Source of the DNA: Cellvibrio sp. OA-2007
GTDB taxonomy: Bacteria > Pseudomonadota > Gammaproteobacteria > Pseudomonadales > Cellvibrionaceae
Assembly (NCBI RefSeq): GCF_000953825.1
Contig: NZ_BBUL01000094.1
Span: 124,001 to 188,000 of the forward strand
Length of the DNA stretch: 64,000 nt
Reading direction: 5' to 3'
The translations under genes and the position numbers were made by a program. Shown here piece by piece: positions 1 through 64,000 of the stretch; positions within the stretch are counted from its first letter, which is position 1, and every line of letters starts with the position of its first letter. The notes under the pieces are model-generated. The model was not told the DNA's origin. It was given only the letters and a program-made list of their open reading frames with translations, and searched no databases.

Positions 1-177
1 AATTTCATAGTCTCCGTATTCCGCCTTGGTGGCATCCAGCGCGAGGCGCAACAGGTGGTATTCGTAGATTTCCTCTTTTGGCGCTATCTCCCCCGACCCA
101 AAGGTAATAACGGTAGGAGCCGCAGCAAATACATTTAGCGCAAACATGGCGATACTTAATATTATTATACGCAACAT
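1..177 (-). CDS. Exported protein, N-terminal part only (solute-binding-like)
   Basis: The first 59 codons of a minus-strand gene that runs off the left edge. The ATG at 177 is preceded by a good ribosome site (AGGTGG, about 6 bases upstream). The protein opens with a hydrophobic signal peptide (MLRIIILSIAMFALNVFAAA) followed by a mature start resembling periplasmic amino-acid-type substrate-binding domains (a short beta strand, then a helix around EYHLLRLALDA). It resembles the N-terminus of the gene at 5036-5902 in style, so both may belong to the same loose family of periplasmic binding-like proteins. The function cannot be settled from this fragment. A TTGTTAAC-containing motif 15 bases upstream is shared with the galT promoter region, which hints at co-regulation with the galactose/agar operon. 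Confidence 0.6.
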   Translation of the reverse strand, partial: MLRIIILSIAMFALNVFAAAPTVITFGSGEIAPKEEIYEYHLLRLALDATKAEYGDYEI

Positions 178-191
178 ACACCACCTGTTAA

Positions 192-208
192 TTGTTAACA
201 TTTTACAC
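192..208. promoter_or_regulatory. Putative operator, copy 1 (TTGTTAACATTTTACAC)
   Basis: A 17-base motif just upstream of the left-edge gene. It matches the motif at 4837-4853 upstream of galT at 16 of 17 positions. The core TTGTTAAC is close to palindromic, as expected for a LacI- or GntR-type operator. The regulator is not in the window, so the role is inferred from recurrence alone. Confidence 0.4.
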
Positions 209-326
209 AATGCTAGCGCCAATACAGGTAGATTGCAATGCCATAAGCGGGAAGTTTTTGCGGAAATTTAAGACCGTTTACGCGAACCTAGGCAGATAGA
301 GGCACGGCGGGAATATGCCTAAAAAC

Positions 327-362
327 GAAAAAAGCACTGCGACATGTGGTATCGCAGCGCCT
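327..362 (-). terminator. Rho-independent terminator of the galT-GH117 operon
   Basis: On the minus strand, GCGCTGCGA and TCGCAGTGC form a 9-bp stem (one G-T pair) with a 9-base loop, followed by a run of six T. It lies directly downstream of the GH117 stop codon. Confidence 0.75.
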
Positions 363-386
363 TTAGAGATATAGATGAAGGACTTA

Positions 387-1481
387 TCAGGATGCTACAT
401 TCTGAAAGGTACCTGGGTCCAATATTTGCCGACGAGTCTTGAAGCGGCAAATATAATTCCAGTTCCATGAGGGATCGTACTTGTGGCACAGCCCCCATGC
501 CAATCCAGCCATAGGATCTTGAGTGTCCGCAGCGGGATCGCGATATAAACCCAACGCCTCTGGTGCACCTTTAATATGCGCCATGATGTCAAAATTAATA
601 CCATCCGATGACCATTGGCAGGTATTTTTTTCGGGCCCATCGGTAGTCAACAAACTGGCGATGCCACCATTCACATGCCATACAACAACCTCATGCCCAC
701 TGTTGGTGATCGGATTAAATTCCGATTTCACATAGGGTCCCTCGATCTTATCGGCAATCGCTACACCATGTTTAATTTCCCGGCCACCAAAGTTCATGCG
801 CTCCCCCATAATTTCACCTTTGTAATAAAGATAAAATTTATTTTGATAAAACATCAAACATGGGTCATGCACTTTATGGCTGTCAAAATCGCCGCGAATT
901 TTGCAATGAAAGCGGTTGTCTTCATCACCATCCCAGACACCATTATCGGCTGGCGTTAAAATGGGAGCTGGACTTTTAACCCAAGGGCCGTAAGGCGAAT
1001 CTGCACTGGCAAGTGCAATGCATTCTTTGGTGCGATTTAAATAAGGTGCCTGAACAGTTTGATAAACCAAATAATAGCGGCCTGCATGAGCCAGAACCTC
1101 AGGTGTAAATACCGCGCGATCATCATAGGAACCAGGCGTACCTGCTACGATCGCAGCACCCTGCTCTTTCCAATCCCAACCATCGCTGGAGGTTGCATGC
1201 CACACTTCAGTTTTATCCCAGGGAAACACTTTAGCGTCAGGATTATTGCTACCAAATCCAACAGTTTCTCCCTCGCCTTTGGTGTACCAAACATGATAAA
1301 CACCGTCGACACTGATAACCGCTGAAGGGTCGCGGCGAATCACGCCTTCTTGATATGCAAAATCACCGCCCAAAGGCTTCACATCAAATTCAAATACCCA
1401 GTCTGCATTTTTTTGGTCGTAGCCGCGCTCAATAGCGCGTAAACTGGCTTTGCTTAATTTTTTTTCTGGAAGATCACCCAT
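387..1481 (-). CDS. GH117 alpha-1,3-(3,6-anhydro-L-galactosidase) (neoagarobiose hydrolase)
   Basis: A cytoplasmic enzyme that cleaves neoagarobiose or odd-numbered agar oligosaccharides from the non-reducing end, releasing 3,6-anhydro-L-galactose and D-galactose. At 364 residues it has the usual length of the family and no signal peptide. The whole chain matches the five-bladed beta-propeller GH117 pattern, with the N-terminal helical arm ([16 protein letters not shown]) and the conserved acidic motifs RRDPSAV (near residue 50), [10 protein letters not shown] (near 120), VHDPCLMF (near 205) and SGHEV (near 262). These carry the Asp, His and Glu residues that build the active site in known members. 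It is the last gene of the operon galT-galK-dgoK-GH117, 70 bases after dgoK. The context supports it: galactokinase and uridylyltransferase use the galactose released, and the 2-keto-3-deoxygalactonate kinase is a late step of anhydrogalactose breakdown. Confidence 0.92.
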
Positions 1482-1554
1482 ATCTCACTCACTTTTTAAA
1501 ATGATGACTTGAACTATTTTTGTCAGGTTCAGTGTTTATCAGGAGCAAGGCTTA

Positions 1555-2484
1555 TCAGGCGCGACGTTCTAGCGAATGATTCCTGAAAAATCGATTCGCC
1601 AATAACATTGCCCCCTGCGCTGCTATCAAAGCTCCCTGATACTTAACCGATTTGCCTTGGTAAATTTGTATTGCTTTAGCATAGCTATCCACTAAATGAT
1701 CAGCACCGACCAGATGTATTTTTTTTCCTTTACCATAAAGATGCATTGCCGCTTTTACCTCAGCGCCAATCAATACACCCGATAAGTATGCGGCACTCAC
1801 ATTTTTTTCATGCAGACCTGCTAACATTCTGGAGCGGGCACTGAACATCAAATTCAATAAAAAAGTATCTCTCGTATTGGCCTTAACGCCTTGAACAAAT
1901 GCAGCTTCATCGTGAATTTGTGTACCACTCACCAACAAACTCTGCGCACATAAACTGCCAAAGAGCTCGCCCGAAAATGCTGTGTAAAAATCAACGATTT
2001 CTCCCTGCTTAAGCAGCACCCATTTCGAGTGGGTTCCCGGTAAACATATGAGCGCCTCTTTTAACTCTGCTTTGCTCGCCTGCTGCATCCAGCCCACTAT
2101 TTGGGTTTCCTCCCCGCGCATGACATCGGGCAGGCCTGCTCGCACAAGAGTTTTCACGCCTGGGACTATATAGGCATTCACTGCACCCACTTGAATGTTG
2201 ATTAACTGCTCAGCCAATTGATAAGGATTCACGGGGCATTCAATATAAGGCGTTTCATACAAGCCAACATTGGAACCCACCGCCCCGCTCATTACAATCG
2301 GCGCATTCGCATACTGCGCGGGCAACTGCGCAATCGCATTCATTAAACATTGCTCAAGTTCAGCGCGCGATGAATGATTAACACCTATAGCCTGGGTAAG
2401 GTTATACACAATATCGCCCAGGGTGTTTACCACCTGCAGCCGAAAATTGGTGCCGCCCCAATCAATGGCAATTATTTCACCCAA
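1555..2484 (-). CDS. dgoK: 2-dehydro-3-deoxygalactonokinase
   Basis: Phosphorylates 2-keto-3-deoxygalactonate with ATP. Next to a GH117 gene the likely substrate is the keto-deoxy-galactonate made from 3,6-anhydro-L-galactose; in other bacteria the same family serves D-galactonate. The N-terminal phosphate-binding motif (IAIDWGGTNFRL) and the later LPGTHSKWV and GALIAAQGA segments are typical of DgoK. No ATG fits the reading frame. A GTG at 2502 is possible, but a TTG at 2484 has an ideally spaced GAGGG ribosome site 7 bases upstream and gives the usual short N-terminus (309 residues), so I chose it. It lies about 50 bases after galK and is co-directional. Confidence 0.87.
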   Translation of the reverse strand: MGEIIAIDWGGTNFRLQVVNTLGDIVYNLTQAIGVNHSSRAELEQCLMNAIAQLPAQYANAPIVMSGAVGSNVGLYETPYIECPVNPYQLAEQLINIQVGAVNAYIVPGVKTLVRAGLPDVMRGEETQIVGWMQQASKAELKEALICLPGTHSKWVLLKQGEIVDFYTAFSGELFGSLCAQSLLVSGTQIHDEAAFVQGVKANTRDTFLLNLMFSARSRMLAGLHEKNVSAAYLSGVLIGAEVKAAMHLYGKGKKIHLVGADHLVDSYAKAIQIYQGKSVKYQGALIAAQGAMLLANRFFRNHSLERRA

Positions 2485-2535
2485 GATATAACCCTCATGC
2501 ACGCAAGCATTAGTACAAAATTGGCGAAGAGAATA

Positions 2536-3693
2536 TTAACTTTCCAAGGCCACTAAACTAGCGCCCTGCTCTGACGTACAAATAAAAGGAGTTGCAATTA
2601 AACCCGTTTTTAATTGGTAATCCGCGAGAATGGGCGCCACTATAGACAGCTTTTGTTGTGGCACCAAAGCGACAATACAGCCACCAAAACCGCCGCCGGT
2701 CATACGCACACCGCCATCAAAGCCCAATTCTTTATCCAGCGCTGCCACTAAATAATCAATCTCAGTTGTGGTGATCTCAAACAAATCGCGCATGGACACA
2801 TGGCTCTCTGCCATAAGCTGACTTAACAGCGCAACATTATTGGTTGCCAAGGCCTCAGCTGCTTTCAGGGTTCGCTCATTCTCTTCAATTACATGTTGCG
2901 CGCGTTTGCGCACCAGGTCAGGTAATTGATGCGCAGCACTAAAAAACTGGTCTTTAGTTACATCACGCAAAACGGGTTGATTAAAAAATTTTGCTGCTGC
3001 CGCACATTGCTCACGACGTAAATTATATTCGCTGTCAACCAAACCTCTTTTTACGCCCGAGTTGATGATAACAATCGACAATTGTGACGGCATAAGGATT
3101 GGTTTAGTTTCCAGACTGCGGCAGTCGATGAGTAATGCATGACCTTGTTTTCCGCCAGCCGATACCAGTTGATCCATAATGCCGCAGGCGCAGCCGACAT
3201 AATTATTTTCCGCTGCCTGACCAATTAAGGCCAATTCGGTGGCCGGAATTTGAATGCCAGCAACAGTTAAAAGCGCCTGCGCTAAGGCCACCTCCAATGA
3301 TGCTGAAGAACTTAAACCTGCGCCTTGCGGGACATTGCCCGACACCACCAAATTACAACCTTTGAGCTGATAACCGCGATCTATCAGAGTGCGCACTACG
3401 GCACGGACATAATTACTCCACATCTGGGTCGGGTGAGCTTCATAGAGAGAGTTCAACGCAAACTCATCGGTCTGCCCGGCGTAATCCAGCGCAATCACTT
3501 TAATTAAATTATCTTGCCGCACAGAAGTGGCAACCAGCGTGAAAAAATCAATCGCTGCTGGCAATACAAAACCATCGTTATAGTCTGTGTGCTCGCCGAT
3601 CAAATTCACTCGCCCCGGCGCTTTGGAAACAAAATCCGGCAATTGATCAAAATGCTCGGTAAAACACTGGGTAACATTTTCCAACATAGTCAT
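2536..3693 (-). CDS. galK: Galactokinase
   Basis: A GHMP-family kinase that converts alpha-D-galactose and ATP to galactose-1-phosphate in the cytoplasm, the entry step of the Leloir pathway. It shows the galactokinase signature GRVNLIGEHTDYN near residue 27, the glycine-rich ATP loop GAGLSSSASLEVA near residue 124 and the C-terminal GGFGGC motif near residue 333. At 385 residues it has the normal length. An in-frame TTG at 3699 exists, but the ATG at 3693 has an AAGG ribosome site 9 bases upstream. It follows galT by 13 bases, so the two are very likely co-transcribed. The galactose would come from the GH117 reaction or from other galactans. Confidence 0.95.
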   Translation of the reverse strand: MTMLENVTQCFTEHFDQLPDFVSKAPGRVNLIGEHTDYNDGFVLPAAIDFFTLVATSVRQDNLIKVIALDYAGQTDEFALNSLYEAHPTQMWSNYVRAVVRTLIDRGYQLKGCNLVVSGNVPQGAGLSSSASLEVALAQALLTVAGIQIPATELALIGQAAENNYVGCACGIMDQLVSAGGKQGHALLIDCRSLETKPILMPSQLSIVIINSGVKRGLVDSEYNLRREQCAAAAKFFNQPVLRDVTKDQFFSAAHQLPDLVRKRAQHVIEENERTLKAAEALATNNVALLSQLMAESHVSMRDLFEITTTEIDYLVAALDKELGFDGGVRMTGGGFGGCIVALVPQQKLSIVAPILADYQLKTGLIATPFICTSEQGASLVALES

Positions 3694-3706
3694 AACCAAT
3701 TACCTT

Positions 3707-4759
3707 TTAATCTGTAGATGCCGCATTTTTATAGTGAATAGCGGATTGATCGCGCAAATACTGCGCCGCTTGTTCAGGAGTAATATCGCGCTGAACTTCA
3801 CCCAGCATTTCGTAACCCACCATGAATTTTTTGATAGATGCCGAGCGCAATAACGGTGGATAAAAATGGGCGTGCAACTGCCAATGGCTATGGTCTTCTG
3901 CGGTAAAAGGTGCGCAATGCCACCCCATGCTGTAGGGAAAGGAGGTTTTAAATAGATTGTCGTAACGCGTTGTTAATTGAATCAAAATATCGGCCAGTGA
4001 TTCACGCTCCAACAAAGAAAGGCTCAACATATCAGGCACATGACGCAGTGGTAAGAGCAGCGTTTCAAATGGCCAGCTGGCCCAATAAGGCACGACCACT
4101 AACCAATCCTGATTTTGCACCACAATACGTTCTTTAAAGGCCAACTCTTGCTGCGCATAATCCAACAACATAGGACGTTGATGCTTATGTTGATACGCAA
4201 GCTGCTTTTCATCTTCCCGCTGCGGCAATGTCGGCACAGAACCTGTTGCCCAAACTTGTCCATGGGGATGAGGGTTAGAGCAGCCGTTGATCGCGCCTTT
4301 ATTTTCAAAAATCTGCACCCAAGAATGATTCTCACCCAGTTCGCGATACAAATCGCACCAGGTATCGATAAGCTCTGTCACTGCCGTCTGGGACATTTCT
4401 GGCAGGGTTTTATTGTGACTTTCGGAATAACAAATCACACGGCTGGTGCCGCGCTCACTCTCGGCACAAAACAAATCGCTACTGCTTTGATAATCCCTAT
4501 CTTCCGGCTCCAGTGCCGCAAAGTCATTGGTAAACACATAAGCACCGACATAATTGTCATTCACCGTACCATTGATGCGGGTATTGCCCGGGCATAAATA
4601 GCAAGACGAGTCATAGGCAGGTTTATCATCCACCGCCAGCTCTTCAATTTGCCCCTGCCATGGGCGCTTGGCCCTGTGGGGTGAGACCAATACCCAGTCA
4701 CCCGTTAGCGGATTAAACCGACGGTGCGGGTAATCACTCAATACAAACACTGGTTTCAT
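3707..4759 (-). CDS. galT: Galactose-1-phosphate uridylyltransferase
   Basis: Exchanges UMP between UDP-glucose and galactose-1-phosphate. A HIT-superfamily enzyme of 350 residues, close to the E. coli length. The active-site motif is NPHPHGQVW (His-Pro-His). The N-terminal [24 protein letters not shown] block and the metal-binding CYLCPGN segment (zinc-type GalT) are clear. The frame can be extended to a TTG at 4771; the ATG at 4759 gives the usual N-terminus (MKPVFVL). It is the first gene of the minus-strand operon; the upstream gap carries the shared TTGTTAAC motif. galE and galM are not in the window. Confidence 0.95.
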
Positions 4760-4836
4760 ATATCTATCCAACTAATGCCAATTATCCGACTGAAGGACCA
4801 CCATGCAGATGTACCACAAGCCGCCAATATTGCCTA

Positions 4837-4853
4837 TTGTTAACAATTTACAC
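4837..4853. promoter_or_regulatory. Putative operator, copy 2 (TTGTTAACAATTTACAC), galT promoter region
   Basis: A 17-base motif about 80 bases upstream of galT. It differs by one base from the motif at 192-208 in front of the left-edge gene. Two near-identical copies bracketing the galactose/agar operon suggest a local sugar-responsive regulator. The rest of the 276-base gap holds no visible gene. Confidence 0.45.
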
Positions 4854-5035
4854 CATTAAAATAAAATATGCACCTACAATAAGCCGATAAATCACACATT
4901 CTTACCTGCCACACTTCACGAGCTCACCAATACAGGTTAAATGGCCAGCAGCAAGCGCGAAAAAAATAATGCCAAGTAAACTCACCCAATCCATGGCGAT
5001 AAAGAAGCCTATTAATAGCAGAGAGGTGTATTCAC

Positions 5036-5902
5036 TTACATAAGTGATGGCAGCGGGAACCAATATTTGGGATTGGTAGGCAGGAGATTCGTATCGATTA
5101 AAGGATTGTTAATATAGATAACCTTGCGCGTAGAAAGATTGACGCGCTCAACTACAGCCTGAATCATGCGGGATTGATAAAACAAACGATCATAGCTACC
5201 GTCATTGAGCGCACGCTCCATACCGGATGAAATCAAATCGTAAAGCACTTTATTTTCTGTCGACACATAAAAAAACATTGCAGATGGATAAACTAATAGC
5301 AGATTTTTTTCCACCTCAAGCTGAAGCTCGGCGCGATGTTCAAGATCCAGCCAAGGTTCATGCACCGCCAAGGACATATAATCAAAACGATGACTGGCCA
5401 ACATCGACCATAGGTTTCGCCCTTGTGCTGCCGTGACAACCGGAATTCCAGCGGCTTGCAGTATTTTTGTATCAGACCAAAAATAACCCTGCCCCGCCGT
5501 TAACTTACGCAAATCCTCTAGTGTTTTTATAGAATCAAATCGACTCTGATCACCCTTGCGAATTACAAAAATTCGATACCCCAGCAACCCTTTAAAAATA
5601 GGGATTTTTATTGGTTGCAGATTTTTATCCAAGGGGTTAGATGCCGACGACCACTTTAGGCTTAAGCTTCCCTCTTCTACGCGGCGGGTTTTTCTCGCAT
5701 CAGTAATAACTTGCCCTAATTGGGTCAAGCAAACATTGATGCCCGTTTTTGACAAAGACAACACCAAAAGATCATAGATGAGCTGATCTTTCTCTGATTC
5801 AATTAGTGGAATCGTTGCTGTTACAGAACAACCATGACAGATATAACTATTCAATAATATGAAACAAAAAAAAGCATAGTTTATTATTGTATTTTTACGC
5901 AT
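5036..5902 (-). CDS. Periplasmic solute-binding-like protein, function unknown
   Basis: An exported protein of about 288 residues with an N-terminal hydrophobic segment (residues 8-21) ending near Gly-Cys. The mature part resembles the type II periplasmic binding fold used by amino-acid-type substrate-binding proteins: about 12 residues in there is a helix-rich SEKDQLIYDLLVLSLSK stretch, then LEDLRKLTAGQGYFW near the middle and a late SGMERALNDGSYDRLF helix. That last motif is typical of the C-terminal lobe. No permease or ATPase gene is nearby, so transport is uncertain; stand-alone members of this family can be sensors or orphan binding proteins. The start could also be TTG at 5911 or 5908, both closer to the AAAGG ribosome site; I give the ATG. 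Confidence 0.6.
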   Translation of the reverse strand: MRKNTIINYAFFCFILLNSYICHGCSVTATIPLIESEKDQLIYDLLVLSLSKTGINVCLTQLGQVITDARKTRRVEEGSLSLKWSSASNPLDKNLQPIKIPIFKGLLGYRIFVIRKGDQSRFDSIKTLEDLRKLTAGQGYFWSDTKILQAAGIPVVTAAQGRNLWSMLASHRFDYMSLAVHEPWLDLEHRAELQLEVEKNLLLVYPSAMFFYVSTENKVLYDLISSGMERALNDGSYDRLFYQSRMIQAVVERVNLSTRKVIYINNPLIDTNLLPTNPKYWFPLPSLM

Positions 5903-6076
5903 CGGCAACAATTGACCTTTGTGATAGTGAAATCACCTATAACAACTGATTACACCCATTGATTCTTTATCCTTATAGAATATACCTGAATATATAATTG
6001 TCGAACGTTTAAATTTTTCATTAAACGCTCGCAACAGACTCAAAATGGAATAACACTTTAGAATGAGCGGCTAGCC

Positions 6077-7156
6077 TTACAGCCGCTCCAATTTAAACGG
6101 ATAGGTTTGATTTGCTCGCCACTGACCCACATACAAGTTTTCATCCTCATCCACACAGAGTGCGTGACAGTGGTTGAATACATCCCAGGTGCTGCGCATA
6201 GGTTGCAAAACACCATTGCGATATTCAGGTTGAGTACCACCCAGATTGGCGACAACACGATTATTGCGATCGAACACACTAATAAAACCTGAATCATCGG
6301 CATTTTTTCCATCGATGTGCGACCAACATACCGGGGCAAAAAAATGATCGGCGCTAAACACCGGCCCACCTATGTAAGCTCCGGCTACATCGATTGCTCC
6401 GCGATAATCGCCATTGAGTTCAAATAATTTTAATGCTCGCTCTGCCCGTGAGCTCACCATCAAATGCGGATCTTGCGGATTGCGTAAATCCACTTCTATG
6501 CCGTGGGTGTTTTTTAAATTGTGTGCAGGGTTGGCATTATCGCCACCACCCCAGTGACGAATGTAACGCCCGTTGGCGTCGTACTGCAGAAGATAATCCG
6601 AGCCGTAGCCATCGGTAATGTAGAGATCGCCATTGGGCGCCACCGCTATGTCGGTCGGGCGAAAAGGTTGATCCGGGCGATAGACCCCAATGGTTTGTGG
6701 ATGGCCAATGGTATAAATCAAACGGCCATCCAAGGTGAGTTTGGCAATAAAGCCGCTTTGCGCAATGACTTTATTATAGGGTGATGCCCAATCGTCGGTA
6801 GATTTGCCATCCCAATTGCGATTCAGCACCCAGCCGCTATCCACCAAATAAATAACATCTTCACCGTTTTCATTAACAATGCGCAGCGCATGTGCTCCCG
6901 GAAATTGCGTGCCCCAGGCATCGAGCAATTTGCCGTCCTTGTTATACACAATCACGTTATTGCGCGGATGATCGGTCACCATCACTATGCGCCCCTGCGA
7001 ATCCATCGCCAAGCCATGACAATTTTCTACCGGCGTTTTTTGCGCATCAAGCAAACCCCAGTGACTATTAACGCGATATTGAAAATCGCCCTGCCCTACA
7101 ATCAGACCATGTGGATCAATATTGGATTTGGGCAAGGGAATATTTTGCTTAATCAT
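6077..7156 (-). CDS. NHL-repeat beta-propeller protein
   Basis: A protein of about 359 residues built of NHL repeats. Blades are seen as recurring motifs such as HGLAMDSQGRIVMVT, RPTDIAVAPNGDLYITDGYG, THGIEVDLRNP and HALCVDEDENLYVGQW. Six-bladed propellers of this type include peptidyl-hydroxyglycine lyases and other lyase- or lactonase-like enzymes; which one applies here is unknown. The frame is open upstream to 7270, but that part is cysteine-rich nonsense overlapping the preceding gene and a terminator. The ATG at 7156 (GGAG about 11 bases upstream) gives a clean start. No signal peptide remains with this start. It follows the phytanoyl-CoA dioxygenase-like gene on the same strand, and both are divergent from an IclR regulator, so they may share a catabolic pathway. 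Confidence 0.7.
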   Translation of the reverse strand: MIKQNIPLPKSNIDPHGLIVGQGDFQYRVNSHWGLLDAQKTPVENCHGLAMDSQGRIVMVTDHPRNNVIVYNKDGKLLDAWGTQFPGAHALRIVNENGEDVIYLVDSGWVLNRNWDGKSTDDWASPYNKVIAQSGFIAKLTLDGRLIYTIGHPQTIGVYRPDQPFRPTDIAVAPNGDLYITDGYGSDYLLQYDANGRYIRHWGGGDNANPAHNLKNTHGIEVDLRNPQDPHLMVSSRAERALKLFELNGDYRGAIDVAGAYIGGPVFSADHFFAPVCWSHIDGKNADDSGFISVFDRNNRVVANLGGTQPEYRNGVLQPMRSTWDVFNHCHALCVDEDENLYVGQWRANQTYPFKLERL

Positions 7157-7182
7157 TGGCGGGCAAGCTCCAAATAAAACAA

Positions 7183-7217
7183 TAAAAAAGCTCTGCCGAA
7201 CACTACTCCGGCAGAGC
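7183..7217 (-). terminator. Terminator between the PhyH-like and NHL genes
   Basis: On the minus strand a perfect 9-bp stem (GCTCTGCCG with CGGCAGAGC) with a 10-base loop is followed by a run of six T. It sits in the 98-base gap between the two co-directional genes, so NHL expression probably needs read-through or its own promoter. Confidence 0.8.
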
Positions 7218-7254
7218 AATAACCAACAACAACAATAACAACAGCATGAAAAAA

Positions 7255-8019
7255 CTATGCGGCTTTCCAATTCAGAATGGCGTCATCATCAACGGGGTAC
7301 AAAGGATAATAAATCGCTTCGTTTTCCTGGAACGCCTGATTGGTGATGGCGTTGTAGGCACAAATCATGGACCAGCGCGGTTCGGATGAGCGATTCTCAT
7401 TGGATTTGTGCAGCAAATTGCAATGGAAAAACAAGGTATCACCCGGCTCCAATTCAACATTGATCAGCTCGTGATATTTCATTGCTTCGTTCACAAACAA
7501 CATATCAGCACCTTTTTGATCACCGGTTTTGCTGTGATCCAAACGCCCTAAATGATGCGATCCTTTCAACACTTGTAAACAGCCGTTCTCTACCGTTGCA
7601 CGGTTAATTGCCACCATACAACTCAAGGACTTTGGATACAGCATAAGGTTATCGCGATGCCAGTAACCAAAATCCTGATGCCATTCCCAAGCGCCGCCCA
7701 CAAAGGGTTCTTTCATCATAATTTTGGTACTGGTGTGATAAATCGGCTCGCCAATTAAGGTTTCTGCCGTATCTACCAAACGACGACCACGGGAAAACAT
7801 GCTGTAAAAATCATCGCCCGTTTGTTGCCACAAGCACACCTTGCTCACCTTTCCTGTGCCATCTTTTTTCTGCCAGGCGCGCTCATTTAATGAATCGTCA
7901 TTAAAGGCGGCATCCTGTAAGCGTTTGATTTCTTCTGGCGTGTAGTAGCCACGCACAATCACATAGCCATCGCGATGGTAGGCATCAATCTGTTCTTGAG
8001 TCAGTTTTCTTGCGTTCAT
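7255..8019 (-). CDS. Phytanoyl-CoA dioxygenase family protein (Fe(II)/2-oxoglutarate oxygenase)
   Basis: A 254-residue member of the PhyH family of Fe(II)/2-oxoglutarate-dependent oxygenases. It starts with the typical TQEQIDAYHRDGYVIVRGYY segment. The iron-binding facial triad is visible: His and Asp in WHQDFGYWH (near residue 115) and the distal His in FFHCNLLHKSNEN (near residue 200), followed by the Arg region that binds 2-oxoglutarate. The substrate is unknown; bacterial relatives hydroxylate small molecules such as ectoine or phosphonates. It is divergent from the IclR regulator across a 280-base gap and upstream of the NHL gene. Confidence 0.85.
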   Translation of the reverse strand: MNARKLTQEQIDAYHRDGYVIVRGYYTPEEIKRLQDAAFNDDSLNERAWQKKDGTGKVSKVCLWQQTGDDFYSMFSRGRRLVDTAETLIGEPIYHTSTKIMMKEPFVGGAWEWHQDFGYWHRDNLMLYPKSLSCMVAINRATVENGCLQVLKGSHHLGRLDHSKTGDQKGADMLFVNEAMKYHELINVELEPGDTLFFHCNLLHKSNENRSSEPRWSMICAYNAITNQAFQENEAIYYPLYPVDDDAILNWKAA

Positions 8020-8299
8020 TATCTGGTCTCCAAGGGGTTATGTCTGCACGCTCGCATTGTCAACAATCATCATTCAACAAATAGCAAAAGGCAAGCATTT
8101 TATTTATATATGAATATTCTATTTCTATAAAAATAAAGATACCTATACTCAAAACCGGTAATTTCTGTTTATTTGAGGGCGGATAGGGTATTTTTGTGAA
8201 TGAACTAATTTGCGGGTACGCCAGTTGATGGGCAAGAATGCATGGCTTACTTCACCCTGAAAAATCGAGCTAAAAACCAGACAACAGGACCGAACGACT

Positions 8300-9070
8300 T
8301 TGACTACTGCAAGCAATAAATACGCGGTTCCCGCGCTGGATAAAGGGCTGGATATATTGGAATACCTGGTGACTCAGGAGCTGCCCAAATCTCAAACCGA
8401 GATCGCCCAGGGCTTGGGGCGCAACCCCAATGATATTTATCGGGTACTGGTTGGTTTGGAGGCGCGGGGTTATTTAGTGAGAGATGAGCTATCAGGGCGC
8501 TATCGGCTGTCGCTCAAGCTGTACAACCTATCGCGCAGTATTTCGCCTATCGATCAAATGCGCCAATGCGCCCTGCCCTATATGGAAGATCTGGCGGTCA
8601 ACATTGGCCAATCCTGCTATTTGGCCATGCTCTACCAAAGCCAGACCATGATTATTGTGCACGCGCGCGGCCACAGCCCTATCTCGCTCAATATGAGCGA
8701 AGGCTCCCTATTCCCCACCATGACAACCACAGCGGGCAAGGTATTACTTGCCAATAGCAACCCAGCCGTGCGCGATATGATTTTGGAGCGCGACGCCGAC
8801 TACGCCAAACTCAGTAAAAATAAACGCGCGGCACTTATCGCCGAACTGGAAACGATAAAACACCATGGCTATCTCGCAGCACAAAGCCCTTTTATTGAAG
8901 GCGCCACCGATTTTGCCGCGCTCATTGGTAGACCAGAAGGCAAAGTAATTGCAGCACTGGCTATTTCACCACTCAAATCACACTGGAGTACCGATATAGC
9001 CCAGGAAGAACTGCACACACGAGTAGTGACCACTGCAAATAAAATTGCTCAACAGTTGGGGGATTTGTAA
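8300..9070 (+). CDS. IclR-family transcriptional regulator
   Basis: A 256-residue regulator with the N-terminal winged helix-turn-helix (ALDKGLDILEYLV ... KSQTEIAQGLGRNPNDIYRVLVGLEARGYLVRD) and the C-terminal IclR effector domain (MTTTAGKVLLA near residue 140, AALAISPLK near the end). No ATG is available; the start is a TTG at 8300 with ACAGGA about 10 bases upstream. It probably controls the divergent PhyH-like and NHL genes. IclR regulators commonly sense a small catabolic intermediate, so the neighbours' substrate is a reasonable guess for the effector. Confidence 0.88.
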   Translation: MTTASNKYAVPALDKGLDILEYLVTQELPKSQTEIAQGLGRNPNDIYRVLVGLEARGYLVRDELSGRYRLSLKLYNLSRSISPIDQMRQCALPYMEDLAVNIGQSCYLAMLYQSQTMIIVHARGHSPISLNMSEGSLFPTMTTTAGKVLLANSNPAVRDMILERDADYAKLSKNKRAALIAELETIKHHGYLAAQSPFIEGATDFAALIGRPEGKVIAALAISPLKSHWSTDIAQEELHTRVVTTANKIAQQLGDL

Positions 9071-9221
9071 CTCGCAGCCTCCCGTCATCAGTTTTTTGTC
9101 AACATTTAACTATCGCCAATAAAGACACTAGGTTAAAGTTTAGGCTCGGCCGCACCAAGTAGCACATAAAAGCGCTGTTTTATGCCGCCATACCTACGGT
9201 TATAACTTTATGGTGAGTTAG

Positions 9222-12200
9222 ATGATGATAAAAAAAGTACCCTATTCCTGCCTTCAATACCTATCGTTTCTCTGCATAGTTTTGCTCCTAAGCGCAATCA
9301 ACAGTCAGGCCGCCTCCGTTGTCAGCGATATTGATCTCGACCCTGCAACGCCGAAAATAATTCAATATCAGGTTCAAGGCAGTTTGATAAAAAAAATGGT
9401 GTTAGTCGTCGACAACCCAAAAAATTATGCCAACTTTAGTCTTTACGCCAACGATGAATTACTGCTCGACAATATTGATATTCCGCACTCTGGTCAGCAG
9501 CAATTAACCGCGCTCATCAAACTTCCTGCGCCGGGAAAACTTAAGCTCAGCCTTAGAGCCAACAATGCAATACTCAACATTCATCGTCTTGAATTTATAG
9601 ACCTCCCCGATCAGCATGTACCTCAATTCGAAGACATCTCCGTTAGCGCAGGCATAGATAAAGTCAGCTCAATTAAATACGGGGGCCCCACAATCGCCGA
9701 TATAGATAACGACGGCGATTACGATTTTATTGTGAATAATCACAATGAAGAGAGCAGCAAACTTTATTGGAATAATGGCAACGGCACTGTAACCAAACAC
9801 AGTCAAAATCTGGCGCGCTGGTTTATGCACGATCTGCACGGCACTGCTGCTGGCGATTACGATAATGATGGCGATCTGGATTTGGTTGTCACCCAAGGTG
9901 GCGGCAATGGCACAGATCCTTCCAAAGCCAATTTCTATACCAATGACAATGGCACGATGATACTCACCACAGGTGATGTGGGTATCAACAAAGGAGGCCG
10001 CGGCCGCGCCGCGCAATGGTCAGATATGGACTTAGATGGCGATTTGGATTTAATGCTCATTAACGAATCCAGCCTTACCCATGAAAAGCCGCAACATTTT
10101 TTTTATGAAAATAAAGGTGATGGAACCTTTACGCAACGCACAATCGCAGGCTTGCAAGATCAGGAGCCATCGCGCTCTTTGATAACGGATTTAAACCACG
10201 ACAACATTGATGATGTAATTTTATTTGGCCCACTTTCGGTTTGGCTGGGCAATGGCGATTTCACTTTCACCGATATTACCGCGCAATTCCCCGCAGATGT
10301 CATTGCCTTACACAACATAATGGCAGTCGCCGATTTGGATATCGACAATGACGGCGATCAGGATCTTTACCTCGCACGCGGCAAAGAAGTTGAACACGGC
10401 AAAGGCGAAGCACCCGCAGTTGATCACGACCCCATCACGCAGGAGTTTTCGATCAAACCACGCGGCTTTAAAGGTGTGGATAAATTCGAATTCACCGCTG
10501 CAAGAAAAATCAAATTGCACAATTATTATTTTCTCGCGCAGGGTGAATTCAGAGGAAAAGATTATCCTTTTTTTCTGGGCAGCAAAAAAACATCGAAAGT
10601 ACTTTCTGCTGGGCAGGAGCTGGAAATAGACCCAAGCGAAGCGCAAGGCTGGCCGAATAATATTGCGGAAAATGGTGTTTATTTTGGTTACTTGGGCAAA
10701 GGCCGCTGGAAAGCCGCATTAGTTCGCAATGGGGATATTTTTTGGAATTTTAAATTTAGTCTCGCTGGCGTCACTAGCGCCACTACCGAATTTATTCCAG
10801 AGAATCGCAACATGAATGACATTCTATTGCGCAATGACGGTGGAAAATTCACTGACGTATCACGCGAATGGCAGATTCAACCCGGCGGCAATACATTGGG
10901 TGTCACCACGGGTGATTTTAATAACGACAGTCATCAGGATTTATTTCTTTACCGCTGGGGCAATATTAGTGCGCGCATTTCTGATTACATACTATTAAAC
11001 GATGGCAAAGGTCATTTCTACACCCTGACACAACACGGCGCCAATGATGTTGGCGGCCCCGGCAATGGTGATATGGGCCAAGCCTTTGATTTTGATTTGG
11101 ATGGCGGCCTAGACCTATTAAATGGCAGTGAAGGTGGTGAGTGGTATCTTTATCGCAACCAAAAAAATGAAACCGGACAATATGCATTAGTACGAGTGGG
11201 CTACTCACCTAAAGCCCATGTGGATGCCATAGGCGCTGAAGTTAAAATCACCACCGCGCAAGGTGTTTATCGCAAACGAGTAGGTTCAGCGGGAGGAATT
11301 TTTTCCCAAAGCCTGCTAAACATTGTGCATTTTGGTTTAGGGAATGCACAAACAATTGAGCGCATTAGTATTAGATGGCGCAATGGTGAAACACAACATT
11401 TCACCAACAAACCTGCCAATCAATTATTTGATACAGACAAAGCAGATGTAGAAAGTCTGCAGCTTGAACCGGCACAAACAAATCTTCGCCAAGGTACAAA
11501 ATTAAATCTCTCCAGTCACTTAACTCCAGCGAATGCAGACACCCGGCTGCAATGGTCATCCAGCGATGAAAATATTATCGCTGTAGATCAGCAAGGCCAA
11601 ATTACCGCGTTGGGTAACATTGGCCAAAGCGCGACCATAACAGCCACCAGCCCCACTAATGGAGTAAATGCGCAGAGCAACATTACCATTGAGCCTTGGT
11701 TTGCCGTGCCCGCAAAATCGCTAACACTCGAACCATCACCGACAAAATTATTGGTGGGTGAAAGCCTTACACTCACTGCAACTTTATTTCCAGCTCATGC
11801 CGACAACTCGGAACTCATCTGGAGCAGTAGCAATAAAAAAGTCGTGCGGGTAGATGCAGCAGGAACATTCACCGCACTACAACCCGGCACTGCAACTATC
11901 AAAGTAGCTTCCGCAAAAAAACCTACTGTGAAAGACACCATAAAACTGCACGTGGCGCCGACCATCGCACCCTTTATAAAATTTACGAATGAGAAAAAAT
12001 TGCGCGATAAGGTATGGACTCAAAAGGATAAAATTACTTTAATCGTCGAGTACCACGCCGGATCAGGTAATAAAGTCATTGCGTCAGATGAAGGGGGAAT
12101 TCGCTTTTGGCTGCGCCATTTTCAATCCAAATGGATCCCCGTGAAAGACAGAGTCTTAATAGATACAAACGCCTTAAAAACCGAATCAGGAAAATCCACC

Positions 12201-12344
12201 ATGACCTTTACGCTTGAAGATCTAATCCCCAGCGCCGAGCTACCCACAGGCCAGTTTTACCAATTGCGCGCTTCATTTGTATCAAGCAATGGCAAAATGT
12301 ATGACGCCACTATTGATGATATAAAAATCGTGCCCGCGCATTAG
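9222..12344 (+). CDS. Large exported FG-GAP/ASPIC-UnbV/Big_2 repeat protein
   Basis: A 1040-residue exported protein. The signal peptide (residues 1-30) ends near NSQAAS. Residues about 150-640 carry FG-GAP/VCBS-type calcium-loop repeats, for example DIDNDGDYDF, DYDNDGDLDL, DMDLDGDLDL, DIDNDGDQDL, DFNNDSHQDL and DFDLDGGLDL. An ASPIC/UnbV domain follows (GAEVKITTAQGVYRKRV ... IRWRNGETQHF, about 665-735). Two bacterial Ig-like (Big_2) domains come next (WSSSDENIIAVDQQG and WSSSNKKVVRVDAAG), then a C-terminal domain of about 110 residues that I do not recognise. The likely role is extracellular or cell-surface carbohydrate or ligand binding; no catalytic site is evident. The start has GGTGAG 5 bases upstream. 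It stands alone between the IclR gene and the relic repeat of mutS. Confidence 0.8.
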   Translation: MMIKKVPYSCLQYLSFLCIVLLLSAINSQAASVVSDIDLDPATPKIIQYQVQGSLIKKMVLVVDNPKNYANFSLYANDELLLDNIDIPHSGQQQLTALIKLPAPGKLKLSLRANNAILNIHRLEFIDLPDQHVPQFEDISVSAGIDKVSSIKYGGPTIADIDNDGDYDFIVNNHNEESSKLYWNNGNGTVTKHSQNLARWFMHDLHGTAAGDYDNDGDLDLVVTQGGGNGTDPSKANFYTNDNGTMILTTGDVGINKGGRGRAAQWSDMDLDGDLDLMLINESSLTHEKPQHFFYENKGDGTFTQRTIAGLQDQEPSRSLITDLNHDNIDDVILFGPLSVWLGNGDFTFTDITAQFPADVIALHNIMAVADLDIDNDGDQDLYLARGKEVEHGKGEAPAVDHDPITQEFSIKPRGFKGVDKFEFTAARKIKLHNYYFLAQGEFRGKDYPFFLGSKKTSKVLSAGQELEIDPSEAQGWPNNIAENGVYFGYLGKGRWKAALVRNGDIFWNFKFSLAGVTSATTEFIPENRNMNDILLRNDGGKFTDVSREWQIQPGGNTLGVTTGDFNNDSHQDLFLYRWGNISARISDYILLNDGKGHFYTLTQHGANDVGGPGNGDMGQAFDFDLDGGLDLLNGSEGGEWYLYRNQKNETGQYALVRVGYSPKAHVDAIGAEVKITTAQGVYRKRVGSAGGIFSQSLLNIVHFGLGNAQTIERISIRWRNGETQHFTNKPANQLFDTDKADVESLQLEPAQTNLRQGTKLNLSSHLTPANADTRLQWSSSDENIIAVDQQGQITALGNIGQSATITATSPTNGVNAQSNITIEPWFAVPAKSLTLEPSPTKLLVGESLTLTATLFPAHADNSELIWSSSNKKVVRVDAAGTFTALQPGTATIKVASAKKPTVKDTIKLHVAPTIAPFIKFTNEKKLRDKVWTQKDKITLIVEYHAGSGNKVIASDEGGIRFWLRHFQSKWIPVKDRVLIDTNALKTESGKSTMTFTLEDLIPSAELPTGQFYQLRASFVSSNGKMYDATIDDIKIVPAH

Positions 12345-12380
12345 CAATTCCGATCAGCCGATTTGAAGCACGTCCCCTCC

Positions 12381-12535
12381 CCCTCAGACTGTAGGATAAT
12401 GCCCACCACGTAATAGAAGCCGCGACAGGCATAAACCTGTCGCGACAACAAAATTCAATTAAAAAAATCAATAACTTAAAAGGTTTTCCCGCAATGAATA
12501 CCATAGAGCCAATAGACTAGCACCCACCAGTGAGT
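12381..12535 (+). repeat. Relic copy of the mutS promoter and first codons (direct repeat, left)
   Basis: This stretch aligns with the region upstream of mutS at 42483-42640. Shared blocks include ACTCAGACT/GGATAATGCCC near the left end, AAATTCAATTAAAAA in the middle and the segment around the ATG, GCAATGAATACCATAGAGCC, which is identical over 20 bases. The copy reads ATG-AAT-ACC-ATA-GAG-CCA as mutS does but has TAG at codon 9 where mutS has CAG, and similarity ends near codon 12. It is therefore non-functional. The middle part differs from the mutS version by carrying a perfect 9-bp inverted repeat (12421-12444). Confidence 0.8.
12421..12444. repeat. Perfect 9-bp inverted repeat inside the left repeat
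   Basis: CGCGACAGG and CCTGTCGCG surround the 6-base loop CATAAA. There is no T-run, so it is not a standard terminator. The equivalent place upstream of mutS has only a partial version (GGACAGCC ... CCTGCC). It may be an extragenic palindrome or part of the recombination junction. Confidence 0.5.
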
Positions 12536-12564
12536 CATCAATAACCAACCCTTTCGTTCACAAC

Positions 12565-12681
12565 CTATACCAGGATCGGTGATGCGTTGCGATAGACCTC
12601 GATACCAAAATATCCGAGCAGCGAAAATGTAATGGCGAGCACGCCAATCAAGATAAACCACAGTTTGCGATACTCACCCAT
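12565..12681 (-). pseudogene. norB: Truncated norB (quinol nitric oxide reductase), N-terminal remnant
   Basis: A 38-codon open frame whose ATG (12681) overlaps the ytfE stop codon in the arrangement ATGGGTGA, a classic translational coupling. The peptide contains EYRKLWF, a hydrophobic segment, and LLGYFGIEVYR. This matches the conserved first transmembrane helix and following loop of quinol-dependent NO reductases (which continue as EVYRxAPPIP). After Pro35 the similarity stops and a TAG follows; the remaining 700 or so codons are missing, and within about 40 bases the sequence becomes the mutS relic. The gene was therefore cut at the junction. I take this as a 5' fragment of a gene lost by rearrangement; a de novo small protein is less likely. 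Confidence 0.7.
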
Positions 12682-13354
12682 GATTCACCTTCAAGGCACC
12701 ATCAATACGATCAAATAAAATATTATTTTCCAAATGGATGTGATCCATTAAATCGGCTTTTAATGTTTCCAAACCGAAATACAGCGCGCGCCAGGTATTA
12801 CAGGCACCCTTGGGGATAGTGATACCGCGCGTAAGATGTTCTATATCCGCAAGTGCGGCACCGTGGTCATCGTGTTCACTGCGCATCATCGCAATTGGCT
12901 GAATAGCCATGCCGGTAATGCCGCGGCTAATCATGGGAAATAAAATCTGCTCCTCTTTTTGCATATGGTTTTCCAGCTCTTGCAACATAGTTTCAAGATG
13001 TTGCGCTAAACCTGCCGGGCACTCCGTATGCCCGCCATGAACCAACTCTACTCGCTGGGCAAGACGAATTAATTCTGGCAACTGTTGCCGATGAACATCG
13101 TGATAACGTGTCAGTATGTGCTCGATCAACTCAACGTCTGGCACATTGACCCACTCCTGCGCAATCGACGGCTGTGCTTGCAGTGCCTGCAACTCAGCAA
13201 CAATCGCAGCAGGATTCAGCTCGCGGTCACTGAGTGCATCGCGCAGGCTTTTTTTCCCACCACAACAAAAATCCAACTGGTATTTATGAAAAACCGCAGT
13301 ACCTCCCGGAATACTCCGGGCAAGTTGGCCAAGGCTTTGATCGAGAATCATCAT
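12674..13354 (-). CDS. ytfE: Iron-sulfur cluster repair di-iron protein (RIC/YtfE/ScdA)
   Basis: A 226-residue di-iron protein that repairs Fe-S clusters damaged by nitric oxide. The N-terminal ScdA_N domain has the family motif around FHKYQLDFCCGGKKSL (residues 24-39). The C-terminal hemerythrin-like part supplies His and Glu ligands (RYHDVHRQQLPEL, HTECPAGL, HMQKEEQILFPM, MRSEHDDHG, HIHLENNILF). The frame opens earlier at a TTG, but the ATG at 13354 has GGAGAG directly upstream. The gene is divergent from nnrS, with two NsrR-type sites between them, and its stop overlaps the start of the norB remnant. It probably responds to NO through NsrR. Confidence 0.92.
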   Translation of the reverse strand: MMILDQSLGQLARSIPGGTAVFHKYQLDFCCGGKKSLRDALSDRELNPAAIVAELQALQAQPSIAQEWVNVPDVELIEHILTRYHDVHRQQLPELIRLAQRVELVHGGHTECPAGLAQHLETMLQELENHMQKEEQILFPMISRGITGMAIQPIAMMRSEHDDHGAALADIEHLTRGITIPKGACNTWRALYFGLETLKADLMDHIHLENNILFDRIDGALKVNHG

Positions 13355-13425
13355 AATGTCACTCTCCGGCTGCAAAAAAATGCTACTTATTTAAGGCCAT
13401 TTGGCATCTCGCCAAACAGCCCTAT

Positions 13426-13448
13426 AACATGCATTGTAAATGCACCTT
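13426..13448. promoter_or_regulatory. NsrR-type binding site 1 (ytfE-nnrS)
   Basis: A 23-base dyad with half-sites ATGCATT and AAATGCA separated by GT, flanked by AAC and CCTT. This fits the gammaproteobacterial NsrR consensus (AAGATGCATTT, then its complement). It lies in the divergent ytfE-nnrS promoter region; nsrR itself is 1.3 kb away. Confidence 0.65.
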
Positions 13449-13451
13449 TTA

Positions 13452-13474
13452 AAGATGTAAAATAAATACATGTT
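13452..13474. promoter_or_regulatory. NsrR-type binding site 2 (nnrS promoter)
   Basis: A second 23-base dyad, AAGATGTAAAA then TAAATACATGTT, only 3 bases from site 1. It overlaps the upstream in-frame ATG at 13470, which supports the downstream ATG at 13527 as the true nnrS start. Confidence 0.6.
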
Positions 13475-13526
13475 TAAAGTAAAAGATTTTTCGCTTTGCC
13501 GCGCTTTCGCTACCACAGAGGTTTTC

Positions 13527-14711
13527 ATGAATCACTCTTTCCCAGCGTCCGCACTTCTTGCGCATCCCTTTCGTCCCTTTTTTCTATTAGCAGGATTGTA
13601 TGGCGTTATTACCATTGCCGCCTGGATAGGTTTTTTATTTGGTGGCCTATCACTGCCCCTTGGCTGGTCGCCGGTACACTGGCACAGCCATGAAATGTTA
13701 TTTGGTTTGATTCCACTGGCTATCGCTGGTTTTTTATTGACTGCCGTATGCAACTGGACTGGTGCGGCGCCCCTGCACGGCAAAGCACTAGCTGCACTGA
13801 TTGCACTCTGGTTCGCTGGCCGTGCGGCGATGTGGACTGCAAGCTGGTGGCCGGTAGCTGTAGTGGCCGCCATTGATTTATTATTTATGCCGGTGATGGC
13901 CATTTATATGACGCGCGTTTTATTGCAGCACGGAAATACGCGCAATTTGCCCATCGCCGCGATTTTAATCTTACTTAGTCTCGCCAATCTGTTTATGCAT
14001 ATTGGTTTTATCGCAACCAATCCACTGTGGTTACAGCGCGGCGAATTAATGGCACTGGGCCTAATAACGTTGATGATGATTGTTATCGGCGGCCGAATAA
14101 TTCCGCTATTTACCGCCAATTGGCTGCGCAATCAAGGCATGCAGGCTGATGCAATAAAATCATTTTCTTTACTGGATCGCGCGGCAATTATTGCCACACT
14201 ACTGTTAATTCCCCTCGATTTTTTCAGCGGTTTACCTTGGTTAACTGGCATTGCCGCGTTAAGTGCCGGTGTACTTAACACACTGCGTTTACTCGGCTGG
14301 TCGGGTTGGCGCACGGCGCGGGAACCACTACTGTGGATTTTGCATCTGGGTTATGGCTGGATTGTGGTTGCACTCTTGCTCAAGAGCGCTGCAGCCTTTA
14401 ACCTCATCGCCCCTACCGCCTGGCAACATGCACTCGGCGTGGGCGCAATGGGCACTCTGATTCTGGGGGTAATGACTCGTGTCGCTCTTGGGCACACTGG
14501 TCGCCCGCTCAGTTTGCCGCGCTTTGGTGTAGTGATTTATCTCGCGATTAGCACAGCCGCATTAGCCCGTGTACTGGCCGCAGTACAATTATTGGATTAC
14601 CGTACTGGGCTGTTCACCGCCGCGTTCTGTTGGTCGCTCGCTTTTGGCGTATTTACCTTGATTTACTGGCCAATACTCACCCGCCCACGCGCAGATGGCC
14701 GCCCTGGATAA
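13527..14711 (+). CDS. nnrS: NnrS family heme-copper membrane protein
   Basis: A polytopic inner-membrane protein of 394 residues with about 12 hydrophobic segments. NnrS proteins carry heme and copper and protect cells against nitric oxide and nitrosative stress. Typical motifs are visible: HPFRPFFLLAG near residue 12, WHSHEMLFG near residue 50, GRIIPLFTANW near 190 and GVMTRVALGHTGRPL near 315. The frame opens at 13470, but that ATG lies inside an NsrR site; the ATG at 13527 has AGAGG 6 bases upstream. It is followed closely by nsrR (11 bases), so repressor and target appear to be co-transcribed. Confidence 0.93.
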   Translation: MNHSFPASALLAHPFRPFFLLAGLYGVITIAAWIGFLFGGLSLPLGWSPVHWHSHEMLFGLIPLAIAGFLLTAVCNWTGAAPLHGKALAALIALWFAGRAAMWTASWWPVAVVAAIDLLFMPVMAIYMTRVLLQHGNTRNLPIAAILILLSLANLFMHIGFIATNPLWLQRGELMALGLITLMMIVIGGRIIPLFTANWLRNQGMQADAIKSFSLLDRAAIIATLLLIPLDFFSGLPWLTGIAALSAGVLNTLRLLGWSGWRTAREPLLWILHLGYGWIVVALLLKSAAAFNLIAPTAWQHALGVGAMGTLILGVMTRVALGHTGRPLSLPRFGVVIYLAISTAALARVLAAVQLLDYRTGLFTAAFCWSLAFGVFTLIYWPILTRPRADGRPG

Positions 14712-14722
14712 AAGAGAAAGTT

Positions 14723-15160
14723 ATGCATATAACCCGTTATACCGACTACTCCCTGCGTGTCCTTATGTACGTTGCCCTCAAGGGCGAAGAAATTTCTACC
14801 ATTGGTGAGATTGCCGATAGCTACCACATTTCTAAAAATCATTTAATGAAAGTCGTGCAGGAACTTAACGCCAAAGGGTATTTAATTGCCGTGCGAGGGA
14901 AAAATGGCGGGCTGCGTTTAAATGGCCGCGCTGAAGATATTAATATCGGCGGCTTGGTGCGAGACACAGAACAGGATCTAGCACTCGTCGAATGTTTCGC
15001 TGGCGCTCAGGGCTGCACCATCACACCGGCATGCCACCTTAAATCTGTTTTTGCAGAAGCCTTGGAGGCGTTTTTCAAAGTGCTCGATCAATACACTCTG
15101 GCCGACCTACTGCCTAAACAAAAACAAGCGACGCTGATTAAATTATTAGGTATTAATTAA
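14723..15160 (+). CDS. nsrR: Rrf2-family nitric-oxide-sensing repressor NsrR
   Basis: A 145-residue Rrf2-type winged-helix repressor with an Fe-S cluster that senses nitric oxide. It begins MHITRYTDYSLRVLMYVAL, the canonical NsrR N-terminus. The helix-turn-helix covers IGEIADSYHISKNHLMKVVQEL. The cluster cysteines are in ECFAGAQGCTITPACHLK (about residues 93-108, spacing C-x6-C-x5-C). The open frame extends upstream into nnrS, but the ATG at 14723 is the family start. With two NsrR-type sites upstream of nnrS and ytfE, autoregulation through the nnrS promoter is likely. Confidence 0.92.
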   Translation: MHITRYTDYSLRVLMYVALKGEEISTIGEIADSYHISKNHLMKVVQELNAKGYLIAVRGKNGGLRLNGRAEDINIGGLVRDTEQDLALVECFAGAQGCTITPACHLKSVFAEALEAFFKVLDQYTLADLLPKQKQATLIKLLGIN

Positions 15161-15179
15161 TTTCAATTTCAGCAAACGA

Positions 15180-17051
15180 TTAGCGCGATTCATTCAATAT
15201 ATCGGATGTGATAATGCCATTCTTTTGCCGAACCTTAATAAAATCAGGCATAAACTCAAAACTAACCAGCACACCGCCATCTACCAGGTTAGATACCAAC
15301 AGCTCACCGCCCAAATGTTTCGCCCGCTCTTTCATAATGGCCAAACCATAATGATTCACTTTTTCCGGTGAGTCCGGCAGGCCGCTGCCATCATCGGCGA
15401 TCGTTAAACTGATCGCCTGCTCCGCACTTTGCCACAGCCGTATCGCCAGGTTTTTTCCACCGCTGTGATTGATCGAGTTCTGACTGGCCTCTCGAATAAT
15501 TTGCAATAAATGAATTTCCTCATTGGGGGTCAGCGGAATATTACTGAGGGCAAAATCAAAGTGAATGTTCATTGAATTTTGTGCACGCAGCTGTTCAATA
15601 CTGGACTCAAGCGCAACCTTTAAACCGCTGCCATCAATTTTCAAGCGGAACGTGGTTAACAATTCGCGCAATTGGCGATAAGCATTATTTAGTCCTTCAC
15701 GCAATTCATCGGCCACATCTTCCATAGTGATTTTATCTTCGCGATCAATTGCCCGATTGAGGCGAGTTACTTGAATTTTTAAGTAGGACAGCGCTTGGGC
15801 GAGCGAATCGTGCAGCTCGCGGGCAATGGCATTGCGCTCCTGTAGAACCGCCAGCCGACGGGATTGATCTTCATCGGTTTTTAAACTCATGCCAATCGCC
15901 AATTGATCGGTAGTTGATTGGATTAACTGCTCTTGCCAAGGCGACAGTAATTGCTGCTCACTGACACGGCACACAATCAAGCCATAGTGCCGCTCATTAC
16001 GCATTAACTGAAAGCGATATGTTGCCATACCACTCGCTTTTTCTACCACGCCCCGGCTGGATAAACATTTGGAGCAATTTTGTTTTTTACAAAGCTCGGC
16101 ATTAATATCAGTGGCCGGCTTAATTTGCAGATAAGGGCTATTACCCTCGGTTGTCATCAAACACAATTCTAAATCTGAAATGCCAATAGTTTCCCCCAGA
16201 TGAGAAATAATGGCATCGTAATTTATTCCCTGTGGATTGTGTTCGATAATAATTTTTGCGGTTTCATATAAAAATTGCAGAGAGCGATTGGACTGTTGTA
16301 GCGCCTTGGTTTTTTCATCCACCTGTTGTTCAAGGTGATCGTAACTATTAGCAATTGAGCGGCTCATAAGATTAAATGTGCTGGCCAGCACACCCAGCTC
16401 ATCTTGATTATGAACCGGTATTTGGTGGCGAAAATCCCCTTGGGAAATGCGCTTAGCCATGGTCGTTAATTGATTCAGCGGCTGCTCCACTTTAACTCTC
16501 AAGGAATACATCACCAGCGCCGACACTAATAAGGTGGCAAATAATGCAATAATTTGCACCAAACGAAAACTGCGGACTTTTTGTTCTGCATCTTGCTGAA
16601 TGGTTTGCACCAGTGCATCCAGCAACTGAATGTGTTCATCCAGCAGTAATTGTAAGTGTTGCTCAGCCGCCAAACCCTGCTGCTGTTTCATACGGTTAAA
16701 TTCCGGCAATAAATGCACCCGCCAATTTTCAACGGCACGGTTATACAACTCGCGAATTTTTGGCTTCTCGTGCAAAAAGGGAATAAATACCGGGTTGTTC
16801 CAGGTGTCTTCAATTTTCTGCTGCGCACTGTGCCATTGCGCCATATCGGGCGTGTCATCCATCGCCAGCAAACCCAAGCGATAACTTTGCATACGTAAAG
16901 AGCCCGCAACATTGATCGCCAAGGAATCGCTTTCAGCGCGCTCCGACAGCCAATAAGAAATCAACATTGTGCTCATGCCCAACACGACTATGCCAGCAAG
17001 CGCCACACTGACGCGCACAATAATGGAAGATTTGGATGCAAGTGAATTCAT
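15180..17051 (-). CDS. narX: Nitrate/nitrite sensor histidine kinase NarX
   Basis: An inner-membrane two-component sensor of 623 residues. The first transmembrane segment (residues 9-30) leads into the periplasmic nitrate sensor with the P-box SLRMQSYRLGLLA (about residues 46-58). A second transmembrane segment lies near residues 165-182, followed by HAMP (PLNQLTTMAKRISQGDF). The central module has the cysteine cluster CKKQNCSKC, as in NarX/NarQ proteins. The HisKA_3 phospho-acceptor is ARELHDSLAQALSYLK and the HATPase N-box is REASQNSINHSG. The response regulator narL is not adjacent but lies 21 kb away in the same anaerobic block. Upstream there is a NarL-type 7-2-7 site shared with the CBS gene. 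Confidence 0.93.
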   Translation of the reverse strand: MNSLASKSSIIVRVSVALAGIVVLGMSTMLISYWLSERAESDSLAINVAGSLRMQSYRLGLLAMDDTPDMAQWHSAQQKIEDTWNNPVFIPFLHEKPKIRELYNRAVENWRVHLLPEFNRMKQQQGLAAEQHLQLLLDEHIQLLDALVQTIQQDAEQKVRSFRLVQIIALFATLLVSALVMYSLRVKVEQPLNQLTTMAKRISQGDFRHQIPVHNQDELGVLASTFNLMSRSIANSYDHLEQQVDEKTKALQQSNRSLQFLYETAKIIIEHNPQGINYDAIISHLGETIGISDLELCLMTTEGNSPYLQIKPATDINAELCKKQNCSKCLSSRGVVEKASGMATYRFQLMRNERHYGLIVCRVSEQQLLSPWQEQLIQSTTDQLAIGMSLKTDEDQSRRLAVLQERNAIARELHDSLAQALSYLKIQVTRLNRAIDREDKITMEDVADELREGLNNAYRQLRELLTTFRLKIDGSGLKVALESSIEQLRAQNSMNIHFDFALSNIPLTPNEEIHLLQIIREASQNSINHSGGKNLAIRLWQSAEQAISLTIADDGSGLPDSPEKVNHYGLAIMKERAKHLGGELLVSNLVDGGVLVSFEFMPDFIKVRQKNGIITSDILNESR

Positions 17052-17078
17052 AAGGCTGCTTCATGTAAAAAAGATAAA

Positions 17079-17094
17079 TACCTCTTTGTGGGTA
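17079..17094. promoter_or_regulatory. NarL-type 7-2-7 site, narX-CBS divergent region
   Basis: TACCTCT-TT-GTGGGTA: an inverted pair of NarL heptamers (TACYYMT) two bases apart. The first heptamer is a perfect match and the second has one mismatch. It lies 28 bases upstream of narX and 100 upstream of the CBS gene. Confidence 0.65.
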
Positions 17095-17193
17095 TTTTTT
17101 TAGACTCATCTAGCCATTCAGGGAAATTGCTAAAAAGTATTTTTTAGCCGATAAGTTTTATTACCTAGCGCTAATCAAACCACACGAGGCTCA

Positions 17194-17685
17194 ATGATGA
17201 ATACTACCAATACTAGCGGCTCTTGCGCCAAAGATATTATGAGCAGCACATTATTAACCGCCTATGAGGGCTGGACGATCAGCCGTTTGGCGGATTTTTT
17301 TATTAACCGAAAAATTTCCGCCGCGCCGGTCATAGCATCAGACCACGAATTAGTAGGAGTGGTAAGCATAAGCGACGTATTTAAATTTAATAACCTCACC
17401 GAGGGCGATAAAAGTAATGCACTGCGCAATCACTATAGGGATAGCTGCGGTCAGGAAATAAATGAAGAGGTGTTGCGCTCCTGGGTGAAGGATGCCGACA
17501 AAAACTGCACGGTGCATCAGATAATGACCCATGAAGTAATTGCAATCGACCAGCGTGAATCAATTAAATCAGTCGCACAATTGCTGCTTGAACAACATTT
17601 ACATCGCGTATTTGTCACCGACAACAATAAAGTAATCGGTGTTATTACTGCTATGGATGTGCTAGCCGCCCTCGCCCCGCATTAA
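17194..17685 (+). CDS. CBS-domain-pair protein
   Basis: A soluble 163-residue protein consisting of two CBS domains (AKDIMSSTLLTAYEGWTISR ... VGVVSISDVFKF, and VHQIMTHEVIAIDQRESI ... VIGVITAMDVLAAL). CBS pairs bind adenine nucleotides and act as energy sensors. Small CBS proteins are often found in redox and respiratory loci, but their partner is usually unknown. It lies between narX and narGHJI, is divergent from narX and is followed by a strong terminator, so it is a single-gene unit. The NarL-type site upstream suggests nitrate-dependent expression. Confidence 0.85.
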   Translation: MMNTTNTSGSCAKDIMSSTLLTAYEGWTISRLADFFINRKISAAPVIASDHELVGVVSISDVFKFNNLTEGDKSNALRNHYRDSCGQEINEEVLRSWVKDADKNCTVHQIMTHEVIAIDQRESIKSVAQLLLEQHLHRVFVTDNNKVIGVITAMDVLAALAPH

Positions 17686-17714
17686 TTTTTTTATTCTTAT
17701 TATCCTATTTTTTT

Positions 17715-17749
17715 AAGGCCGCTCCCCACATGCTAGAGCGGCCTTTTTA
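17715..17749 (+). terminator. Terminator after the CBS gene
   Basis: GGCCGCTC and GAGCGGCC form a perfect 8-bp stem with an 11-base loop, followed by TTTTTAT. It isolates the CBS gene from narG. Confidence 0.85.
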
Positions 17750-17853
17750 TTGGAGTACTCCTTCTGCACTAGGGTGTATTTTTTTACTTTAACCAGCCTT
17801 ATAAAAAATACAATAAATGTAATAAATTCATAAGGTTAGCCTAACAAATCAAA

Positions 17854-17869
17854 TACTCACTAAGAGGTA
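17854..17869. promoter_or_regulatory. NarL-type 7-2-7 site upstream of narG
   Basis: TACTCAC-TA-AGAGGTA, each half with one mismatch to the NarL heptamer, about 155 bases upstream of the narG start. Further down, the 9-bp words TTGACACTT (17883-17891) and AAGTGTCAA (17932-17940) form an inverted repeat of unknown meaning. Confidence 0.5.
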
Positions 17870-18023
17870 GTTAGCGCCGTTTTTGACACTTTTCCCTCAC
17901 TGGCAGACAACTCATGAATGGCGCAGTATTCAAGTGTCAACCGTGAACCGAAAGCGCGCCATTAACATAACCACCTTAGGGCTGTAATGGATTGACGCGC
18001 ACACTTTTAGGAGCTGCCGAAGA

Positions 18024-21000
18024 ATGAGTCATCTACTCGACAAATTACGTTTTTTTAAAAAACGTCAAGAACCCTTTGCTGATGGGCATGGTGCTACCAC
18101 CAATGAAGATCGCACTTGGGAGCAAGGTTATCGTCAACGCTGGCAGCACGATAAAATTGTGCGCTCAACCCACGGAGTCAATTGCACCGGTTCTTGTAGC
18201 TGGAAAATTTACGTGAAAGACGGTTTGATCACTTGGGAAACCCAACAGACAGATTACCCGCGCACACGCCCCGATTTACCAAACCATGAACCGCGCGGCT
18301 GCCCTCGCGGCGCCAGTTACTCCTGGTATATTTACAGCGCCAATCGCTTGAAATATCCCAAAGTGCGTCAGGCATTAATTGAACTTTGGCGCGAAGCGCG
18401 GCAGGAATATTGCGACCCGGTAGAAGCCTGGGGTTCCATTGTGGAAGATCCCGCACGCGCAAAAAAATATAAATCCCGTCGCGGTCTGGGCGGTTTTGTG
18501 CGCGCCCACTGGGGCGAAGTCAATGAAATTATTGCCGCTGCAAATGTGTACACCGCAAAAACCTATGGGCCAGATCGCATTAGCGGTTTCTCGCCTATTC
18601 CCGCTATGTCGATGGTGTCCTACGCGGCTGGCTCGCGCTACCTATCATTAATTGGCGGCAACTGTTTAAGTTTTTACGATTGGTATTGCGACTTACCACC
18701 TTCATCACCACAGGTGTGGGGCGAGCAAACCGACGTTCCTGAATCGGCCGATTGGTATAACTCCAATTACATTATTGTATGGGGCTCTAACGTTCCGCAG
18801 ACACGCACACCCGATGCGCATTTTTTATCTGAAGTTCGCTATAAGGGCACCAAAACCTGCGTCATCACTTCCGATTATTCAGAAGCATCAAAATTTGGCG
18901 ACACTTGGCTGGCGCCCAAACAAGGCACCGATGCAGCGCTGGGCATGGCGTTTGGCCATGTCATCTTAAAAGAATTTCACATCGATAATCCCAGTACCTA
19001 TTTTACCAACTATGTAAAACAATATACCGATATGCCCATGCTGGTAATGCTCGAACCACATGGCGAGCATTTAACCCAAGGGCGTTTTTTACGCGCAGCA
19101 GATTTAGTGGACAATCTTGGGCAAGAAAATAATCCCGACTGGAAAACCATTGCTATTAATTCACAGACACAAGAATTAATCAGCCCCAATGGTTCGATTG
19201 GATACCGCTGGGGGCAAAGTGGTAAGTGGAATCTTGAACAGCGCGACGGAAAAAACGGCGCTGAAACAGATACGCTTTTGTCGTTAAAAAATAACTGCGA
19301 TGAAATTATTGACGTTGCCTTCCCCTACTTCGGCGGCAACGAACACGAATATAACTATTTTAAACACACCGATCACAGCGATATTCAATTGCGCAAAGTG
19401 CCAGCACGCAAAGTGCTGCTGGCCAATGGTGAAACCACTTGGGTAGCCAGTGTGTTTGATTTGATGGTTGCACACTACGGTGTAGACAATGGTTTGGGTG
19501 ATGCCAATGTAGCCAAGAGTTTTGATGAGGACGCGCCCTACACCCCCGCATGGCAAGAAAAAATTACCGGCGTAAAACGCGAAGATGTTATTCGGGTTGC
19601 ACGTGAGTTTGCGCGCACCGCTGATAAAACCCATGGCCGCTCAATGGTGATTGTAGGCGCTGCACTCAATCACTGGTACAACATGGATATGAATTACCGC
19701 AGCCTGATTAATATGCTGATGATGTGCGGCTGCATTGGCCAAAGTGGCGGCGGTTGGGCACATTATGTCGGCCAGGAAAAACTGCGCCCACAAAATGGTT
19801 GGCTGCCACTTGCGTTTGGTTTGGATTGGCAGCGCCCACCGCGCCAAATGAACGGCACCTCATTTTTCTATAATCATGCCAGCCAGTGGCGCTACGAAAA
19901 ATTGGATATGAGTGAAGTAGTTTCACCACTCGCCAACAAAGAAAAATGGAGCGGCAGTATTATCGATTTTAATGCGCGCGCTGAGCGTATGGGCTGGCTG
20001 CCTTCTGCTCCACAATTAAAAACCAATCCACTGAGCATTGTTGCAGCCGCAACTGCCGCAGGAAAATCGCCCAAGGATTATGTAGTTGAAAAACTCAAAA
20101 GCGGTGAAATTGAATTTTCCTGTGTCGACCCCGACGCACCGGAAAATTTTCCGCGCAACCTCTTTATCTGGCGCTCCAACTTATTGGGCTCTAGCGGTAA
20201 AGGCCACGAATATATGCTGCACCATTTGCTCGGCACCAAACACGGTTTGCTCGGCAAAGACCTGGGTGCAGATGGCAAAAAACCGGAAGATGTGAAATGG
20301 CATCACGAAGGTGCAGAGGGCAAGGTGGATTTATTAGTCACACTGGATTTCAGAATGTCCACCACCTGTTTGTATTCCGACATAGTGCTGCCAACCGCAA
20401 CCTGGTATGAAAAAGACGATATGAATACCTCGGATATGCATCCGTTTATTCATCCACTCACCAAAGCCATTGATCCGGTATGGGAATCGCGCAGTGACTG
20501 GGACATTTTTAAAGGTATAGCCAAAAAATTCTCATCACTTTGTGAAGGTCATTTGGGAGTCGAGCAAGATTTTGTTACGCAACCCATGATGCACGATTCA
20601 CCCGATGAACTCGCTCAACCCTACGGTGTTAAAGCCTGGTGGAAAGGTGAATGTGAAGCCATACCCGGGCTGACCATGCCCAATATGGTGGTGGTAGAAC
20701 GCGATTACCCCAACACCTATAAACGTTTTACCTCCGTTGGCCCGCTGCTCGAATCACTCGGCAATGGCGGCAAAGGCATTAAGTGGGATACCAAAGAAGA
20801 AGTGGAATTCCTCGGTAAATTAAATCGCATTCACCATGAGGAAGGTGCGCATCAAGGTCGCCCGAAAATTGAAACAGCAATTGATGCCTGCGAAGTTATT
20901 TTATCGCTCGCACCAGAAACCAATGGGCATGTTGCGGTAAAAGCCTGGGATGCACTTTCAAAAATTACCGGGCGCGACCACACCCATTTAGCCAAACCCA

Positions 21001-21746
21001 AAGAAGAGGAAAAAATTCGCTTTCACGATATTGTTGCCCAGCCGCGCAAAATTATTTCTGCACCCACCTGGTCAGGTTTGGAAGATGAACATGTGTCCTA
21101 CAACGCGGGCTATACCAATGTGCATGAATTAATTCCGTGGCGCACCATCACCGGCCGCCAGCAGTTTTATCAGGATCATGAATGGATGCGCGATTTTGGT
21201 GAGCAACTGTGCTGTTATAAACCGCCGGTCAATTTAAAAACCATCGGCCCGGTGATGAACCGCACACCAAACGGCAATAAAGAAATTGCCTTGAACTGGA
21301 TTACACCACACCAAAAATGGGGCATTCACAGCACCTACAGCGACAACTTGTTAATGCTGACTTTATCGCGCGGTGGCCCGATTGTTTGGATAAGTGAAAT
21401 AGATGCAAAAACCGCAGGCATTGAAGATAACGACTGGATCGATATTTTTAATGTGAATGGTGCCATTGCTGCTCGTGCAGTGGTATCTCAACGTGTACCG
21501 CAGGGCATGAGCATGATGTACCACGCACAGGAACGCATTATTAATATGCCTGGCTCGTCGCTCAGTAAAACACGGGGTGGCATGCACAACTCGGTAACCC
21601 GCGCCATTATGAAACCAACCCATATGATTGGTGGCTATGCACAACAGGCATACGGGTTCAATTATTACGGCACCGTTGGCTGCAACCGCGACGAATTTGT
21701 GGTTGTGAGAAAAATGACAGAAGTGGATTGGCTGGATACGCCCTAA
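18024..21746 (+). CDS. narG: Respiratory nitrate reductase, alpha subunit
   Basis: The catalytic subunit (1240 residues) of the membrane-bound nitrate reductase; it reduces nitrate to nitrite on the cytoplasmic side using a molybdenum bis-MGD cofactor. The FS0 [4Fe-4S] site is formed by His50, Cys54, Cys58 and Cys93 (H-x3-C-x3-C-x34-C). The Asp that ligates Mo lies in SFYDWYCDLP near residue 220. There is no Tat signal, as expected for the NarG type. The order narG-narH-narJ-narI is complete. The upstream gap of 274 bases has a NarL-type site. No classical FNR box with four-base spacing was found there, which is unusual for a nar operon. Confidence 0.97.
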   Translation: MSHLLDKLRFFKKRQEPFADGHGATTNEDRTWEQGYRQRWQHDKIVRSTHGVNCTGSCSWKIYVKDGLITWETQQTDYPRTRPDLPNHEPRGCPRGASYSWYIYSANRLKYPKVRQALIELWREARQEYCDPVEAWGSIVEDPARAKKYKSRRGLGGFVRAHWGEVNEIIAAANVYTAKTYGPDRISGFSPIPAMSMVSYAAGSRYLSLIGGNCLSFYDWYCDLPPSSPQVWGEQTDVPESADWYNSNYIIVWGSNVPQTRTPDAHFLSEVRYKGTKTCVITSDYSEASKFGDTWLAPKQGTDAALGMAFGHVILKEFHIDNPSTYFTNYVKQYTDMPMLVMLEPHGEHLTQGRFLRAADLVDNLGQENNPDWKTIAINSQTQELISPNGSIGYRWGQSGKWNLEQRDGKNGAETDTLLSLKNNCDEIIDVAFPYFGGNEHEYNYFKHTDHSDIQLRKVPARKVLLANGETTWVASVFDLMVAHYGVDNGLGDANVAKSFDEDAPYTPAWQEKITGVKREDVIRVAREFARTADKTHGRSMVIVGAALNHWYNMDMNYRSLINMLMMCGCIGQSGGGWAHYVGQEKLRPQNGWLPLAFGLDWQRPPRQMNGTSFFYNHASQWRYEKLDMSEVVSPLANKEKWSGSIIDFNARAERMGWLPSAPQLKTNPLSIVAAATAAGKSPKDYVVEKLKSGEIEFSCVDPDAPENFPRNLFIWRSNLLGSSGKGHEYMLHHLLGTKHGLLGKDLGADGKKPEDVKWHHEGAEGKVDLLVTLDFRMSTTCLYSDIVLPTATWYEKDDMNTSDMHPFIHPLTKAIDPVWESRSDWDIFKGIAKKFSSLCEGHLGVEQDFVTQPMMHDSPDELAQPYGVKAWWKGECEAIPGLTMPNMVVVERDYPNTYKRFTSVGPLLESLGNGGKGIKWDTKEEVEFLGKLNRIHHEEGAHQGRPKIETAIDACEVILSLAPETNGHVAVKAWDALSKITGRDHTHLAKPKEEEKIRFHDIVAQPRKIISAPTWSGLEDEHVSYNAGYTNVHELIPWRTITGRQQFYQDHEWMRDFGEQLCCYKPPVNLKTIGPVMNRTPNGNKEIALNWITPHQKWGIHSTYSDNLLMLTLSRGGPIVWISEIDAKTAGIEDNDWIDIFNVNGAIAARAVVSQRVPQGMSMMYHAQERIINMPGSSLSKTRGGMHNSVTRAIMKPTHMIGGYAQQAYGFNYYGTVGCNRDEFVVVRKMTEVDWLDTP

Positions 21747-21812
21747 ACCAAGGCGATCGCTGTTAAAAAATCGTAGCTTCTTAAATTATTATTCTCGACC
21801 GGAGAAATTAAC

Positions 21813-23348
21813 ATGAAAGTTCGTGCCCAGATTGGCATGGTGTTGAACCTGGATAAATGTATCGGTTGCCACACTTGCTCTATTACTTGCAAAAATGTTT
21901 GGACCTCTCGCGAAGGTGTTGAGTACGCCTGGTTTAATAACGTAGAAACAAAACCTGGCGTTGGCTTCCCCAAAGAGTGGGAAAATCAAGATAAATGGAA
22001 AGGCGGCTGGCAGCGCAGTGCCAACGGAAAACTAACCCCGCGCATTGGTGGCAAACTGCGTGTACTCGCCAATATTTTTGCCAACCCGGACCTACCGGAA
22101 ATTGACGATTATTACGAACCTTTTGATTTTGATTACCAGCACCTGCACACCGCCGGTAATAGCCAGCACCAACCCACCGCGCGCCCGCGCTCGCTCATTA
22201 CCGGCCAGCGCATGGAAAAAATTAACTGGGGTCCAAACTGGGAAGAAATTCTCGGCACCGAGTTTGCAAAACGCAAAAAAGATAAAAACTTTGACAATGT
22301 AGTGCAAACCGAAATTTACGGACAATTTGAAAAAACATTTTTGATGTACCTGCCGCGTTTATGTGAGCACTGCTTAAACCCGGCCTGTGTTGCCTCCTGC
22401 CCTTCCGGTGCAATTTACAAACGCGAAGAAGACGGCATTGTGTTAATCGATCAGGATAAATGTCGCGGCTGGCGGATGTGTGTATCTGGCTGCCCTTACA
22501 AAAAAATCTATTACAACTGGAAAAGTGGCAAATCAGAAAAATGTACTTTTTGTTATCCGCGCATTGAAGCAGGTCAACCAACCGTTTGTTCAGAAACCTG
22601 TGTGGGCCGCATTCGCTATTTAGGCGTGCTGTTATACGATGCAGATCGCATCGCTGAAGCGGCCAGTGTGGCGAGCGAAAAAGATTTGTATCAAGCACAG
22701 CTGGATATTTTTCTTGATCCCAACTCACCCGGTGTCATTGCCGCCGCACAAGCCGAAGGTATTCCGCAGGCGTGGATTGACGCTGCACAGCGTTCGCCGG
22801 TCTACAAAATGGCGGTTGATTGGCAAGTCGCACTGCCTTTGCACCCTGAATATCGCACCTTGCCAATGGTGTGGTACATACCGCCGCTATCGCCTATTCA
22901 AAATGCAGCGCAAGCAGGTCATATCGGCATGAACGGCGAAATTCCCGATTTAAAATCGCTGCGTATTCCGCTGCGTTATCTCGCCAACTTGCTCACCGCA
23001 GGTGATGAAAAACCAGTGGAATATGCGCTGGAGCGCATGATTGCCATGCGCGCCTATATGCGCAGCAAACATGTAGATGGCGTGCAGGATTTAGCAGTGT
23101 TGAAACAAGTCGGTCTCGATGTCGCCACGGTTGAAGAAATGTATCGCTATATGGCCATCGCCAATTACGAAGACCGTTTTGTGGTGCCGACCAGCCACCG
23201 CGCCTATGCCGAAAATGCCTACGATTTAAAAAGCAGTTGCGGTTTTAGTTTTGGTAATGGCTGCGGCGATGGCAACAATGATGTGAGCTTATTTGGCACA
23301 AAAGCCAAAGGGGTTCGCCAAGTCATTCCCGTATCGACTCAGGAGTAA
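21813..23348 (+). CDS. narH: Respiratory nitrate reductase, beta subunit
   Basis: The electron-transfer subunit with four Fe-S clusters, 511 residues, the usual size. The cysteine groups are CIGCHTCSITCKN (near residue 16), CEHCLNPACVASCPSGAIYK (near 184), CRGWRMCVSGCPYKK (near 217, where Trp replaces one Cys and so gives the [3Fe-4S] cluster) and CTFCYPR ... CSETCVGRIRYLG (near 244). It passes electrons from NarI heme to NarG. The start has CCGGAG about 8 bases upstream. The stop TAA overlaps the narJ ATG (TAATG). Confidence 0.97.
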   Translation: MKVRAQIGMVLNLDKCIGCHTCSITCKNVWTSREGVEYAWFNNVETKPGVGFPKEWENQDKWKGGWQRSANGKLTPRIGGKLRVLANIFANPDLPEIDDYYEPFDFDYQHLHTAGNSQHQPTARPRSLITGQRMEKINWGPNWEEILGTEFAKRKKDKNFDNVVQTEIYGQFEKTFLMYLPRLCEHCLNPACVASCPSGAIYKREEDGIVLIDQDKCRGWRMCVSGCPYKKIYYNWKSGKSEKCTFCYPRIEAGQPTVCSETCVGRIRYLGVLLYDADRIAEAASVASEKDLYQAQLDIFLDPNSPGVIAAAQAEGIPQAWIDAAQRSPVYKMAVDWQVALPLHPEYRTLPMVWYIPPLSPIQNAAQAGHIGMNGEIPDLKSLRIPLRYLANLLTAGDEKPVEYALERMIAMRAYMRSKHVDGVQDLAVLKQVGLDVATVEEMYRYMAIANYEDRFVVPTSHRAYAENAYDLKSSCGFSFGNGCGDGNNDVSLFGTKAKGVRQVIPVSTQE

Positions 23349-24088
23349 TGCATATGAAATTGTTAAGGGTTTTATCACTCCTGTTAGATTATCCGCAAGA
23401 CAACTCTGCCGAATTGGTGGCGGAGTTGCGAGCAACCGTGCAACAGATGGCAGTGCCGGATCATCAGCAACAACTGCACAGGTTTTTAGATAAATTTTTA
23501 GCACACTACAGCCACAGTTCGCTGCTGGATTTGCAATCAGACTATGACGGTTTGTTTGAGCGCGGCCGCGCGCTTTCACTGCATTTATTTGAGCATATCC
23601 ACGGTGAATCGCGCGATAGAGGGCAAGCCATGGTGAATCTCCAACAACAATACCGGGATGCAGGTCTGGATATAGGAGTAAAAGAATTGCCGGATTATTT
23701 ACCGCTGTATCTGGAGTTTTTATCCACCCAAGGTGAAGAAAATGCACGCATAGGTTTAGAGGAAGTAGCGCCGATTTTAGCGGTATTGGCCTGCCGCCTG
23801 GAAAAGCGCGACAACCCCTATGCCGGGCTATTCCACTGCCTGATTTTGCTTTCGGGTGTCGAGGTTAATATCGACGAACTGCACGCACAACTAGAGCAAG
23901 AAAAACGCGATGACACACCCGAGGCATTAGATAAGGTCTGGGAGGATGAAGTGGTGAATTTCGGCGCTGAAAAAAATGCCGATAGCTGCAGTAATACAAC
24001 GGCGCGCCCCACCCCACAACAGAGCCGGGATCATGTCGAATTTCTCAATGTCGATGAATTAGTAAATTTACAAGCCAGTGCGCGGTAA
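23348..24088 (+). CDS. narJ: Nitrate reductase molybdenum cofactor assembly chaperone
   Basis: A 246-residue chaperone (NarJ/TorD family) that binds the NarG N-terminus and guides cofactor insertion and membrane attachment. Family features are the N-terminal LLRVLSLLLDYP, YDGLFERGRALSLHLFEHIHGESRDRGQAM near residue 62 and LPDYLPLYLEFLS near residue 115. The acidic C-terminal tail is typical. The start ATG overlaps the narH stop; a second ATG lies 6 bases downstream. Confidence 0.95.
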   Translation: MHMKLLRVLSLLLDYPQDNSAELVAELRATVQQMAVPDHQQQLHRFLDKFLAHYSHSSLLDLQSDYDGLFERGRALSLHLFEHIHGESRDRGQAMVNLQQQYRDAGLDIGVKELPDYLPLYLEFLSTQGEENARIGLEEVAPILAVLACRLEKRDNPYAGLFHCLILLSGVEVNIDELHAQLEQEKRDDTPEALDKVWEDEVVNFGAEKNADSCSNTTARPTPQQSRDHVEFLNVDELVNLQASAR

Positions 24089-24099
24089 TAGGAGCAGTT

Positions 24100-24789
24100 A
24101 TGAATTATCTCAACACATTATTATTTGGCCTCTATCCCTATCTGGCATTAATTATTTGTTTTATCGCCAGCTGGATTCGCTACGACCGCGAGCAATACAC
24201 CTGGAGAGCCAGCTCCAGCCAATTGCTGGAAAGCAAACAACTCAAAACCGGTAGCCGTTTATTTCACGTAGGTATCATCACGGTATTGCTGGGTCATTTT
24301 GTCGGGTTATTAACACCCGTTGAAGTGTGGCATGTGCTCGGCATTCACGCGCATCACAAACAATTGATTGCGATGACACTCGGCGGTGTATTTGGTGTTA
24401 TTTGTTTTATCGGACTGACGATTCTACTGCGCCGCCGTTTATTTAATCCGCGCATTCGCGCCACCAGTAGCACCATGGACATCACCGTATTGCTGTTACT
24501 CTACGCACAATTGATTTTGGGGTTGGGTTCGATTTTTATTTCTGCGCAACATACCGACGGCGAAGAAATGTTGTTGTTAATGAGTTGGGCGCAAAACATT
24601 GTCACCTTTGATCCTGCGCAAGCGGCAACGGCTATAGCTTCAGTACACTGGATTTATAAACTCCATGTGTTTTTGGGAATGAGTTTATTTGTGGTATTCC
24701 CCTTTAGCCGCTTGGTACATGTATTCAGTGTGCCGGTGCAATACCTGGGGCGCCGCTATCAAATTGTGCGCAAAAAAGCCTGGCATTAA
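24100..24789 (+). CDS. narI: Respiratory nitrate reductase, gamma subunit (cytochrome b)
   Basis: A diheme cytochrome b of 229 residues with five hydrophobic helices; it oxidises quinol at the membrane and anchors NarGH. Heme-ligating histidines are seen in LFHVGIITVLLGHFVGLLTP (first pair) and WIYKLHVFLGMSLFVVFPFSRLVHVFS (last pair). GAGC lies 8 bases upstream of the start. It is followed 17 bases later by the parvulin gene. Confidence 0.95.
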   Translation: MNYLNTLLFGLYPYLALIICFIASWIRYDREQYTWRASSSQLLESKQLKTGSRLFHVGIITVLLGHFVGLLTPVEVWHVLGIHAHHKQLIAMTLGGVFGVICFIGLTILLRRRLFNPRIRATSSTMDITVLLLLYAQLILGLGSIFISAQHTDGEEMLLLMSWAQNIVTFDPAQAATAIASVHWIYKLHVFLGMSLFVVFPFSRLVHVFSVPVQYLGRRYQIVRKKAWH

Positions 24790-24806
24790 TCGCGAAGGAG
24801 AACCCT

Positions 24807-25574
24807 ATGATTCAAGTCAACCAAGCCACTATTAATGAGCAACATATTCTGGCTGAAATGCAATATCACCCGGCAGCTTCGCAGCGCGAAGCCATGATTA
24901 AAGCCGCTGAGGCATTAATCATCAGCGAATTGCTGCGCCAGCGCGCAGCGCAACTTGAACTGCAAGTGGGCGACGATAACGCAGAGGCTTCCGATGAAGA
25001 TTTTATTGAAGCCTTACTTGCGCAGGAAGTGCAATTGCCAACGGCGGATGAACAGGCCTGCCAGCAATATTATCGCGCTAATGCGCAGCGTTTTATGAGT
25101 TCACCACTGCTTGAATTGCAGCATATTTTAATTGCTGCAGCACCGGACGATGAAGCTGTGCGTATTACCGCAAAACAAGACGCTGAAGCGCTGTTAATAA
25201 AATTACAGCTGGGGCAGGATTTTGCCCAGCTGGCACAAACCCATTCCGCCTGCCCGTCCAAACATGAGGGCGGCGATTTGGGTGTTATCAGCCGCGGCCA
25301 AACAGTGCCAGAGTTTGAACGGCAGTTATTGTTATTGCCTGTGGGTTTACATCACCAACCACTGGAAAGCCGCTATGGTTTTCATATCGTAAAAGTCAAT
25401 CGCATCACCCCGGGGCAAGCACTGCAATTTGATGATGTCAAAACCAAAATTGCACACTTTTTACAGGAGCGTGTACGCCACAAAGCTATCGCCCAATATA
25501 TTCAGCAATTGATTAATGATGCAAAGATAGAAGGTTATGATTTTTCTGTGCCTGCATCACCGCTCATACAATAA
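24807..25574 (+). CDS. Parvulin-type peptidyl-prolyl isomerase of the nar operon
   Basis: A 255-residue protein with a PpiC rotamase domain (ELQHILIAAAPD ... FAQLAQTHSACPSKHEGGDLGVISRGQTVPEFERQLLLLPVG ... SRYGFHIVKVNRITPG, residues about 105-205) preceded by a helical NifM-like N-terminal region. No signal peptide is seen, so it should act in the cytoplasm. A parvulin gene in this position after narI is also known from pseudomonads, where it is thought to help maturation of nitrate reductase. It has a strong ribosome site (AAGGAG). Confidence 0.88.
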   Translation: MIQVNQATINEQHILAEMQYHPAASQREAMIKAAEALIISELLRQRAAQLELQVGDDNAEASDEDFIEALLAQEVQLPTADEQACQQYYRANAQRFMSSPLLELQHILIAAAPDDEAVRITAKQDAEALLIKLQLGQDFAQLAQTHSACPSKHEGGDLGVISRGQTVPEFERQLLLLPVGLHHQPLESRYGFHIVKVNRITPGQALQFDDVKTKIAHFLQERVRHKAIAQYIQQLINDAKIEGYDFSVPASPLIQ

Positions 25575-25606
25575 ATTTTAATCATTGATTTGTGGTGCAA
25601 GGTGAA

Positions 25607-25735
25607 ATGAAAAAGCCTGGCACCGTTCATACGATGACAGTCTTAGTGGAACCAATACGCGCGCAGATTCCGTTTGATGAATTGGATGGTGCACGCGTCT
25701 GTTCTGGTAAATTCGCGCTACTCGTTGGCCGTTAA
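25607..25735 (+). CDS. Possible 42-residue small protein
   Basis: A short open frame with a fair ribosome site (AAGGTG, 4-5 bases upstream of the ATG) after the parvulin gene. The peptide starts MKKPGTVHTMTVLVEP and has no membrane segment or motif I recognise. Its 3' end overlaps the 3' end of the convergent 127-residue gene by 18 bases. It may be a real small protein of the nar operon, a remnant of a longer gene, or chance. Confidence 0.25.
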   Translation: MKKPGTVHTMTVLVEPIRAQIPFDELDGARVCSGKFALLVGR

Positions 25736-26101
25736 CGACAAAATATCCCCCTGCTTATCAAATACCAAATACTGCTGAATCATACCGGTATTAATACCTG
25801 CAATCATTGCATCAAGGGGTTTGTTGGCATCGCTGCTGCTTGGTGCATCAGCGCCTTTACCGGCAAGGCTGGCAGCAAACACCAGCGACCAAACCTGACC
25901 CGTCTGCGCCGCTTCCGCGATCAGATCATTGAAGCTGGTAATTTCATTCGGCGTTTTATCAACACACATTTTAGGGGTTAGAAAACCGCCCTCCTGTGTA
26001 TTGTTATTTGCCACCTCATCTACCGCCACAAATACCAACAATAAACGTTGCGCATCTGCTTGCGCCCGTGCAGCTGTTAAAAAATCATCAAAATGTTCCA
26101 T
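25718..26101 (-). CDS. Conserved small protein sometimes labelled ribonucleotide reductase subunit alpha
   Basis: A soluble protein of 127 residues. The pattern FDDFLTAARAQADAQRLLLVFVAVDE ... MCVDKTPNEITSFNDLIAEA ... WSLVFAASLAGKG belongs to a small family widespread in beta- and gammaproteobacteria. Databases often name it ribonucleotide reductase subunit alpha, although it lacks any catalytic reductase domain. That label, and its divergence from nrdG here, suggest a link to anaerobic nucleotide reduction, but the function is unknown. The 221-base gap to nrdG carries NarL- and FNR-type sites that could serve both directions. Confidence 0.65.
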   Translation of the reverse strand: MEHFDDFLTAARAQADAQRLLLVFVAVDEVANNNTQEGGFLTPKMCVDKTPNEITSFNDLIAEAAQTGQVWSLVFAASLAGKGADAPSSSDANKPLDAMIAGINTGMIQQYLVFDKQGDILSLTANE

Positions 26102-26162
26102 TGGCTTAACCTCGTCTAATTACCCAATCACACAATCTACGCACTCCACCCGAGCGGTTAAA

Positions 26163-26178
26163 TACCCATTAAGGTTTA
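26163..26178. promoter_or_regulatory. Weak second NarL-type pair upstream of nrdG
   Basis: TACCCAT is a perfect NarL heptamer, followed two bases later by a degenerate inverted half, AGGTTTA. Confidence 0.35.
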
Positions 26179-26199
26179 GCTACCTCCCCGCCAGCCACC

Positions 26200-26215
26200 T
26201 ACTCCTTTGTGGGTA
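26200..26215. promoter_or_regulatory. NarL-type 7-2-7 site upstream of nrdGD
   Basis: TACTCCT-TT-GTGGGTA. It shares TTGTGGGTA with the sites near narX and narK. It lies 15 bases from a perfect FNR box, an arrangement typical of joint FNR/NarL control. Confidence 0.6.
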
Positions 26216-26229
26216 GCAGCGCCCAAGGC

Positions 26230-26243
26230 TTGATGTAGATCAA
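26230..26243. promoter_or_regulatory. FNR/Anr box upstream of nrdGD
   Basis: TTGATGTAGATCAA: a perfect TTGAT-N4-ATCAA dyad centred about 86 bases upstream of the nrdG ATG. It should activate nrdGD, and possibly the divergent small gene, when oxygen is absent. Confidence 0.8.
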
Positions 26244-26322
26244 TTATTTAAGCCAGCTCACAGACTAGTCTTGCACCACATATAGATGCAAACCAAAAAA
26301 TAAATACTAGATATGGTGTTTT

Positions 26323-26790
26323 ATGAAATTCTTACGTTTTGTGAACGAACAGATTGTGTGGCAGGAAGTGCCCGGTGAAACCTCACTGGCTTACACCATT
26401 ACTGGCTGCCCCCTGCGCTGCAAAGGCTGTCATAGCAGCGAATACCGCAACCCCAAGCTAGGGGAGCCACTCTACAAAGACTATTTTCAGAGCCGTTTGG
26501 ACGAGTATCGCGGGCTCATTAGTTGCGTCGTTTTTTTTGGCGGGGAATGGCTTCCCGCACTTTTACAGCCCCTGCTTGAACAAGCGCAGCGCGCCAACTT
26601 ACACACCTGCCTCTACAGCGGTTTTGATTTGATTCCCAATTGTTTATTACCGCACTTGACCTATGTAAAAACCGGCGCTTGGACTGCAGCGCGCGGCGGT
26701 TTGGACAACCCTAATACCAATCAGCGCTTCATCGATTTACGCACCAATGAATTATTGAATTACAAATTTCACGCCACTGCCAATTGTTAA
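26323..26790 (+). CDS. nrdG: Anaerobic ribonucleotide reductase activating protein
   Basis: A radical-SAM activase of 155 residues that generates the glycyl radical on NrdD. The cluster motif is CPLRCKGC (C-x3-C-x2-C) near residue 29, followed by the Gly-rich FFGGEW SAM-binding region. The short length is normal for NrdG. It is placed before nrdD with a 37-base gap, the reverse of the E. coli order. The ribosome site is weak (GGTG, 8 bases upstream). Confidence 0.93.
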   Translation: MKFLRFVNEQIVWQEVPGETSLAYTITGCPLRCKGCHSSEYRNPKLGEPLYKDYFQSRLDEYRGLISCVVFFGGEWLPALLQPLLEQAQRANLHTCLYSGFDLIPNCLLPHLTYVKTGAWTAARGGLDNPNTNQRFIDLRTNELLNYKFHATANC

Positions 26791-26827
26791 TTACACGTTA
26801 GTCATCATCTATCACGAGGAGTTTTTT

Positions 26828-28672
26828 ATGCTGCGCCTGAACCCTGCTCAACTCGATGAAAAATTAAATTTTATTCAGCATTATTTAGCGGCAGAAAATG
26901 CCGCTGACGGTTCCACCATGGACGCCAATGCCAATGTCACGCAAAAAAATATTGCCACATTGGAAGCGGAGTTAATGAAAGATTTTTTTGTGCAGGTTAA
27001 TCGCGCGCAAGTCAGCCGGAAAATTTCCGAATTGTTTGGCGATAAAATGGCAACTGAATATATTCGCCAAATTGAGCAACATGAAATTTATGTGCACGAT
27101 GAAACCAGCCTAAAACCCTATTGTGCATCGCTCACCATGTACCCATTTTTATTGGATGGGCTGACCAAGCTGGGCGGGGAATCCCGCGCGCCACAGCACC
27201 TGGAATCTTTTTGCGGCACATTTGTGAATTTTGTTTTTGCAGTAAGTTCGCAGTTTGCCGGTGCAATAGCAACCGTCGAATTCCTCACCTATTTTGATTA
27301 TTTTGCGCGCAAAGACTATGGCGACAATTACCTCACCACCCACACCAAACAAATTGCCAACCACTTGCAACATGTTGTTTATGCCCTGAATCAACCGGCG
27401 GCAGCGCGCGGTTATCAAAGTGTGTTCTGGAACATTTCTATTTATGACCAACACTATTTCGATTCGATGTTTGGCGAATTTGTATTCCCGGATTTCACCA
27501 AGCCCGAATGGAATAGCGTTGCCCAACTGCAAGATTTTTTCCTGCATTGGTTTAATGCCGAGCGCAACAAAACCTTACTGACCTTCCCGGTGGTGACCGT
27601 TGCCATGTTAACTGAAGATGGTCAGTGTAAAGATCAGGTCTTTGCTGCCGCTATAGGTTCACATCTCGCGCAAGGCAGTGCATTTTTTATGTACCTGTCT
27701 GACAATGCCGATTCGCTCGCCTCTTGCTGCCGCCTGCGCAATGAAATTAGCGACCACACATTTTCTTACACCCTCGGTGCTGGCGGTGTCGCCACCGGTT
27801 CAATTAATGTCATCACCCTTAATATGAACCGTTTGGTACAAGACAAACGCGACCTCCTCACCGAAGTGAAAAAAATTCACTGCTACCAGGTCGCATATCG
27901 CCAATTAATGGAAGATTATTTAGCCGCTGGCATGCTAAACGTGTACTCCGCAGGTTTTATTAGCCTTAACAAACAATTCCTCACCATCGGCATTAACGGC
28001 ATGGCGGAGGCCGCTGAGTCACAAGGCATAAAAGTCAGCAATAACAAAGAGTATATTGCCTTTGTCCAAAATCATTTAAAGGTGATTTACAACGCAAACA
28101 AAGCGGCCAAAGCAGAATTCGGATATTTATTTAATACCGAATTTGTTCCCGCCGAAAATTTGGGAATTAAAAATGCAAAATGGGATAAGGCCGATGGCTA
28201 TGAAGTGAAACGCGACTGTTATAACTCGTATTTTTATATAGTAGAAGATGAGGCGACCAACCCGCTTGATAAGTTTATTTTGCATGGCCGCGAGTTGATT
28301 GATTATCTCGATGGTGGCTCGGCACTGCATTTAAATCTGGACGAAGCATTAAGTGCAGATGCCTATCTAAACCTGATTAATATCGCCGCTAAAACCGGCT
28401 GCAACTACTTCTGCATCAACGTAAAAATCACAATCTGTAATCAGTGCCAGCAGATTGATAAACGCACCCTGCACCACTGCTCCGCCTGCGGTTCAGACGA
28501 TGTGGACTATGGCACTCGCGTAATTGGTTATTTGAAACGTATTTCGTCATTCAGTGCCGGGCGGCGCAAAGAGCACAAATTGCGTCACTACCATGTGAAA
28601 AAAGCGCGCACCAGTTCAGCAAATAGCGCGCAATATCAAGCTGAGCCATATGAATCAACCGCTACCGCTTAG
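26828..28672 (+). CDS. nrdD: Anaerobic ribonucleoside-triphosphate reductase
   Basis: A glycyl-radical enzyme of 614 residues that makes deoxynucleotides without oxygen. Seen in the sequence: the C-terminal zinc-binding CNQCQQIDKRTLHHCSACGS and the glycyl-radical loop RVIGYLKRISSF near the C-terminus. At 614 residues it is shorter than the E. coli enzyme (about 710), and there is little room for a full N-terminal ATP-cone before the catalytic barrel, so allosteric control may be reduced. Together with hemN and ubiTUV it removes an oxygen-dependent step that would otherwise prevent growth on nitrate. Confidence 0.95.
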   Translation: MLRLNPAQLDEKLNFIQHYLAAENAADGSTMDANANVTQKNIATLEAELMKDFFVQVNRAQVSRKISELFGDKMATEYIRQIEQHEIYVHDETSLKPYCASLTMYPFLLDGLTKLGGESRAPQHLESFCGTFVNFVFAVSSQFAGAIATVEFLTYFDYFARKDYGDNYLTTHTKQIANHLQHVVYALNQPAAARGYQSVFWNISIYDQHYFDSMFGEFVFPDFTKPEWNSVAQLQDFFLHWFNAERNKTLLTFPVVTVAMLTEDGQCKDQVFAAAIGSHLAQGSAFFMYLSDNADSLASCCRLRNEISDHTFSYTLGAGGVATGSINVITLNMNRLVQDKRDLLTEVKKIHCYQVAYRQLMEDYLAAGMLNVYSAGFISLNKQFLTIGINGMAEAAESQGIKVSNNKEYIAFVQNHLKVIYNANKAAKAEFGYLFNTEFVPAENLGIKNAKWDKADGYEVKRDCYNSYFYIVEDEATNPLDKFILHGRELIDYLDGGSALHLNLDEALSADAYLNLINIAAKTGCNYFCINVKITICNQCQQIDKRTLHHCSACGSDDVDYGTRVIGYLKRISSFSAGRRKEHKLRHYHVKKARTSSANSAQYQAEPYESTATA

Positions 28673-28691
28673 GATAATTAATTAGCCAATT

Positions 28692-28728
28692 CTGCACCCG
28701 GCACCTGTAGCCGGAGTGCAGTTTTTTT
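28692..28728 (+). terminator. Terminator after nrdGD
   Basis: CTGCACCCGGC and GCCGGAGTGCAG form a stem with a small bulge, followed by seven T. It lies between the convergent nrdD and ubiT genes. Confidence 0.8.
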
Positions 28729-28735
28729 GCTTAAG

Positions 28736-29251
28736 CTATTTTCGATTACGCGCAATAGTTCCGGCAACTTGCTGTATCACGCTAGCGATACGCGGGGGCA
28801 ATTGGGCATTTAACTCAATACTGGCCAATAAGTTTTTAATCCCCAAACCCAATTCAGTATCGCCATTCATTTCCAGCCGCCGCTGAAAAAACAACATGTC
28901 CGGATCAAGCTGTTGTGTTGCAATCAGTAGCAGATCATAACTGTTTGCACTAAAACGCAGATCCGGTTCCGCCACTGCATCTGTCACCACCAACTTATGG
29001 CGGTGATAGCGAATGCCAAATTGCACATCTATATCCTTCACACAAATATGCAGTAATTTATTGCAAAAAAAATCCAATTCATCCGCAGCAATAGCCTCGC
29101 GCAGGGCATAGTTAAGGCTGCGCGCCAAAGCTACTTGCTGCAGCCGATCTGGCACCCGTCGCGCCGCCCAATTCATTGCACTTGGCAGGCGTGGAATCAT
29201 CGCCTGTGCGAGCGCATCTACCCCCTGACTTACCCTTTGTTGGTATAACAT
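28736..29251 (-). CDS. ubiT: O2-independent ubiquinone synthesis accessory factor UbiT (SCP2 domain)
   Basis: A 171-residue SCP2 lipid-carrier protein. The SCP2 core is seen as LNYALREAIAADELDFFCNKLLHICVKDIDVQFGIRYH, then the C-terminal FFQRRLEMNGDTELGLGIKNLLASIE, characteristic of UbiT (YhbT). UbiT, UbiU and UbiV together allow ubiquinone synthesis in the absence of oxygen. Here ubiT is divergent from ubiUV across an 87-base gap. GAGGTG lies 5 bases before the ATG. Confidence 0.9.
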   Translation of the reverse strand: MLYQQRVSQGVDALAQAMIPRLPSAMNWAARRVPDRLQQVALARSLNYALREAIAADELDFFCNKLLHICVKDIDVQFGIRYHRHKLVVTDAVAEPDLRFSANSYDLLLIATQQLDPDMLFFQRRLEMNGDTELGLGIKNLLASIELNAQLPPRIASVIQQVAGTIARNRK

Positions 29252-29338
29252 TTTTGCACCTCATGATTGACAATAGAGCAATGCAAAACATCATGACAAG
29301 TCAACCGCAGGCTGGCTATTAACCATTGGAGGTAGACG

Positions 29339-30346
29339 ATGGAATTGTTATGCCCGGCAGGCAATATTCCTGCACTTAAGGCCGCCATTGAAAATGGTGC
29401 GGATGCGGTTTACCTGGGGTTGCGCAACAAAACTAACGCGCGCCATTTTGCCGGTTTGAATTTGGATGCGCTCAAACTAAAAGAAGCAACACACTATGCA
29501 CATCAACACCAATGCAAGGTGCATCTGGCAATTAATACTTTTGCCCACCCGGATACCTGGCAGCATTGGAGTAGCGCTGTAGATGAGGCGATTGCCTGCG
29601 GAGTTGATGCATTAATTATTGCCGATCTGAGCATTCTGCAATATGCCGCCGAGCGCTATCCAGAAACAGAACTGCATTTATCTGTGCAAGCATCCGCAAC
29701 TAACGCAGCCGCTATCGATTTTTATACGCAGCAATTTAATGTGCAGCGCGTGGTATTGCCCCGTGTATTGTCTATCGCACAAGTAAAAATTTTGGCGCGT
29801 TCCTGCACTACACCGCTGGAGGTATTTGCCTTTGGCAGCCTCTGCATTATGGCGGAGGGACGCTGTTATTTAAGTTCCTATTTGACCGGGCAATCGCCCA
29901 ATACATTTGGCGCCTGCTCACCGGCTGAATTTGTGCGCTGGGAAGATCGCAACGGTGTATTGGAGTCGCGCTTGAACAATGTGTTGATTGATCGTTTTGG
30001 CGCGCAAGAAACGGCGGGCTATCCCACACTGTGCAAAGGTCGCTTCGCACTCGCCGATGAAACCGACACTGCGCCCTACCATGCACTGGAAGAGCCCACC
30101 AGCTTAAATACAATGGAATTATTGCCAGAATTATTAGTGCTGGGAATTCGCTCATTAAAAATCGAGGGGCGTCAACGCAGCGCCGCTTATGTCGCGCAGG
30201 TTACCCGCGCATGGCGCGCAGCGATTGATTGCTGTCGCGCCGATCCTGCAAAATTTTTAGTGCAAGCGGAATGGCAAGCTGCGCTCGCACAACTGGCTGA
30301 AGGTAGCCAAACTACACTGGGCGCCTATGAACGGCAGTGGCGATAA
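29339..30346 (+). CDS. ubiU: O2-independent ubiquinone hydroxylation protein UbiU (U32 family)
   Basis: A 335-residue member of the peptidase U32 family with a [4Fe-4S] cluster; with UbiV it performs the O2-independent hydroxylations of ubiquinone synthesis. It begins MELLCPAGNIPALKAAIENGADAVYLGL, as UbiU (YhbU) does. The cluster cysteines are in CIMAEGRCYLSSYLTGQ ... FGAC and TLCKGRF (about residues 170-232). A strong ribosome site (GGAGG) precedes the ATG by 5-6 bases. It is followed 18 bases later by ubiV. Confidence 0.93.
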   Translation: MELLCPAGNIPALKAAIENGADAVYLGLRNKTNARHFAGLNLDALKLKEATHYAHQHQCKVHLAINTFAHPDTWQHWSSAVDEAIACGVDALIIADLSILQYAAERYPETELHLSVQASATNAAAIDFYTQQFNVQRVVLPRVLSIAQVKILARSCTTPLEVFAFGSLCIMAEGRCYLSSYLTGQSPNTFGACSPAEFVRWEDRNGVLESRLNNVLIDRFGAQETAGYPTLCKGRFALADETDTAPYHALEEPTSLNTMELLPELLVLGIRSLKIEGRQRSAAYVAQVTRAWRAAIDCCRADPAKFLVQAEWQAALAQLAEGSQTTLGAYERQWR

Positions 30347-30364
30347 TAATAAAAGGTTGCGATT

Positions 30365-31258
30365 ATGAAATTTTCACTCGGCCCTATTTTATATTTTTGG
30401 GATAAAAATAGCGTATTGGATTTTTATCGCACTGCCGCTGAATCCCCGGTGGATATTATTTATTTAGGTGAAACTGTGTGCCCCAAGCGGCGCGAGTTGC
30501 GCTTGGAAGATTACCTCACCATCGCCCACCAACTACGCGAAGCCGGTAAAGAAGTTGTGCTTTCCAGCATGACCCTGCTGGAATCACCCGCCGATTTACG
30601 CGAACTAAACCGCTATTGCGACAATGGCGAATTTTTAATTGAAGCCAATGATGTAGGTGCGGTGGGTTTATTAAATGAACGCGGGCTGCCATTTGTAGCA
30701 GGCAATACACTGAACTGTTACAACCAGCACAGTTTGCGCTACCTAATGAAAATGGGCATGCAGCGCTGGGTAATTCCAGTGGAATTGCCGCTGCGCTGGA
30801 TCAATGCCATGTTGGCCAGCAGCGAAATAAACGATGTGCGCGAATGTTTTACAACCGAGTTATTTGCCTTTGGCCATTTACCGCTTGCGTGGTCGGCGCG
30901 CTGTTTTACCGCGCGCGCCGAGGGAAAACCAAAAGACCAATGCGATTTATGCTGCAATAAATATCCAGCGGGGCGCACTGTAACCAGTCAGGAAGGCGAA
31001 ATATTATTTACCTTAAATGGTATTCAAACCCAGTCCGGTTACCGCCACAATCTTATTAATGATTTGCCAACGCTGCATAATAGCGTGGATATTATTCGCT
31101 TAAGCCCACAGCCCCAAGACACCTTTGTCTGGCTCGAACGCTTTCAACAACAAGCGAAAAATCCAATCCTGTTTCCGCTACAAAAACCTGACTGCAATGG
31201 TTTTTGGCACGAACAAGCGGGCAAAGAATTAATCATCGCCAGCAGCGGAGCACATTAA
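30365..31258 (+). CDS. ubiV: O2-independent ubiquinone hydroxylation protein UbiV (U32 family)
   Basis: A 297-residue U32-family Fe-S protein, partner of UbiU. The start MKFSLGPILYFWDKNSVLDFY is typical of UbiV (YhbV). The cluster cysteines are Cys near residue 39 (GETVCPKRREL) and the group CFTARAEGKPKDQCDLCCNKYPAG (about 180-200). The complete ubiTUV set lies in the middle of the nitrate respiration genes, which supports ubiquinone as a quinol donor to NarI under anoxia. Confidence 0.92.
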   Translation: MKFSLGPILYFWDKNSVLDFYRTAAESPVDIIYLGETVCPKRRELRLEDYLTIAHQLREAGKEVVLSSMTLLESPADLRELNRYCDNGEFLIEANDVGAVGLLNERGLPFVAGNTLNCYNQHSLRYLMKMGMQRWVIPVELPLRWINAMLASSEINDVRECFTTELFAFGHLPLAWSARCFTARAEGKPKDQCDLCCNKYPAGRTVTSQEGEILFTLNGIQTQSGYRHNLINDLPTLHNSVDIIRLSPQPQDTFVWLERFQQQAKNPILFPLQKPDCNGFWHEQAGKELIIASSGAH

Positions 31259-31352
31259 CGGAACAAGCGATTCCCTGGTATTGGCCGATGACCAATCACG
31301 CAAATGGGTGCGCAGCGAAATCATATTCGGCTTATCCGTAACAACTTTCTTA
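31259..31352 (+). pseudogene. Short coding-like remnant after ubiV (tentative)
   Basis: Directly after the ubiV stop, a frame without its own start reads protein-like for about 30 codons (SDSLVLADDQSRKWVRSE ... SVTTFLSR) and then meets TAG. I do not recognise a family. It could be the tail of a lost gene or chance. Confidence 0.2.
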
Positions 31353-31377
31353 TCACGATAGACCCGCCATTTTTAAT

Positions 31378-31405
31378 TACCTCATTGTGGGTAGCGCCTA
31401 CCTAT
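31378..31405. promoter_or_regulatory. NarL-type sites upstream of narK1
   Basis: The 7-2-7 pair TACCTCA-TT-GTGGGTA (31378-31393) is followed by a perfect single heptamer TACCTAT at 31399-31405, about 105-130 bases upstream of the narK start. It shares the TTGTGGGTA core with the narX and nrdG sites. Confidence 0.6.
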
Positions 31406-31507
31406 TCAAACCACCGCGCAACCATAACAAGCCTAGTAAACTGCTGTTGAAGAGCACCACTTAATGATACTCACACTGCAATTTATTGGCATCGCTAGGA
31501 GATAGTT

Positions 31508-32767
31508 ATGGGAAAAAGTGAATACAAAGCTTGGTCGGTGGTTATCGCCAGTACGTTTTCATTTACCATTTGTTTTATGATTTGGATGATGTTTGCGGTT
31601 ATCGGCATTCCCATCAAAGAAATGCTCGGGCTCAATGAAACTGAATTTGGTTTATTAATTGCTATGCCGGTATTGACCGGTTCTTTAATCCGATTGCCCA
31701 TGGGTATGTGGACCGATCGCTTTGGCGGCAGAATTGTATTTTTAATATTAATGCTCGCCACTGTACTGCCAATCTGGCTAATTTCTTACGCAACAGTTTA
31801 CTGGCAATTTTTAGTACTGAGTTTATTTGTGGGAGTCGCCGGCGGTTCATTTACCGTTGGTATTGCCTATTGCGCACGCTGGTTTAAAAAAGAGCGTCAA
31901 GGTTTGGCGATGGGAATTTTTGGCGCGGGCAATACCGGTGCTGCAGTGACCAAATTGGTGGCACCATTAATAGTAGTTGCCTATGGCTGGACAATGGTAC
32001 CCAAAGTCTATGCCGTGTTAATGCTGATTACCGCAATGCTATTTTGGTTTTTTAGCTTTACCGATAAATCCCACAGCGCAACCAGCAAAGTCACCATTAA
32101 ACAACAGCTCATGGTATTAAAAGATCCCCGCGTATGGCGCTACAGCCAGTATTACTCCATTGTATTTGGCGGCTATGTGGCGCTCTCACTATGGATGACA
32201 AAATACTACATCACCGAATATGGTTTTGATTTAAAAACAGCGGCACTGCTGGCAGTTGCATTTAGTTTACCCGGCGGCATGTTGCGCGCATTGGGTGGCT
32301 ACTTCTCCGATAAGTTTGGCGCTCACACGGTTACCTGGTGGGTACTCTGGGTATCACTTGTGTGTTTATTTTTTCTATCTTATCCACCCACTGAAATTGT
32401 CATCACCACACTTAAAGGCCCAATGAGTTTTCATCTTGGTCTGGGGGCAGCCAGCTTCACGATTATTATGTTTGCCATGGGCATAGCCTTCGCGGTGGGC
32501 AAAGCATCAGTATTTAAATATATTGCCGATGGTTACCCGCAAAATATTGGTGTAGTGTCTGGTATTGTTGGGCTCGCAGGCGGTTTGGGTGGATTTATTT
32601 TGCCGATTATATTTGGTGCGCTGGTCGATTTAACGGGTGTGCGCTCATCTGCATTTATGTTTATGTTCGGCATTATTTGGACATCATTGATGTGGATGTA
32701 CTTTACCGAAGTTCGCCCAGTACATGCCAAACAAGAATTACAGCGCAATGCGCTGCAACAAGGTTAA
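31508..32767 (+). CDS. narK: Nitrate/nitrite MFS transporter, NarK type (first copy)
   Basis: A major facilitator protein of 419 residues with 12 predicted membrane helices. Nitrate-porter features include the motif LIRLPMGMWTDRFGGRIVF after helix 2 and a glycine-rich nitrate signature GNTGAAVTKLVAPLIV, with a second copy GLAGGLGGFILPIIFGALVD. The shorter length corresponds to the NarK1-like (nitrate/proton symport) group, which typically accompanies the longer NarK2-like antiporter encoded at 39164. It has a good ribosome site (AGGAG) and ends just before a terminator hairpin with an embedded FNR box. Confidence 0.92.
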   Translation: MGKSEYKAWSVVIASTFSFTICFMIWMMFAVIGIPIKEMLGLNETEFGLLIAMPVLTGSLIRLPMGMWTDRFGGRIVFLILMLATVLPIWLISYATVYWQFLVLSLFVGVAGGSFTVGIAYCARWFKKERQGLAMGIFGAGNTGAAVTKLVAPLIVVAYGWTMVPKVYAVLMLITAMLFWFFSFTDKSHSATSKVTIKQQLMVLKDPRVWRYSQYYSIVFGGYVALSLWMTKYYITEYGFDLKTAALLAVAFSLPGGMLRALGGYFSDKFGAHTVTWWVLWVSLVCLFFLSYPPTEIVITTLKGPMSFHLGLGAASFTIIMFAMGIAFAVGKASVFKYIADGYPQNIGVVSGIVGLAGGLGGFILPIIFGALVDLTGVRSSAFMFMFGIIWTSLMWMYFTEVRPVHAKQELQRNALQQG

Positions 32768-32777
32768 TACTATTCAA

Positions 32778-32818
32778 GCGGGCTTGATGCAGATCAAGCG
32801 CAACAAGCCCGCCATTTT
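32778..32818 (+). terminator. Terminator hairpin after narK1 with an FNR box in its loop
   Basis: GCGGGCTTG (32778-32786) and CAAGCCCGC (32804-32812) form a 9-bp stem followed by ATTTTT. The loop region contains the FNR box. Confidence 0.7.
32784..32797. promoter_or_regulatory. FNR/Anr box upstream of the DGC-domain gene
   Basis: TTGATGCAGATCAA: a perfect FNR dyad 75-88 bases upstream of the ATG at 32872. It overlaps the left arm and loop of the narK1 terminator, so one stretch appears to stop the upstream gene and switch on the downstream one. Confidence 0.75.
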
Positions 32819-32871
32819 TATACTGATTACAGTTTATTTTCACCATTGTATAAACGTATCAGGGCACAATC

Positions 32872-33264
32872 ATGACCAACAAAAATACCGACGTACCATT
32901 AGTCTATTCCTGCTCAGGTTGTTCAAATGTGGCGCAACTGGCCAATGATGTTGCCGTTGTACTCGACCGCGAAGGGCATGCACAAATGTCTTGTATTGCG
33001 GGCGTAGGCGGCAATGTAAAAGGCTTAGTTAAAATCGCAAAATCCGGGCGCCCTATTCTCGCCATTGATGGCTGCAGAATAGCTTGTGTGAAAAATGTAT
33101 TGGGAAACCATGAGATTACACCCCGCTGGCATTTGGAACTAAGTAGTTTGGGCTTGAAAAAAATTGAACACCAGAGCTGTTCTGTTGGCGACATGCATAA
33201 AGCCTTGAGCAGCGCACATAAATTATTAGCTTCAACAAAAAGCGACCTACCTACAAAGGGGTAA
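32872..33264 (+). CDS. DGC-domain putative zinc-binding protein
   Basis: A soluble 130-residue protein of the DGC family. It shows the N-terminal CSGCSNVAQLANDVA motif (Cys-x2-Cys), the middle MSCIAGVGG Cys and the family hallmark DGCRIACVKNVL near residue 65. Conserved cysteines probably bind zinc or another metal; the biochemical role is unknown. Members frequently lie in anaerobic respiration or metal loci. AGGG lies about 8 bases upstream of the ATG. A perfect FNR box precedes the gene and a NarL-type site lies within its 3' end, in front of moaA. Confidence 0.75.
   Translation: MTNKNTDVPLVYSCSGCSNVAQLANDVAVVLDREGHAQMSCIAGVGGNVKGLVKIAKSGRPILAIDGCRIACVKNVLGNHEITPRWHLELSSLGLKKIEHQSCSVGDMHKALSSAHKLLASTKSDLPTKG
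33248..33263. promoter_or_regulatory. NarL-type 7-2-7 site upstream of moaA
   Basis: TACCTAC-AA-AGGGGTA, with one mismatch per heptamer at most. It sits on the last codons of the DGC gene, about 60 bases before the start of the Moco-riboswitch-like leader. Confidence 0.5.
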
Positions 33265-33317
33265 TCGCACACCCATTTACGGCAATAACACCAACAGCGC
33301 AAACCCGCTAGTATAAA

Positions 33318-33412
33318 TCTCACTAGAAACAACGCCGAGCTTCATGACCTAACGTCATCCCGACTATGGCATTAAGCCAATGGGTCTGTTTAGAAATGAA
33401 CAGGCCTCCCGG
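33318..33412 (+). promoter_or_regulatory. Probable molybdenum cofactor (Moco) riboswitch in the moaA leader
   Basis: The leader before moaA carries the landmarks I know from the Moco RNA motif: CGCCGAGC near the 5' side (33333-33340), a short hairpin ATGAC-CTAAC-GTCAT, and a terminal stem GGTCTGTT ... AACAGGCC closed by the loop TAGAAATG, ending in GGCCTCCC (33403-33410). The moaA ribosome site (GGAAAGG) follows immediately, so control of translation is plausible. The family is found upstream of moaABCDE in many gammaproteobacteria. The call is from pattern memory without a covariance-model search. Confidence 0.7.
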
Positions 33413-33428
33413 ATTGGAAAGGTGTTTT

Positions 33429-34415
33429 ATGTTGATTGAACCACCCTTGACGGACAGGTTTGCACGCGCCTTTGGTTACCTGCGCCTATCGCTCACCGAA
33501 AAATGTAATTTCAGTTGCAGGTATTGCCTGCCCGACGGCAGTGAATGCCACTCTATGAATGGCGATTTAAATCCCACTGAAATTCGCCGCCTAGTCACCG
33601 CTTTTGCATTGTTAGGCACCCAAAAAATTCGCCTCACTGGTGGTGAACCCAGTTTGCGCCGCGATCTATGCGAGATAATAACTATCTGCAAAAGTGTTGC
33701 GGGAATTACCTCTGTAGCACTCACAACCAATGGCTTCCGCTTGGAAAAAGATGTCACCAGTTGGCGCGCCGCTGGTTTGGATGCACTTAATGTCAGCATC
33801 GATAGTTTGCGCCCGGAGATGTTCCAATTAATCACCGGCAGCGGAAAATTGCGCAGTATTTTAACCGGGCTGGAACAGGCTCAGGCGCTTGGTTTTACAC
33901 AAGTTAAAATCAACACTGTATTGCTGCGCGAACAAAATGCCAGTGAGCTGGATGATTTTCTCGCATTTATTAAAACGCGCAAGCTGACGCTGCGTTTTAT
34001 TGAATTAATGCGCACCGGCGACAATGCCGATTTTTTTGCGCGCCAACATTTAAGTGGCGAAAGTATTCAGCAGCGTTTGTTAGCCGAAGGCTGGACACAG
34101 AAAATTCGCAGCGCCAATGCTGGCCCCGCCAAAGAATTTATCCACCCGGATTATGTCGGCGCCATTGGGCTGATCATGCCCTACAGCAAAAATTTTTGCG
34201 CGGATTGCAATCGCCTGAGGGTATCCAGCAAGGCAGAGCTGTATTTATGTTTATTCGCCGAACAACATCAATCCATGCGCGCACTATTACAAAGTGATGA
34301 TCCGCAACCGCTAATGCATTTTTTGCGCGCCGCACTGCAACATAAAACCGCCGGTCACGATTTACACCATCAGGTCACTGGCTCAACCCGCCACCTGGCC
34401 ATGATTGGCGGCTGA
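33429..34415 (+). CDS. moaA: GTP 3',8-cyclase
   Basis: A radical-SAM enzyme that starts molybdopterin synthesis by converting GTP to 3',8-cH2GTP. The N-terminal cluster is CNFSCRYC (C-x3-C-x2-C) and the C-terminal cluster is CADCNRLRVSSKAELYLC (C-x2-C-x13-C). The SAM-binding GGEPSLR is at about residue 77. The frame opens earlier (33366), but the upstream part lies in the riboswitch-like leader. The ATG at 33429 has GGAAAGG 7 bases upstream and gives the usual 328 residues. The C-terminal double glycine (MIGG), needed for MoaA function, is present. It is the first of moaABCDE. Confidence 0.95.
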   Translation: MLIEPPLTDRFARAFGYLRLSLTEKCNFSCRYCLPDGSECHSMNGDLNPTEIRRLVTAFALLGTQKIRLTGGEPSLRRDLCEIITICKSVAGITSVALTTNGFRLEKDVTSWRAAGLDALNVSIDSLRPEMFQLITGSGKLRSILTGLEQAQALGFTQVKINTVLLREQNASELDDFLAFIKTRKLTLRFIELMRTGDNADFFARQHLSGESIQQRLLAEGWTQKIRSANAGPAKEFIHPDYVGAIGLIMPYSKNFCADCNRLRVSSKAELYLCLFAEQHQSMRALLQSDDPQPLMHFLRAALQHKTAGHDLHHQVTGSTRHLAMIGG

Positions 34416-34442
34416 ACCCTGTTAACAACAAGCGAGCTATTT

Positions 34443-34988
34443 ATGGGACACCACACCACTGACACTACACTACCGCTGGCAATTGCAGTTCTAACCGTAT
34501 CTGACACCCGCACCATGGCCACTGACACTTCCGGTGCCGCATTAATTGAGCGGCTGCAAGAAGCGCAGCACCAATTGGCTGCGCGCGCATTGGTTATTGA
34601 TGATATTTATCAAATCCGCGCCCAGTGTTCGCAGTGGATTGCGGATCAAACCATTCAGGTTATTTTAATTACCGGCGGCACCGGTTTTACCGGACGCGAT
34701 TCAACACCCGAGGCGATGACACCGCTGTTTGATAAAACAGTGGAAGGTTTTGGTGAATTATTTCGCCAGATTTCTTATCGCCACATAGGCACGTCAACTA
34801 TTCAATCGCGCGCGGTTGCAGGGCTTGCAAACAACACTCTCATTTTCTGCTTGCCTGGCTCTACCAATGCCTGCAGAACTGCCTGGGATGAAATTATTAA
34901 ATACCAACTGGATTCAACCCAGGGGCCTTGCAACTTTGTGCCACATTTAAAAAAGACCGAGCGCTCACCCTGCGGCACACGAAGCTAA
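34443..34988 (+). CDS. moaB: Molybdopterin adenylyltransferase-like protein MoaB
   Basis: A 181-residue protein of the MoaB/Mog fold. Typical segments are [43 protein letters not shown] near residue 78 and [19 protein letters not shown] near residue 140. Family members adenylate molybdopterin before Mo insertion (MogA) or are paralogues whose role is less clear (E. coli MoaB). As no mogA is seen here and moeA is present, this gene may serve as the adenylyltransferase. Confidence 0.9.
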
Positions 34989-35002
34989 TCAGGCACCCAC
35001 CG

Positions 35003-35518
35003 ATGAACCAACAATACCTAACACAAAACCCATCAAGCCTGACGCATCTGGATCAAACCGGTGCTGCCTGCATGGTGGATGTCAGCGATAAAGCGGTCAC
35101 CAAACGTATTGCCGTTGCCAGTGCGATGCTGATCACCCGCCCAGATGTGATTGAACTCATCAACAGTGCCAGCTTGAAAAAAGGCGATGTATTAGCCACC
35201 GCGCGTATTGCCGGCATTATGGCAGCAAAAAAAACGGCCGATTTAATTCCACTTTGCCACCCTTTGGCGCTCGCCAAAGTCAGTATCGACTTTGATTGCA
35301 ATCTCGCTCTGGGCTCTATCGCTATTCGCGCGCGCTGTATCACCAATGGTCAAACCGGCGTGGAAATGGAAGCGCTGACCGCAGCCAGTGTTGCCGCGCT
35401 AACCATTTACGATATGTGCAAAGCGGTAGATAAACACATGGAGATCAACTCTATTTATGTAGAACAAAAATCCGGTGGCAAAACAGGGGATTGGCAAAAG
35501 GAGAGCGAGCATGATTAA
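35003..35518 (+). CDS. moaC: Cyclic pyranopterin monophosphate synthase
   Basis: Converts 3',8-cH2GTP to cyclic pyranopterin monophosphate. It has 171 residues including a short N-terminal extension before [23 protein letters not shown]. Catalytic motifs are [22 protein letters not shown] and [23 protein letters not shown], and the final KSGGKTGDW is diagnostic. The open frame begins earlier inside moaB, but the ATG at 35003, 14 bases after the moaB stop, is the sensible start. Its stop overlaps the moaD start by 8 bases (ATGATTAA). Confidence 0.95.
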
Positions 35519-35759
35519 AGTATGTTTTTTTGCCGACTTGCGCGAGCGCCTCGGTTGCGCGGACATGTTGGTCGAGCATTTTTCAGGTGAAAACATCGCC
35601 CAGCTGAAAGATTTTATCGTTAAACAACATCCGCAGTGGGAGAAAATATTTTTAGAAAAAAAATTGTTGATCGCCGTCAATCACGCCATGGCCAACAATA
35701 ACTCTGCGATTGTAGCAGGTGATGAGGTCGCTTTTTTTCCGCCAGTGACAGGTGGCTAA
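35511..35759 (+). CDS. moaD: Molybdopterin synthase small subunit (sulfur carrier)
   Basis: A ubiquitin-fold sulfur carrier of 82 residues ending in the required GG (FFPPVTGG), which is thiocarboxylated by MoeB. The ATG at 35511 overlaps the moaC stop and is preceded by GGAGAG. It forms molybdopterin synthase with MoaE. No moeB gene lies in the window. Confidence 0.93.
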
Positions 35760-35769
35760 GTAGGTATAT

Positions 35770-36240
35770 ATGAGCAATTCAGTGCGTGTACAAACAGAAG
35801 ATTTCGATTTAAATAAAGAATACAACCATTTAAGAGCGGCGCATTACCCCTGTGGTGCGGTGGTACTCTTTAGCGGACTGGTGCGCGATTTCTTGCCGCC
35901 ACAGCAGCTAATTAGTCTTGAGCTGGAACACTATCCCGGCATGACCGAGGCGATGCTTCAGCAGCTCAGCACAGCGGCAACCGCACGCTGGAAATTACTC
36001 GGCACAACAATTATTCATCGCACTGGAAAGCTGTTGCCGGGCGACCAGATTGTGTTGGTGGGTGTATCCAGCGCACACCGCACCGATGCTTTTGAAGCCG
36101 CTCAATTTATTATGGATACATTAAAAACCAGCGCACCGTTTTGGAAAAAAGAAACGCTTAAACAATACCCGGGCAGCGCTCCGGAATCTTACTGGGTTGC
36201 CGCCAAAGACAGCGACGAACAACTTGCACAGCGCTGGTAA
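35770..36240 (+). CDS. moaE: Molybdopterin synthase catalytic subunit
   Basis: A 156-residue large subunit of molybdopterin synthase, which inserts two sulfurs into cyclic pyranopterin monophosphate. Family motifs: CGAVVLFSGLVRDF near residue 29, LELEHYPGMTEAML near 55, HRTGKLLPGDQIVLVGVSSAHR near 84 and the catalytic lysine region PFWKKETLKQYPG near 127. It is the last gene of moaABCDE, 12 bases from the convergent tauE-like gene. Confidence 0.95.
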   Translation: MSNSVRVQTEDFDLNKEYNHLRAAHYPCGAVVLFSGLVRDFLPPQQLISLELEHYPGMTEAMLQQLSTAATARWKLLGTTIIHRTGKLLPGDQIVLVGVSSAHRTDAFEAAQFIMDTLKTSAPFWKKETLKQYPGSAPESYWVAAKDSDEQLAQRW

Positions 36241-36252
36241 ACACTGCTGCAC

Positions 36253-36990
36253 TCACCCCAAAAACATTTTTCCGCCTGCAATTAACAGCACTACTGCCAT
36301 CACTTGCCGAATCACGGTGCCGCTAAAACGCTTGCTGCCAAATTCGGCGCCCAGCCAGCCGCCCATAATCGCGGCAATTGCCCAGTAGCTAATGCCCTCG
36401 GGCAAAACCGGATGTTTGGCAATTAGCCCCAGTAAACCCGCGATAGAATTCACTAAAATAAATACTGCCGCTACGCCGGAAATAATGCGCGTTTCACCCC
36501 AGCGGAGAAATAACAAAATGGGGCTCAGAAAAATGCCACCACCCACACCAATCAAGCCAGACAAAAAACCAATGATCGCACCCGTGCCAATTAGCCACAG
36601 TTTTTGTGGTGTTTTGGATTCTTGTAAAACAGCGGCTTTAGCAGTGAAAAATGAATGGAACGCAGCATAAATTAAGACTGCGCCAAGAATGGGTTTGTAG
36701 TAATGACCCGGTAGCGTTAAACCGCCACCGATGAAAGCGCAGGGAATTGAAGTGATAATTAATGACCACAGCAGCGGCCAGGAAAATGCTTTGGCCCGAA
36801 TGTATTTAGTGCTGGCGATGCTCGCCACCAAAATATTTAATACCAGCGCGGCGGGTTTTAAACTTTCCGGAGCCAAGCCCGCAAGCGCCATAATGGCAAT
36901 ATAACCAGAAGCCCCTGCATGCCCCACCGAAGAATAAAGAACTGCGGCAATAAAAATTCCACATGCGATCAAAATAAAAACCAAGTCCAA
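36253..36990 (-). CDS. TauE/SafE-family membrane transporter
   Basis: An integral membrane protein of 245 residues with 7-8 hydrophobic helices and the two TauE/SafE repeats (SVGHAGASGYIAIMALAGL near residue 21 and GFLSGLIGVGGGIFLSPILL near residue 136). These proteins export or import small anions, often sulfur-containing ones. It is the last gene of the minus-strand unit narL-moeA-tauE; a role in moving sulfite, sulfate or an oxyanion related to molybdenum metabolism is conceivable but unproven. The start is a TTG with GAGG 7 bases upstream. Confidence 0.85.
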   Translation of the reverse strand: MDLVFILIACGIFIAAVLYSSVGHAGASGYIAIMALAGLAPESLKPAALVLNILVASIASTKYIRAKAFSWPLLWSLIITSIPCAFIGGGLTLPGHYYKPILGAVLIYAAFHSFFTAKAAVLQESKTPQKLWLIGTGAIIGFLSGLIGVGGGIFLSPILLFLRWGETRIISGVAAVFILVNSIAGLLGLIAKHPVLPEGISYWAIAAIMGGWLGAEFGSKRFSGTVIRQVMAVVLLIAGGKMFLG

Positions 36991-37008
36991 GAAAAAACCT
37001 CTTTGTCA

Positions 37009-38265
37009 TTAGCTAATAAATTTATCAAACGGGATAACAGTAACGGTTTCACCGGGTTGCACTGTGCCCCGCTCCGCTTCCAAGCGAATATAACAATTGG
37101 CTTTTGCCATGCTGCTTAACACACCGGAACTTTGTGAACCAGCACTGACAACGCGATTAACACCTTGGTCATTAATTAAAATTCCGCGCTGAAAATCCAT
37201 TCGCCCCGGCTGTTTTTTTAATCGCTGTTCGGCGATGGCACTCAACTGCATAAGCTCAAGCGTTTTTTCACCGGCCAAATATCGCACCGCAGGCACCACC
37301 AATTGGTGATAAGTCACTGCCGTTGACACAGGGTTGCCCGGCAAACCAACAAACCAACCCGCGCCCAAGCGGCCAAATGCAAATGGCTTGCCCGGTTTCA
37401 TGGCGATTTTCCAAAAATCGATTTCACCTAATTCTGCTAACACGGCTTTGGTGTAGTCCGCATCCCCCACCGATACACCGCCGCTAGAAATAACCAGATC
37501 GGCCCATTGCATGGCTTGAGTAAACGCCGTCCGCAATGCGGGCAGATCATCGGCAACTATGCCGACGTCTTTAACCTCCACCGCTAAACGCTGCAAGAGT
37601 GCACAGAGTAATGGGCGATTGCTGTCATAAATTTTGTCGGCATTGTGCGGCGCGCCCGGTGGCAATAATTCATCGCCGGTAGATAAGACCGCGATGCGCA
37701 ATTTCCGCCAGACTTTTACTCGCGCAATACCCAGCGATGCCAGCAGACCTATATCCAGCGCACTAATGCGATGGCCTTGGCTTAGAATTTCACTGCCGAT
37801 TTTTATATCTTCACCCGCGCGGCGAATATTATCCCCCGTCACAACCGCTGTATTTAACTGCAGGGTTTCGCCGGTGCGCGTAACATTTTCTTGCATCACT
37901 ACTGTATCGGCACCGGCAGGAATCATTGCACCCGTCATAATGCGAACTGCCTGCATGCTACCAAGTGCAGATGCTGCACCCTGTTGCGCTGCAAAACAAA
38001 ATGGGTGCCCGGCCAGCGACTGCCCAATCACCTCAAACAGCGCGCCATCAGTTTGAGCATCGGCACCGCGCAGTGCGTAACCATCCATCGCCGAATTATC
38101 ACTGGCAGGAACATTAATGCTGGCCAGTACCGCTTCAGCAAGCACACGATCTAACGCAAGCGCTACATCAACCCATTCCGTTTCTTGCACTGGAATTAAT
38201 TGTTGCTGCATACGCAACAGCGCATCTTCTACCGGTAACAAACCAAGTTGTGCACAACAGTCCAT
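37009..38265 (-). CDS. moeA: Molybdopterin molybdenumtransferase
   Basis: A 418-residue enzyme that inserts molybdate into adenylated molybdopterin. It shows SDNSAMDGYALRGAD near residue 57, the catalytic MoCF domain signature (VLSTGDELLPPG near 192 and SSGGVSVGDADYTKAVL near 262) and the GLPGNPVSTAVTYHQLVVPAVRYLAG segment near 320. It lies 20 bases downstream of narL, on the same strand, so Mo insertion is tied to the nitrate response regulator unit. Confidence 0.95.
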   Translation of the reverse strand: MDCCAQLGLLPVEDALLRMQQQLIPVQETEWVDVALALDRVLAEAVLASINVPASDNSAMDGYALRGADAQTDGALFEVIGQSLAGHPFCFAAQQGAASALGSMQAVRIMTGAMIPAGADTVVMQENVTRTGETLQLNTAVVTGDNIRRAGEDIKIGSEILSQGHRISALDIGLLASLGIARVKVWRKLRIAVLSTGDELLPPGAPHNADKIYDSNRPLLCALLQRLAVEVKDVGIVADDLPALRTAFTQAMQWADLVISSGGVSVGDADYTKAVLAELGEIDFWKIAMKPGKPFAFGRLGAGWFVGLPGNPVSTAVTYHQLVVPAVRYLAGEKTLELMQLSAIAEQRLKKQPGRMDFQRGILINDQGVNRVVSAGSQSSGVLSSMAKANCYIRLEAERGTVQPGETVTVIPFDKFIS

Positions 38266-38285
38266 TAATAAGCCTCTACTGAATA

Positions 38286-38930
38286 TTAGTTTTGCTGATT
38301 AATCATCCACACTGCGGCTTCCACCCGTGAACGCAAATGCAATTTTTTTAACAAATGTTTAACGTGTACTTTAACGGTGCCGTCGGAGATATCCAATTCG
38401 CGAGCAATCACTTTATTGCTCATGCCCTTGGCAATTAATTTTAGAATTTCCAATTCGCGCTGGGTGAGACTGTCGCTCCCCTCGGCGGCTTTAGTGGTGG
38501 GGTTGCGAATAGCGGTAGCCAACACTTGTGTAACCGCTTCACTCAATACCATTTTGCCCGACAAAGCGCGTTCGATTTGCACCAGCATATCTTCCGGCTC
38601 CATGTCTTTCAGTAAATAGCCATCGGCTCCTGCTGAAATTGCACTGAGCACATCTTCATCGGCATCGGAAACGGTCAGCATCACAATGCGTGACGTGACA
38701 CCCTCATCGCGCAAATGGCGCAGAGTTTCCAATCCATCCATGCCCTGCATATTTAAATCTAACAGAATTAAATCCGGGTCGAGCTCACTCGCCAATTTAA
38801 TTGCATCTTTGCCATTACTCGCTTCGGCTACCACTTCCATATCGCCCGCCAGGGTTAACAGTTGACGCAAACCTTTGCGCAATAACGGATGATCGTCCAC
38901 CAACATGATGCTCGCGGCTGTCTCTGTCAC
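38286..38930 (-). CDS. narL: Nitrate/nitrite response regulator NarL
   Basis: A 214-residue response regulator. Receiver domain: acidic pocket in MLVDDHPLLRKGL, phospho-acceptor Asp in LILLDLNMQGMDGLETL (near residue 58), and the Lys of YLLKDMEP near 108. The C-terminal LuxR-type helix-turn-helix is LTQRELEILKLIAKGMSNKVIARELDISDGTVKVHVKHLLKKL. It pairs with NarX at 15180-17051 although the genes are 21 kb apart. It is the first gene of a unit with moeA and tauE, divergent from narK2; a NarL-type site lies in the gap, which suggests autoregulation. Confidence 0.93.
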   Translation of the reverse strand: MTETAASIMLVDDHPLLRKGLRQLLTLAGDMEVVAEASNGKDAIKLASELDPDLILLDLNMQGMDGLETLRHLRDEGVTSRIVMLTVSDADEDVLSAISAGADGYLLKDMEPEDMLVQIERALSGKMVLSEAVTQVLATAIRNPTTKAAEGSDSLTQRELEILKLIAKGMSNKVIARELDISDGTVKVHVKHLLKKLHLRSRVEAAVWMINQQN

Positions 38931-39001
38931 AAGATTCTCCTCTTCTTATAAATAGCTCAATAACGGCAGTTTAACTGCTTGTAGTACTCAATTGCAGCTC
39001 C

Positions 39002-39049
39002 TGCCCATTTGTAGGTAGGCATAGCGCGCACAACTACCCCAACTGGGTA
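39002..39049. promoter_or_regulatory. NarL-type sites between narL and narK2
   Basis: TGCCCAT-TT-GTAGGTA (39002-39017) is a 7-2-7 pair with one mismatch in the first heptamer. A second palindrome, TACCCCAACTGGGTA (39035-39049), has the same half-sites but one-base spacing. They lie in the 233-base divergent promoter region. Confidence 0.5.
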
Positions 39050-39163
39050 GGCCAGCTAACACCTCTAATACGACAACTTAACACTGAGGTTGAATAGTTT
39101 ACCTAGCGGTGCAGCGCCATAGTGATCTTTGCGCGATAACAACTTTTTGACCGAGGATTTCAC

Positions 39164-40780
39164 ATGTCTGATCTAAAACAATGGGAACCGGAACAGCAAG
39201 CCTTTTGGGATTCAAGCGGGCGAACAATTGCAAATCGCAATCTGTGGATCTCGATTCCAAGTTTATTGTGTGGTTTTGCCGTATGGATGCAGTGGAGCAT
39301 TATCACGGTACAAATGCTAAACCTTGGCTTTCCTTATCAGGCCGGTGATTTATTTAGCCTTGCCGCAATTGCTGGTTTAACCGGGGCGACACTCCGTATT
39401 CCAGCAAGTTTTTTTATTCGCCTGTGCGGCGGGCGCTACACCATTTTTTTAACAACCAGTTTGTTAATGGTACCGGCAGTGGGCACCGGCCTCGCATTGC
39501 AGGATCAAAACACACCCTTTTGGGTATTCCAATTAATGGCGCTGCTATCGGGTATTGGCGGCGGTAATTTTGCTGCGTCTATGTCTAACATCAGTTTTTT
39601 TTACCCGCGCAAACAACAGGGATTAGCACTCGGCCTAAATGCCGGGCTGGGCAATTTTGGAGTAACCAGTATGCAAATTCTGGTACCGCTATTTATGACC
39701 TTTGGCGCTTTTGGTGCATTGGGCGGCGACCCGATGATTTTGAAATCTGCAAGCGGCACACTCATAGGTTCAATTCCAGCCGGTACTGAAACCTGGATTC
39801 AAAATGCCGGTTTTGTGTGGTTGCTCCTGCTGATTCCGCTGGCCTTTGCGATTTGGTTTGGCATGAACAATATCAACACCGCCGACGTTACCCCCAACCT
39901 GGCTGGTGGGGCACCGCGCTCTTTTGCCATCATCATTGCCATGATGTTAATTGGTTTTGCCACTTCTGTATTCGGGCTGTGGTTAATTATGCCTGCCAGT
40001 GTAAACGGTTCCGGTTTTGGTATTCCTAAAGAGCTTGCACTCGTACTGGTATTGTTTGCCACCGTGATGTTACTGAAAGCACTGCCGGGTACAATTCGCA
40101 CCAGCCTGGATCGGCAATACAAAATTTTTAACAACAAACACACTTGGGTCATGAGTGTGTTGTATGTGATGACGTTTGGCTCCTTTATTGGATTTTCAGC
40201 GGCCTTTCCTCTGTCGATTCAAGTGATATTTGGTTTTAGTCATGTCGCGATTGATGGAGTAATGACTCACAACACGGTCAACCCAAATGCGCCGAGTGCA
40301 TTGACCTACGCCTGGATTGCTCCCTTTATTGGCGCGCTTATTCGCCCTGTAGGCGGCTGGGTATCAGACAAATTTGGCGGCGCACTGGTCACCCAAGTGT
40401 GTGCGATTAGCATGGTAATTTTGTCGGTGGCAGCAGCTTATTACATGCGCCTGGCCTATCAATCCGCTCACCCTGAACATTATTTTGTCCCTTTCTTTTT
40501 AGTCTTTTTAGGGTTATTTGCCGCAAGCGGCATGGGCAATGGTTCAACTTTTTGCTCTATCGCCAATATTTTTCCGAAAGAACAAGCCGGGCCGGCATTA
40601 GGCTGGACTTCAGCGGTTGCAGGTTACGGCGCGTTTTATATTCCGCAGGTTTTTGGTGAGCAAATAAAAGCGGCTACACCTGAATATGCAATGCTGGGTT
40701 TTGCCGTATTTTATTTGGTTTGTGTGTTATTAAACTGGGGCTTTTATTTACGCAAACAGGGTGAATTTTATAACCCCTAA
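39164..40780 (+). CDS. narK2: Nitrate/nitrite MFS transporter, NarK type (second, longer copy)
   Basis: A major facilitator protein of 538 residues with about 12-14 hydrophobic helices. It resembles the longer NarK2/NarU-like branch (nitrate/nitrite antiport). It shows GGRYTIFLTTSLLMVPAVGTG, the nitrate signature NAGLGNFGVTSMQILVPLF near residue 158, and a large loop between helices. Together with the shorter narK at 31508 it gives the paired narK1/narK2 set known from denitrifiers, here split by the moa genes. It is convergent with hemN; a long inverted repeat lies between them. Confidence 0.92.
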   Translation: MSDLKQWEPEQQAFWDSSGRTIANRNLWISIPSLLCGFAVWMQWSIITVQMLNLGFPYQAGDLFSLAAIAGLTGATLRIPASFFIRLCGGRYTIFLTTSLLMVPAVGTGLALQDQNTPFWVFQLMALLSGIGGGNFAASMSNISFFYPRKQQGLALGLNAGLGNFGVTSMQILVPLFMTFGAFGALGGDPMILKSASGTLIGSIPAGTETWIQNAGFVWLLLLIPLAFAIWFGMNNINTADVTPNLAGGAPRSFAIIIAMMLIGFATSVFGLWLIMPASVNGSGFGIPKELALVLVLFATVMLLKALPGTIRTSLDRQYKIFNNKHTWVMSVLYVMTFGSFIGFSAAFPLSIQVIFGFSHVAIDGVMTHNTVNPNAPSALTYAWIAPFIGALIRPVGGWVSDKFGGALVTQVCAISMVILSVAAAYYMRLAYQSAHPEHYFVPFFLVFLGLFAASGMGNGSTFCSIANIFPKEQAGPALGWTSAVAGYGAFYIPQVFGEQIKAATPEYAMLGFAVFYLVCVLLNWGFYLRKQGEFYNP

Positions 40781-40811
40781 TTCTGGCTGCTTCTTTTCAT
40801 ATCACTAACAC

Positions 40812-40864
40812 AACAGCACCAACATCACACGACCAATTTCGCCAAGTGAAGTTGGTGCTGTTTT
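40812..40864. terminator. Bidirectional hairpin between narK2 and hemN
   Basis: AACAGCACCAAC (40812-40823) pairs perfectly with GTTGGTGCTGTT (40851-40862); the 27-base loop may fold internally. TTTT follows on the plus strand, so it can end narK2 transcripts. Confidence 0.65.
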
Positions 40865-40925
40865 AACTCTAGCGATTAACACTAGCGAAAGAAACAATAA
40901 TCAATAACAACGCAGGGATTTTGAA

Positions 40926-42317
40926 TTAAATTACTTTGGAGTAGCGAATCGCGGATGAGTTGTTGAGGTAGGCATCAAACACCATGCAAACTCTGCGAAT
41001 TAATAAGCGCCCGGCATTTAGCACTTCTATTCCTGTATCACTAACTGTTAACAGGCCATCATCAACCATGGGTTTTAATTGCGATAACTCCGCAGCAAAA
41101 TGACGCTGCACATCAATATCAAATACCTTTCCGATAGCGGCAAAATTTAACTCAAAATGACAAATTAATTGATTGATAACACGCTGGCGCAACAGATCTT
41201 CTGTGCTGAGTACCACACCTTTAATAAAAGGAATAGCGCCTTCATCAATAGCTTGTTGATAGGGCTCAACGCGTTTTGCGTTTTGTATATAGGCATTTCC
41301 AAATGCGCTAATTGCAGAGGCGCCAAAAGACAGCAAATCGCAATCGCCATGCGTGGAATAGCCCTGAAAATTGCGCTGCAATTTCCCAGCTCTTTGCGCC
41401 TGCACCAAACTATCTTCCGGTTTGGCAAAATGATCCATCCCGATATAAATATACCCAGCGTTTTGCAAACGCTCTATCGCCATATACAAAAGTTCGAGTT
41501 TTTGTTCGGCAGATGGAAGATCCTGTTGATTAATTAATTCCTGACTCTTAAACAGATGCGGCATGTGTGCATAATTAAATAATGACAAACGATCAGGAGA
41601 CAGCTCAATCACTCGATCCAATGTTTCGCCAACACTGCTCAATGTTTGCATGGGCAATCCATAGATTAAATCCATACTGATTGAATGATATTCCTGCTGC
41701 CTTAGCGCTTTTACCAGCGCACTGACCTCTTCAACACTGTTGTAACGATTAACTGCTTTTTGCACCTGGGCATTAAAATCCTGCACGCCCATACTGACAC
41801 GATTAAAACCAAGCTGGCGCAGGTGCGCCATAGTGTTAGCCGATACGCGCCCCGGATGAATTTCTATGGAGTACTCGCCTGCGTCATCATCCAGCAAGGT
41901 AAAGTGCTTACGTGTTGCATTCATCAGCCAAGTCATTTCTTCATCGCTAATAAATGTGGGCGTACCGCCACCCCAATGCAATTGAGTGACAGGCCGCGCG
42001 GTATCAAATAGCGCCGTCTGTAGCGCCATCTCCTGCCCCATACGCTCCAAATAAGGTTGCGCACGGCCTTTATTATTAGTCACTACCTTGTTGCATCCGC
42101 AATAAAAACAGAGCGTATCGCAAAAAGGAATATGAAAATAAAGCGACAGCGGCCTACCGCTTGCATTGCTACGCGCAACCGCTGCGTTAAAATCAACCGC
42201 CGAAAAATTTTCATGAAATTGTGGTGCTGTGGGGTAAGAGGTATAACGCGGGCCGGTTAAATCGTACTGGCGAATTAGATTGGAATCCCATTTAAGCGGA
42301 GCTTGAAAGTGTGCCAT
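40926..42317 (-). CDS. hemN: Oxygen-independent coproporphyrinogen III oxidase
   Basis: A radical-SAM enzyme of 463 residues that decarboxylates coproporphyrinogen III in heme synthesis without oxygen. The cluster motif is CDTLCFYCGCNK (C-x3-C-x2-C-x-C) near residue 66, with the N-terminal YDLTGPRYTSYPTAPQF typical of true HemN, and HWGGGTPTFIS, SIEIHPG and SMGVQDFN as further landmarks. AAGG lies 7-8 bases before the ATG. An FNR-type box lies about 80 bases upstream. It is the right-most gene of the anaerobic block, directly before the mutS repeat. Confidence 0.95.
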   Translation of the reverse strand: MAHFQAPLKWDSNLIRQYDLTGPRYTSYPTAPQFHENFSAVDFNAAVARSNASGRPLSLYFHIPFCDTLCFYCGCNKVVTNNKGRAQPYLERMGQEMALQTALFDTARPVTQLHWGGGTPTFISDEEMTWLMNATRKHFTLLDDDAGEYSIEIHPGRVSANTMAHLRQLGFNRVSMGVQDFNAQVQKAVNRYNSVEEVSALVKALRQQEYHSISMDLIYGLPMQTLSSVGETLDRVIELSPDRLSLFNYAHMPHLFKSQELINQQDLPSAEQKLELLYMAIERLQNAGYIYIGMDHFAKPEDSLVQAQRAGKLQRNFQGYSTHGDCDLLSFGASAISAFGNAYIQNAKRVEPYQQAIDEGAIPFIKGVVLSTEDLLRQRVINQLICHFELNFAAIGKVFDIDVQRHFAAELSQLKPMVDDGLLTVSDTGIEVLNAGRLLIRRVCMVFDAYLNNSSAIRYSKVI

Positions 42318-42394
42318 AGCTAACCTTGTGTTATTGGGTCAGAGTTATTTGTGCGCAATAATCTTTCAGCATACCTGCGTCATTTTGAATGCCG

Positions 42395-42408
42395 TTGACT
42401 TGCGTCAA
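42395..42408. promoter_or_regulatory. FNR/Anr box upstream of hemN
   Basis: TTGACTTGCGTCAA: a perfect dyad of the Anr-type variant TTGAC-N4-GTCAA, centred about 84 bases upstream of the hemN ATG. Confidence 0.65.
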
Positions 42409-42482
42409 GTCGCCATGTGTTACAAAACATTTAACCGCGTAATCATCCCAGCTAGCTTCCACACATTTGCGCGCCCTTAGCC

Positions 42483-42640
42483 ACTCAGACTATGGGATAA
42501 TGCCCGCCATTTATAACAACCATGACTACCGCCAGGACAGCCACAGACCTGCCAAAGGCAAGTAAATTCAATTAAAAATCAATTACTTAAAAGATTCTCC
42601 GCAATGAATACCATAGAGCCAACAGACCAGCACACACCTA
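42483..42640 (+). repeat. mutS promoter and 5' end, right direct repeat
   Basis: The intact counterpart of the relic at 12381-12535; the similarity includes the mutS upstream region and its first 12 or so codons. The real mutS start lies at 42604. Confidence 0.8.
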
Positions 42641-45249
42641 TGATGCAGCAGTATTTGCGCATTAAAGCCCAGCATAAAGACGAGATTGTGTTTTATCGCA
42701 TGGGGGATTTTTACGAGCTGTTTTTTGATGATGCCAAACGCGCCTCGGAGATTCTGGATATCACCCTGACCGCGCGGGGCAAATCCAATGGTGAGCCGAT
42801 TCCTATGGCGGGGATTCCGTTTCACTCGGCGGATGGCTATCTGGCCAAGCTGGTCAAAGAAGGCATTTCCGTTGCCGTGTGCGAGCAAGTGGGCGATCCG
42901 GCTACCAGCAAGGGACCCGTAGAGCGCAAGGTGATGCGCATAGTGACACCGGGAACGGTAAGCGATGAAGCTTTACTGGATTCGCGCCGCGATAATCTAT
43001 TGGTGGCACTGCATCAAGCGGGTGAGACATTTGGTATCGCTTCGCTGGATATGGCGAGCGGCCGCTTTTTGGTGTTGGAAGTGGAAGGCCTGGAATCGGC
43101 GCTGGGTGAATTGCAGCGTTTAAGTCCGGCAGAGTTATTAATCAGCGATCACATCACCAACCCAGCGCTGGTGGAGAATCGCAAAGGTTTGCGCCGTCGC
43201 GGCCCCTGGGAATTTGATTTGGAAACGGCGGAACGTTTGCTCATCCAACAATTTTCTACCAAAGACTTAGCCGGTTTTGGTTGCGACCATTTAAAAACCG
43301 CACTCTGCGCCGCCGGTTGTTTATTAAGTTACGCGCGCGAAACCCAGCGCACCGCCCTGCCCCATGTGCGCAGCCTTGCCCATGAAAACCGCGATGAAGC
43401 GGTGATTATGGATGCGGCAACGCGGCGCAATTTGGAATTGGATATCAACTTAACCGGTGGCGATGAGCACACCTTATTTTCCGTATTAAATCGCGCCGCG
43501 ACCAGTATGGGCAGCCGCTTGTTGCGCCGCTGGTTAAATCGCCCATTGCGCGATTTGGATTTACTCATCGGCAGGCAAGATGCCATCGCTGAGCTGCAAC
43601 ACAATTATGCGTTTGAAATTTTTAATGGAATTTTAAAACGTGTTGGCGATATGGAACGCATTCTCGGCCGTTTGGCATTGCGTTCGGCGCGCCCGCGGGA
43701 TTTGTCGCGCTTGCTGATGTCAATTGGCACCTACCCCGAATTGCAAAATGAACTCGCCGCAAAAAAATCGCCGCAGTTAAAAAATCTTGCCCAACAAATT
43801 TCTACTTTTCCTGAATTGGTGGATTTGTTATCGCGCGCGATTATTGAAAATCCACCCGTAGTGATTCGCGACGGCGGAGTGATTGCTGAAGGTTACGATG
43901 CTGAGTTAGACGACCTGCGCAACATAAGTACTAATGCTGGCCAATACTTAATTGATTTGGAAACTCGCGAGCGCGAGCGCACGGGAATCCCCACACTCAA
44001 AGTCGGCTACAACCGGGTGCACGGTTATTTTATTGAGCTGACTTCGGCGCAATCGGACAAGGCACCGGCGGATTATATTCGTCGCCAGACTTTAAAAAAT
44101 GCCGAGCGCTACATCACGCCGGAACTAAAAGAGTTTGAAGATAAAGCACTCTCCGCACAGAGCCGCGCGCTCGCACGCGAAAAAGCGCTTTACGAAGAAT
44201 TAATTGATATTTTGAATGTGCAATTAATTCCGCTGCAAGACTCCGCTGCAGCCGTTGCCGAACTGGATGTGCTCGCCACGCTCGCCGAACGCGCTGATGC
44301 GTTGGGTTTTTGCAAACCGGAATTATCCTTGCGTGCCGGTATTAACATTGTCGGCGGTCGTCATCCGGTAGTTGAGCAAGTGACTAGCGCGCCCTTTGTG
44401 CCGAATGATCTGCAATTTAATCCGCAGCGCCATATGCTCATCATCACCGGCCCGAATATGGGTGGTAAATCGACTTATATGCGGCAAGCGGCGTTAATTA
44501 CGCTGCTCGCACATATCGGCAGTTTTGTCCCTGCACAGAAAGCGACGATTGGCATTGTGGATCGCATTTTTACCCGCATAGGCTCGGCGGATGATTTAGC
44601 CGGTGGCCGTTCTACGTTTATGGTGGAGATGACCGAAACCGCCAATATTTTGCACAACGCCACCGAGCGCAGCCTGGTGTTGATGGATGAGATCGGGCGC
44701 GGCACCAGTACCTTCGATGGCCTTTCACTCGCCTGGGCCTGCGCCAAACATCTGGCTGAAAAGGTACGTGCCTATACGTTGTTTGCCACACATTATTTTG
44801 AAATTACAACGCTACCAGAAACAGTTCCGGGCATCACCAACGTGCATTTGAATGCAACGGAGCACAAAGACAATATTGTGTTTTTGCATAAAGTTCAGGA
44901 AGGGCCAGCGAGCAAAAGTTATGGTCTGCAGGTAGCTAAACTGGCGGGCATTCCGGCGCAGGTGTTGGCAGAAGCGCAGCAACAGTTACACCTGCTGGAA
45001 AATGGCGAACATCCGCATTCGATTAAATCGGCACCGGCGTTAGCGGCTAACCCGGCTCCCGTTTTAGACCCCGTAATTGCTGTTGCAACTGCTCCCGTAA
45101 TCGACTCACCGGCACAATCCGGTTTGTTTGATGCACTGCCTAACCCAGTGTTAGATGCCATCAAAAAAATCAACCCTGACAACTTGACACCGCGGGAAGC
45201 CTTAGAGCAGTTGTATCGTCTAAAAGAGATTTATTCAAAAGGTAAGTGA
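42604..45249 (+). CDS. mutS: DNA mismatch repair protein MutS
   Basis: Recognises mismatches and starts methyl-directed repair. It is 881 residues, as usual. The mismatch-binding Phe-x-Glu is in [12 protein letters not shown] (near residue 38). The ATPase domain has Walker [10 protein letters not shown] (near 617), Walker [17 protein letters not shown] (near 693) and the conserved His in LFATHYFEI. An Ala/Pro-rich linker leads to the C-terminal tetramerisation helix ([17 protein letters not shown]). It is followed by fdxA, the order seen in pseudomonads and relatives. The upstream neighbour is the anaerobic block, not recA/cinA as is common. Confidence 0.97.
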
Positions 45250-45432
45250 TATTTAAAAAGAACCATTCTCAACAATGGCTTATCGCAGGGAAAACAGGTG
45301 TTTTTCTAGGGACTTTAACCGGTTAAAGCCTACCAAAATGGGTGTAGGCTGTTTAGAATGCGCGCTCTTGTTTTGGCGCTGCCCTTGTGATCTGCGCTGA
45401 CTGTCGAATTTAGTTAATTGTGGGAGTCTCCT

Positions 45433-45756
45433 ATGACTTTTGTAGTTGGGGAAAATTGCATCAAATGTAAGCACACAGACTGTGTGGAAGTCTGCCCGGT
45501 TGATTGCTTTTACGAAGGCCCCAATTTTTTGGTGATTCACCCGGATGAGTGTATTGACTGCGCCCTGTGCGAACCAGAATGCCCGGTAGGCGCTATTTTC
45601 TCGGAAGATGAACTGCCAGAAGATCAAGCCGTGTTCCTGGAGCTAAATGCCGAATTGGCACAGGTCTGGCCAAATATCACCGAGATTAAAGATTCGCCTG
45701 CAGACGCAGAAGAATGGGATGGTGTGCCAGGTAAGCTGCAGTACCTTGAGCGTTAA
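45433..45756 (+). CDS. fdxA: Seven-iron ferredoxin FdxA
   Basis: A 107-residue ferredoxin with one [3Fe-4S] and one [4Fe-4S] cluster. Cysteine groups: [17 protein letters not shown] (residues about 9-25) and [16 protein letters not shown] (about 40-55). The C-terminal acidic extension is typical of the Azotobacter/Pseudomonas FdxA type. The open frame starts at TTG 45418, but the ATG at 45433 has GGGAG 7 bases upstream. It follows mutS by 183 bases; that gap contains the inverted repeat AGCCTAC/GTAGGCT, a possible weak mutS terminator. Confidence 0.93.
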
Positions 45757-45785
45757 TTGCGCAGCGTCCAAACTCGCCGATATAT

Positions 45786-45814
45786 TAAAAACCGTGCCCT
45801 GCACGGTTTTTTTT
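45786..45814 (+). terminator. Terminator after fdxA
   Basis: AAACCGTGC and GCACGGTTT with a 3-base loop, followed by a run of T. Confidence 0.85.
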
Positions 45815-46005
45815 CGCCTTGAATTTGTCACGCAATTAGCACGCAGAAATCCGTTACTGACCACTGGCTATTCAAAGGGCTGTGCTACACTCAGTTGTGT
45901 TTGGGTCAGACCATATCCACAAGCAGTAGTCTTTTATCGCTCTCAAATGAAAAAGCTACTCAAGCATCGATAACCAACACCACAATCAATAACGAGGAAC
46001 AAGCT

Positions 46006-46314
46006 ATGGGGACTAACGATAAGCCTTACAGCGAAAAGCGCGATTTTATCCGGATGAAAATTGGTGCACCGTTGAGTGCCAAACTGGCTGCCGCTGAAGA
46101 CATTATTGAGGGATTATGTCTGGATTTGAGTGGTGGTGGCCTGCAAGTCGAGACCAAAAAGAGCCTTGCTGTGGGCACCGAGGCCGAGGTTGAGGTTTCC
46201 TCCGACCATGGTCATAACCCGACGCTAAAAGCAAAAACTAAAGTCGCGCGGGTGTCTACCAACGAAGCCGGTGACTACGTGATTGGGCTGGAGATTCTGC
46301 AAATCCTACCCTAA
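46006..46314 (+). CDS. PilZ-domain protein
   Basis: A 102-residue single-domain PilZ protein. The N-terminal arginine/lysine segment EKRDFIRMKIG and the DLSGGGLQVET motif (D-x-S-x-x-G) correspond to the c-di-GMP binding signature, although the first part is KRxxxR rather than a full RRxxxR. The frame is open from 45895, but the ATG at 46006 with a clear GAGGA ribosome site is the start. It is a single gene between two terminators. It may affect motility, exopolysaccharide or another c-di-GMP output; the target is unknown. Confidence 0.82.
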   Translation: MGTNDKPYSEKRDFIRMKIGAPLSAKLAAAEDIIEGLCLDLSGGGLQVETKKSLAVGTEAEVEVSSDHGHNPTLKAKTKVARVSTNEAGDYVIGLEILQILP

Positions 46315-46341
46315 AGCAGGATATGTACCCCCTAATACAAC

Positions 46342-46365
46342 AACGGCTACTTTACAGTAGCCGTT
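46342..46365. terminator. Bidirectional terminator-like hairpin between the PilZ gene and mlaA
   Basis: AACGGCTACT and AGTAGCCGTT form a perfect 10-bp stem with a 4-base loop between the convergent genes. Confidence 0.7.
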
Positions 46366-46368
46366 TGG

Positions 46369-47106
46369 TTAAAACTCTCCGTCAAACTCCTCTTCGCTGA
46401 AATCTTCGGTACCGAACTCATCGGCAACGTCTCCGTTATTAATCAAGTAGTCACGTCGCTGCAAATACACATCGCGCACAAACACATAGCGATCGCCGGT
46501 AATATTCTTCTCCAACTCCAGCAAACCTGCGCGAGTATCTAACAAGGACAAGGCGCGTACAGTATTTTCAGTCGGCACATGCTCGATATAAGCAGTCGGA
46601 TTGGTGTAAAAATCGACAGGCTTACCAAAACCATCACGCAACGTGCTGGGACCTAACAATGGCAGCACCAGATAAGGCCCCTGCCCCACACCCCACACCG
46701 CCAGTGTCTGACCAAAGTCCTCCGGGTCATCGGCGGGCAAATTCATATATTGCGCAACATCCAGCAAACCGCCAATCCCGATGGTGCTATTTACTAACAA
46801 ACGGCCGGTATCGTGGGCGGCGCCTTTAAAGTCCCCTTGCAATACACCATTCAGGGCGTTGGGAACCTCCAAGACATTGTTGAAGATATTGCTTACACCA
46901 ACCTCCAAAGGGTCGGGCATGACAAACTTGTAGGTTTTCGCCAAGGGCTTTAGTGTCCAGCGATCAACAGCATCATTAAAGGTGAACATTGCACGATTAA
47001 ACCCTTGCCACGGGTCGGAGTTCTGTTCGGTTTGCGCCAAGCTGACATAGGGCGCAGCAAAACCGAGCGATAGCAGAGCCACTAAAGGCTTAAGAATGGA
47101 TTTCAT
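46369..47106 (-). CDS. mlaA: MlaA/VacJ-like phospholipid transport protein
   Basis: A component of the outer-membrane lipid asymmetry system that removes misplaced phospholipids from the outer leaflet. It has 245 residues. The MlaA core is clear: DPWQGFNRAMFTFNDAVDRWTLKPLAKTY near residue 33, FNNVLEVPNALNGVLQGDF, and EDFGQTLAVWGVGQGPYLVLPLLGPSTLRDG near 133. The frame is open to 47148, but the ATG at 47106 (AGGG 6 bases upstream) gives a normal signal peptide. Unlike the E. coli protein, no lipobox cysteine is visible (the sequence reads FAAPYVSLAQ). The acidic C-terminal tail is typical. The other mla genes are elsewhere. Confidence 0.9.
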   Translation of the reverse strand: MKSILKPLVALLSLGFAAPYVSLAQTEQNSDPWQGFNRAMFTFNDAVDRWTLKPLAKTYKFVMPDPLEVGVSNIFNNVLEVPNALNGVLQGDFKGAAHDTGRLLVNSTIGIGGLLDVAQYMNLPADDPEDFGQTLAVWGVGQGPYLVLPLLGPSTLRDGFGKPVDFYTNPTAYIEHVPTENTVRALSLLDTRAGLLELEKNITGDRYVFVRDVYLQRRDYLINNGDVADEFGTEDFSEEEFDGEF

Positions 47107-47469
47107 ATGATCCCTGTACGCAGTCAATATGCGATTAAAGCGCCCCATATAACGATGCGCGCAAGAGCGGGCACTTTAGCGAATCGCCCCTGCTTGAACA
47201 ACCCACTTTAGGCCAATCAATTCCCCGTAGTTACAGATTGCAACAAATAAACACACGTAATCTGGGTTAACCACCTCTTTACTACATCGATTTTAAAGTA
47301 TCAGCCCACAAGGTTTTGACACAAAACTGCCACATTATCGAAATAAATCTTTCATTAATCTGTCGTCTAAGTTTCACATTTGTCACCCAAGATAGCGCCA
47401 CTAACGCAAAGCAAGAACGCGTTCACGATTTCCTTACCCCTCCTGTGAAACTGAGAAGAGAGTGTGCTC
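47107..47469. other. Intergenic region with Pho-box-like repeats upstream of the lipoprotein gene
   Basis: 363 bases without a gene. It holds TTGACAC-AAAA-CTGCCAC (47316-47333) and CTGTCGT-CTAA-GTTTCAC followed by TTGTCAC (47360-47386). Both resemble the 11-base-spaced repeats of PhoB sites (CTGTCAT-N4-CTGTCAC), with several mismatches. Nothing else was recognised here. Confidence 0.4.
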
Positions 47470-49143
47470 ATGAAACTGAAAAATCTTTTTGCATTGAATG
47501 TATTAGCTGCAACCCTGGCTGCTTGTGGCGGCGGCGATGTAAACCTGAACCCAAGCAATAGCATCACAGATTCAAATAACACCACTGTAAACAACCCCCC
47601 AACAACTACCCCTGCGGTAAACCCTTGCGCACAATACGAGCAAGATGGTCAAAAATTGCAGGGCACCCAAGATGGCAAAAACTGTGTGTATAACACTTCA
47701 TTTGCATCAAGCAACAAGCAACTTAAAGTAAGTTTGTTTATTCCAGAGTTGGCTGATGGCGGTGTACATATTTTCCAAGGCGCTTTGTTTATTGGTGAAG
47801 ACGTAGACAGCAACGTAGCCGCAGCAGGCAAGCGTATTCCACAGGAAGGCGAAGGCGCTGTTTTGACAGTTGCTGCTGGCGCCAAGATCGCATTTGAACG
47901 CGGCGAAGATTATGTACGTATTGCGCGCGGCTCAAAAATTCTCGCTGAAGGCACCAAAGCCAAGCCAATTATTTTTTCTGGCGTAAAAGATCTGCGCGAT
48001 AACGCCGCTACTATTGCTGATCGCGGTTTGTGGGGTGGCCTCCAAATTAACGGCAACGGTATCACTAACAAATGTACCGATACTCAACGTTTACCAACTG
48101 CCAACAACGTTCACGGTTGCCATATCACTTCAGAAGGTTTGCCTGGAACCTATGGTGGTGCTAACAACGCTGAAAGTTCAGGTACTCTGAAGTACGTAAT
48201 CGTTAAACATGCCGGTTATAAGGTTGTTGAAGGTAACGAACTCAATGCAATCACACTTAACGGTGTAGGTTCAAAAACTATCATTGACTATGTTCAAGCC
48301 TACTCAGCACAAGACGACGGTTTTGAGTGGTTCGGTGGTGCAGTAAGCGCTAAACACATTGTTGCCGTTGGCACATCGGATGACTCTTTTGACTTTACCG
48401 ATGGTTATGTTGGAAACATTCAATTTGCACTCTCTGTTCACCCAACTGGTGTGGGTGGCAACCACTGCGTTGAAGCTGACAATACTGGCGGTGGTCGTGC
48501 AGATGATATAGCACCACTGACTAAATTGCGTATTTCCAACCTTACCTGCGTTACCAACAACATTGCCAAAAACCAAGGCACTGTTCCATCACCAGATGGC
48601 GACTCACTGGGCATTTTGATTCGCGAAGGTTTCTTCATTGAACTCTACAACAGCGTTGTTACTGCAAATACCAGCGGAATGGCTTCTAAATCACTATTCA
48701 TGTTTCATGACACTGAAGGCCCGCAAACTATTAAAGGTGCCGTAGATGGTTGGTCAGTAGCCAAAAGTAACTTGTTTGCCGGTACTGCAGGTGTTGCACA
48801 GACTAAAGTTGACCCATCGAACGCAGGCTTTACAACTACAGCATGGATGGCATCAGCAACCAACACTAACAACCAAATAATCACTGCAGCTAACCAATTG
48901 CCAGTTAACCTGCTGAAAAACTTGGTATCCAATGACAAGGCTTATCTGACTTTAGCCAATATTGCCGATGCAACCACTGCTGCCATCACTATCCCAGTAT
49001 TTGATGTCAGCAAACTGGCAGACAAATTCCAAGCAGGTGCAGTACCAGCAACCGGCACCAGTACTTTCTTTGTAAACCCAACCCATATTGGCGCGGCATC
49101 TGAAACCAATGACTGGGTATCTGGCTGGACTGTAGGCCTCTAA
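47470..49143 (+). CDS. Outer-membrane beta-helix lipoprotein, partner of the TonB-dependent receptor
   Basis: An exported lipoprotein of 557 residues with lipobox LAAC (Cys19) followed by GGG, so probable outer-membrane lipoprotein. A low-complexity Asn/Thr/Pro linker (residues about 25-55) leads to a right-handed beta-helix type domain with repeated IIFSGVKD, GLWGGLQINGNG, LKYVIVKHAGY, AITLNGVGSKTIIDYVQAYSAQDDGFEWFGGAVSAKHIVAVGTSDDSFDFTDG strands. I know this pattern from proteins encoded beside TonB-dependent receptors in marine and freshwater proteobacteria, but no biochemical role is established to my knowledge. The GTG at 47464 is in frame; the ATG at 47470 with AAGAGAG is preferred. It is separated from the receptor by a terminator. 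Confidence 0.7.
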   Translation: MKLKNLFALNVLAATLAACGGGDVNLNPSNSITDSNNTTVNNPPTTTPAVNPCAQYEQDGQKLQGTQDGKNCVYNTSFASSNKQLKVSLFIPELADGGVHIFQGALFIGEDVDSNVAAAGKRIPQEGEGAVLTVAAGAKIAFERGEDYVRIARGSKILAEGTKAKPIIFSGVKDLRDNAATIADRGLWGGLQINGNGITNKCTDTQRLPTANNVHGCHITSEGLPGTYGGANNAESSGTLKYVIVKHAGYKVVEGNELNAITLNGVGSKTIIDYVQAYSAQDDGFEWFGGAVSAKHIVAVGTSDDSFDFTDGYVGNIQFALSVHPTGVGGNHCVEADNTGGGRADDIAPLTKLRISNLTCVTNNIAKNQGTVPSPDGDSLGILIREGFFIELYNSVVTANTSGMASKSLFMFHDTEGPQTIKGAVDGWSVAKSNLFAGTAGVAQTKVDPSNAGFTTTAWMASATNTNNQIITAANQLPVNLLKNLVSNDKAYLTLANIADATTAAITIPVFDVSKLADKFQAGAVPATGTSTFFVNPTHIGAASETNDWVSGWTVGL

Positions 49144-49178
49144 TTGAGATTACACAGTTACTGATTGTTGTGATCCCC

Positions 49179-49206
49179 GAAAGAGGCGCCTCCGGGCGCC
49201 TCTTTC
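49179..49206 (+). terminator. Terminator after the lipoprotein gene
   Basis: GAAAGAGGCGCC and GGCGCCTCTTTC form a perfect 12-bp stem with the loop TCCG. T-rich bases are partly inside the stem. It may cut expression of the downstream receptor relative to the lipoprotein. Confidence 0.7.
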
Positions 49207-49249
49207 ATAGAAGCTACCCCTATCGCCTGCTTATACAAGGTTTTTCACC

Positions 49250-51955
49250 ATGCAAAGATTAAATACCAAGCGACGCCAGCTTTTTCTGGCCATCACCGCT
49301 GCTTCATTGGGTATTTGCCAAATCGCCTCTGCCCAAGAAAGCCAGACTATTGAAGTTCCTAAAGTCGAACTGCTCCCGATTGAAGCTCCCGTAATCGAAG
49401 AAATGCTAGTAACTGGCCGCCAGCAAAGTGCCGCGCAATCCGTTGTAACTGAGCGACTGGAAGAAGCGTTCGCGGCAGACTTAATGAGCTCCGACCAAAT
49501 TTCCCGCACCGGCGACTCAAACGTAGCCGTTGCGTTAACACGTGTTACTGGTGTGACCCTACTTGACGGTAAATACGTTTATGTTCGCAGCTTGGGTGAG
49601 CGCTACTCCAGTACCACCTTAAATGGTGCGGCAGTCCCATCGCCAGAGTTAACACGCAACGTACTTCCACTGGATTTGATTCCCTCTTCTATCGTGGAAT
49701 CACTCAAAGTACAAAAAGCCTACTCTCCCGAACTGGCAGCCAACTTTGGTGGCGGTGCGGTAGACATCCGCACCAAGGGTGTACCGAGCGAATTTGTTTT
49801 CAGTCTTTCACTTGGTTCAGGCATGAATACAGAGAGCGACGACGGCCTGACGCACGCCAGCCATGGCGAGACGTACAACATGCCAACGGAAATACGCAAT
49901 GCACTGAATCTTTATCAGGGAAATCTCAGTGAGCAGCGCATAGGTGATTTTTACAAGCGCAGCAATCAATCTGTATCGAATAGCGAACGCGATCTTTACG
50001 CGGCGCAAACAAACCGTGATTTATTGCTTTCGTTAAATCGCGATGTTGAGATTTACCAAAAATCACTACCTGCGGATTACTCCGGCAGCCTCGCACTTGG
50101 CAATAGCTGGGATCTGAGCGATGACCTTACTTTCGGAGCGATTATTAATTTTGGCCAAGACACCAAGTGGCGCAATAAAGACCAGGAACGTCATGACATA
50201 GGCTCACCGGAAGACCGGTTTTCCATCACTCAGCGCACCAGCGAAGAAACCCGTCAGATAATCTCAACCAATTTAGGCCTTGATTATCAGGATATGCACA
50301 AGTTGCAAGCGAGTGTTTATCACATCGAAAACATTCACGATGAAGCGCGTATCAAAACTGGATTCAATGGTAGTAACTACACCCTTGCTGAGGGTAGCGA
50401 ATATGTATTTTATGAGACACGCTTGGAAAATCGCGAGCTGGAAGTTGGCCAATTAACCGGTGAACACAAGCTCGACCAATTGAATCGTAGCTGGCTGGAC
50501 TCTATCGTATTTGATTGGTTCTATTCAGATTCAACTGTGAAAACAGACGTTCCCAATCACGTAACAATATCGGGTGACAACACCGTTGATCCAGCTACCG
50601 GCGCGCTAATCAGCACCCAGTTATCACCGCGTGCCGCCATGGCCAGTTTTGAATTCCTCAATCTGGAAGACAACGTAATTAGCAACGGCTGGAATGCCAA
50701 AGTTCCATTGGTATTTGATCGCCTCGAACTCACCTTATCAGGTGGATTTAATTACAACGAAAAATCCCGCGAGTACTATGGCTACACCGCCAATATCGAT
50801 GCGACTGGCAATCAAAGTGCGGTGCTTAGCGGCAACGTAAATGATGTTCTTAACAGCGACCGAATTGCCGATCTCAATAATAATTTTGAATTGAATGTGG
50901 GTGGAGGTTTCGGTACCGAGAGTTATGTGGCCGGACAAATTGTTGAAGGTGCCTATGGCATGTTCGACGCCAAGTGGGATGACACCTGGCGGTTTACCGG
51001 TGGCGCCCGCAAAGAAACCTTTAAGCAAGGGTTATTGCCTGTAGATTTACTCGACTACACCGGTAACAGCATCGTCAAAATTATTGATGACATTAGCAAC
51101 AATCCGGATCAGCGCTACGGCTTCTCTCAGGATGACTGGTATCCTTCGCTCGCCATCACATATATGAACGAAGGCTTTATGAATACCGAAGCCTTTCAAA
51201 TTCGTTTGAGTGCGAGCGAAACGGTTGTGCGCCCTGACCTGCGCGAAATGTCCGATGTGGTTTACATCGATACAGAACTTGGCATGAAAGTAAAAGGAAA
51301 TTCACGCTTACAGTTTTCAGAACTGACGCACTATGACCTACGCGCAGAATGGTTTTTCGATAGCGGCAATAACTTTACTGCAACCCTCTTCTATAAAGAT
51401 ATTGCCAATCCTATTGAAAGCACGCGCCTGCCTGGTTCAGACGATGACGTAATTCTTACGTTTGAAAACTCACTGAGCGGTGAAATATACGGCTTGGAAC
51501 TGGAAGTATTACGCGATTTGGGCGCAGGATTCTTTGCTTCATCCAACTTAACACTAAGCGATTCAGAAATTATATCGCCAGAAGGTCAAGGCTACACCAA
51601 CAGCACCCGCCCAATGACTGGTCAATCTGAATATGTACTTAATGCACAGCTGGGTTTTGACTCTGAGGATGGCAAGCACAGCGCATCGGTAGTGTATAAC
51701 CTTTTTGGTGAGCGCCTATTCTTTGCCGCACGCAACATAGGTAACCATCAAGACGCCTATGAACAACCATTTAACTCGCTGGATTTAACTTACTCTTGGT
51801 ACGCGACCGACAATGTCACCACCAAAATCAAACTCGGCAACATTCTCAATGAAGAGCGAGTTTTTGAACAAGTTAACTCGAATGGTGTAAATGTAGATAT
51901 TTTAAAACAACAAGTAGGAACCAGCTTCAGCCTAGACGTGAAATACACCTACTAA
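49250..51955 (+). CDS. TonB-dependent outer-membrane receptor
   Basis: An outer-membrane active transporter of 901 residues. Signal peptide residues 1-28 (QIASAQ end), TonB-box-like IEEMLVTG near residue 50, plug domain with DQISRTGDSNVAVALTRVTGVTLLDGKYVYVRSLGERYSSTTLNG and the plug end NFGGGAVDIRTKG, then a 22-strand barrel ending in aromatic FSLDVKYTY. The plug start (SRTGDSNVAVALTRVTG) belongs to the branch found with carbohydrate or phosphate-linked receptors. The substrate is unknown. It lies between a beta-helix lipoprotein and a TonB-C-like protein, the pattern of a dedicated uptake unit. Confidence 0.9.
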   Translation: MQRLNTKRRQLFLAITAASLGICQIASAQESQTIEVPKVELLPIEAPVIEEMLVTGRQQSAAQSVVTERLEEAFAADLMSSDQISRTGDSNVAVALTRVTGVTLLDGKYVYVRSLGERYSSTTLNGAAVPSPELTRNVLPLDLIPSSIVESLKVQKAYSPELAANFGGGAVDIRTKGVPSEFVFSLSLGSGMNTESDDGLTHASHGETYNMPTEIRNALNLYQGNLSEQRIGDFYKRSNQSVSNSERDLYAAQTNRDLLLSLNRDVEIYQKSLPADYSGSLALGNSWDLSDDLTFGAIINFGQDTKWRNKDQERHDIGSPEDRFSITQRTSEETRQIISTNLGLDYQDMHKLQASVYHIENIHDEARIKTGFNGSNYTLAEGSEYVFYETRLENRELEVGQLTGEHKLDQLNRSWLDSIVFDWFYSDSTVKTDVPNHVTISGDNTVDPATGALISTQLSPRAAMASFEFLNLEDNVISNGWNAKVPLVFDRLELTLSGGFNYNEKSREYYGYTANIDATGNQSAVLSGNVNDVLNSDRIADLNNNFELNVGGGFGTESYVAGQIVEGAYGMFDAKWDDTWRFTGGARKETFKQGLLPVDLLDYTGNSIVKIIDDISNNPDQRYGFSQDDWYPSLAITYMNEGFMNTEAFQIRLSASETVVRPDLREMSDVVYIDTELGMKVKGNSRLQFSELTHYDLRAEWFFDSGNNFTATLFYKDIANPIESTRLPGSDDDVILTFENSLSGEIYGLELEVLRDLGAGFFASSNLTLSDSEIISPEGQGYTNSTRPMTGQSEYVLNAQLGFDSEDGKHSASVVYNLFGERLFFAARNIGNHQDAYEQPFNSLDLTYSWYATDNVTTKIKLGNILNEERVFEQVNSNGVNVDILKQQVGTSFSLDVKYTY

Positions 51956-52285
51956 CACAACAGAGCCAACTTCAAGGAAGACGATACAGCTCTGTCAAAG
52001 ATTAAGCGTTCAAGCCACCTTCGGGTGGCTTTTTTGTGCGCACCTCCAATCAGTCACACGCACCTAATAAAACAAAAATAATAATTACTGCACTAAAAAG
52101 ACATGGCTTGGAAATAAAAATCGATAAATAACCAAAAATTTTTATATTTTCGCTGCTTAAAGCAAAAATTGTCACAAACTATTCACATTGATGTGCTAAG
52201 CCGAGTGCTAATCTAACAATGAAGCCGGAAGTCAATGCTCCATAAGGGTGAAGATTGCCGTTTAATGATTCACGAGGAACACACT
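51956..52285. other. Intergenic region: terminator and a weak Pho-box-like repeat
   Basis: 330 bases without a gene. At 52012-52035 a perfect hairpin AAGCCACC/GGTGGCTT with loop TTCG and a T-run terminates the receptor gene. At about 52170-52188 TTGTCAC-AAAC-TATTCAC is a weak PhoB-like repeat. Nothing else was recognised. Confidence 0.5.
52012..52035 (+). terminator. Terminator after the TonB-dependent receptor
   Basis: AAGCCACC-TTCG-GGTGGCTT, followed by TTTT. Confidence 0.85.
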
Positions 52286-53011
52286 ATGACTAAAAATATC
52301 CTTAAAAAAGCCATTCGCTCTCTGTTAATAGTAGCGGCAATCACCCCAATTGCGAGCTATGCCACCGCCTATACACCGGCAAAATTCGGCAACGCGGTAG
52401 AAACACTGGGAAAACAAATCACCCTACCCACTTCATTTGGTGAGGGCGTAAAAACCGTTGCGGTTTATTGCCAGGCAGATGTAATGACAACGGGCAACAT
52501 TAACAGCGTTAACTGTTACGAAAATAGCCCGTTAGTGTCTATGCAAAATGTTACTGAATCTGCTCTCAAATCAGCGACTTTTGAGCCCGCAACTATCGAC
52601 GGCAAAGCCGTTCCGGTCAGAATGCAAATGCGTGTTGTCTACTCACTTGGCGGCACTCAGGCGCCAATTGTTTTGCTGCCAAATTTAGGCACTCTACAAG
52701 CACAATATGGTACACATTATTTTGCGCCGCAAGAACGTTTAGACACCAATGACTGGTATGCAAATTACACCGGCAAAGAGCGCGGCGATGGCAAATTATT
52801 TTTCGCTGAAGGGAAGATGACCCGTGTAATGGCTAACGTTGAAGCTAACGGAAAAGTAGAAACCGTAAGTACTCTCGAAGCCGCGCTACGCAAAAAAGCA
52901 GACGCGGACAGCATTGAAAGCTCACTGAAAAAATCAAAGTTTATTCCTGGTTTTGTACAAGATAAACCTACCGCCATGCATTATATTGCCGTAGTGAATT
53001 ATCAAAAATAA
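52286..53011 (+). CDS. Periplasmic protein with TonB C-terminal-like domain
   Basis: An exported protein of 241 residues. The signal peptide covers residues 1-28 (SYATA end). Residues about 75-120 (VSMQNVTESALKSATFEPATIDGKAVPVRMQMRVVYSLG) match the TonB C-terminal fold, where the hallmark is an alpha helix followed by xWxFxPAxxxGKPVxVxxxxxVxF. There is no proline-rich linker or transmembrane anchor like that of a real TonB, so it may be a stand-alone TonB-CTD adaptor. Position after a receptor-lipoprotein pair suggests a role in coupling or signalling. The frame is open from 52235; the ATG at 52286 has CGAGGA 7-8 bases upstream. Confidence 0.6.
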   Translation: MTKNILKKAIRSLLIVAAITPIASYATAYTPAKFGNAVETLGKQITLPTSFGEGVKTVAVYCQADVMTTGNINSVNCYENSPLVSMQNVTESALKSATFEPATIDGKAVPVRMQMRVVYSLGGTQAPIVLLPNLGTLQAQYGTHYFAPQERLDTNDWYANYTGKERGDGKLFFAEGKMTRVMANVEANGKVETVSTLEAALRKKADADSIESSLKKSKFIPGFVQDKPTAMHYIAVVNYQK

Positions 53012-53033
53012 CTGAACTGTTTTCTGGTAAACA

Positions 53034-53063
53034 AAAAAGGCCACATTATTTGTGGCCTTTTTA
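53034..53063 (+). terminator. Terminator after the TonB-C-like gene
   Basis: AAAGGCCAC and GTGGCCTTT, with a 7-base loop and a T-run; on the other strand it may end the gene at 53089-53538. Confidence 0.85.
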
Positions 53064-53088
53064 ATTAAAATAGTTTTTAACAAAAATG

Positions 53089-53538
53089 TTAATTATCGCA
53101 TTCAAACTGTAAGCTCAATTCAATTCTACCCATTGCCAAACTGCGATAATGTTCTCCAGTTACGGCAAAACCTTTACCGCATCGCTCTAAGGCTTTGGGA
53201 AACAACTGCGTACGTGCAAGCGGTACATTCGCCCACTGATCCACTTCAACACTCAATGTAAAATAATGGCTGTCACTTTTTTGTACCTTAGCCAGCGCCG
53301 GCTGAACCTTTCCAGTAGAATTTTTTTCTGCACTACCGGTTTCGAGTACCGCACCCTCTTCACCTTTTTTAAAGGCTTTTTGCAAAAACCCATTCAACCC
53401 TTTGTCGCTGTAATCGCAATCTTGTTGATTGACATTCATTGAGTCAGCAGCATCGACTGCTGGGTCGCAATCATCTTTTGCCGATACAGAAACTGCAGCC
53501 ATCAAGCCCAGCATCATGATTATTGAACGCTTCATCAT
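53089..53538 (-). CDS. Small exported protein, function unknown
   Basis: A 149-residue protein with a signal peptide (MMKRSIIMMLGLMAAVSVSA), so periplasmic or secreted. Four cysteines in the mature part (DDCDP, QQDCDYSD, LERCGKG, QFECDN) could form two disulfides. I do not recognise a family. GGGAG lies 4-5 bases before the ATG pair. It lies between the TonB-C-like gene and the porin, both on their own terminators. Confidence 0.65.
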   Translation of the reverse strand: MMKRSIIMMLGLMAAVSVSAKDDCDPAVDAADSMNVNQQDCDYSDKGLNGFLQKAFKKGEEGAVLETGSAEKNSTGKVQPALAKVQKSDSHYFTLSVEVDQWANVPLARTQLFPKALERCGKGFAVTGEHYRSLAMGRIELSLQFECDN

Positions 53539-53590
53539 TTTCTCCCTTCAATTATAGGTGCATAATCATTAGAAAAAATTCCACTTAAAA

Positions 53591-53624
53591 CAACAAAGGG
53601 TGCCGAAGCACCCTTTGTTGTTTT
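53591..53624 (-). terminator. Terminator after the porin gene
   Basis: CAACAAAGGGTGC and GCACCCTTTGTTG form a perfect 13-bp stem with a CGAA/TTCG loop. It is symmetrical and followed by TTTT on both sides. Confidence 0.85.
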
Positions 53625-53644
53625 AAACCCGTTCACTTAGTGAA

Positions 53645-54571
53645 TTAGAATTTAAAATCGATACCAACACCAACATAGGTATCGTCACGCTCAGCCGCTA
53701 ATGCCAAGTCATTTTCTACGCTAGTTACGTAAGAGTACAAAGTGGCAGCTTTAGTCATTTTGTAATCCAGACCAATGCTAGCACTCTCGCCATCAGCCAT
53801 TTTCACATCTGACGAACCGTACTGACCTTTCAATGCCCACTTGTCATTCAGATTCCACAATGCAGAAACAAAAGCGCCATCTTCATCAGCACCAGTGTTG
53901 TCGTTTTCATATTGCTCAGCCAACACACCTAATTGTACTGGGCCAAATACAACACGCGCTACTGCACGAACCAAGTCAACACCTTCCGCTTCAACATCTT
54001 GATCAACAGCAACTGCTGCATAAAAAGCAGGAGTGTTGTAAGCAACAGAAACAGAAACGCCATTATCAACACCGTCAGCTTCTTTAGTTACATAGGCAAC
54101 AGAAGAAGTGAACGCACCCCATGAAGCAGGTGTTACGTACTGAACGATATTACTTGCGCGAATTTCGCCTTTAAAAATTTGATTGATGTCGCCTTCCAAA
54201 TCATTGAACAAGTCAACTTTCTCTTGTGCAACTTTGGTGGGAGTATCGAAGTGGCCGCCCATTACAGTACCGGCAGAACCTTGCAAACCGATAAAGATGT
54301 TACGTTGACCAAAAGTTTGGCTGCCGTTAGTGCCATCATCTACTTCAGTTTGGTATTCAAATTGGTAAATCACTTTCAAACTGGAATTTACTTCCTCACC
54401 GCCTTTCAAACCAATGCGAGAAGCATTGCTCACCAATTCGATTTTGCTGCCAGACACTTCTTCGTCAGCATTTTGCAACGATACATTCGCTTTACCATAA
54501 ACAGTAACATCAGCAAATGCAGCCGCTGGCAACAATGAAGCTATAACCAAAGCCAATAATGATTTTTTCAT
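53645..54571 (-). CDS. Gram-negative general porin (Porin_4 type)
   Basis: An outer-membrane trimeric porin of 308 residues. Signal peptide (residues 1-20, AAAFA end), first strand ADVTVYGKANVSLQ, the segment NASRIGLKGGEEVNSSLKVIYQFEYQTE, NIFIGLQGSAGTVMGGHFDTP and a final strand ending in Phe (VGVGIDFKF). The upstream gap (54572-54866) contains a run of three or four 11-base-spaced PhoB-like half-sites, so it may be induced by phosphate starvation, as PhoE/OprP-type porins are. Confidence 0.88.
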   Translation of the reverse strand: MKKSLLALVIASLLPAAAFADVTVYGKANVSLQNADEEVSGSKIELVSNASRIGLKGGEEVNSSLKVIYQFEYQTEVDDGTNGSQTFGQRNIFIGLQGSAGTVMGGHFDTPTKVAQEKVDLFNDLEGDINQIFKGEIRASNIVQYVTPASWGAFTSSVAYVTKEADGVDNGVSVSVAYNTPAFYAAVAVDQDVEAEGVDLVRAVARVVFGPVQLGVLAEQYENDNTGADEDGAFVSALWNLNDKWALKGQYGSSDVKMADGESASIGLDYKMTKAATLYSYVTSVENDLALAAERDDTYVGVGIDFKF

Positions 54572-54665
54572 GGAGTCGTCTCCTGGATGTGTGTTTTAAG
54601 TGTTCAGTTCCTGGACACCGGGGAATCAGGTTTTATTGAAATCGTGATACTTGTGTTTCAGTAGT

Positions 54666-54705
54666 ATTGCCATTATGTGACCGAAAGATTACAAAATTAT
54701 GACAA
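54666..54705 (-). promoter_or_regulatory. Candidate Pho box upstream of the porin
   Basis: On the minus strand, repeats spaced by exactly 11 bases read TTGTCAT, TTGTAAT, CGGTCAC and TGGCAAT. The first and third differ by one base from the PhoB half-sites CTGTCAT and CTGTCAC. It lies 95-134 bases upstream of the porin ATG. Confidence 0.5.
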
Positions 54706-54866
54706 CCCTCTAAGTATCGGCGGGTGATTATATAAAGAAAAAACAGAGAGTTTTGTGATTAAACGTGGTTTTAGATCAAATTCACTAAATTTTTGCACTA
54801 ATTTTGCGCTTTTGGTAATCAAAACATCATATATGAACAATTAGGCGACTCAATAAAGCGCAATAT

Positions 54867-55607
54867 TTAGTCAAAGTGGCTGACTACCCCAGAAGAATAA
54901 AATGATTTGATTAAGGTTTGAGCATCGCCTGCCAGTTCATCATATGAACGCTGCTGTAATTCTTCCGCGATGAGGCCAAGGGTTTCATCCAATGATAACG
55001 AGTGTGATTGCAGCAAGGCCAAGAGCCGTTGGCTTAGCGGATTAGCCTGGATAAAACAGACCTTATCGGTACGGTTGCGATAAACCACAAGTTGAGTCGG
55101 TGTAACGGTTTGAGGCTGAAAATTAGGGGAGACTTTATGTACCGGAAACTGATAGCTCAAATTGGCAACCAAAGGGGAAATGCGAGGTTTGGCCAGCATA
55201 AGATCATCAGGCAAGCGACCTGCATCAGGAATTATTTCTTCGCTGACATCAAGCGCTAACTCAATCCATTCGTAGTGCGCAAGCTCCAACAAAAATGGCG
55301 GATCACCTTCACGCAAACCGCGCTCCTGCGCTAGATATCGCAAAAATTCTTCGCTGATTTCCAAAAAATACGGTGTCTGACACTGATGGCGATGAATAAA
55401 ATCCCGCACCATTACATGCCATTGTTGATCCTTCAGAATTGAGCGCAATACAGGAAATACAGTCGCAATCAAACTTTCAATATTGTTATAAATCAACTCG
55501 CGATAAATTCCCATACGCCGGTCTTCCATATCGGCAGGTGCAGGATACAGCGCTGGCTCACGCAAGTGTTTGGCAAAGAGCAATTGGGTTTGCTGAAAAC
55601 TTTTCAT
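54867..55607 (-). CDS. hvfC: MNIO partner protein HvfC/BufC-like (DUF2063)
   Basis: A 246-residue protein of the DUF2063 family, seen by FAKHLREPALYPAPADMEDRRMGIYRELIYNNIESLIATVFPVLRSIL in the N-terminal domain and a later substrate-recognition domain. In known RiPP pathways this partner binds the precursor and works with the DUF692 enzyme. The start ATG overlaps the hvfB stop (ATGA), so the two are translationally coupled. It is the last gene of the hvfABC operon. The DoxX-like gene (hvfD) of other clusters is not present here. Confidence 0.85.
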   Translation of the reverse strand: MKSFQQTQLLFAKHLREPALYPAPADMEDRRMGIYRELIYNNIESLIATVFPVLRSILKDQQWHVMVRDFIHRHQCQTPYFLEISEEFLRYLAQERGLREGDPPFLLELAHYEWIELALDVSEEIIPDAGRLPDDLMLAKPRISPLVANLSYQFPVHKVSPNFQPQTVTPTQLVVYRNRTDKVCFIQANPLSQRLLALLQSHSLSLDETLGLIAEELQQRSYDELAGDAQTLIKSFYSSGVVSHFD

Positions 55608-56461
55608 CTTGTTACCGATAAAAATTTCTGCTGGCGCTGCTTTACCTCACCCAGCTCATCCATTAGTTCAGGCAGCGGAGGAATATTAAAATCCCGTTCA
55701 AGTAAGGTAGGCTTCACCCCAAACAACTCATAGGATTTTTCCAGCAATTGCCACACTGGCGAAATTACCGGCGCGCCGTGCGTATCAACCCGCAAATCTT
55801 CTGCTTCTTTATAGTGACCAGCGATGTGGATATAGGCAGTACGCTCTCCGGGTAAACTGGCCAGAAAATCATAGGGGTCATACTGATGATTAATGCTGTT
55901 AACGTAAATGTTATTAACGTCGAGCAAAAGCGCACAATCCGCCTTTTTGATCACGGCATTAATAAATTCACTTTCGCTCATTTCTTGTTGCGGGGCGCAA
56001 TAATAAGAAGAATTTTCCATCGCAATGCGCTGGCCAAGAATATCCTGCGCGCGCTGAATACGCTCTGCAACATAATCTACCGCCTCTTCCGTAAAAGGAA
56101 TCGGCAACAAATCGTACAGCTGACCTTGATCGCTGCAATAGCTTAAATGTTCACTGTAATAGCGAATGCCATGCTCACGCATCAACTGTTTAATCGCCAA
56201 CAACAACTCAGTATTTAACGGCGCTGGCGAACCAATGGATAAGGACAAACCATGACAAACAAATGGAAATCGTTCAGTGTAAGCGCGAAATTTTTTACCG
56301 AGGCGGCCGCCAATATTAATCCAATTTTCCGGCGCCACTTCCATAAAATGAATATCGGCTGGAGTAGATTGCTCAAAGGTATTGAGCAAGGTGCGACGCA
56401 GGCCTAAGCCTGCGCCGCTGACTGCAGCGGTATAGTCAACAGCGGTAAACTGAATGGTCAT
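55604..56461 (-). CDS. hvfB: Multinuclear non-heme iron oxygenase HvfB/BufB-like (DUF692)
   Basis: A 285-residue DUF692-family enzyme (MNIO) that uses iron to modify cysteines of a ribosomal peptide. TIM-barrel motifs with metal ligands: GAGLGLRR near residue 15, EVAPENW, CHGLSLSIGSPAPLN (near 67), YYSEHLSYC (near 98), AMENSSYY (near 146), LLLDVNNIYVNSINH (near 175), AYIHIAGHY (near 208), DTHGAPV (near 225) and LLERDFNIPP (near 253). In related systems the enzyme makes oxazolone-thioamide or thiooxazole groups that bind copper. The start overlaps the hvfA stop (TAATG). Confidence 0.9.
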   Translation of the reverse strand: MTIQFTAVDYTAAVSGAGLGLRRTLLNTFEQSTPADIHFMEVAPENWINIGGRLGKKFRAYTERFPFVCHGLSLSIGSPAPLNTELLLAIKQLMREHGIRYYSEHLSYCSDQGQLYDLLPIPFTEEAVDYVAERIQRAQDILGQRIAMENSSYYCAPQQEMSESEFINAVIKKADCALLLDVNNIYVNSINHQYDPYDFLASLPGERTAYIHIAGHYKEAEDLRVDTHGAPVISPVWQLLEKSYELFGVKPTLLERDFNIPPLPELMDELGEVKQRQQKFLSVTR

Positions 56462-56799
56462 TATTCAGCTTTTTTCTCTTCTTTTTTATCTGCACCGCAT
56501 TTAGCTTCACCACACTTGTGCTCAGCATCGGCTTTTTTCTCTTCTTTTTTATCTGCACCGCATTTAGCTTCACCACACTTGTGTTCACCTTCGGCTTTTT
56601 TCTCGGCGCCGCATTTGGCTTCACCACACTTATGCTCGCCTTCGGATTTTGCAGCATCATTTTCTGCCAAGGTATAACCCGCATTCAATGAAGTAGCAGC
56701 GAAGCCAACATCTGCAGCAGATGCTAAAGGAGCCAAAGCAGCCGATGCAACAACAGCAGCACCAAACAATGCAGACATAGAAGAAATCTTGTTATTCAT
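56461..56799 (-). CDS. hvfA: HvfA-type Cys-rich RiPP metallophore precursor
   Basis: An exported precursor peptide of 112 residues. The signal peptide covers residues 1-28 (ends ALAPLASA). A short linker (ADVGFAATSLNAGYTLAEND) is followed by three repeats of EHKCGEAKCGA with Cys at 58 and 63, 75 and 80, and 96 and 101, separated by Lys/Glu-rich spacers (DKKEEKKA). This corresponds to the EGKCG-type core motifs of HvfA copper-binding peptides, here as an E-x-K-C-G variant in pairs. The open frame runs up to 56991, but the ATG at 56799 (GGAG 9 bases upstream) is the sensible start. hvfB starts on its stop codon. It should be modified by HvfB/HvfC and act in copper binding in the periplasm. Confidence 0.85.
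   Translation of the reverse strand: MNNKISSMSALFGAAVVASAALAPLASAADVGFAATSLNAGYTLAENDAAKSEGEHKCGEAKCGAEKKAEGEHKCGEAKCGADKKEEKKADAEHKCGEAKCGADKKEEKKAE
56465..56640 (-). repeat. 63-bp tandem coding repeat in hvfA
   Basis: Two units of period 63 (beginning at 56468 and 56531) are almost identical over their whole length; a third copy (from 56594) lacks 12 bases in the spacer, giving a spacing of 51 between the Cys-coding segments. The near identity at wobble positions suggests recent duplication or conversion. Confidence 0.85.
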
Positions 56800-56936
56800 A
56801 ATAATTAACTCCAGTGGATTAGATATCGTTGGGGTTTTAAGCCCGTGAAAAACTAACATAGCCAAGACTGCAGAGCCAGTGATTACCTCTACTTTCCGGT
56901 AAAGGTAAACGGCATCCCGCCAAATGGTAACAAGTA

Positions 56937-56962
56937 GACGCAACAAAACCAGCTTTGTTACA
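56937..56962 (-). promoter_or_regulatory. Candidate ECF-sigma promoter for hvfABC
   Basis: On the minus strand TGTAAC and CGTC are 16 bases apart, the pattern of several extracytoplasmic-function sigma factor promoters, and related clusters elsewhere are controlled by such sigma factors. It lies about 140 bases upstream of the hvfA ATG. Confidence 0.3.
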
Positions 56963-56977
56963 CGCTCTATACACTTT

Positions 56978-59900
56978 TTAACTTTGCGCATCCTGCATTG
57001 CCTGTTCCCATTGTTTATCCATACGTTTATCGGATACCGGAACTTGGGTTTTCAACGTTTGTGCAAAAAGGGAAATGCGCAGCTCTTCAATCCACCAACG
57101 GTAATCCAGTAAAGCGTTATTTTGCGCCAAGCGATAGTCGCCCTCCTTCTCTAGATAGTCCACCAAACGCTGCCAATGTGGTGCAACCTCTGCCAGTTGC
57201 AGTTTATCTTTTTGCGGATTGAGCGCCGCTTTTTCCAAGCGCTGCTGAATACCACGCATATATTTAGGGTATTGCTGCAACCATTGCGCAGGGGTTTTAT
57301 ACACCAAGCCCGGGTAAAATAATTGCGTGAGCTGTTGATTAATATCGCTAATAGTAAAAGCCAACATAAGCATATTTTTTTGCTGCTTAAGTTGTTTTTT
57401 GATATCCACCAATAACTTCAAGCTCGTCACCAGGTGATTGGCCAGCTCTTGTGCATAGGCAATTAATTTATCTTTTATCAGATTAACCCGCTCATCAAAC
57501 ACAGCTTGTGTACGCGGCAAATTGTGCTGTTCGGGCAGTGCTAGCTGTTTGATCGCCGCCATAATTAAATCATTGGCGACTTGTTCGCGGTTACCAATGC
57601 CTGCCAACGTCAACGCGACCTCTTGCCCTTTTAATAATTCTTTTTGCAAATACTTTACTGTTTGCGCCAGCGATAAAGACACCAACCGCGCAAGCCCGCG
57701 CTGGGTTGCATCCAGCGCCTGCATAGGATTGTCCAACACCTGCAATGCCACTGAAGTCTGTTTATCAACCAGTGCCGGATAGGCGCGAATACTAATACCG
57801 CCACGCGGCAATTGAATGGCTTGCGGCAGCTCGGCAAAATCCCACGCGGTAATACCTTCGCGCTCAATATTGGTTGCAGCTGATTGGATATTTTGTTGCA
57901 CGCGCTCGCGATACTTTTCGCGCAGCGGCGTTAAATCGCGACCGCTAGCAATGATTTTGCCTTTGTCATCTACCACATGGATATTAAATCGGTAGTAATC
58001 ATCCACGTTGGTTTCAAGCCAAGCCTCTTTTGGGACATCGATACCGGTCAAGCGTTTTAATTGCAGCCCCAAGGCTTCCGTTAAGGGTTTATTATCTGGC
58101 GCCAGGGTTGCGAGAATTTTATCCACCACATCCGGTACGGGAACAAAATGTTTGCGCAGATTTTTAGGTAGCGATTTAATCAAGCCAATACATTTTTCGC
58201 GCAACATGCCGGGCACTAACCATTCCAAACGCTGTTCTGGCACCTGATGCAAAACGCTCATCGGAACATGAATGCTCACCCCATCAAACGCGTGATTGGG
58301 TTCAAAATGGTAGCTGAGCGGAAACACCATGCCGCGCCACTCCAATTCATTGGGAAATTGCGCTTGGGTAATATCGCCAGCGCCATGGCGCATTAAGGTT
58401 TCGCGGGTGAGAAATAACAATTTGGGATTGTCTTTCTCGATTTTTTTTCGCCAGGCCTCAAACCCGGCCAGATTGAATATATTGTCTGGAATGCGCTCAT
58501 CGTAAAAATCAAAAATGACTTGCTCATCCACCACAATGTCGCGGCGGCGAGCTTTGGATTCCAAATCTTCCAGTTCAGTTAACAACTGTTGTTGATGTGC
58601 AAAAAAATCTGTCGCAGGATTTTTATTGGGCAAACTTTTGCGTTTTGGATGCTGGTCATACTGGCCTTCCACCAGCGCAGCACGAATAAATACCTGGCGG
58701 CACTGTGCAGGGTCTATATGGCTGTAGCTGACTGACTTTTTCTCAACAATGGTCAAACCATAAAGGGTGATTTTTTCAAACACCATTACCTGCCCGCTGC
58801 GGCTATCGTAATGGGTCTCAAAATGTTGGCGTTTCACCAAATGTTCGGCGGCTTCAATCACCCACTCGGGTTCTATTTTGGCCACGGTATGGGCAAATAA
58901 TTTAGAAGTCTCAATCAGCTCCGCTGCCATAATCCACTTGGGTGTTTTTTTCGCGAGCGATGAACCAGGAAAGATTGAAAATTTGCGATTACGTGCGCCT
59001 GAGTATTCACGCTCTTCGTGATTAAACCCCAAGTTACCTAACAATCCCGTCAACAAAGCTTTGTGAATAGACTCATAATTGGCTGGCTCGCTATTCACGC
59101 GAATACCCAAGTCCTTTACCGCCACACACAGTTGGTGGTGTACATCGCGCCACTCGCGCAAACGTAAATAGGAGAGAAATTCTTTTTTACAAAGTTTACG
59201 CAATTGGTTTTGCGTGAGCGCCTGCCGTTGGGTTTCAAAATAATCCCACAGGTTTACAAAACCAGCAAAGTCCGTGTGCTCTACCCAAAAACGGCGATGA
59301 CTCTGGTCTGCTGCTTGCTGCTTTTCAACCGGGCGCTCACGTGGATCTTGCACCGAGAGCGCACTGGAGATAATTAATAACTCGCGTACACAGCCGTGCT
59401 CCTGCGCCGAGAGCAACATGCGCGCAAGCCGTGGATCAAGCGGCAATTTACTCAGCTGCTGTCCTACTGGCGTCAATTGATTTTTACTATTTACCGCGTG
59501 TAACTCTTCCAACAATTTAAAACCATCGCTAATCAAGCGATGATCGGGCGCATCAATAAAGGGGAATTTATGTATGTCGCCCATACGCAATTGCAGCATT
59601 TGCAAAATAACTGCCGCAAGATTGGTACGCAGAATTTCTGCATCGGTAAACGCCGGGCGCGAATTAAAATCTTCTTCACTATACAAGCGAATACAAATGC
59701 CTTCGGCGACACGACCACAGCGGCCCTTACGTTGATTAGCGCTGGCCTGTGAAACCGGTTCAATCGGCAAACGCTGTACTTTAGTGCGATAGGAATAGCG
59801 GCTAATACGCGCAAAACCCGGGTCGATCACATAGCGAATGCCCGGTACGGTAATTGAGGTTTCAGCTACGTTGGTCGCCAATACAATGCGCCGCCCCGTA

Positions 59901-60952
59901 TGTGGCGCAAATACTTTTTGCTGCTCCGCCAAACTCAGCCGCGCATAAAATGGAATCACTTCCATATGCGCAAATTGTGCTTTGCGTAAGGCTTCAGCGG
60001 CCTCGCGAATTTCACGTTCACCGCTTAAAAAAATGAGAATGTCGCCGCCGCGTGCGCCGGAACCGGTTTTTTCGTGCAGCTCAATTTCATGTACTGCATC
60101 GACAATTGCGGCGTACTGATCGGGTTCATTTTCATTATCATCGTTGTTTTCAAATTCATACAGCGGGCGATACCAGACCTCTACCGGATAAGTGCGACCG
60201 GAAACCTCAATAATCGGTGCATTATTAAAATGCTGCGAAAAGCGCTCAAGGTCGATAGTCGCGGAGGTGATAATTAATTTTAAATCCGGGCGCTTGTTTA
60301 ACAGTTGTTTTAAATAGCCGAGCAAAAAATCGATATTCAAACTGCGCTCATGGGCTTCGTCGATAATGAGCGTATCGTATTTATTCAAGAAGGGATCATG
60401 TTGAATTTCGGCCAGCAAAATACCATCGGTCATTACTTTGATGAGGGTGTTCTCGTTCGACTGATCGCTAAAACGAACTTGATAACCCACCTTTTCACCG
60501 AGCGGCGTTTTTAATTCTTCGGCAATGCGGTTAGCCACCGTATTGGCGGCAATACGACGCGGCTGGGTGTGACCAATCAAACCACTTACACCGCGCCCGA
60601 TAGTTAAACAAATTTTGGGGATTTGGGTAGTTTTACCCGAGCCGGTTTCACCCGCTAATACCACCACCTGATTATTGGCAATGATTTGGGCAATCTCGTC
60701 GCGTTTTTCACAGACGGGCAAGTTGGGAAATTCAATCTCGGTGGGCACCAGCAATTTGCGGCGTGCCACCGCAGCTTGTGACTGCGCCAATTGGCTGTGC
60801 CACTTTTCCAATGCAAGATCATAGGGCTTTTCGGCACGCGCGAGCTTTTCAATTTCACTCAAACGGCGCACCAGTTTGTGCCTATCTTGCCCCATCACAT
60901 CGACGATGGATTGTTTATAACTTAACCATATATTTGACATATCGACCCGCAT
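56978..60952 (-). CDS. hrpA: ATP-dependent RNA helicase HrpA
   Basis: A DEAH-box helicase of 1324 residues, the full family length. Walker A is AGETGSGKTTQIP (near residue 95), the DEAH motif IIDEAHERS (near 198), SAT (near 235), then TNVAETSITVPGIRYVIDPG and QRKGRCGRVAEG (motifs V and VI, near 370-410). The HA2 and OB-fold regions follow, and the long C-terminal DUF3418 region (YHFEPNHAFDGVSIHVPMSVLHQVPEQRLEWLVPGMLREKC) is diagnostic of HrpA. HrpA rescues stalled ribosomes. An ATG at 60940 is an alternative start. It is a single gene upstream of hvfA on the same strand. Confidence 0.95.
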   Translation of the reverse strand: MRVDMSNIWLSYKQSIVDVMGQDRHKLVRRLSEIEKLARAEKPYDLALEKWHSQLAQSQAAVARRKLLVPTEIEFPNLPVCEKRDEIAQIIANNQVVVLAGETGSGKTTQIPKICLTIGRGVSGLIGHTQPRRIAANTVANRIAEELKTPLGEKVGYQVRFSDQSNENTLIKVMTDGILLAEIQHDPFLNKYDTLIIDEAHERSLNIDFLLGYLKQLLNKRPDLKLIITSATIDLERFSQHFNNAPIIEVSGRTYPVEVWYRPLYEFENNDDNENEPDQYAAIVDAVHEIELHEKTGSGARGGDILIFLSGEREIREAAEALRKAQFAHMEVIPFYARLSLAEQQKVFAPHTGRRIVLATNVAETSITVPGIRYVIDPGFARISRYSYRTKVQRLPIEPVSQASANQRKGRCGRVAEGICIRLYSEEDFNSRPAFTDAEILRTNLAAVILQMLQLRMGDIHKFPFIDAPDHRLISDGFKLLEELHAVNSKNQLTPVGQQLSKLPLDPRLARMLLSAQEHGCVRELLIISSALSVQDPRERPVEKQQAADQSHRRFWVEHTDFAGFVNLWDYFETQRQALTQNQLRKLCKKEFLSYLRLREWRDVHHQLCVAVKDLGIRVNSEPANYESIHKALLTGLLGNLGFNHEEREYSGARNRKFSIFPGSSLAKKTPKWIMAAELIETSKLFAHTVAKIEPEWVIEAAEHLVKRQHFETHYDSRSGQVMVFEKITLYGLTIVEKKSVSYSHIDPAQCRQVFIRAALVEGQYDQHPKRKSLPNKNPATDFFAHQQQLLTELEDLESKARRRDIVVDEQVIFDFYDERIPDNIFNLAGFEAWRKKIEKDNPKLLFLTRETLMRHGAGDITQAQFPNELEWRGMVFPLSYHFEPNHAFDGVSIHVPMSVLHQVPEQRLEWLVPGMLREKCIGLIKSLPKNLRKHFVPVPDVVDKILATLAPDNKPLTEALGLQLKRLTGIDVPKEAWLETNVDDYYRFNIHVVDDKGKIIASGRDLTPLREKYRERVQQNIQSAATNIEREGITAWDFAELPQAIQLPRGGISIRAYPALVDKQTSVALQVLDNPMQALDATQRGLARLVSLSLAQTVKYLQKELLKGQEVALTLAGIGNREQVANDLIMAAIKQLALPEQHNLPRTQAVFDERVNLIKDKLIAYAQELANHLVTSLKLLVDIKKQLKQQKNMLMLAFTISDINQQLTQLFYPGLVYKTPAQWLQQYPKYMRGIQQRLEKAALNPQKDKLQLAEVAPHWQRLVDYLEKEGDYRLAQNNALLDYRWWIEELRISLFAQTLKTQVPVSDKRMDKQWEQAMQDAQS

Positions 60953-61057
60953 GCTGCACTTGCTAGCCGACGCGATGCGAATTCATCGCGCCGGTAAATA
61001 GGCGGGGGGATAATACAGCGGGGACTAACGCAGATTCAAACACTTAGGATTGATCAA

Positions 61058-62074
61058 TTACCGATTCAAGCGATTGATTAACCAGGCGCGCAGCTGACGG
61101 GCCTGCAAATCATCCATTGGTGCCAATACACCTTGCGCCGCAGGAGGAATATTTTCCGCTGCATGGGGTTGCTCGCTGAAAATGTAATAATCAAACAGGG
61201 CTTTCCAAGCGGCTTTTTCTTTTTCAGGTAAATCGCGAATGCTGAGCATGGCATGTTTCAGCACGTTGATCGCAGGCCCCATAAATTTCGGCACGTTGCG
61301 CCACCAGTAATTGACCAACACATTAAAAGTGCTCAAGCCTTCGACGTGATGCCACCACATACTAGGCACAAACAAAGCATCGCCCGGTTCCAGATTGGCC
61401 ACCTGCCCCGCCTCCATCGCGAGACGAAAGCGTGGAAATTTTTCAAAATCCGGTTTGGCAAAATCAACCAAGCTGATTTGCTGCCCAGCCGGATTAAAAT
61501 CCAGTGGCCCCGGGTACAAATTTTCTACCTGCTCCGGTGGGAACACAGTAAAGCGACGCTTGCCAACAATGCTGCAGGCCAAGTTATCCGGCGCGTCATA
61601 ATGACAGGCGATACGGGATTTATTACCCATCCAAATACTGACCAGCGCATCGGGAAAAGGGATAGCCACATTATTATTTTGCTCGCGCATTCCCGGCAAG
61701 CAAACATCAACCGTGGTGGAGCCTACATAAAACGTCGGCGGTTGGGGGTCATTTTTATGAGCAAGAATCGCATCCAGAACTGCGTCGAGACGCGCTCGCT
61801 CGCTGCGATAGTTCAAGCCGCTCATATCGGCGTTATAGAAATAGTAGCCTTCGTTTTCGGGTGCGCCAAAAAACGCCCCTACGGTTTTATCCTCATAAAA
61901 CGATCTTAAGTAAGCAATCGCCTCCTCATCAGAGACCAGGCCTGCTTGGGTTAGCGGCCAATGACTGGCCAGCCCTTTGAGGATAAGAGGCTGTTCCGAG
62001 GCCAGAATTTCAGGGGGAATGTTGTTTGGATCTATACCATGAACTTCTTCTACGAGGGTCTTAATTGCCAACAT
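61058..62074 (-). CDS. Cupin-like (JmjC-type) Fe/2-oxoglutarate oxygenase
   Basis: A 338-residue cupin_8/JmjC-like protein. The N-terminal PPEILASEQPLILKGLASHWPL is typical. Metal ligands are seen as His and Asp in IACHYDAPDNLACSIVGKRRFTVFPPEQ (near residue 165) and the second His in GDALFVPSMWWHHVEGLSTFNVLVNYWWR (near 255). Members of this branch occur next to TonB-dependent receptors, SapC and tryptophan-halogenase-like genes in glycan utilisation loci of Xanthomonas, Caulobacter and Cellvibrio types. The substrate is unknown. It is upstream (on the minus strand, downstream in transcription) of the receptor at 62315. Confidence 0.82.
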   Translation of the reverse strand: MLAIKTLVEEVHGIDPNNIPPEILASEQPLILKGLASHWPLTQAGLVSDEEAIAYLRSFYEDKTVGAFFGAPENEGYYFYNADMSGLNYRSERARLDAVLDAILAHKNDPQPPTFYVGSTTVDVCLPGMREQNNNVAIPFPDALVSIWMGNKSRIACHYDAPDNLACSIVGKRRFTVFPPEQVENLYPGPLDFNPAGQQISLVDFAKPDFEKFPRFRLAMEAGQVANLEPGDALFVPSMWWHHVEGLSTFNVLVNYWWRNVPKFMGPAINVLKHAMLSIRDLPEKEKAAWKALFDYYIFSEQPHAAENIPPAAQGVLAPMDDLQARQLRAWLINRLNR

Positions 62075-62265
62075 GGAATTTACTTCGCTTATTTTGTGAT
62101 CGATTACGTATTAGCAGAGGGATAGATTTGAACATTAATCGAGGCCCAAACTCAATTGATTTGAATCAGAGTTAAATGACTTCACGCTATTACCCCAGCT
62201 AGACAATCAAAATAGCAGTACAGATGCCTGGGCTACACAGGGTTATTTATACTTGGTTTCGCAAT

Positions 62266-62294
62266 AAAAAAGCCGCTGTCTCCAGCGGCTTTTA
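62266..62294 (-). terminator. Terminator after the right-edge receptor
   Basis: AAAAGCCGCTG and CAGCGGCTTTT form a perfect 11-bp stem with loop TCTC and T-runs on both strands. It separates the receptor from the JmjC gene. Confidence 0.85.
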
Positions 62295-62314
62295 TCAAAC
62301 ACTTCTAGGTTGAA

Positions 62315-64000
62315 TTAGAAGGTATAACGTGCACCCAAGGTATAACGTGGGCCAAGAATTTCAAGGTTCCACAGTTGCACTTCAGTGCGGCCGTGGCGAC
62401 GCTTGTCTTCACCAAACAAATTCAATGCTTCCAGTGACACAGTAACATTGTCGTTAAAGTCATAGCTGATACTTGCATCGACAGTTTCAAACGCCTCGGT
62501 GTAACCCGGTTCGTTGTTGTACTGGTTAGTTGTATCAAGGAACTTGTCACGCCAGTTATAGGCAATACGTGCAGCAACACCGTAGTTTTCATAGAACACT
62601 GCAGCGTTTGCAGAGTCGCTCATGCCCACCAGCGCAAACTGAGTGCCCAACTTGTTGTTGTCGTAGGCAATATCGCCATCTACGGTGGTGTAGTTTGCTG
62701 ATACACCAACACCTGACTCACCAAACATATGTTGAAAGGCAAATTCAAATCCGTCGATAGTGGCTTGTTTGTTGTTGATCGGCGTATTGATATGCCATAT
62801 CGCCAATGGATCTTGATCGTTTGGAATCACGTTTCCGTTTGGACCAACATCGCCTTGGTTTGCCAGCACTTGATCGTACACTTGTTGTGCACTTGGAGTG
62901 GTATTGCCTGCCGCCGCTAATTGTGCACGCGCCGCTTCTGCACGCGGGCCTTTGGTGACATCGCGCAAACCAAACAGCGTGCCGTCGATTGCCTGGGTGC
63001 TGTTGAAGTTATCTACTTTCTTTCTGTAATAACCAACAGAAACGTAGCTGGTTTCGCCGTAATACCACTCTGCAGACAAATCAAAGTTTTGCGATTCTAG
63101 CGGTAACAGACCCGGGTTACCTTGGTCAGCGGTGTAACTGCGGAAGTCGCCTACACCTATATCCGCACGCAGATTGCCGTATGTTGGGCGCGCAATAGTC
63201 TCACTTACCGAGGCACGGGCTTTGATGTCGTCGGTCAGATCAATATCGAAATCCAAACTTGGCAAGGTGTGGCTGTAGCTGGCTTTACGACTAAAAGCGC
63301 TCAGCTCGGATGAAGCATCAGCAATAAAGTCGTCGTCGCCGGTCCAGCGAATACGGGTAGGGTTTGCCGCATTGGTACTGGAGGTAACATCGGTTTTTTC
63401 ATAGCGCACACCGGCCAACAGGTTGTAGGGCAATCCGGCGATTTCATTGCTCAACTTATATTGCAAGTAGGCGGCTTGCACTTCTTCTTCGATACCGCGA
63501 TACGTTGAGATGCGCGGTTTAGCTTCGAACTTACCACTCGGTGGAAAATCACGGAAATTAGGCAGCTTGCCATTTTGGCTCTCAACCCATTGTGCAACTT
63601 CATCGAAGTCATAATCTATGCCTTGGGTGAACGAATTGCCCAAATTGTAGCCATCGAAATCCTTCAGGAAGTTGCGGGAACTCCAGAAGCTGTCCGGCAC
63701 GTCGTTGGCATTTGCGCCACCCCAATCGCCAAACACAATACAACAGTCGCCACGCGCTCGGCCCAGGTAATCATTGGTACGGCTTTCGATACCAAATTCC
63801 AAACTGCTATTTTCAAACTTGTACGCACCGTCTAAACGCGCTTGTTCTATATCATTTTCTACCCAGTTGTAGTTGGTAGTACCTGCTGTAGTGGTCATGT
63901 CAGCAGCATCCAATACACCGTTGCCGTTACCTGACACGCTATCGTCAATGATGACGCTCATAATCGGTAAGCCGGTGTTCCACTCCAAGGTTTGCTCTTT
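62315..64000 (-). CDS. TonB-dependent receptor, C-terminal part (runs off the right edge)
   Basis: 561 residues of a TonB-dependent receptor barrel; the N-terminus lies beyond the window (the frame stays open to the last base, reading KEQTLEWNTG inward). The C-terminal pattern NVTVSLEALNLFGEDKRRHGRTEVQLWNLEILGPRYTLGARYTF and the DIDLTDDIKARASVSETIARPTYGNLRADIGVG segment belong to the large-receptor branch (TonB-Xanth-Caul type) that takes up glycans such as maltodextrins, xylan or N-acetylglucosamine oligomers. The final Phe is the barrel signature. With the JmjC-like partner downstream it suggests a carbohydrate uptake locus continuing to the right. Confidence 0.88.
   Translation of the reverse strand, partial: KEQTLEWNTGLPIMSVIIDDSVSGNGNGVLDAADMTTTAGTTNYNWVENDIEQARLDGAYKFENSSLEFGIESRTNDYLGRARGDCCIVFGDWGGANANDVPDSFWSSRNFLKDFDGYNLGNSFTQGIDYDFDEVAQWVESQNGKLPNFRDFPPSGKFEAKPRISTYRGIEEEVQAAYLQYKLSNEIAGLPYNLLAGVRYEKTDVTSSTNAANPTRIRWTGDDDFIADASSELSAFSRKASYSHTLPSLDFDIDLTDDIKARASVSETIARPTYGNLRADIGVGDFRSYTADQGNPGLLPLESQNFDLSAEWYYGETSYVSVGYYRKKVDNFNSTQAIDGTLFGLRDVTKGPRAEAARAQLAAAGNTTPSAQQVYDQVLANQGDVGPNGNVIPNDQDPLAIWHINTPINNKQATIDGFEFAFQHMFGESGVGVSANYTTVDGDIAYDNNKLGTQFALVGMSDSANAAVFYENYGVAARIAYNWRDKFLDTTNQYNNEPGYTEAFETVDASISYDFNDNVTVSLEALNLFGEDKRRHGRTEVQLWNLEILGPRYTLGARYTF

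Follow-up and report, generated by a model that had tools for sequence, protein, structure and literature searches.

In a 64,000-nt stretch of the genome of Cellvibrio sp. OA-2007 (the window), a 30-kb block of nitrate-respiration genes lies directly upstream of mutS, with the mutS 5′ end directly repeated on either side of it, and comparison with relatives supports its relocation to this place as one unit. The block is apparently native to the genus and sits at a known type of insertion site, mutS having already been described in published passages as a hotspot for mobile elements (Chu et al., 2017; PMC5296598). At the left joint the nitric oxide reductase gene norB is cut.

Results

The two copies of the mutS 5′ end are found at window positions 12380–12528 and 42481–42638. 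A sequence-only reading of this DNA had described them as direct repeats in the same orientation, which the alignment bears out (120 of 161 columns identical, 75%, E = 4e-25; longest common exact run 24 bp). They are the only strong places in the genome, the other 15 matches listed having E-values of 0.03 or more. The left copy matched with 102 bits, against a maximum of 27.4 bits for 964 random 400-bp pieces of the window.

The left copy (12380–12528, + strand) has the make-up of a decayed end of a mutS element, with an integrase fragment recognized by homology to the right copy, a leader and the first 12 mutS codons. The orphan mutS start within it (MNTIEPID*HPP; 12494–12528, +) marks the left end of the block in decayed form: it has a stop at codon 9, and its match to the right copy ends in codon 12, where it is broken at the HTPMMQQ motif, stopping at HTP without MM. 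The right copy, seen as a scar at 42481–42640 (+), consists of a leader and a start of the element type, both now used by mutS, and is intact through HTPMMQQ; mutS itself (42604–45249, +) is intact and has a start of the MNTIEPTDQ type. Divergent to mutS, a probable integrase remnant with a GHYP.V segment is located at 42469–42514 (−). It aligns over 46 columns at 80% with the integrase gene of a relative, G004, its HMM score was equalled by 2 of 300 shuffles, and its layout is that of a clear integrase fragment in another relative, G002. The integrase part of the left copy is not significant when taken alone (13 of 300 shuffles scored as high). Both window copies combine the unusual start MNTIEPxD with a probable integrase fragment.

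All four truncated copies, namely the two in the window, that of G002 and the left copy of G017, have one layout in common. The window copies match each other at 119/147 positions, the G002 copy at 93/142 and 104/145, and the G017 copy at 98/146 and 106/157. As they are closest to each other and share this layout, the right copy did not arrive with a separate, integrase-bearing element but closely copies the scar already resident. The repeats are the scar of a mutS element consisting of integrase fragment, leader and mutS start. They had been taken for the promoter and start of mutS, of which the start is confirmed and the promoter is not, the layout being that of an element scar and not the leader of most relatives. 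We rejected the usual mutS promoter of the genus as an identity for the repeat: in a fuzzy search allowing up to 4 changes, GACTGTGGGATAATGCC was absent from the 330 bp before codon 10 in all 20 same-genus mutS loci compared. In G004 the GACTGTGGGATAATGCC segment is located farther upstream, within the integrase gene.

The truncated scar also occurs in G002 and G017, and an intact integrase lies beside mutS in relatives. In G002 the scar stands alone beside mutS and comprises a clear 23-aa integrase fragment (HYPTV...; E = 1.5e-6), a leader and the start MNAIEPTDQ, and no nar genes are present in the preceding 3.8 kb. In G017 an intact integrase adjoins mutS, and an orphan copy is found 15 kb upstream of mutS, separated from it by other cargo. 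In G004 an intact tyrosine integrase adjoins a mutS start of the same type as that of the window. Many same-genus genomes keep another start, such as MSN...EAND in G001 and MSNILESND in G011. The window start MNTIEPTDQ is unlike these and resembles those of G004 (beside its integrase) and G002, in a comparison that leaves out G008 and G020.

Scar, orphan start and integrase were all missing from 15 of 18 same-genus loci (stretches of 1.5 to 19 kb; the last 6 kb for the integrase); the query for second starts was the window's own start, so that an orphan start of very different sequence may have escaped detection. An older G011-type start was not found elsewhere in G004, G017 or the genome of the window (G000); this query matched only the HTPMM part, at mutS, and G017 gave two further matches, both weak (E = 0.5 and 1). 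The genus-wide integrase search returned G004 and G017, with one integrase each, and a 29% match in G018 on a contig other than that of its mutS. No relative of the mutS integrase was detected in the window's genome at E ≤ 1e-20, in the nar regions of G001, G014 and G012, or among plasmid records (E ≤ 1e-60) and phage records (E ≤ 1e-30).

Beyond the genus, 12 of the 14 order-wide integrase matches (E ≤ 1e-60, 390 genomes) adjoin mutS. A contig search with the alignment as query gave 73 named integrase loci, 62 of them with mutS, always divergent, at a median gap between matches of 262 bp and in one case 2.3 kb. The 11 without mutS comprise L148, L174, L183, L190 and L193, which are cut short beside the integrase, and L163, L180, L182, L186, L198 and L200. 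Two genomes of different families, G039 and G159, are nearly identical in DNA sequence as far as a point within HTPMMQQ, past which they differ. Among genomes with the integrase beside mutS and at least 12 kb of sequence, 4 of 7 have orphan HTPMM starts upstream (G348, G255, G358 and G036); none was seen within about 40 kb in G281, G416 and G101. When the 73 named loci were searched with fifteen block proteins at E ≤ 1e-40, together with 80 viral contigs, L157 (Pantoea coffeiphila) was the only one with narGHJI, which lies 3′ of mutS and outside the island; the loci reach at most about 7 kb beyond the integrase, and most cargo is outside this range.

The block spans 12530–42415, its right limit being approximate and set by eye. 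HMM searches identified ytfE, encoding the iron-sulfur repair protein RIC (12674–13375, −), nnrS (13470–14711, +), an nsrR-like Rrf2 regulator (14630–15160, +, the ORF start being too early), a NarX/NarQ-type sensor kinase (15180–17051, −), narG, narH, narJ and narI (18024–24789, +), nrdG and nrdD (26323–28672, +), ubiT (28736–29251, −), ubiU and ubiV (29339–31258, +), a first NarK-type transporter (31508–32767, +), moaA, moaB, moaC, moaD (ThiS family) and moaE (33366–36240, +), moeA (37009–38265, −), narL (38286–38930, −), a second transporter of the NarK/NarU type (39164–40780, +) and hemN (40926–42317, −). The names of nsrR, narX, both narK and moaE are tentative, as these score under the NCBIfam cut-off. 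Contrary to the claim that every gene serves anoxic life, no clear anoxic role is seen for the CBS-domain protein (17194–17685, +), the PPIC-type peptidyl-prolyl isomerase (24807–25574, +), the DGC-domain protein (32872–33264, +) and the TauE/SafE permease (36253–36990, −). Among the block ORFs scanned there was no nitrite reductase, and none was named as a conjugation gene. The flanks are unrelated to the block, as had been noted, with galactokinase, galT and an FG-GAP/ASPIC-UnbV/Big_2 protein ("VCBS"; 9222–12344, +) on one side and mutS and mlaA on the other.

Four FNR/ANR-type boxes, for which we take TTGAY-N4-RTCAA to be the consensus, occur in the window, and 4/4 are inside the block (base shuffles of the whole window, n = 100: mean 0.27, maximum 2). 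One of them, TTGACTTGCGTCAA (42395–42408), is located between hemN and mutS.

The nitrate kit had been called complete, which does not hold for norB. A remnant detected by tblastn (12553–12681, −) covers the first 43 of 776 aa and has an internal stop, the rest being missing; a genome search at E ≤ 1e-60 revealed no further norB. The intact norB of G001 was identified by Pfam. At the left joint the match to mutS stops at 12528 and the match to the G001 and G014 clusters starts 2 bp on, at 12530, inside norB. The joint is non-canonical: norB sequence stands in place of the motif's ATGATGCA. The orphan starts in G017, G348, G255, G358 and G036 keep HTPMM. By eye, only a short TGA is shared at the junction. 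A by-eye comparison of the norB joint as a pseudo-attachment site was too weak to claim one.

In G001 and G014 the block is collinear, with norB intact, at another chromosomal place. The distance from narG to mutS is about 200 kb in G001 and larger in G014 and G012; in G012 the block is rearranged, with norB intact, and in G002 hemN is followed by a G001-type flank and not by mutS. This collinearity with an intact norB elsewhere, together with homology that begins 2 bp past the left repeat, argues that the block moved as a unit, as had been proposed. The G001 cluster contains a MobA-like gene, a second RIC gene (best window match ytfE, 56%) and a 501-aa FG-GAP gene without counterpart in the block.

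Gain from outside, also proposed, is not supported for this genome, because composition and divergence match the host: GC is 0.472 in the block vs. 0.464 in the flanks, GC3 is 0.489 vs. 0.461 and 0.479, and identity to G001 is 83.4% for the block (15 genes) and 83.7% for mutS. A narG of this kind is present in 47 of 144 family genomes (E ≤ 1e-100). Between G001 and G014 the block genes are 91.0% identical vs. 80.9% for mutS, 77.9% for 7.8 kb of mutS and downstream DNA and 82.8% for a 3.8 kb flank. Thus, the block did pass between these two other lineages.

Neither hemN nor any other block gene was found upstream of mutS in 17 same-genus upstream stretches or in G002. The expected block-free strain, with the same left flank, one repeat and mutS, was not found. 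Closest to it come G002, with one scar next to mutS and no nar genes there on a contig of only 4.2 kb, and G004, in which the same left flank is followed by a 2453-aa gene, the integrase and mutS, and whose genome has no narG. In the tree, the node that unites G000 with G004 is supported at 0.000. A 474-aa helicase-like gene from the right flank of the G001 and G014 nar loci was rejected as an empty-site marker for its several locations: it is present in 9 of 21 genomes (E ≤ 1e-100), beside the VCBS region in G014 and G017 and elsewhere in G000 and G004.

Discussion

The explanation that we tentatively prefer, and that in our judgment falls just short of probable, is that DNA carrying the nitrate cluster of the genus and ending in its own scar copy entered the mutS hotspot. 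Tyrosine-integrase elements insert in the HTPMMQQ codons near the mutS start, orphaning the old start on the left and supplying a new leader and start on the right. In this group of species, a truncated-integrase scar at mutS, together with a start of the MN(A/T)IEPTDQ type, may be what remains of an old element, and a single copy persists in G002. In the lineage of the window, nitrate-cluster DNA with its own scar copy would have entered mutS at the motif, been cut within norB at the left joint, displaced the resident start (the left scar) and given mutS its current start (the right scar). As the genome has no intact integrase of this type, the joining would have to be the work of an intact integrase in trans or of an accompanying element, and the block would now be fixed. 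Here we infer the order of events, the nitrate cluster as cargo and the action of an integrase.

The single truncated scar of G002 shows that this scar is older than the arrival of the block, which lowers the element reading and raises that of illegitimate recombination; the non-canonical left joint makes the latter a close rival. Homology-facilitated recombination of this sort would have brought in DNA of a related strain, with the block already joined to the same mutS scar, without an integrase: one side would have recombined by homology within the scar or mutS, and the other, mutS codon 12 to norB, joined by chance. The short TGA at the left joint, the cut inside a gene, the sister relation of the two copies with their one truncated layout, which also stands alone in G002, and the lack of such an integrase in the genome are all in agreement with this. 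However, the position of the joint within about 10 bp of the element insertion motif would then be a coincidence, and the donor must have had the block beside mutS, which is not seen in G001, G014, G012 or G002. We regard this course of events as a serious possibility, if on balance a doubtful one.

Large rearrangements do touch the site, since the distance between the VCBS flank and mutS is 9.3 kb in G004 and large in G014 and G017. Inversions or translocations ending in the mutS island could have brought in the nar locus, as they must have done with the VCBS flank, with later deletions trimming both sides, but rearrangement alone gives no two direct copies of scar and mutS start around the block, and we find it quite unlikely. 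An old vertical arrangement, in which the block always adjoined mutS and the repeat is incidental, is consistent with host-like composition and divergence from G001 and with the spread of narG in the family. The truncation of norB and the different place of the block already contradict it, given the intact norB at other places in G001, G014 and G012 and the lack of block genes before mutS in the same-genus stretches and G002, and we give it hardly any credence. Rather improbable, in our view, is a further idea that goes beyond the preferred explanation: the genus may harbor an integrase-less form of the mutS element with one truncated integrase end, which is moved in trans by intact mutS integrases of relatives and can pick up chromosomal clusters.

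Loss of the block by recombination between the repeats, which had been suggested as well, appears possible but hampered, because the repeats have no exact stretch of more than 24 bp in common, and crossing over past codon 8 would give a mutS with a stop codon.

The comparisons below refer to passages of the cited sources. Elements inserting in the mutS HTPMMQQ motif range from 4 to over 150 kb and vary in gene content (Chu et al., 2017; PMC5296598). The window resembles them in the orphan start on the left, the element-supplied leader and start on the right and the related integrases adjoining mutS in its relatives; the place within mutS would also be the same, to judge from the right copy, which is intact through HTPMMQQ, whereas the left copy ends at HTP. 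It differs in that it has lost the integrase, its orphan start already belongs to the element type, the left joint is decayed and non-canonical, and a respiratory block lies between the scars. The view that such an island had not been described at mutS must be given up as far as mobile-element insertion in mutS is concerned, and stands for this block or a nitrate cargo there, of which we found no literature report. Cis-mobilizable elements (CIMEs) are decayed elements that kept their att sites and lost their recombination genes (PMC7563491). Like these, the block is bounded by attachment-site remnants without an integrase; unlike in CIMEs, the left att-like site is degraded, the right one being kept, so that mobilization now looks unlikely, and the genome at present has no stacked element with a matching integrase that could mobilize it.

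In Thermus thermophilus a whole nitrate-respiration set is likewise found in a mobility-prone region, scattered among related strains and without a NO reductase in the region; NAR1 of Thermus is plasmid- and IS-linked, whereas the block lies on the chromosome, occupies an integrase hotspot and seems to be native to its genus (PMC7694296, PMC5748679). SpyCI islands also occupy the 5′ end of a mismatch-repair gene, but a different one, mutL, in a different phylum (PMC4129442, PMC3430984). The prophage/pyocin clusters of Pseudomonas fluorescens between mutS and cinA form an insertion hotspot beside mutS as well, but with phage-tail cargo in the mutS-cinA-recA region, and insertion inside mutS is not described in the passages concerned (PMC2647930).

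Taken together, the locus shows how a whole respiratory module that appears native to the genus can move to an integrase hotspot and become fixed, its NO reductase gene being cut at the joint. To the published family of mutS elements (PMC5296598, as described in its passages) this adds, from one genus, a relic, the state with a single scar found in G002, and G004 and G017 as two cases that still have the integrase. The start of mutS is now about 0.2 kb from an FNR/ANR-type box, which makes a link between oxygen and mutation rate testable. If an integrase-less form moved in trans does exist, the anaerobic-respiration programme and the mutS leader would travel together.

The mutS 5′ End Is Repeated at Both Edges of the Block

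The 5′ end of mutS occurs twice in the same orientation, at 12380–12528 and at 42481–42638 (120 identities in 161 columns, E 4e-25), in agreement with the sequence-only reading. A search of the strain's own genome gave only these two strong places, and their score of 102 bits compares with at most 27.4 bits for 964 random window pieces used as a control. Both joints of the enclosed nitrate-respiration block lie within a single assembly contig. The right copy comprises the leader and start of the intact mutS, and the left copy translates as MNTIEPID, a stop and HPP. Each copy has an element-type start (MNTIEPxD); the two resemble those of the same-genus relatives G004 and G002 and the left copy of G017, and are unlike those of G001, G011 and others. 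Separately, 63-bp direct repeats stand in tandem within a reading frame at 56465–56641.

The right copy probably contains an integrase fragment (46 columns, 80% to the G004 gene, a score reached by 2 of 300 shuffles); the corresponding left fragment is not significant on its own (13 of 300 shuffles). The window copies are identical to each other at 119 of 147 positions and to those of G002 and G017 at 93–106 of 142–157, and on this comparison we regard them as sisters. As one layout is also common to four truncated copies, the right copy is not the terminus of a separate element that had an integrase of its own.

The Block Moved as One Unit

The proposal that the block moved as a whole was borne out. 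G001 and G014 carry these genes in the same order, with norB intact, at a place away from mutS. Homology to them begins at 12530, two bases past the end of the left-copy mutS match, and extends through hemN to about an FNR/ANR-type box at 42395–42408 (right limit set by eye). In G012 most of the genes are present in a different order; narG occurs in 5 of 21 same-genus genomes and, at E ≤ 1e-100, in 47 of 144 from the family.

HMM searches name ytfE, nnrS, narGHJI, nrdGD, ubiTUV, moaABCDE, moeA, narL and hemN in the block, together with an nsrR-like regulator, a NarX/NarQ-like kinase and two NarK-type transporters. The gene list of the sequence-only reading therefore stands, but not its completeness: norB is cut, and the block lacks equivalents of two genes of the G001 cluster, a MobA-like gene and a second RIC gene. 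The norB remnant at the left edge (12553–12681) covers the first 43 of 776 residues and has an internal stop. No second NorB (quinol-type NO reductase) was found in the strain's genome at E ≤ 1e-60, though narGHJI is kept; NorB is present in each of the four remaining same-genus genomes with narG (partial in G002). All four FNR/ANR-type boxes of the window lie inside the block; 100 base shuffles of the entire window gave 0.27 boxes on average and 2 at most.

Integrases Are Found Beside mutS

Elements inserted in the HTPMMQQ motif of mutS are an already published kind: the accessible part of Chu et al. (PMC5296598) describes them in Beta- and Gammaproteobacteria, bringing a new promoter and start for mutS and leaving an orphan start behind. 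The literature searched, which took in neither supplements nor most subscription papers, showed no description of nitrate genes carried at mutS or of this block there; the accessible text on a Cellvibrio plasmid (PMC10462680) gives no link to the nitrate block.

In G004 and G017 a gene of ∼430 codons divergent from mutS encodes a tyrosine integrase (PF00589, PF13356). Close relatives were found in 14 of 390 genomes sampled from the order, 12 of them beside mutS. Among 73 integrase loci of the named collection, mutS was present in 62, divergent from the integrase in all 62 and within 600 bp in 61. The wider-order genomes G039 and G159 belong to different families; their DNA is nearly identical up into HTPMMQQ and differs beyond it. 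Orphan HTPMM starts lie upstream in 4 of the 7 integrase-beside-mutS genomes with at least 12 kb of sequence; none was seen within ∼40 kb in G281, G416 and G101. In G017 another mutS start, this one broken, lies 15 kb upstream of mutS; the interval holds other cargo (TrwC relaxase, TrwB-like coupling protein, E1-E2/JAB defence genes), and the working mutS start is of yet another type. With its intact integrase, this island (L049, 4021–18679) resembles an integrative mobilizable element that carries anti-phage genes.

Distant integrases (∼30–33% identity) adjoin mutS on four viral contigs (L213, L214, L225, L228); the site may therefore serve integrases of more than one subgroup. In Pantoea coffeiphila (L157, 3–4011) a mutS island is accompanied by narGHJI on the 3′ side of mutS, probably a chance association. 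In G014 (L046) the 19 kb upstream of mutS is taken up by an open reading frame of 6201 codons or more.

How the Block May Have Reached mutS

The block may have entered at the HTPMMQQ motif, its right end bearing a copy of its own of the scar (truncated integrase fragment, leader and mutS start). We hold this insertion as a tentative preference, its chance falling slightly short of even. Several observations fit it poorly: the left joint is non-canonical, lacking the ATGATG of the motif, the copies are sisters of one truncated layout, and no clean empty site was found. The left flank is rearranged, lying close to mutS in G004 and not in G014 or G017. The right copy would derive either from an integrase-less form moved in trans or from related DNA that recombined homologously at one end and was joined fortuitously at the other. 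The latter, illegitimate recombination, is a serious possibility that we consider only somewhat less likely.

Of the relatives, G002 comes closest to how the site would have looked before insertion, judging from its mutS region (L079, 3671–3864), where a single scar has the window's layout, an MNAIEPTDQ start and a clear integrase fragment (23 aa, 70%, E 1.5e-6). The 3.8 kb upstream of this scar is free of nar genes, and the hemN contig of G002 runs into a G001-type flank. Taken together, these features of G002 suggest that the truncated scar predates the arrival of the block; they weakened the insertion reading and strengthened that of illegitimate recombination.

Loss and Origin of the Block

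As had been suggested, the block could be lost through recombination between its scars; such events should be rare, since the scars share no exact run longer than 24 bp. If the crossover fell ahead of codon 9, mutS would be intact, and a later one would leave a stop. The mutS start is now ∼0.2 kb away from an FNR/ANR-type box, presumably one that acts on hemN, and a search of 42300–42640 gave no sigma-70-like promoter.

For this genome, the evidence speaks against the idea that the block was gained, as far as a recent foreign source is concerned: composition and identity match the host. GC is 0.472 in the block vs 0.464 outside, GC3 is 0.489 vs 0.461 and 0.479, and identity to G001 is 83.4% in 15 block genes and 83.7% in mutS. 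Between G001 and G014, identity is 91.0% in the block (nar loci L063–L068) vs 80.9% in mutS and 77.9% in mutS plus downstream DNA. This favours a transfer of the block from one of these two lineages to the other, and hence the block can pass between lineages; that of the window seems to have been relocated, and not to be a recent acquisition from a distant source.
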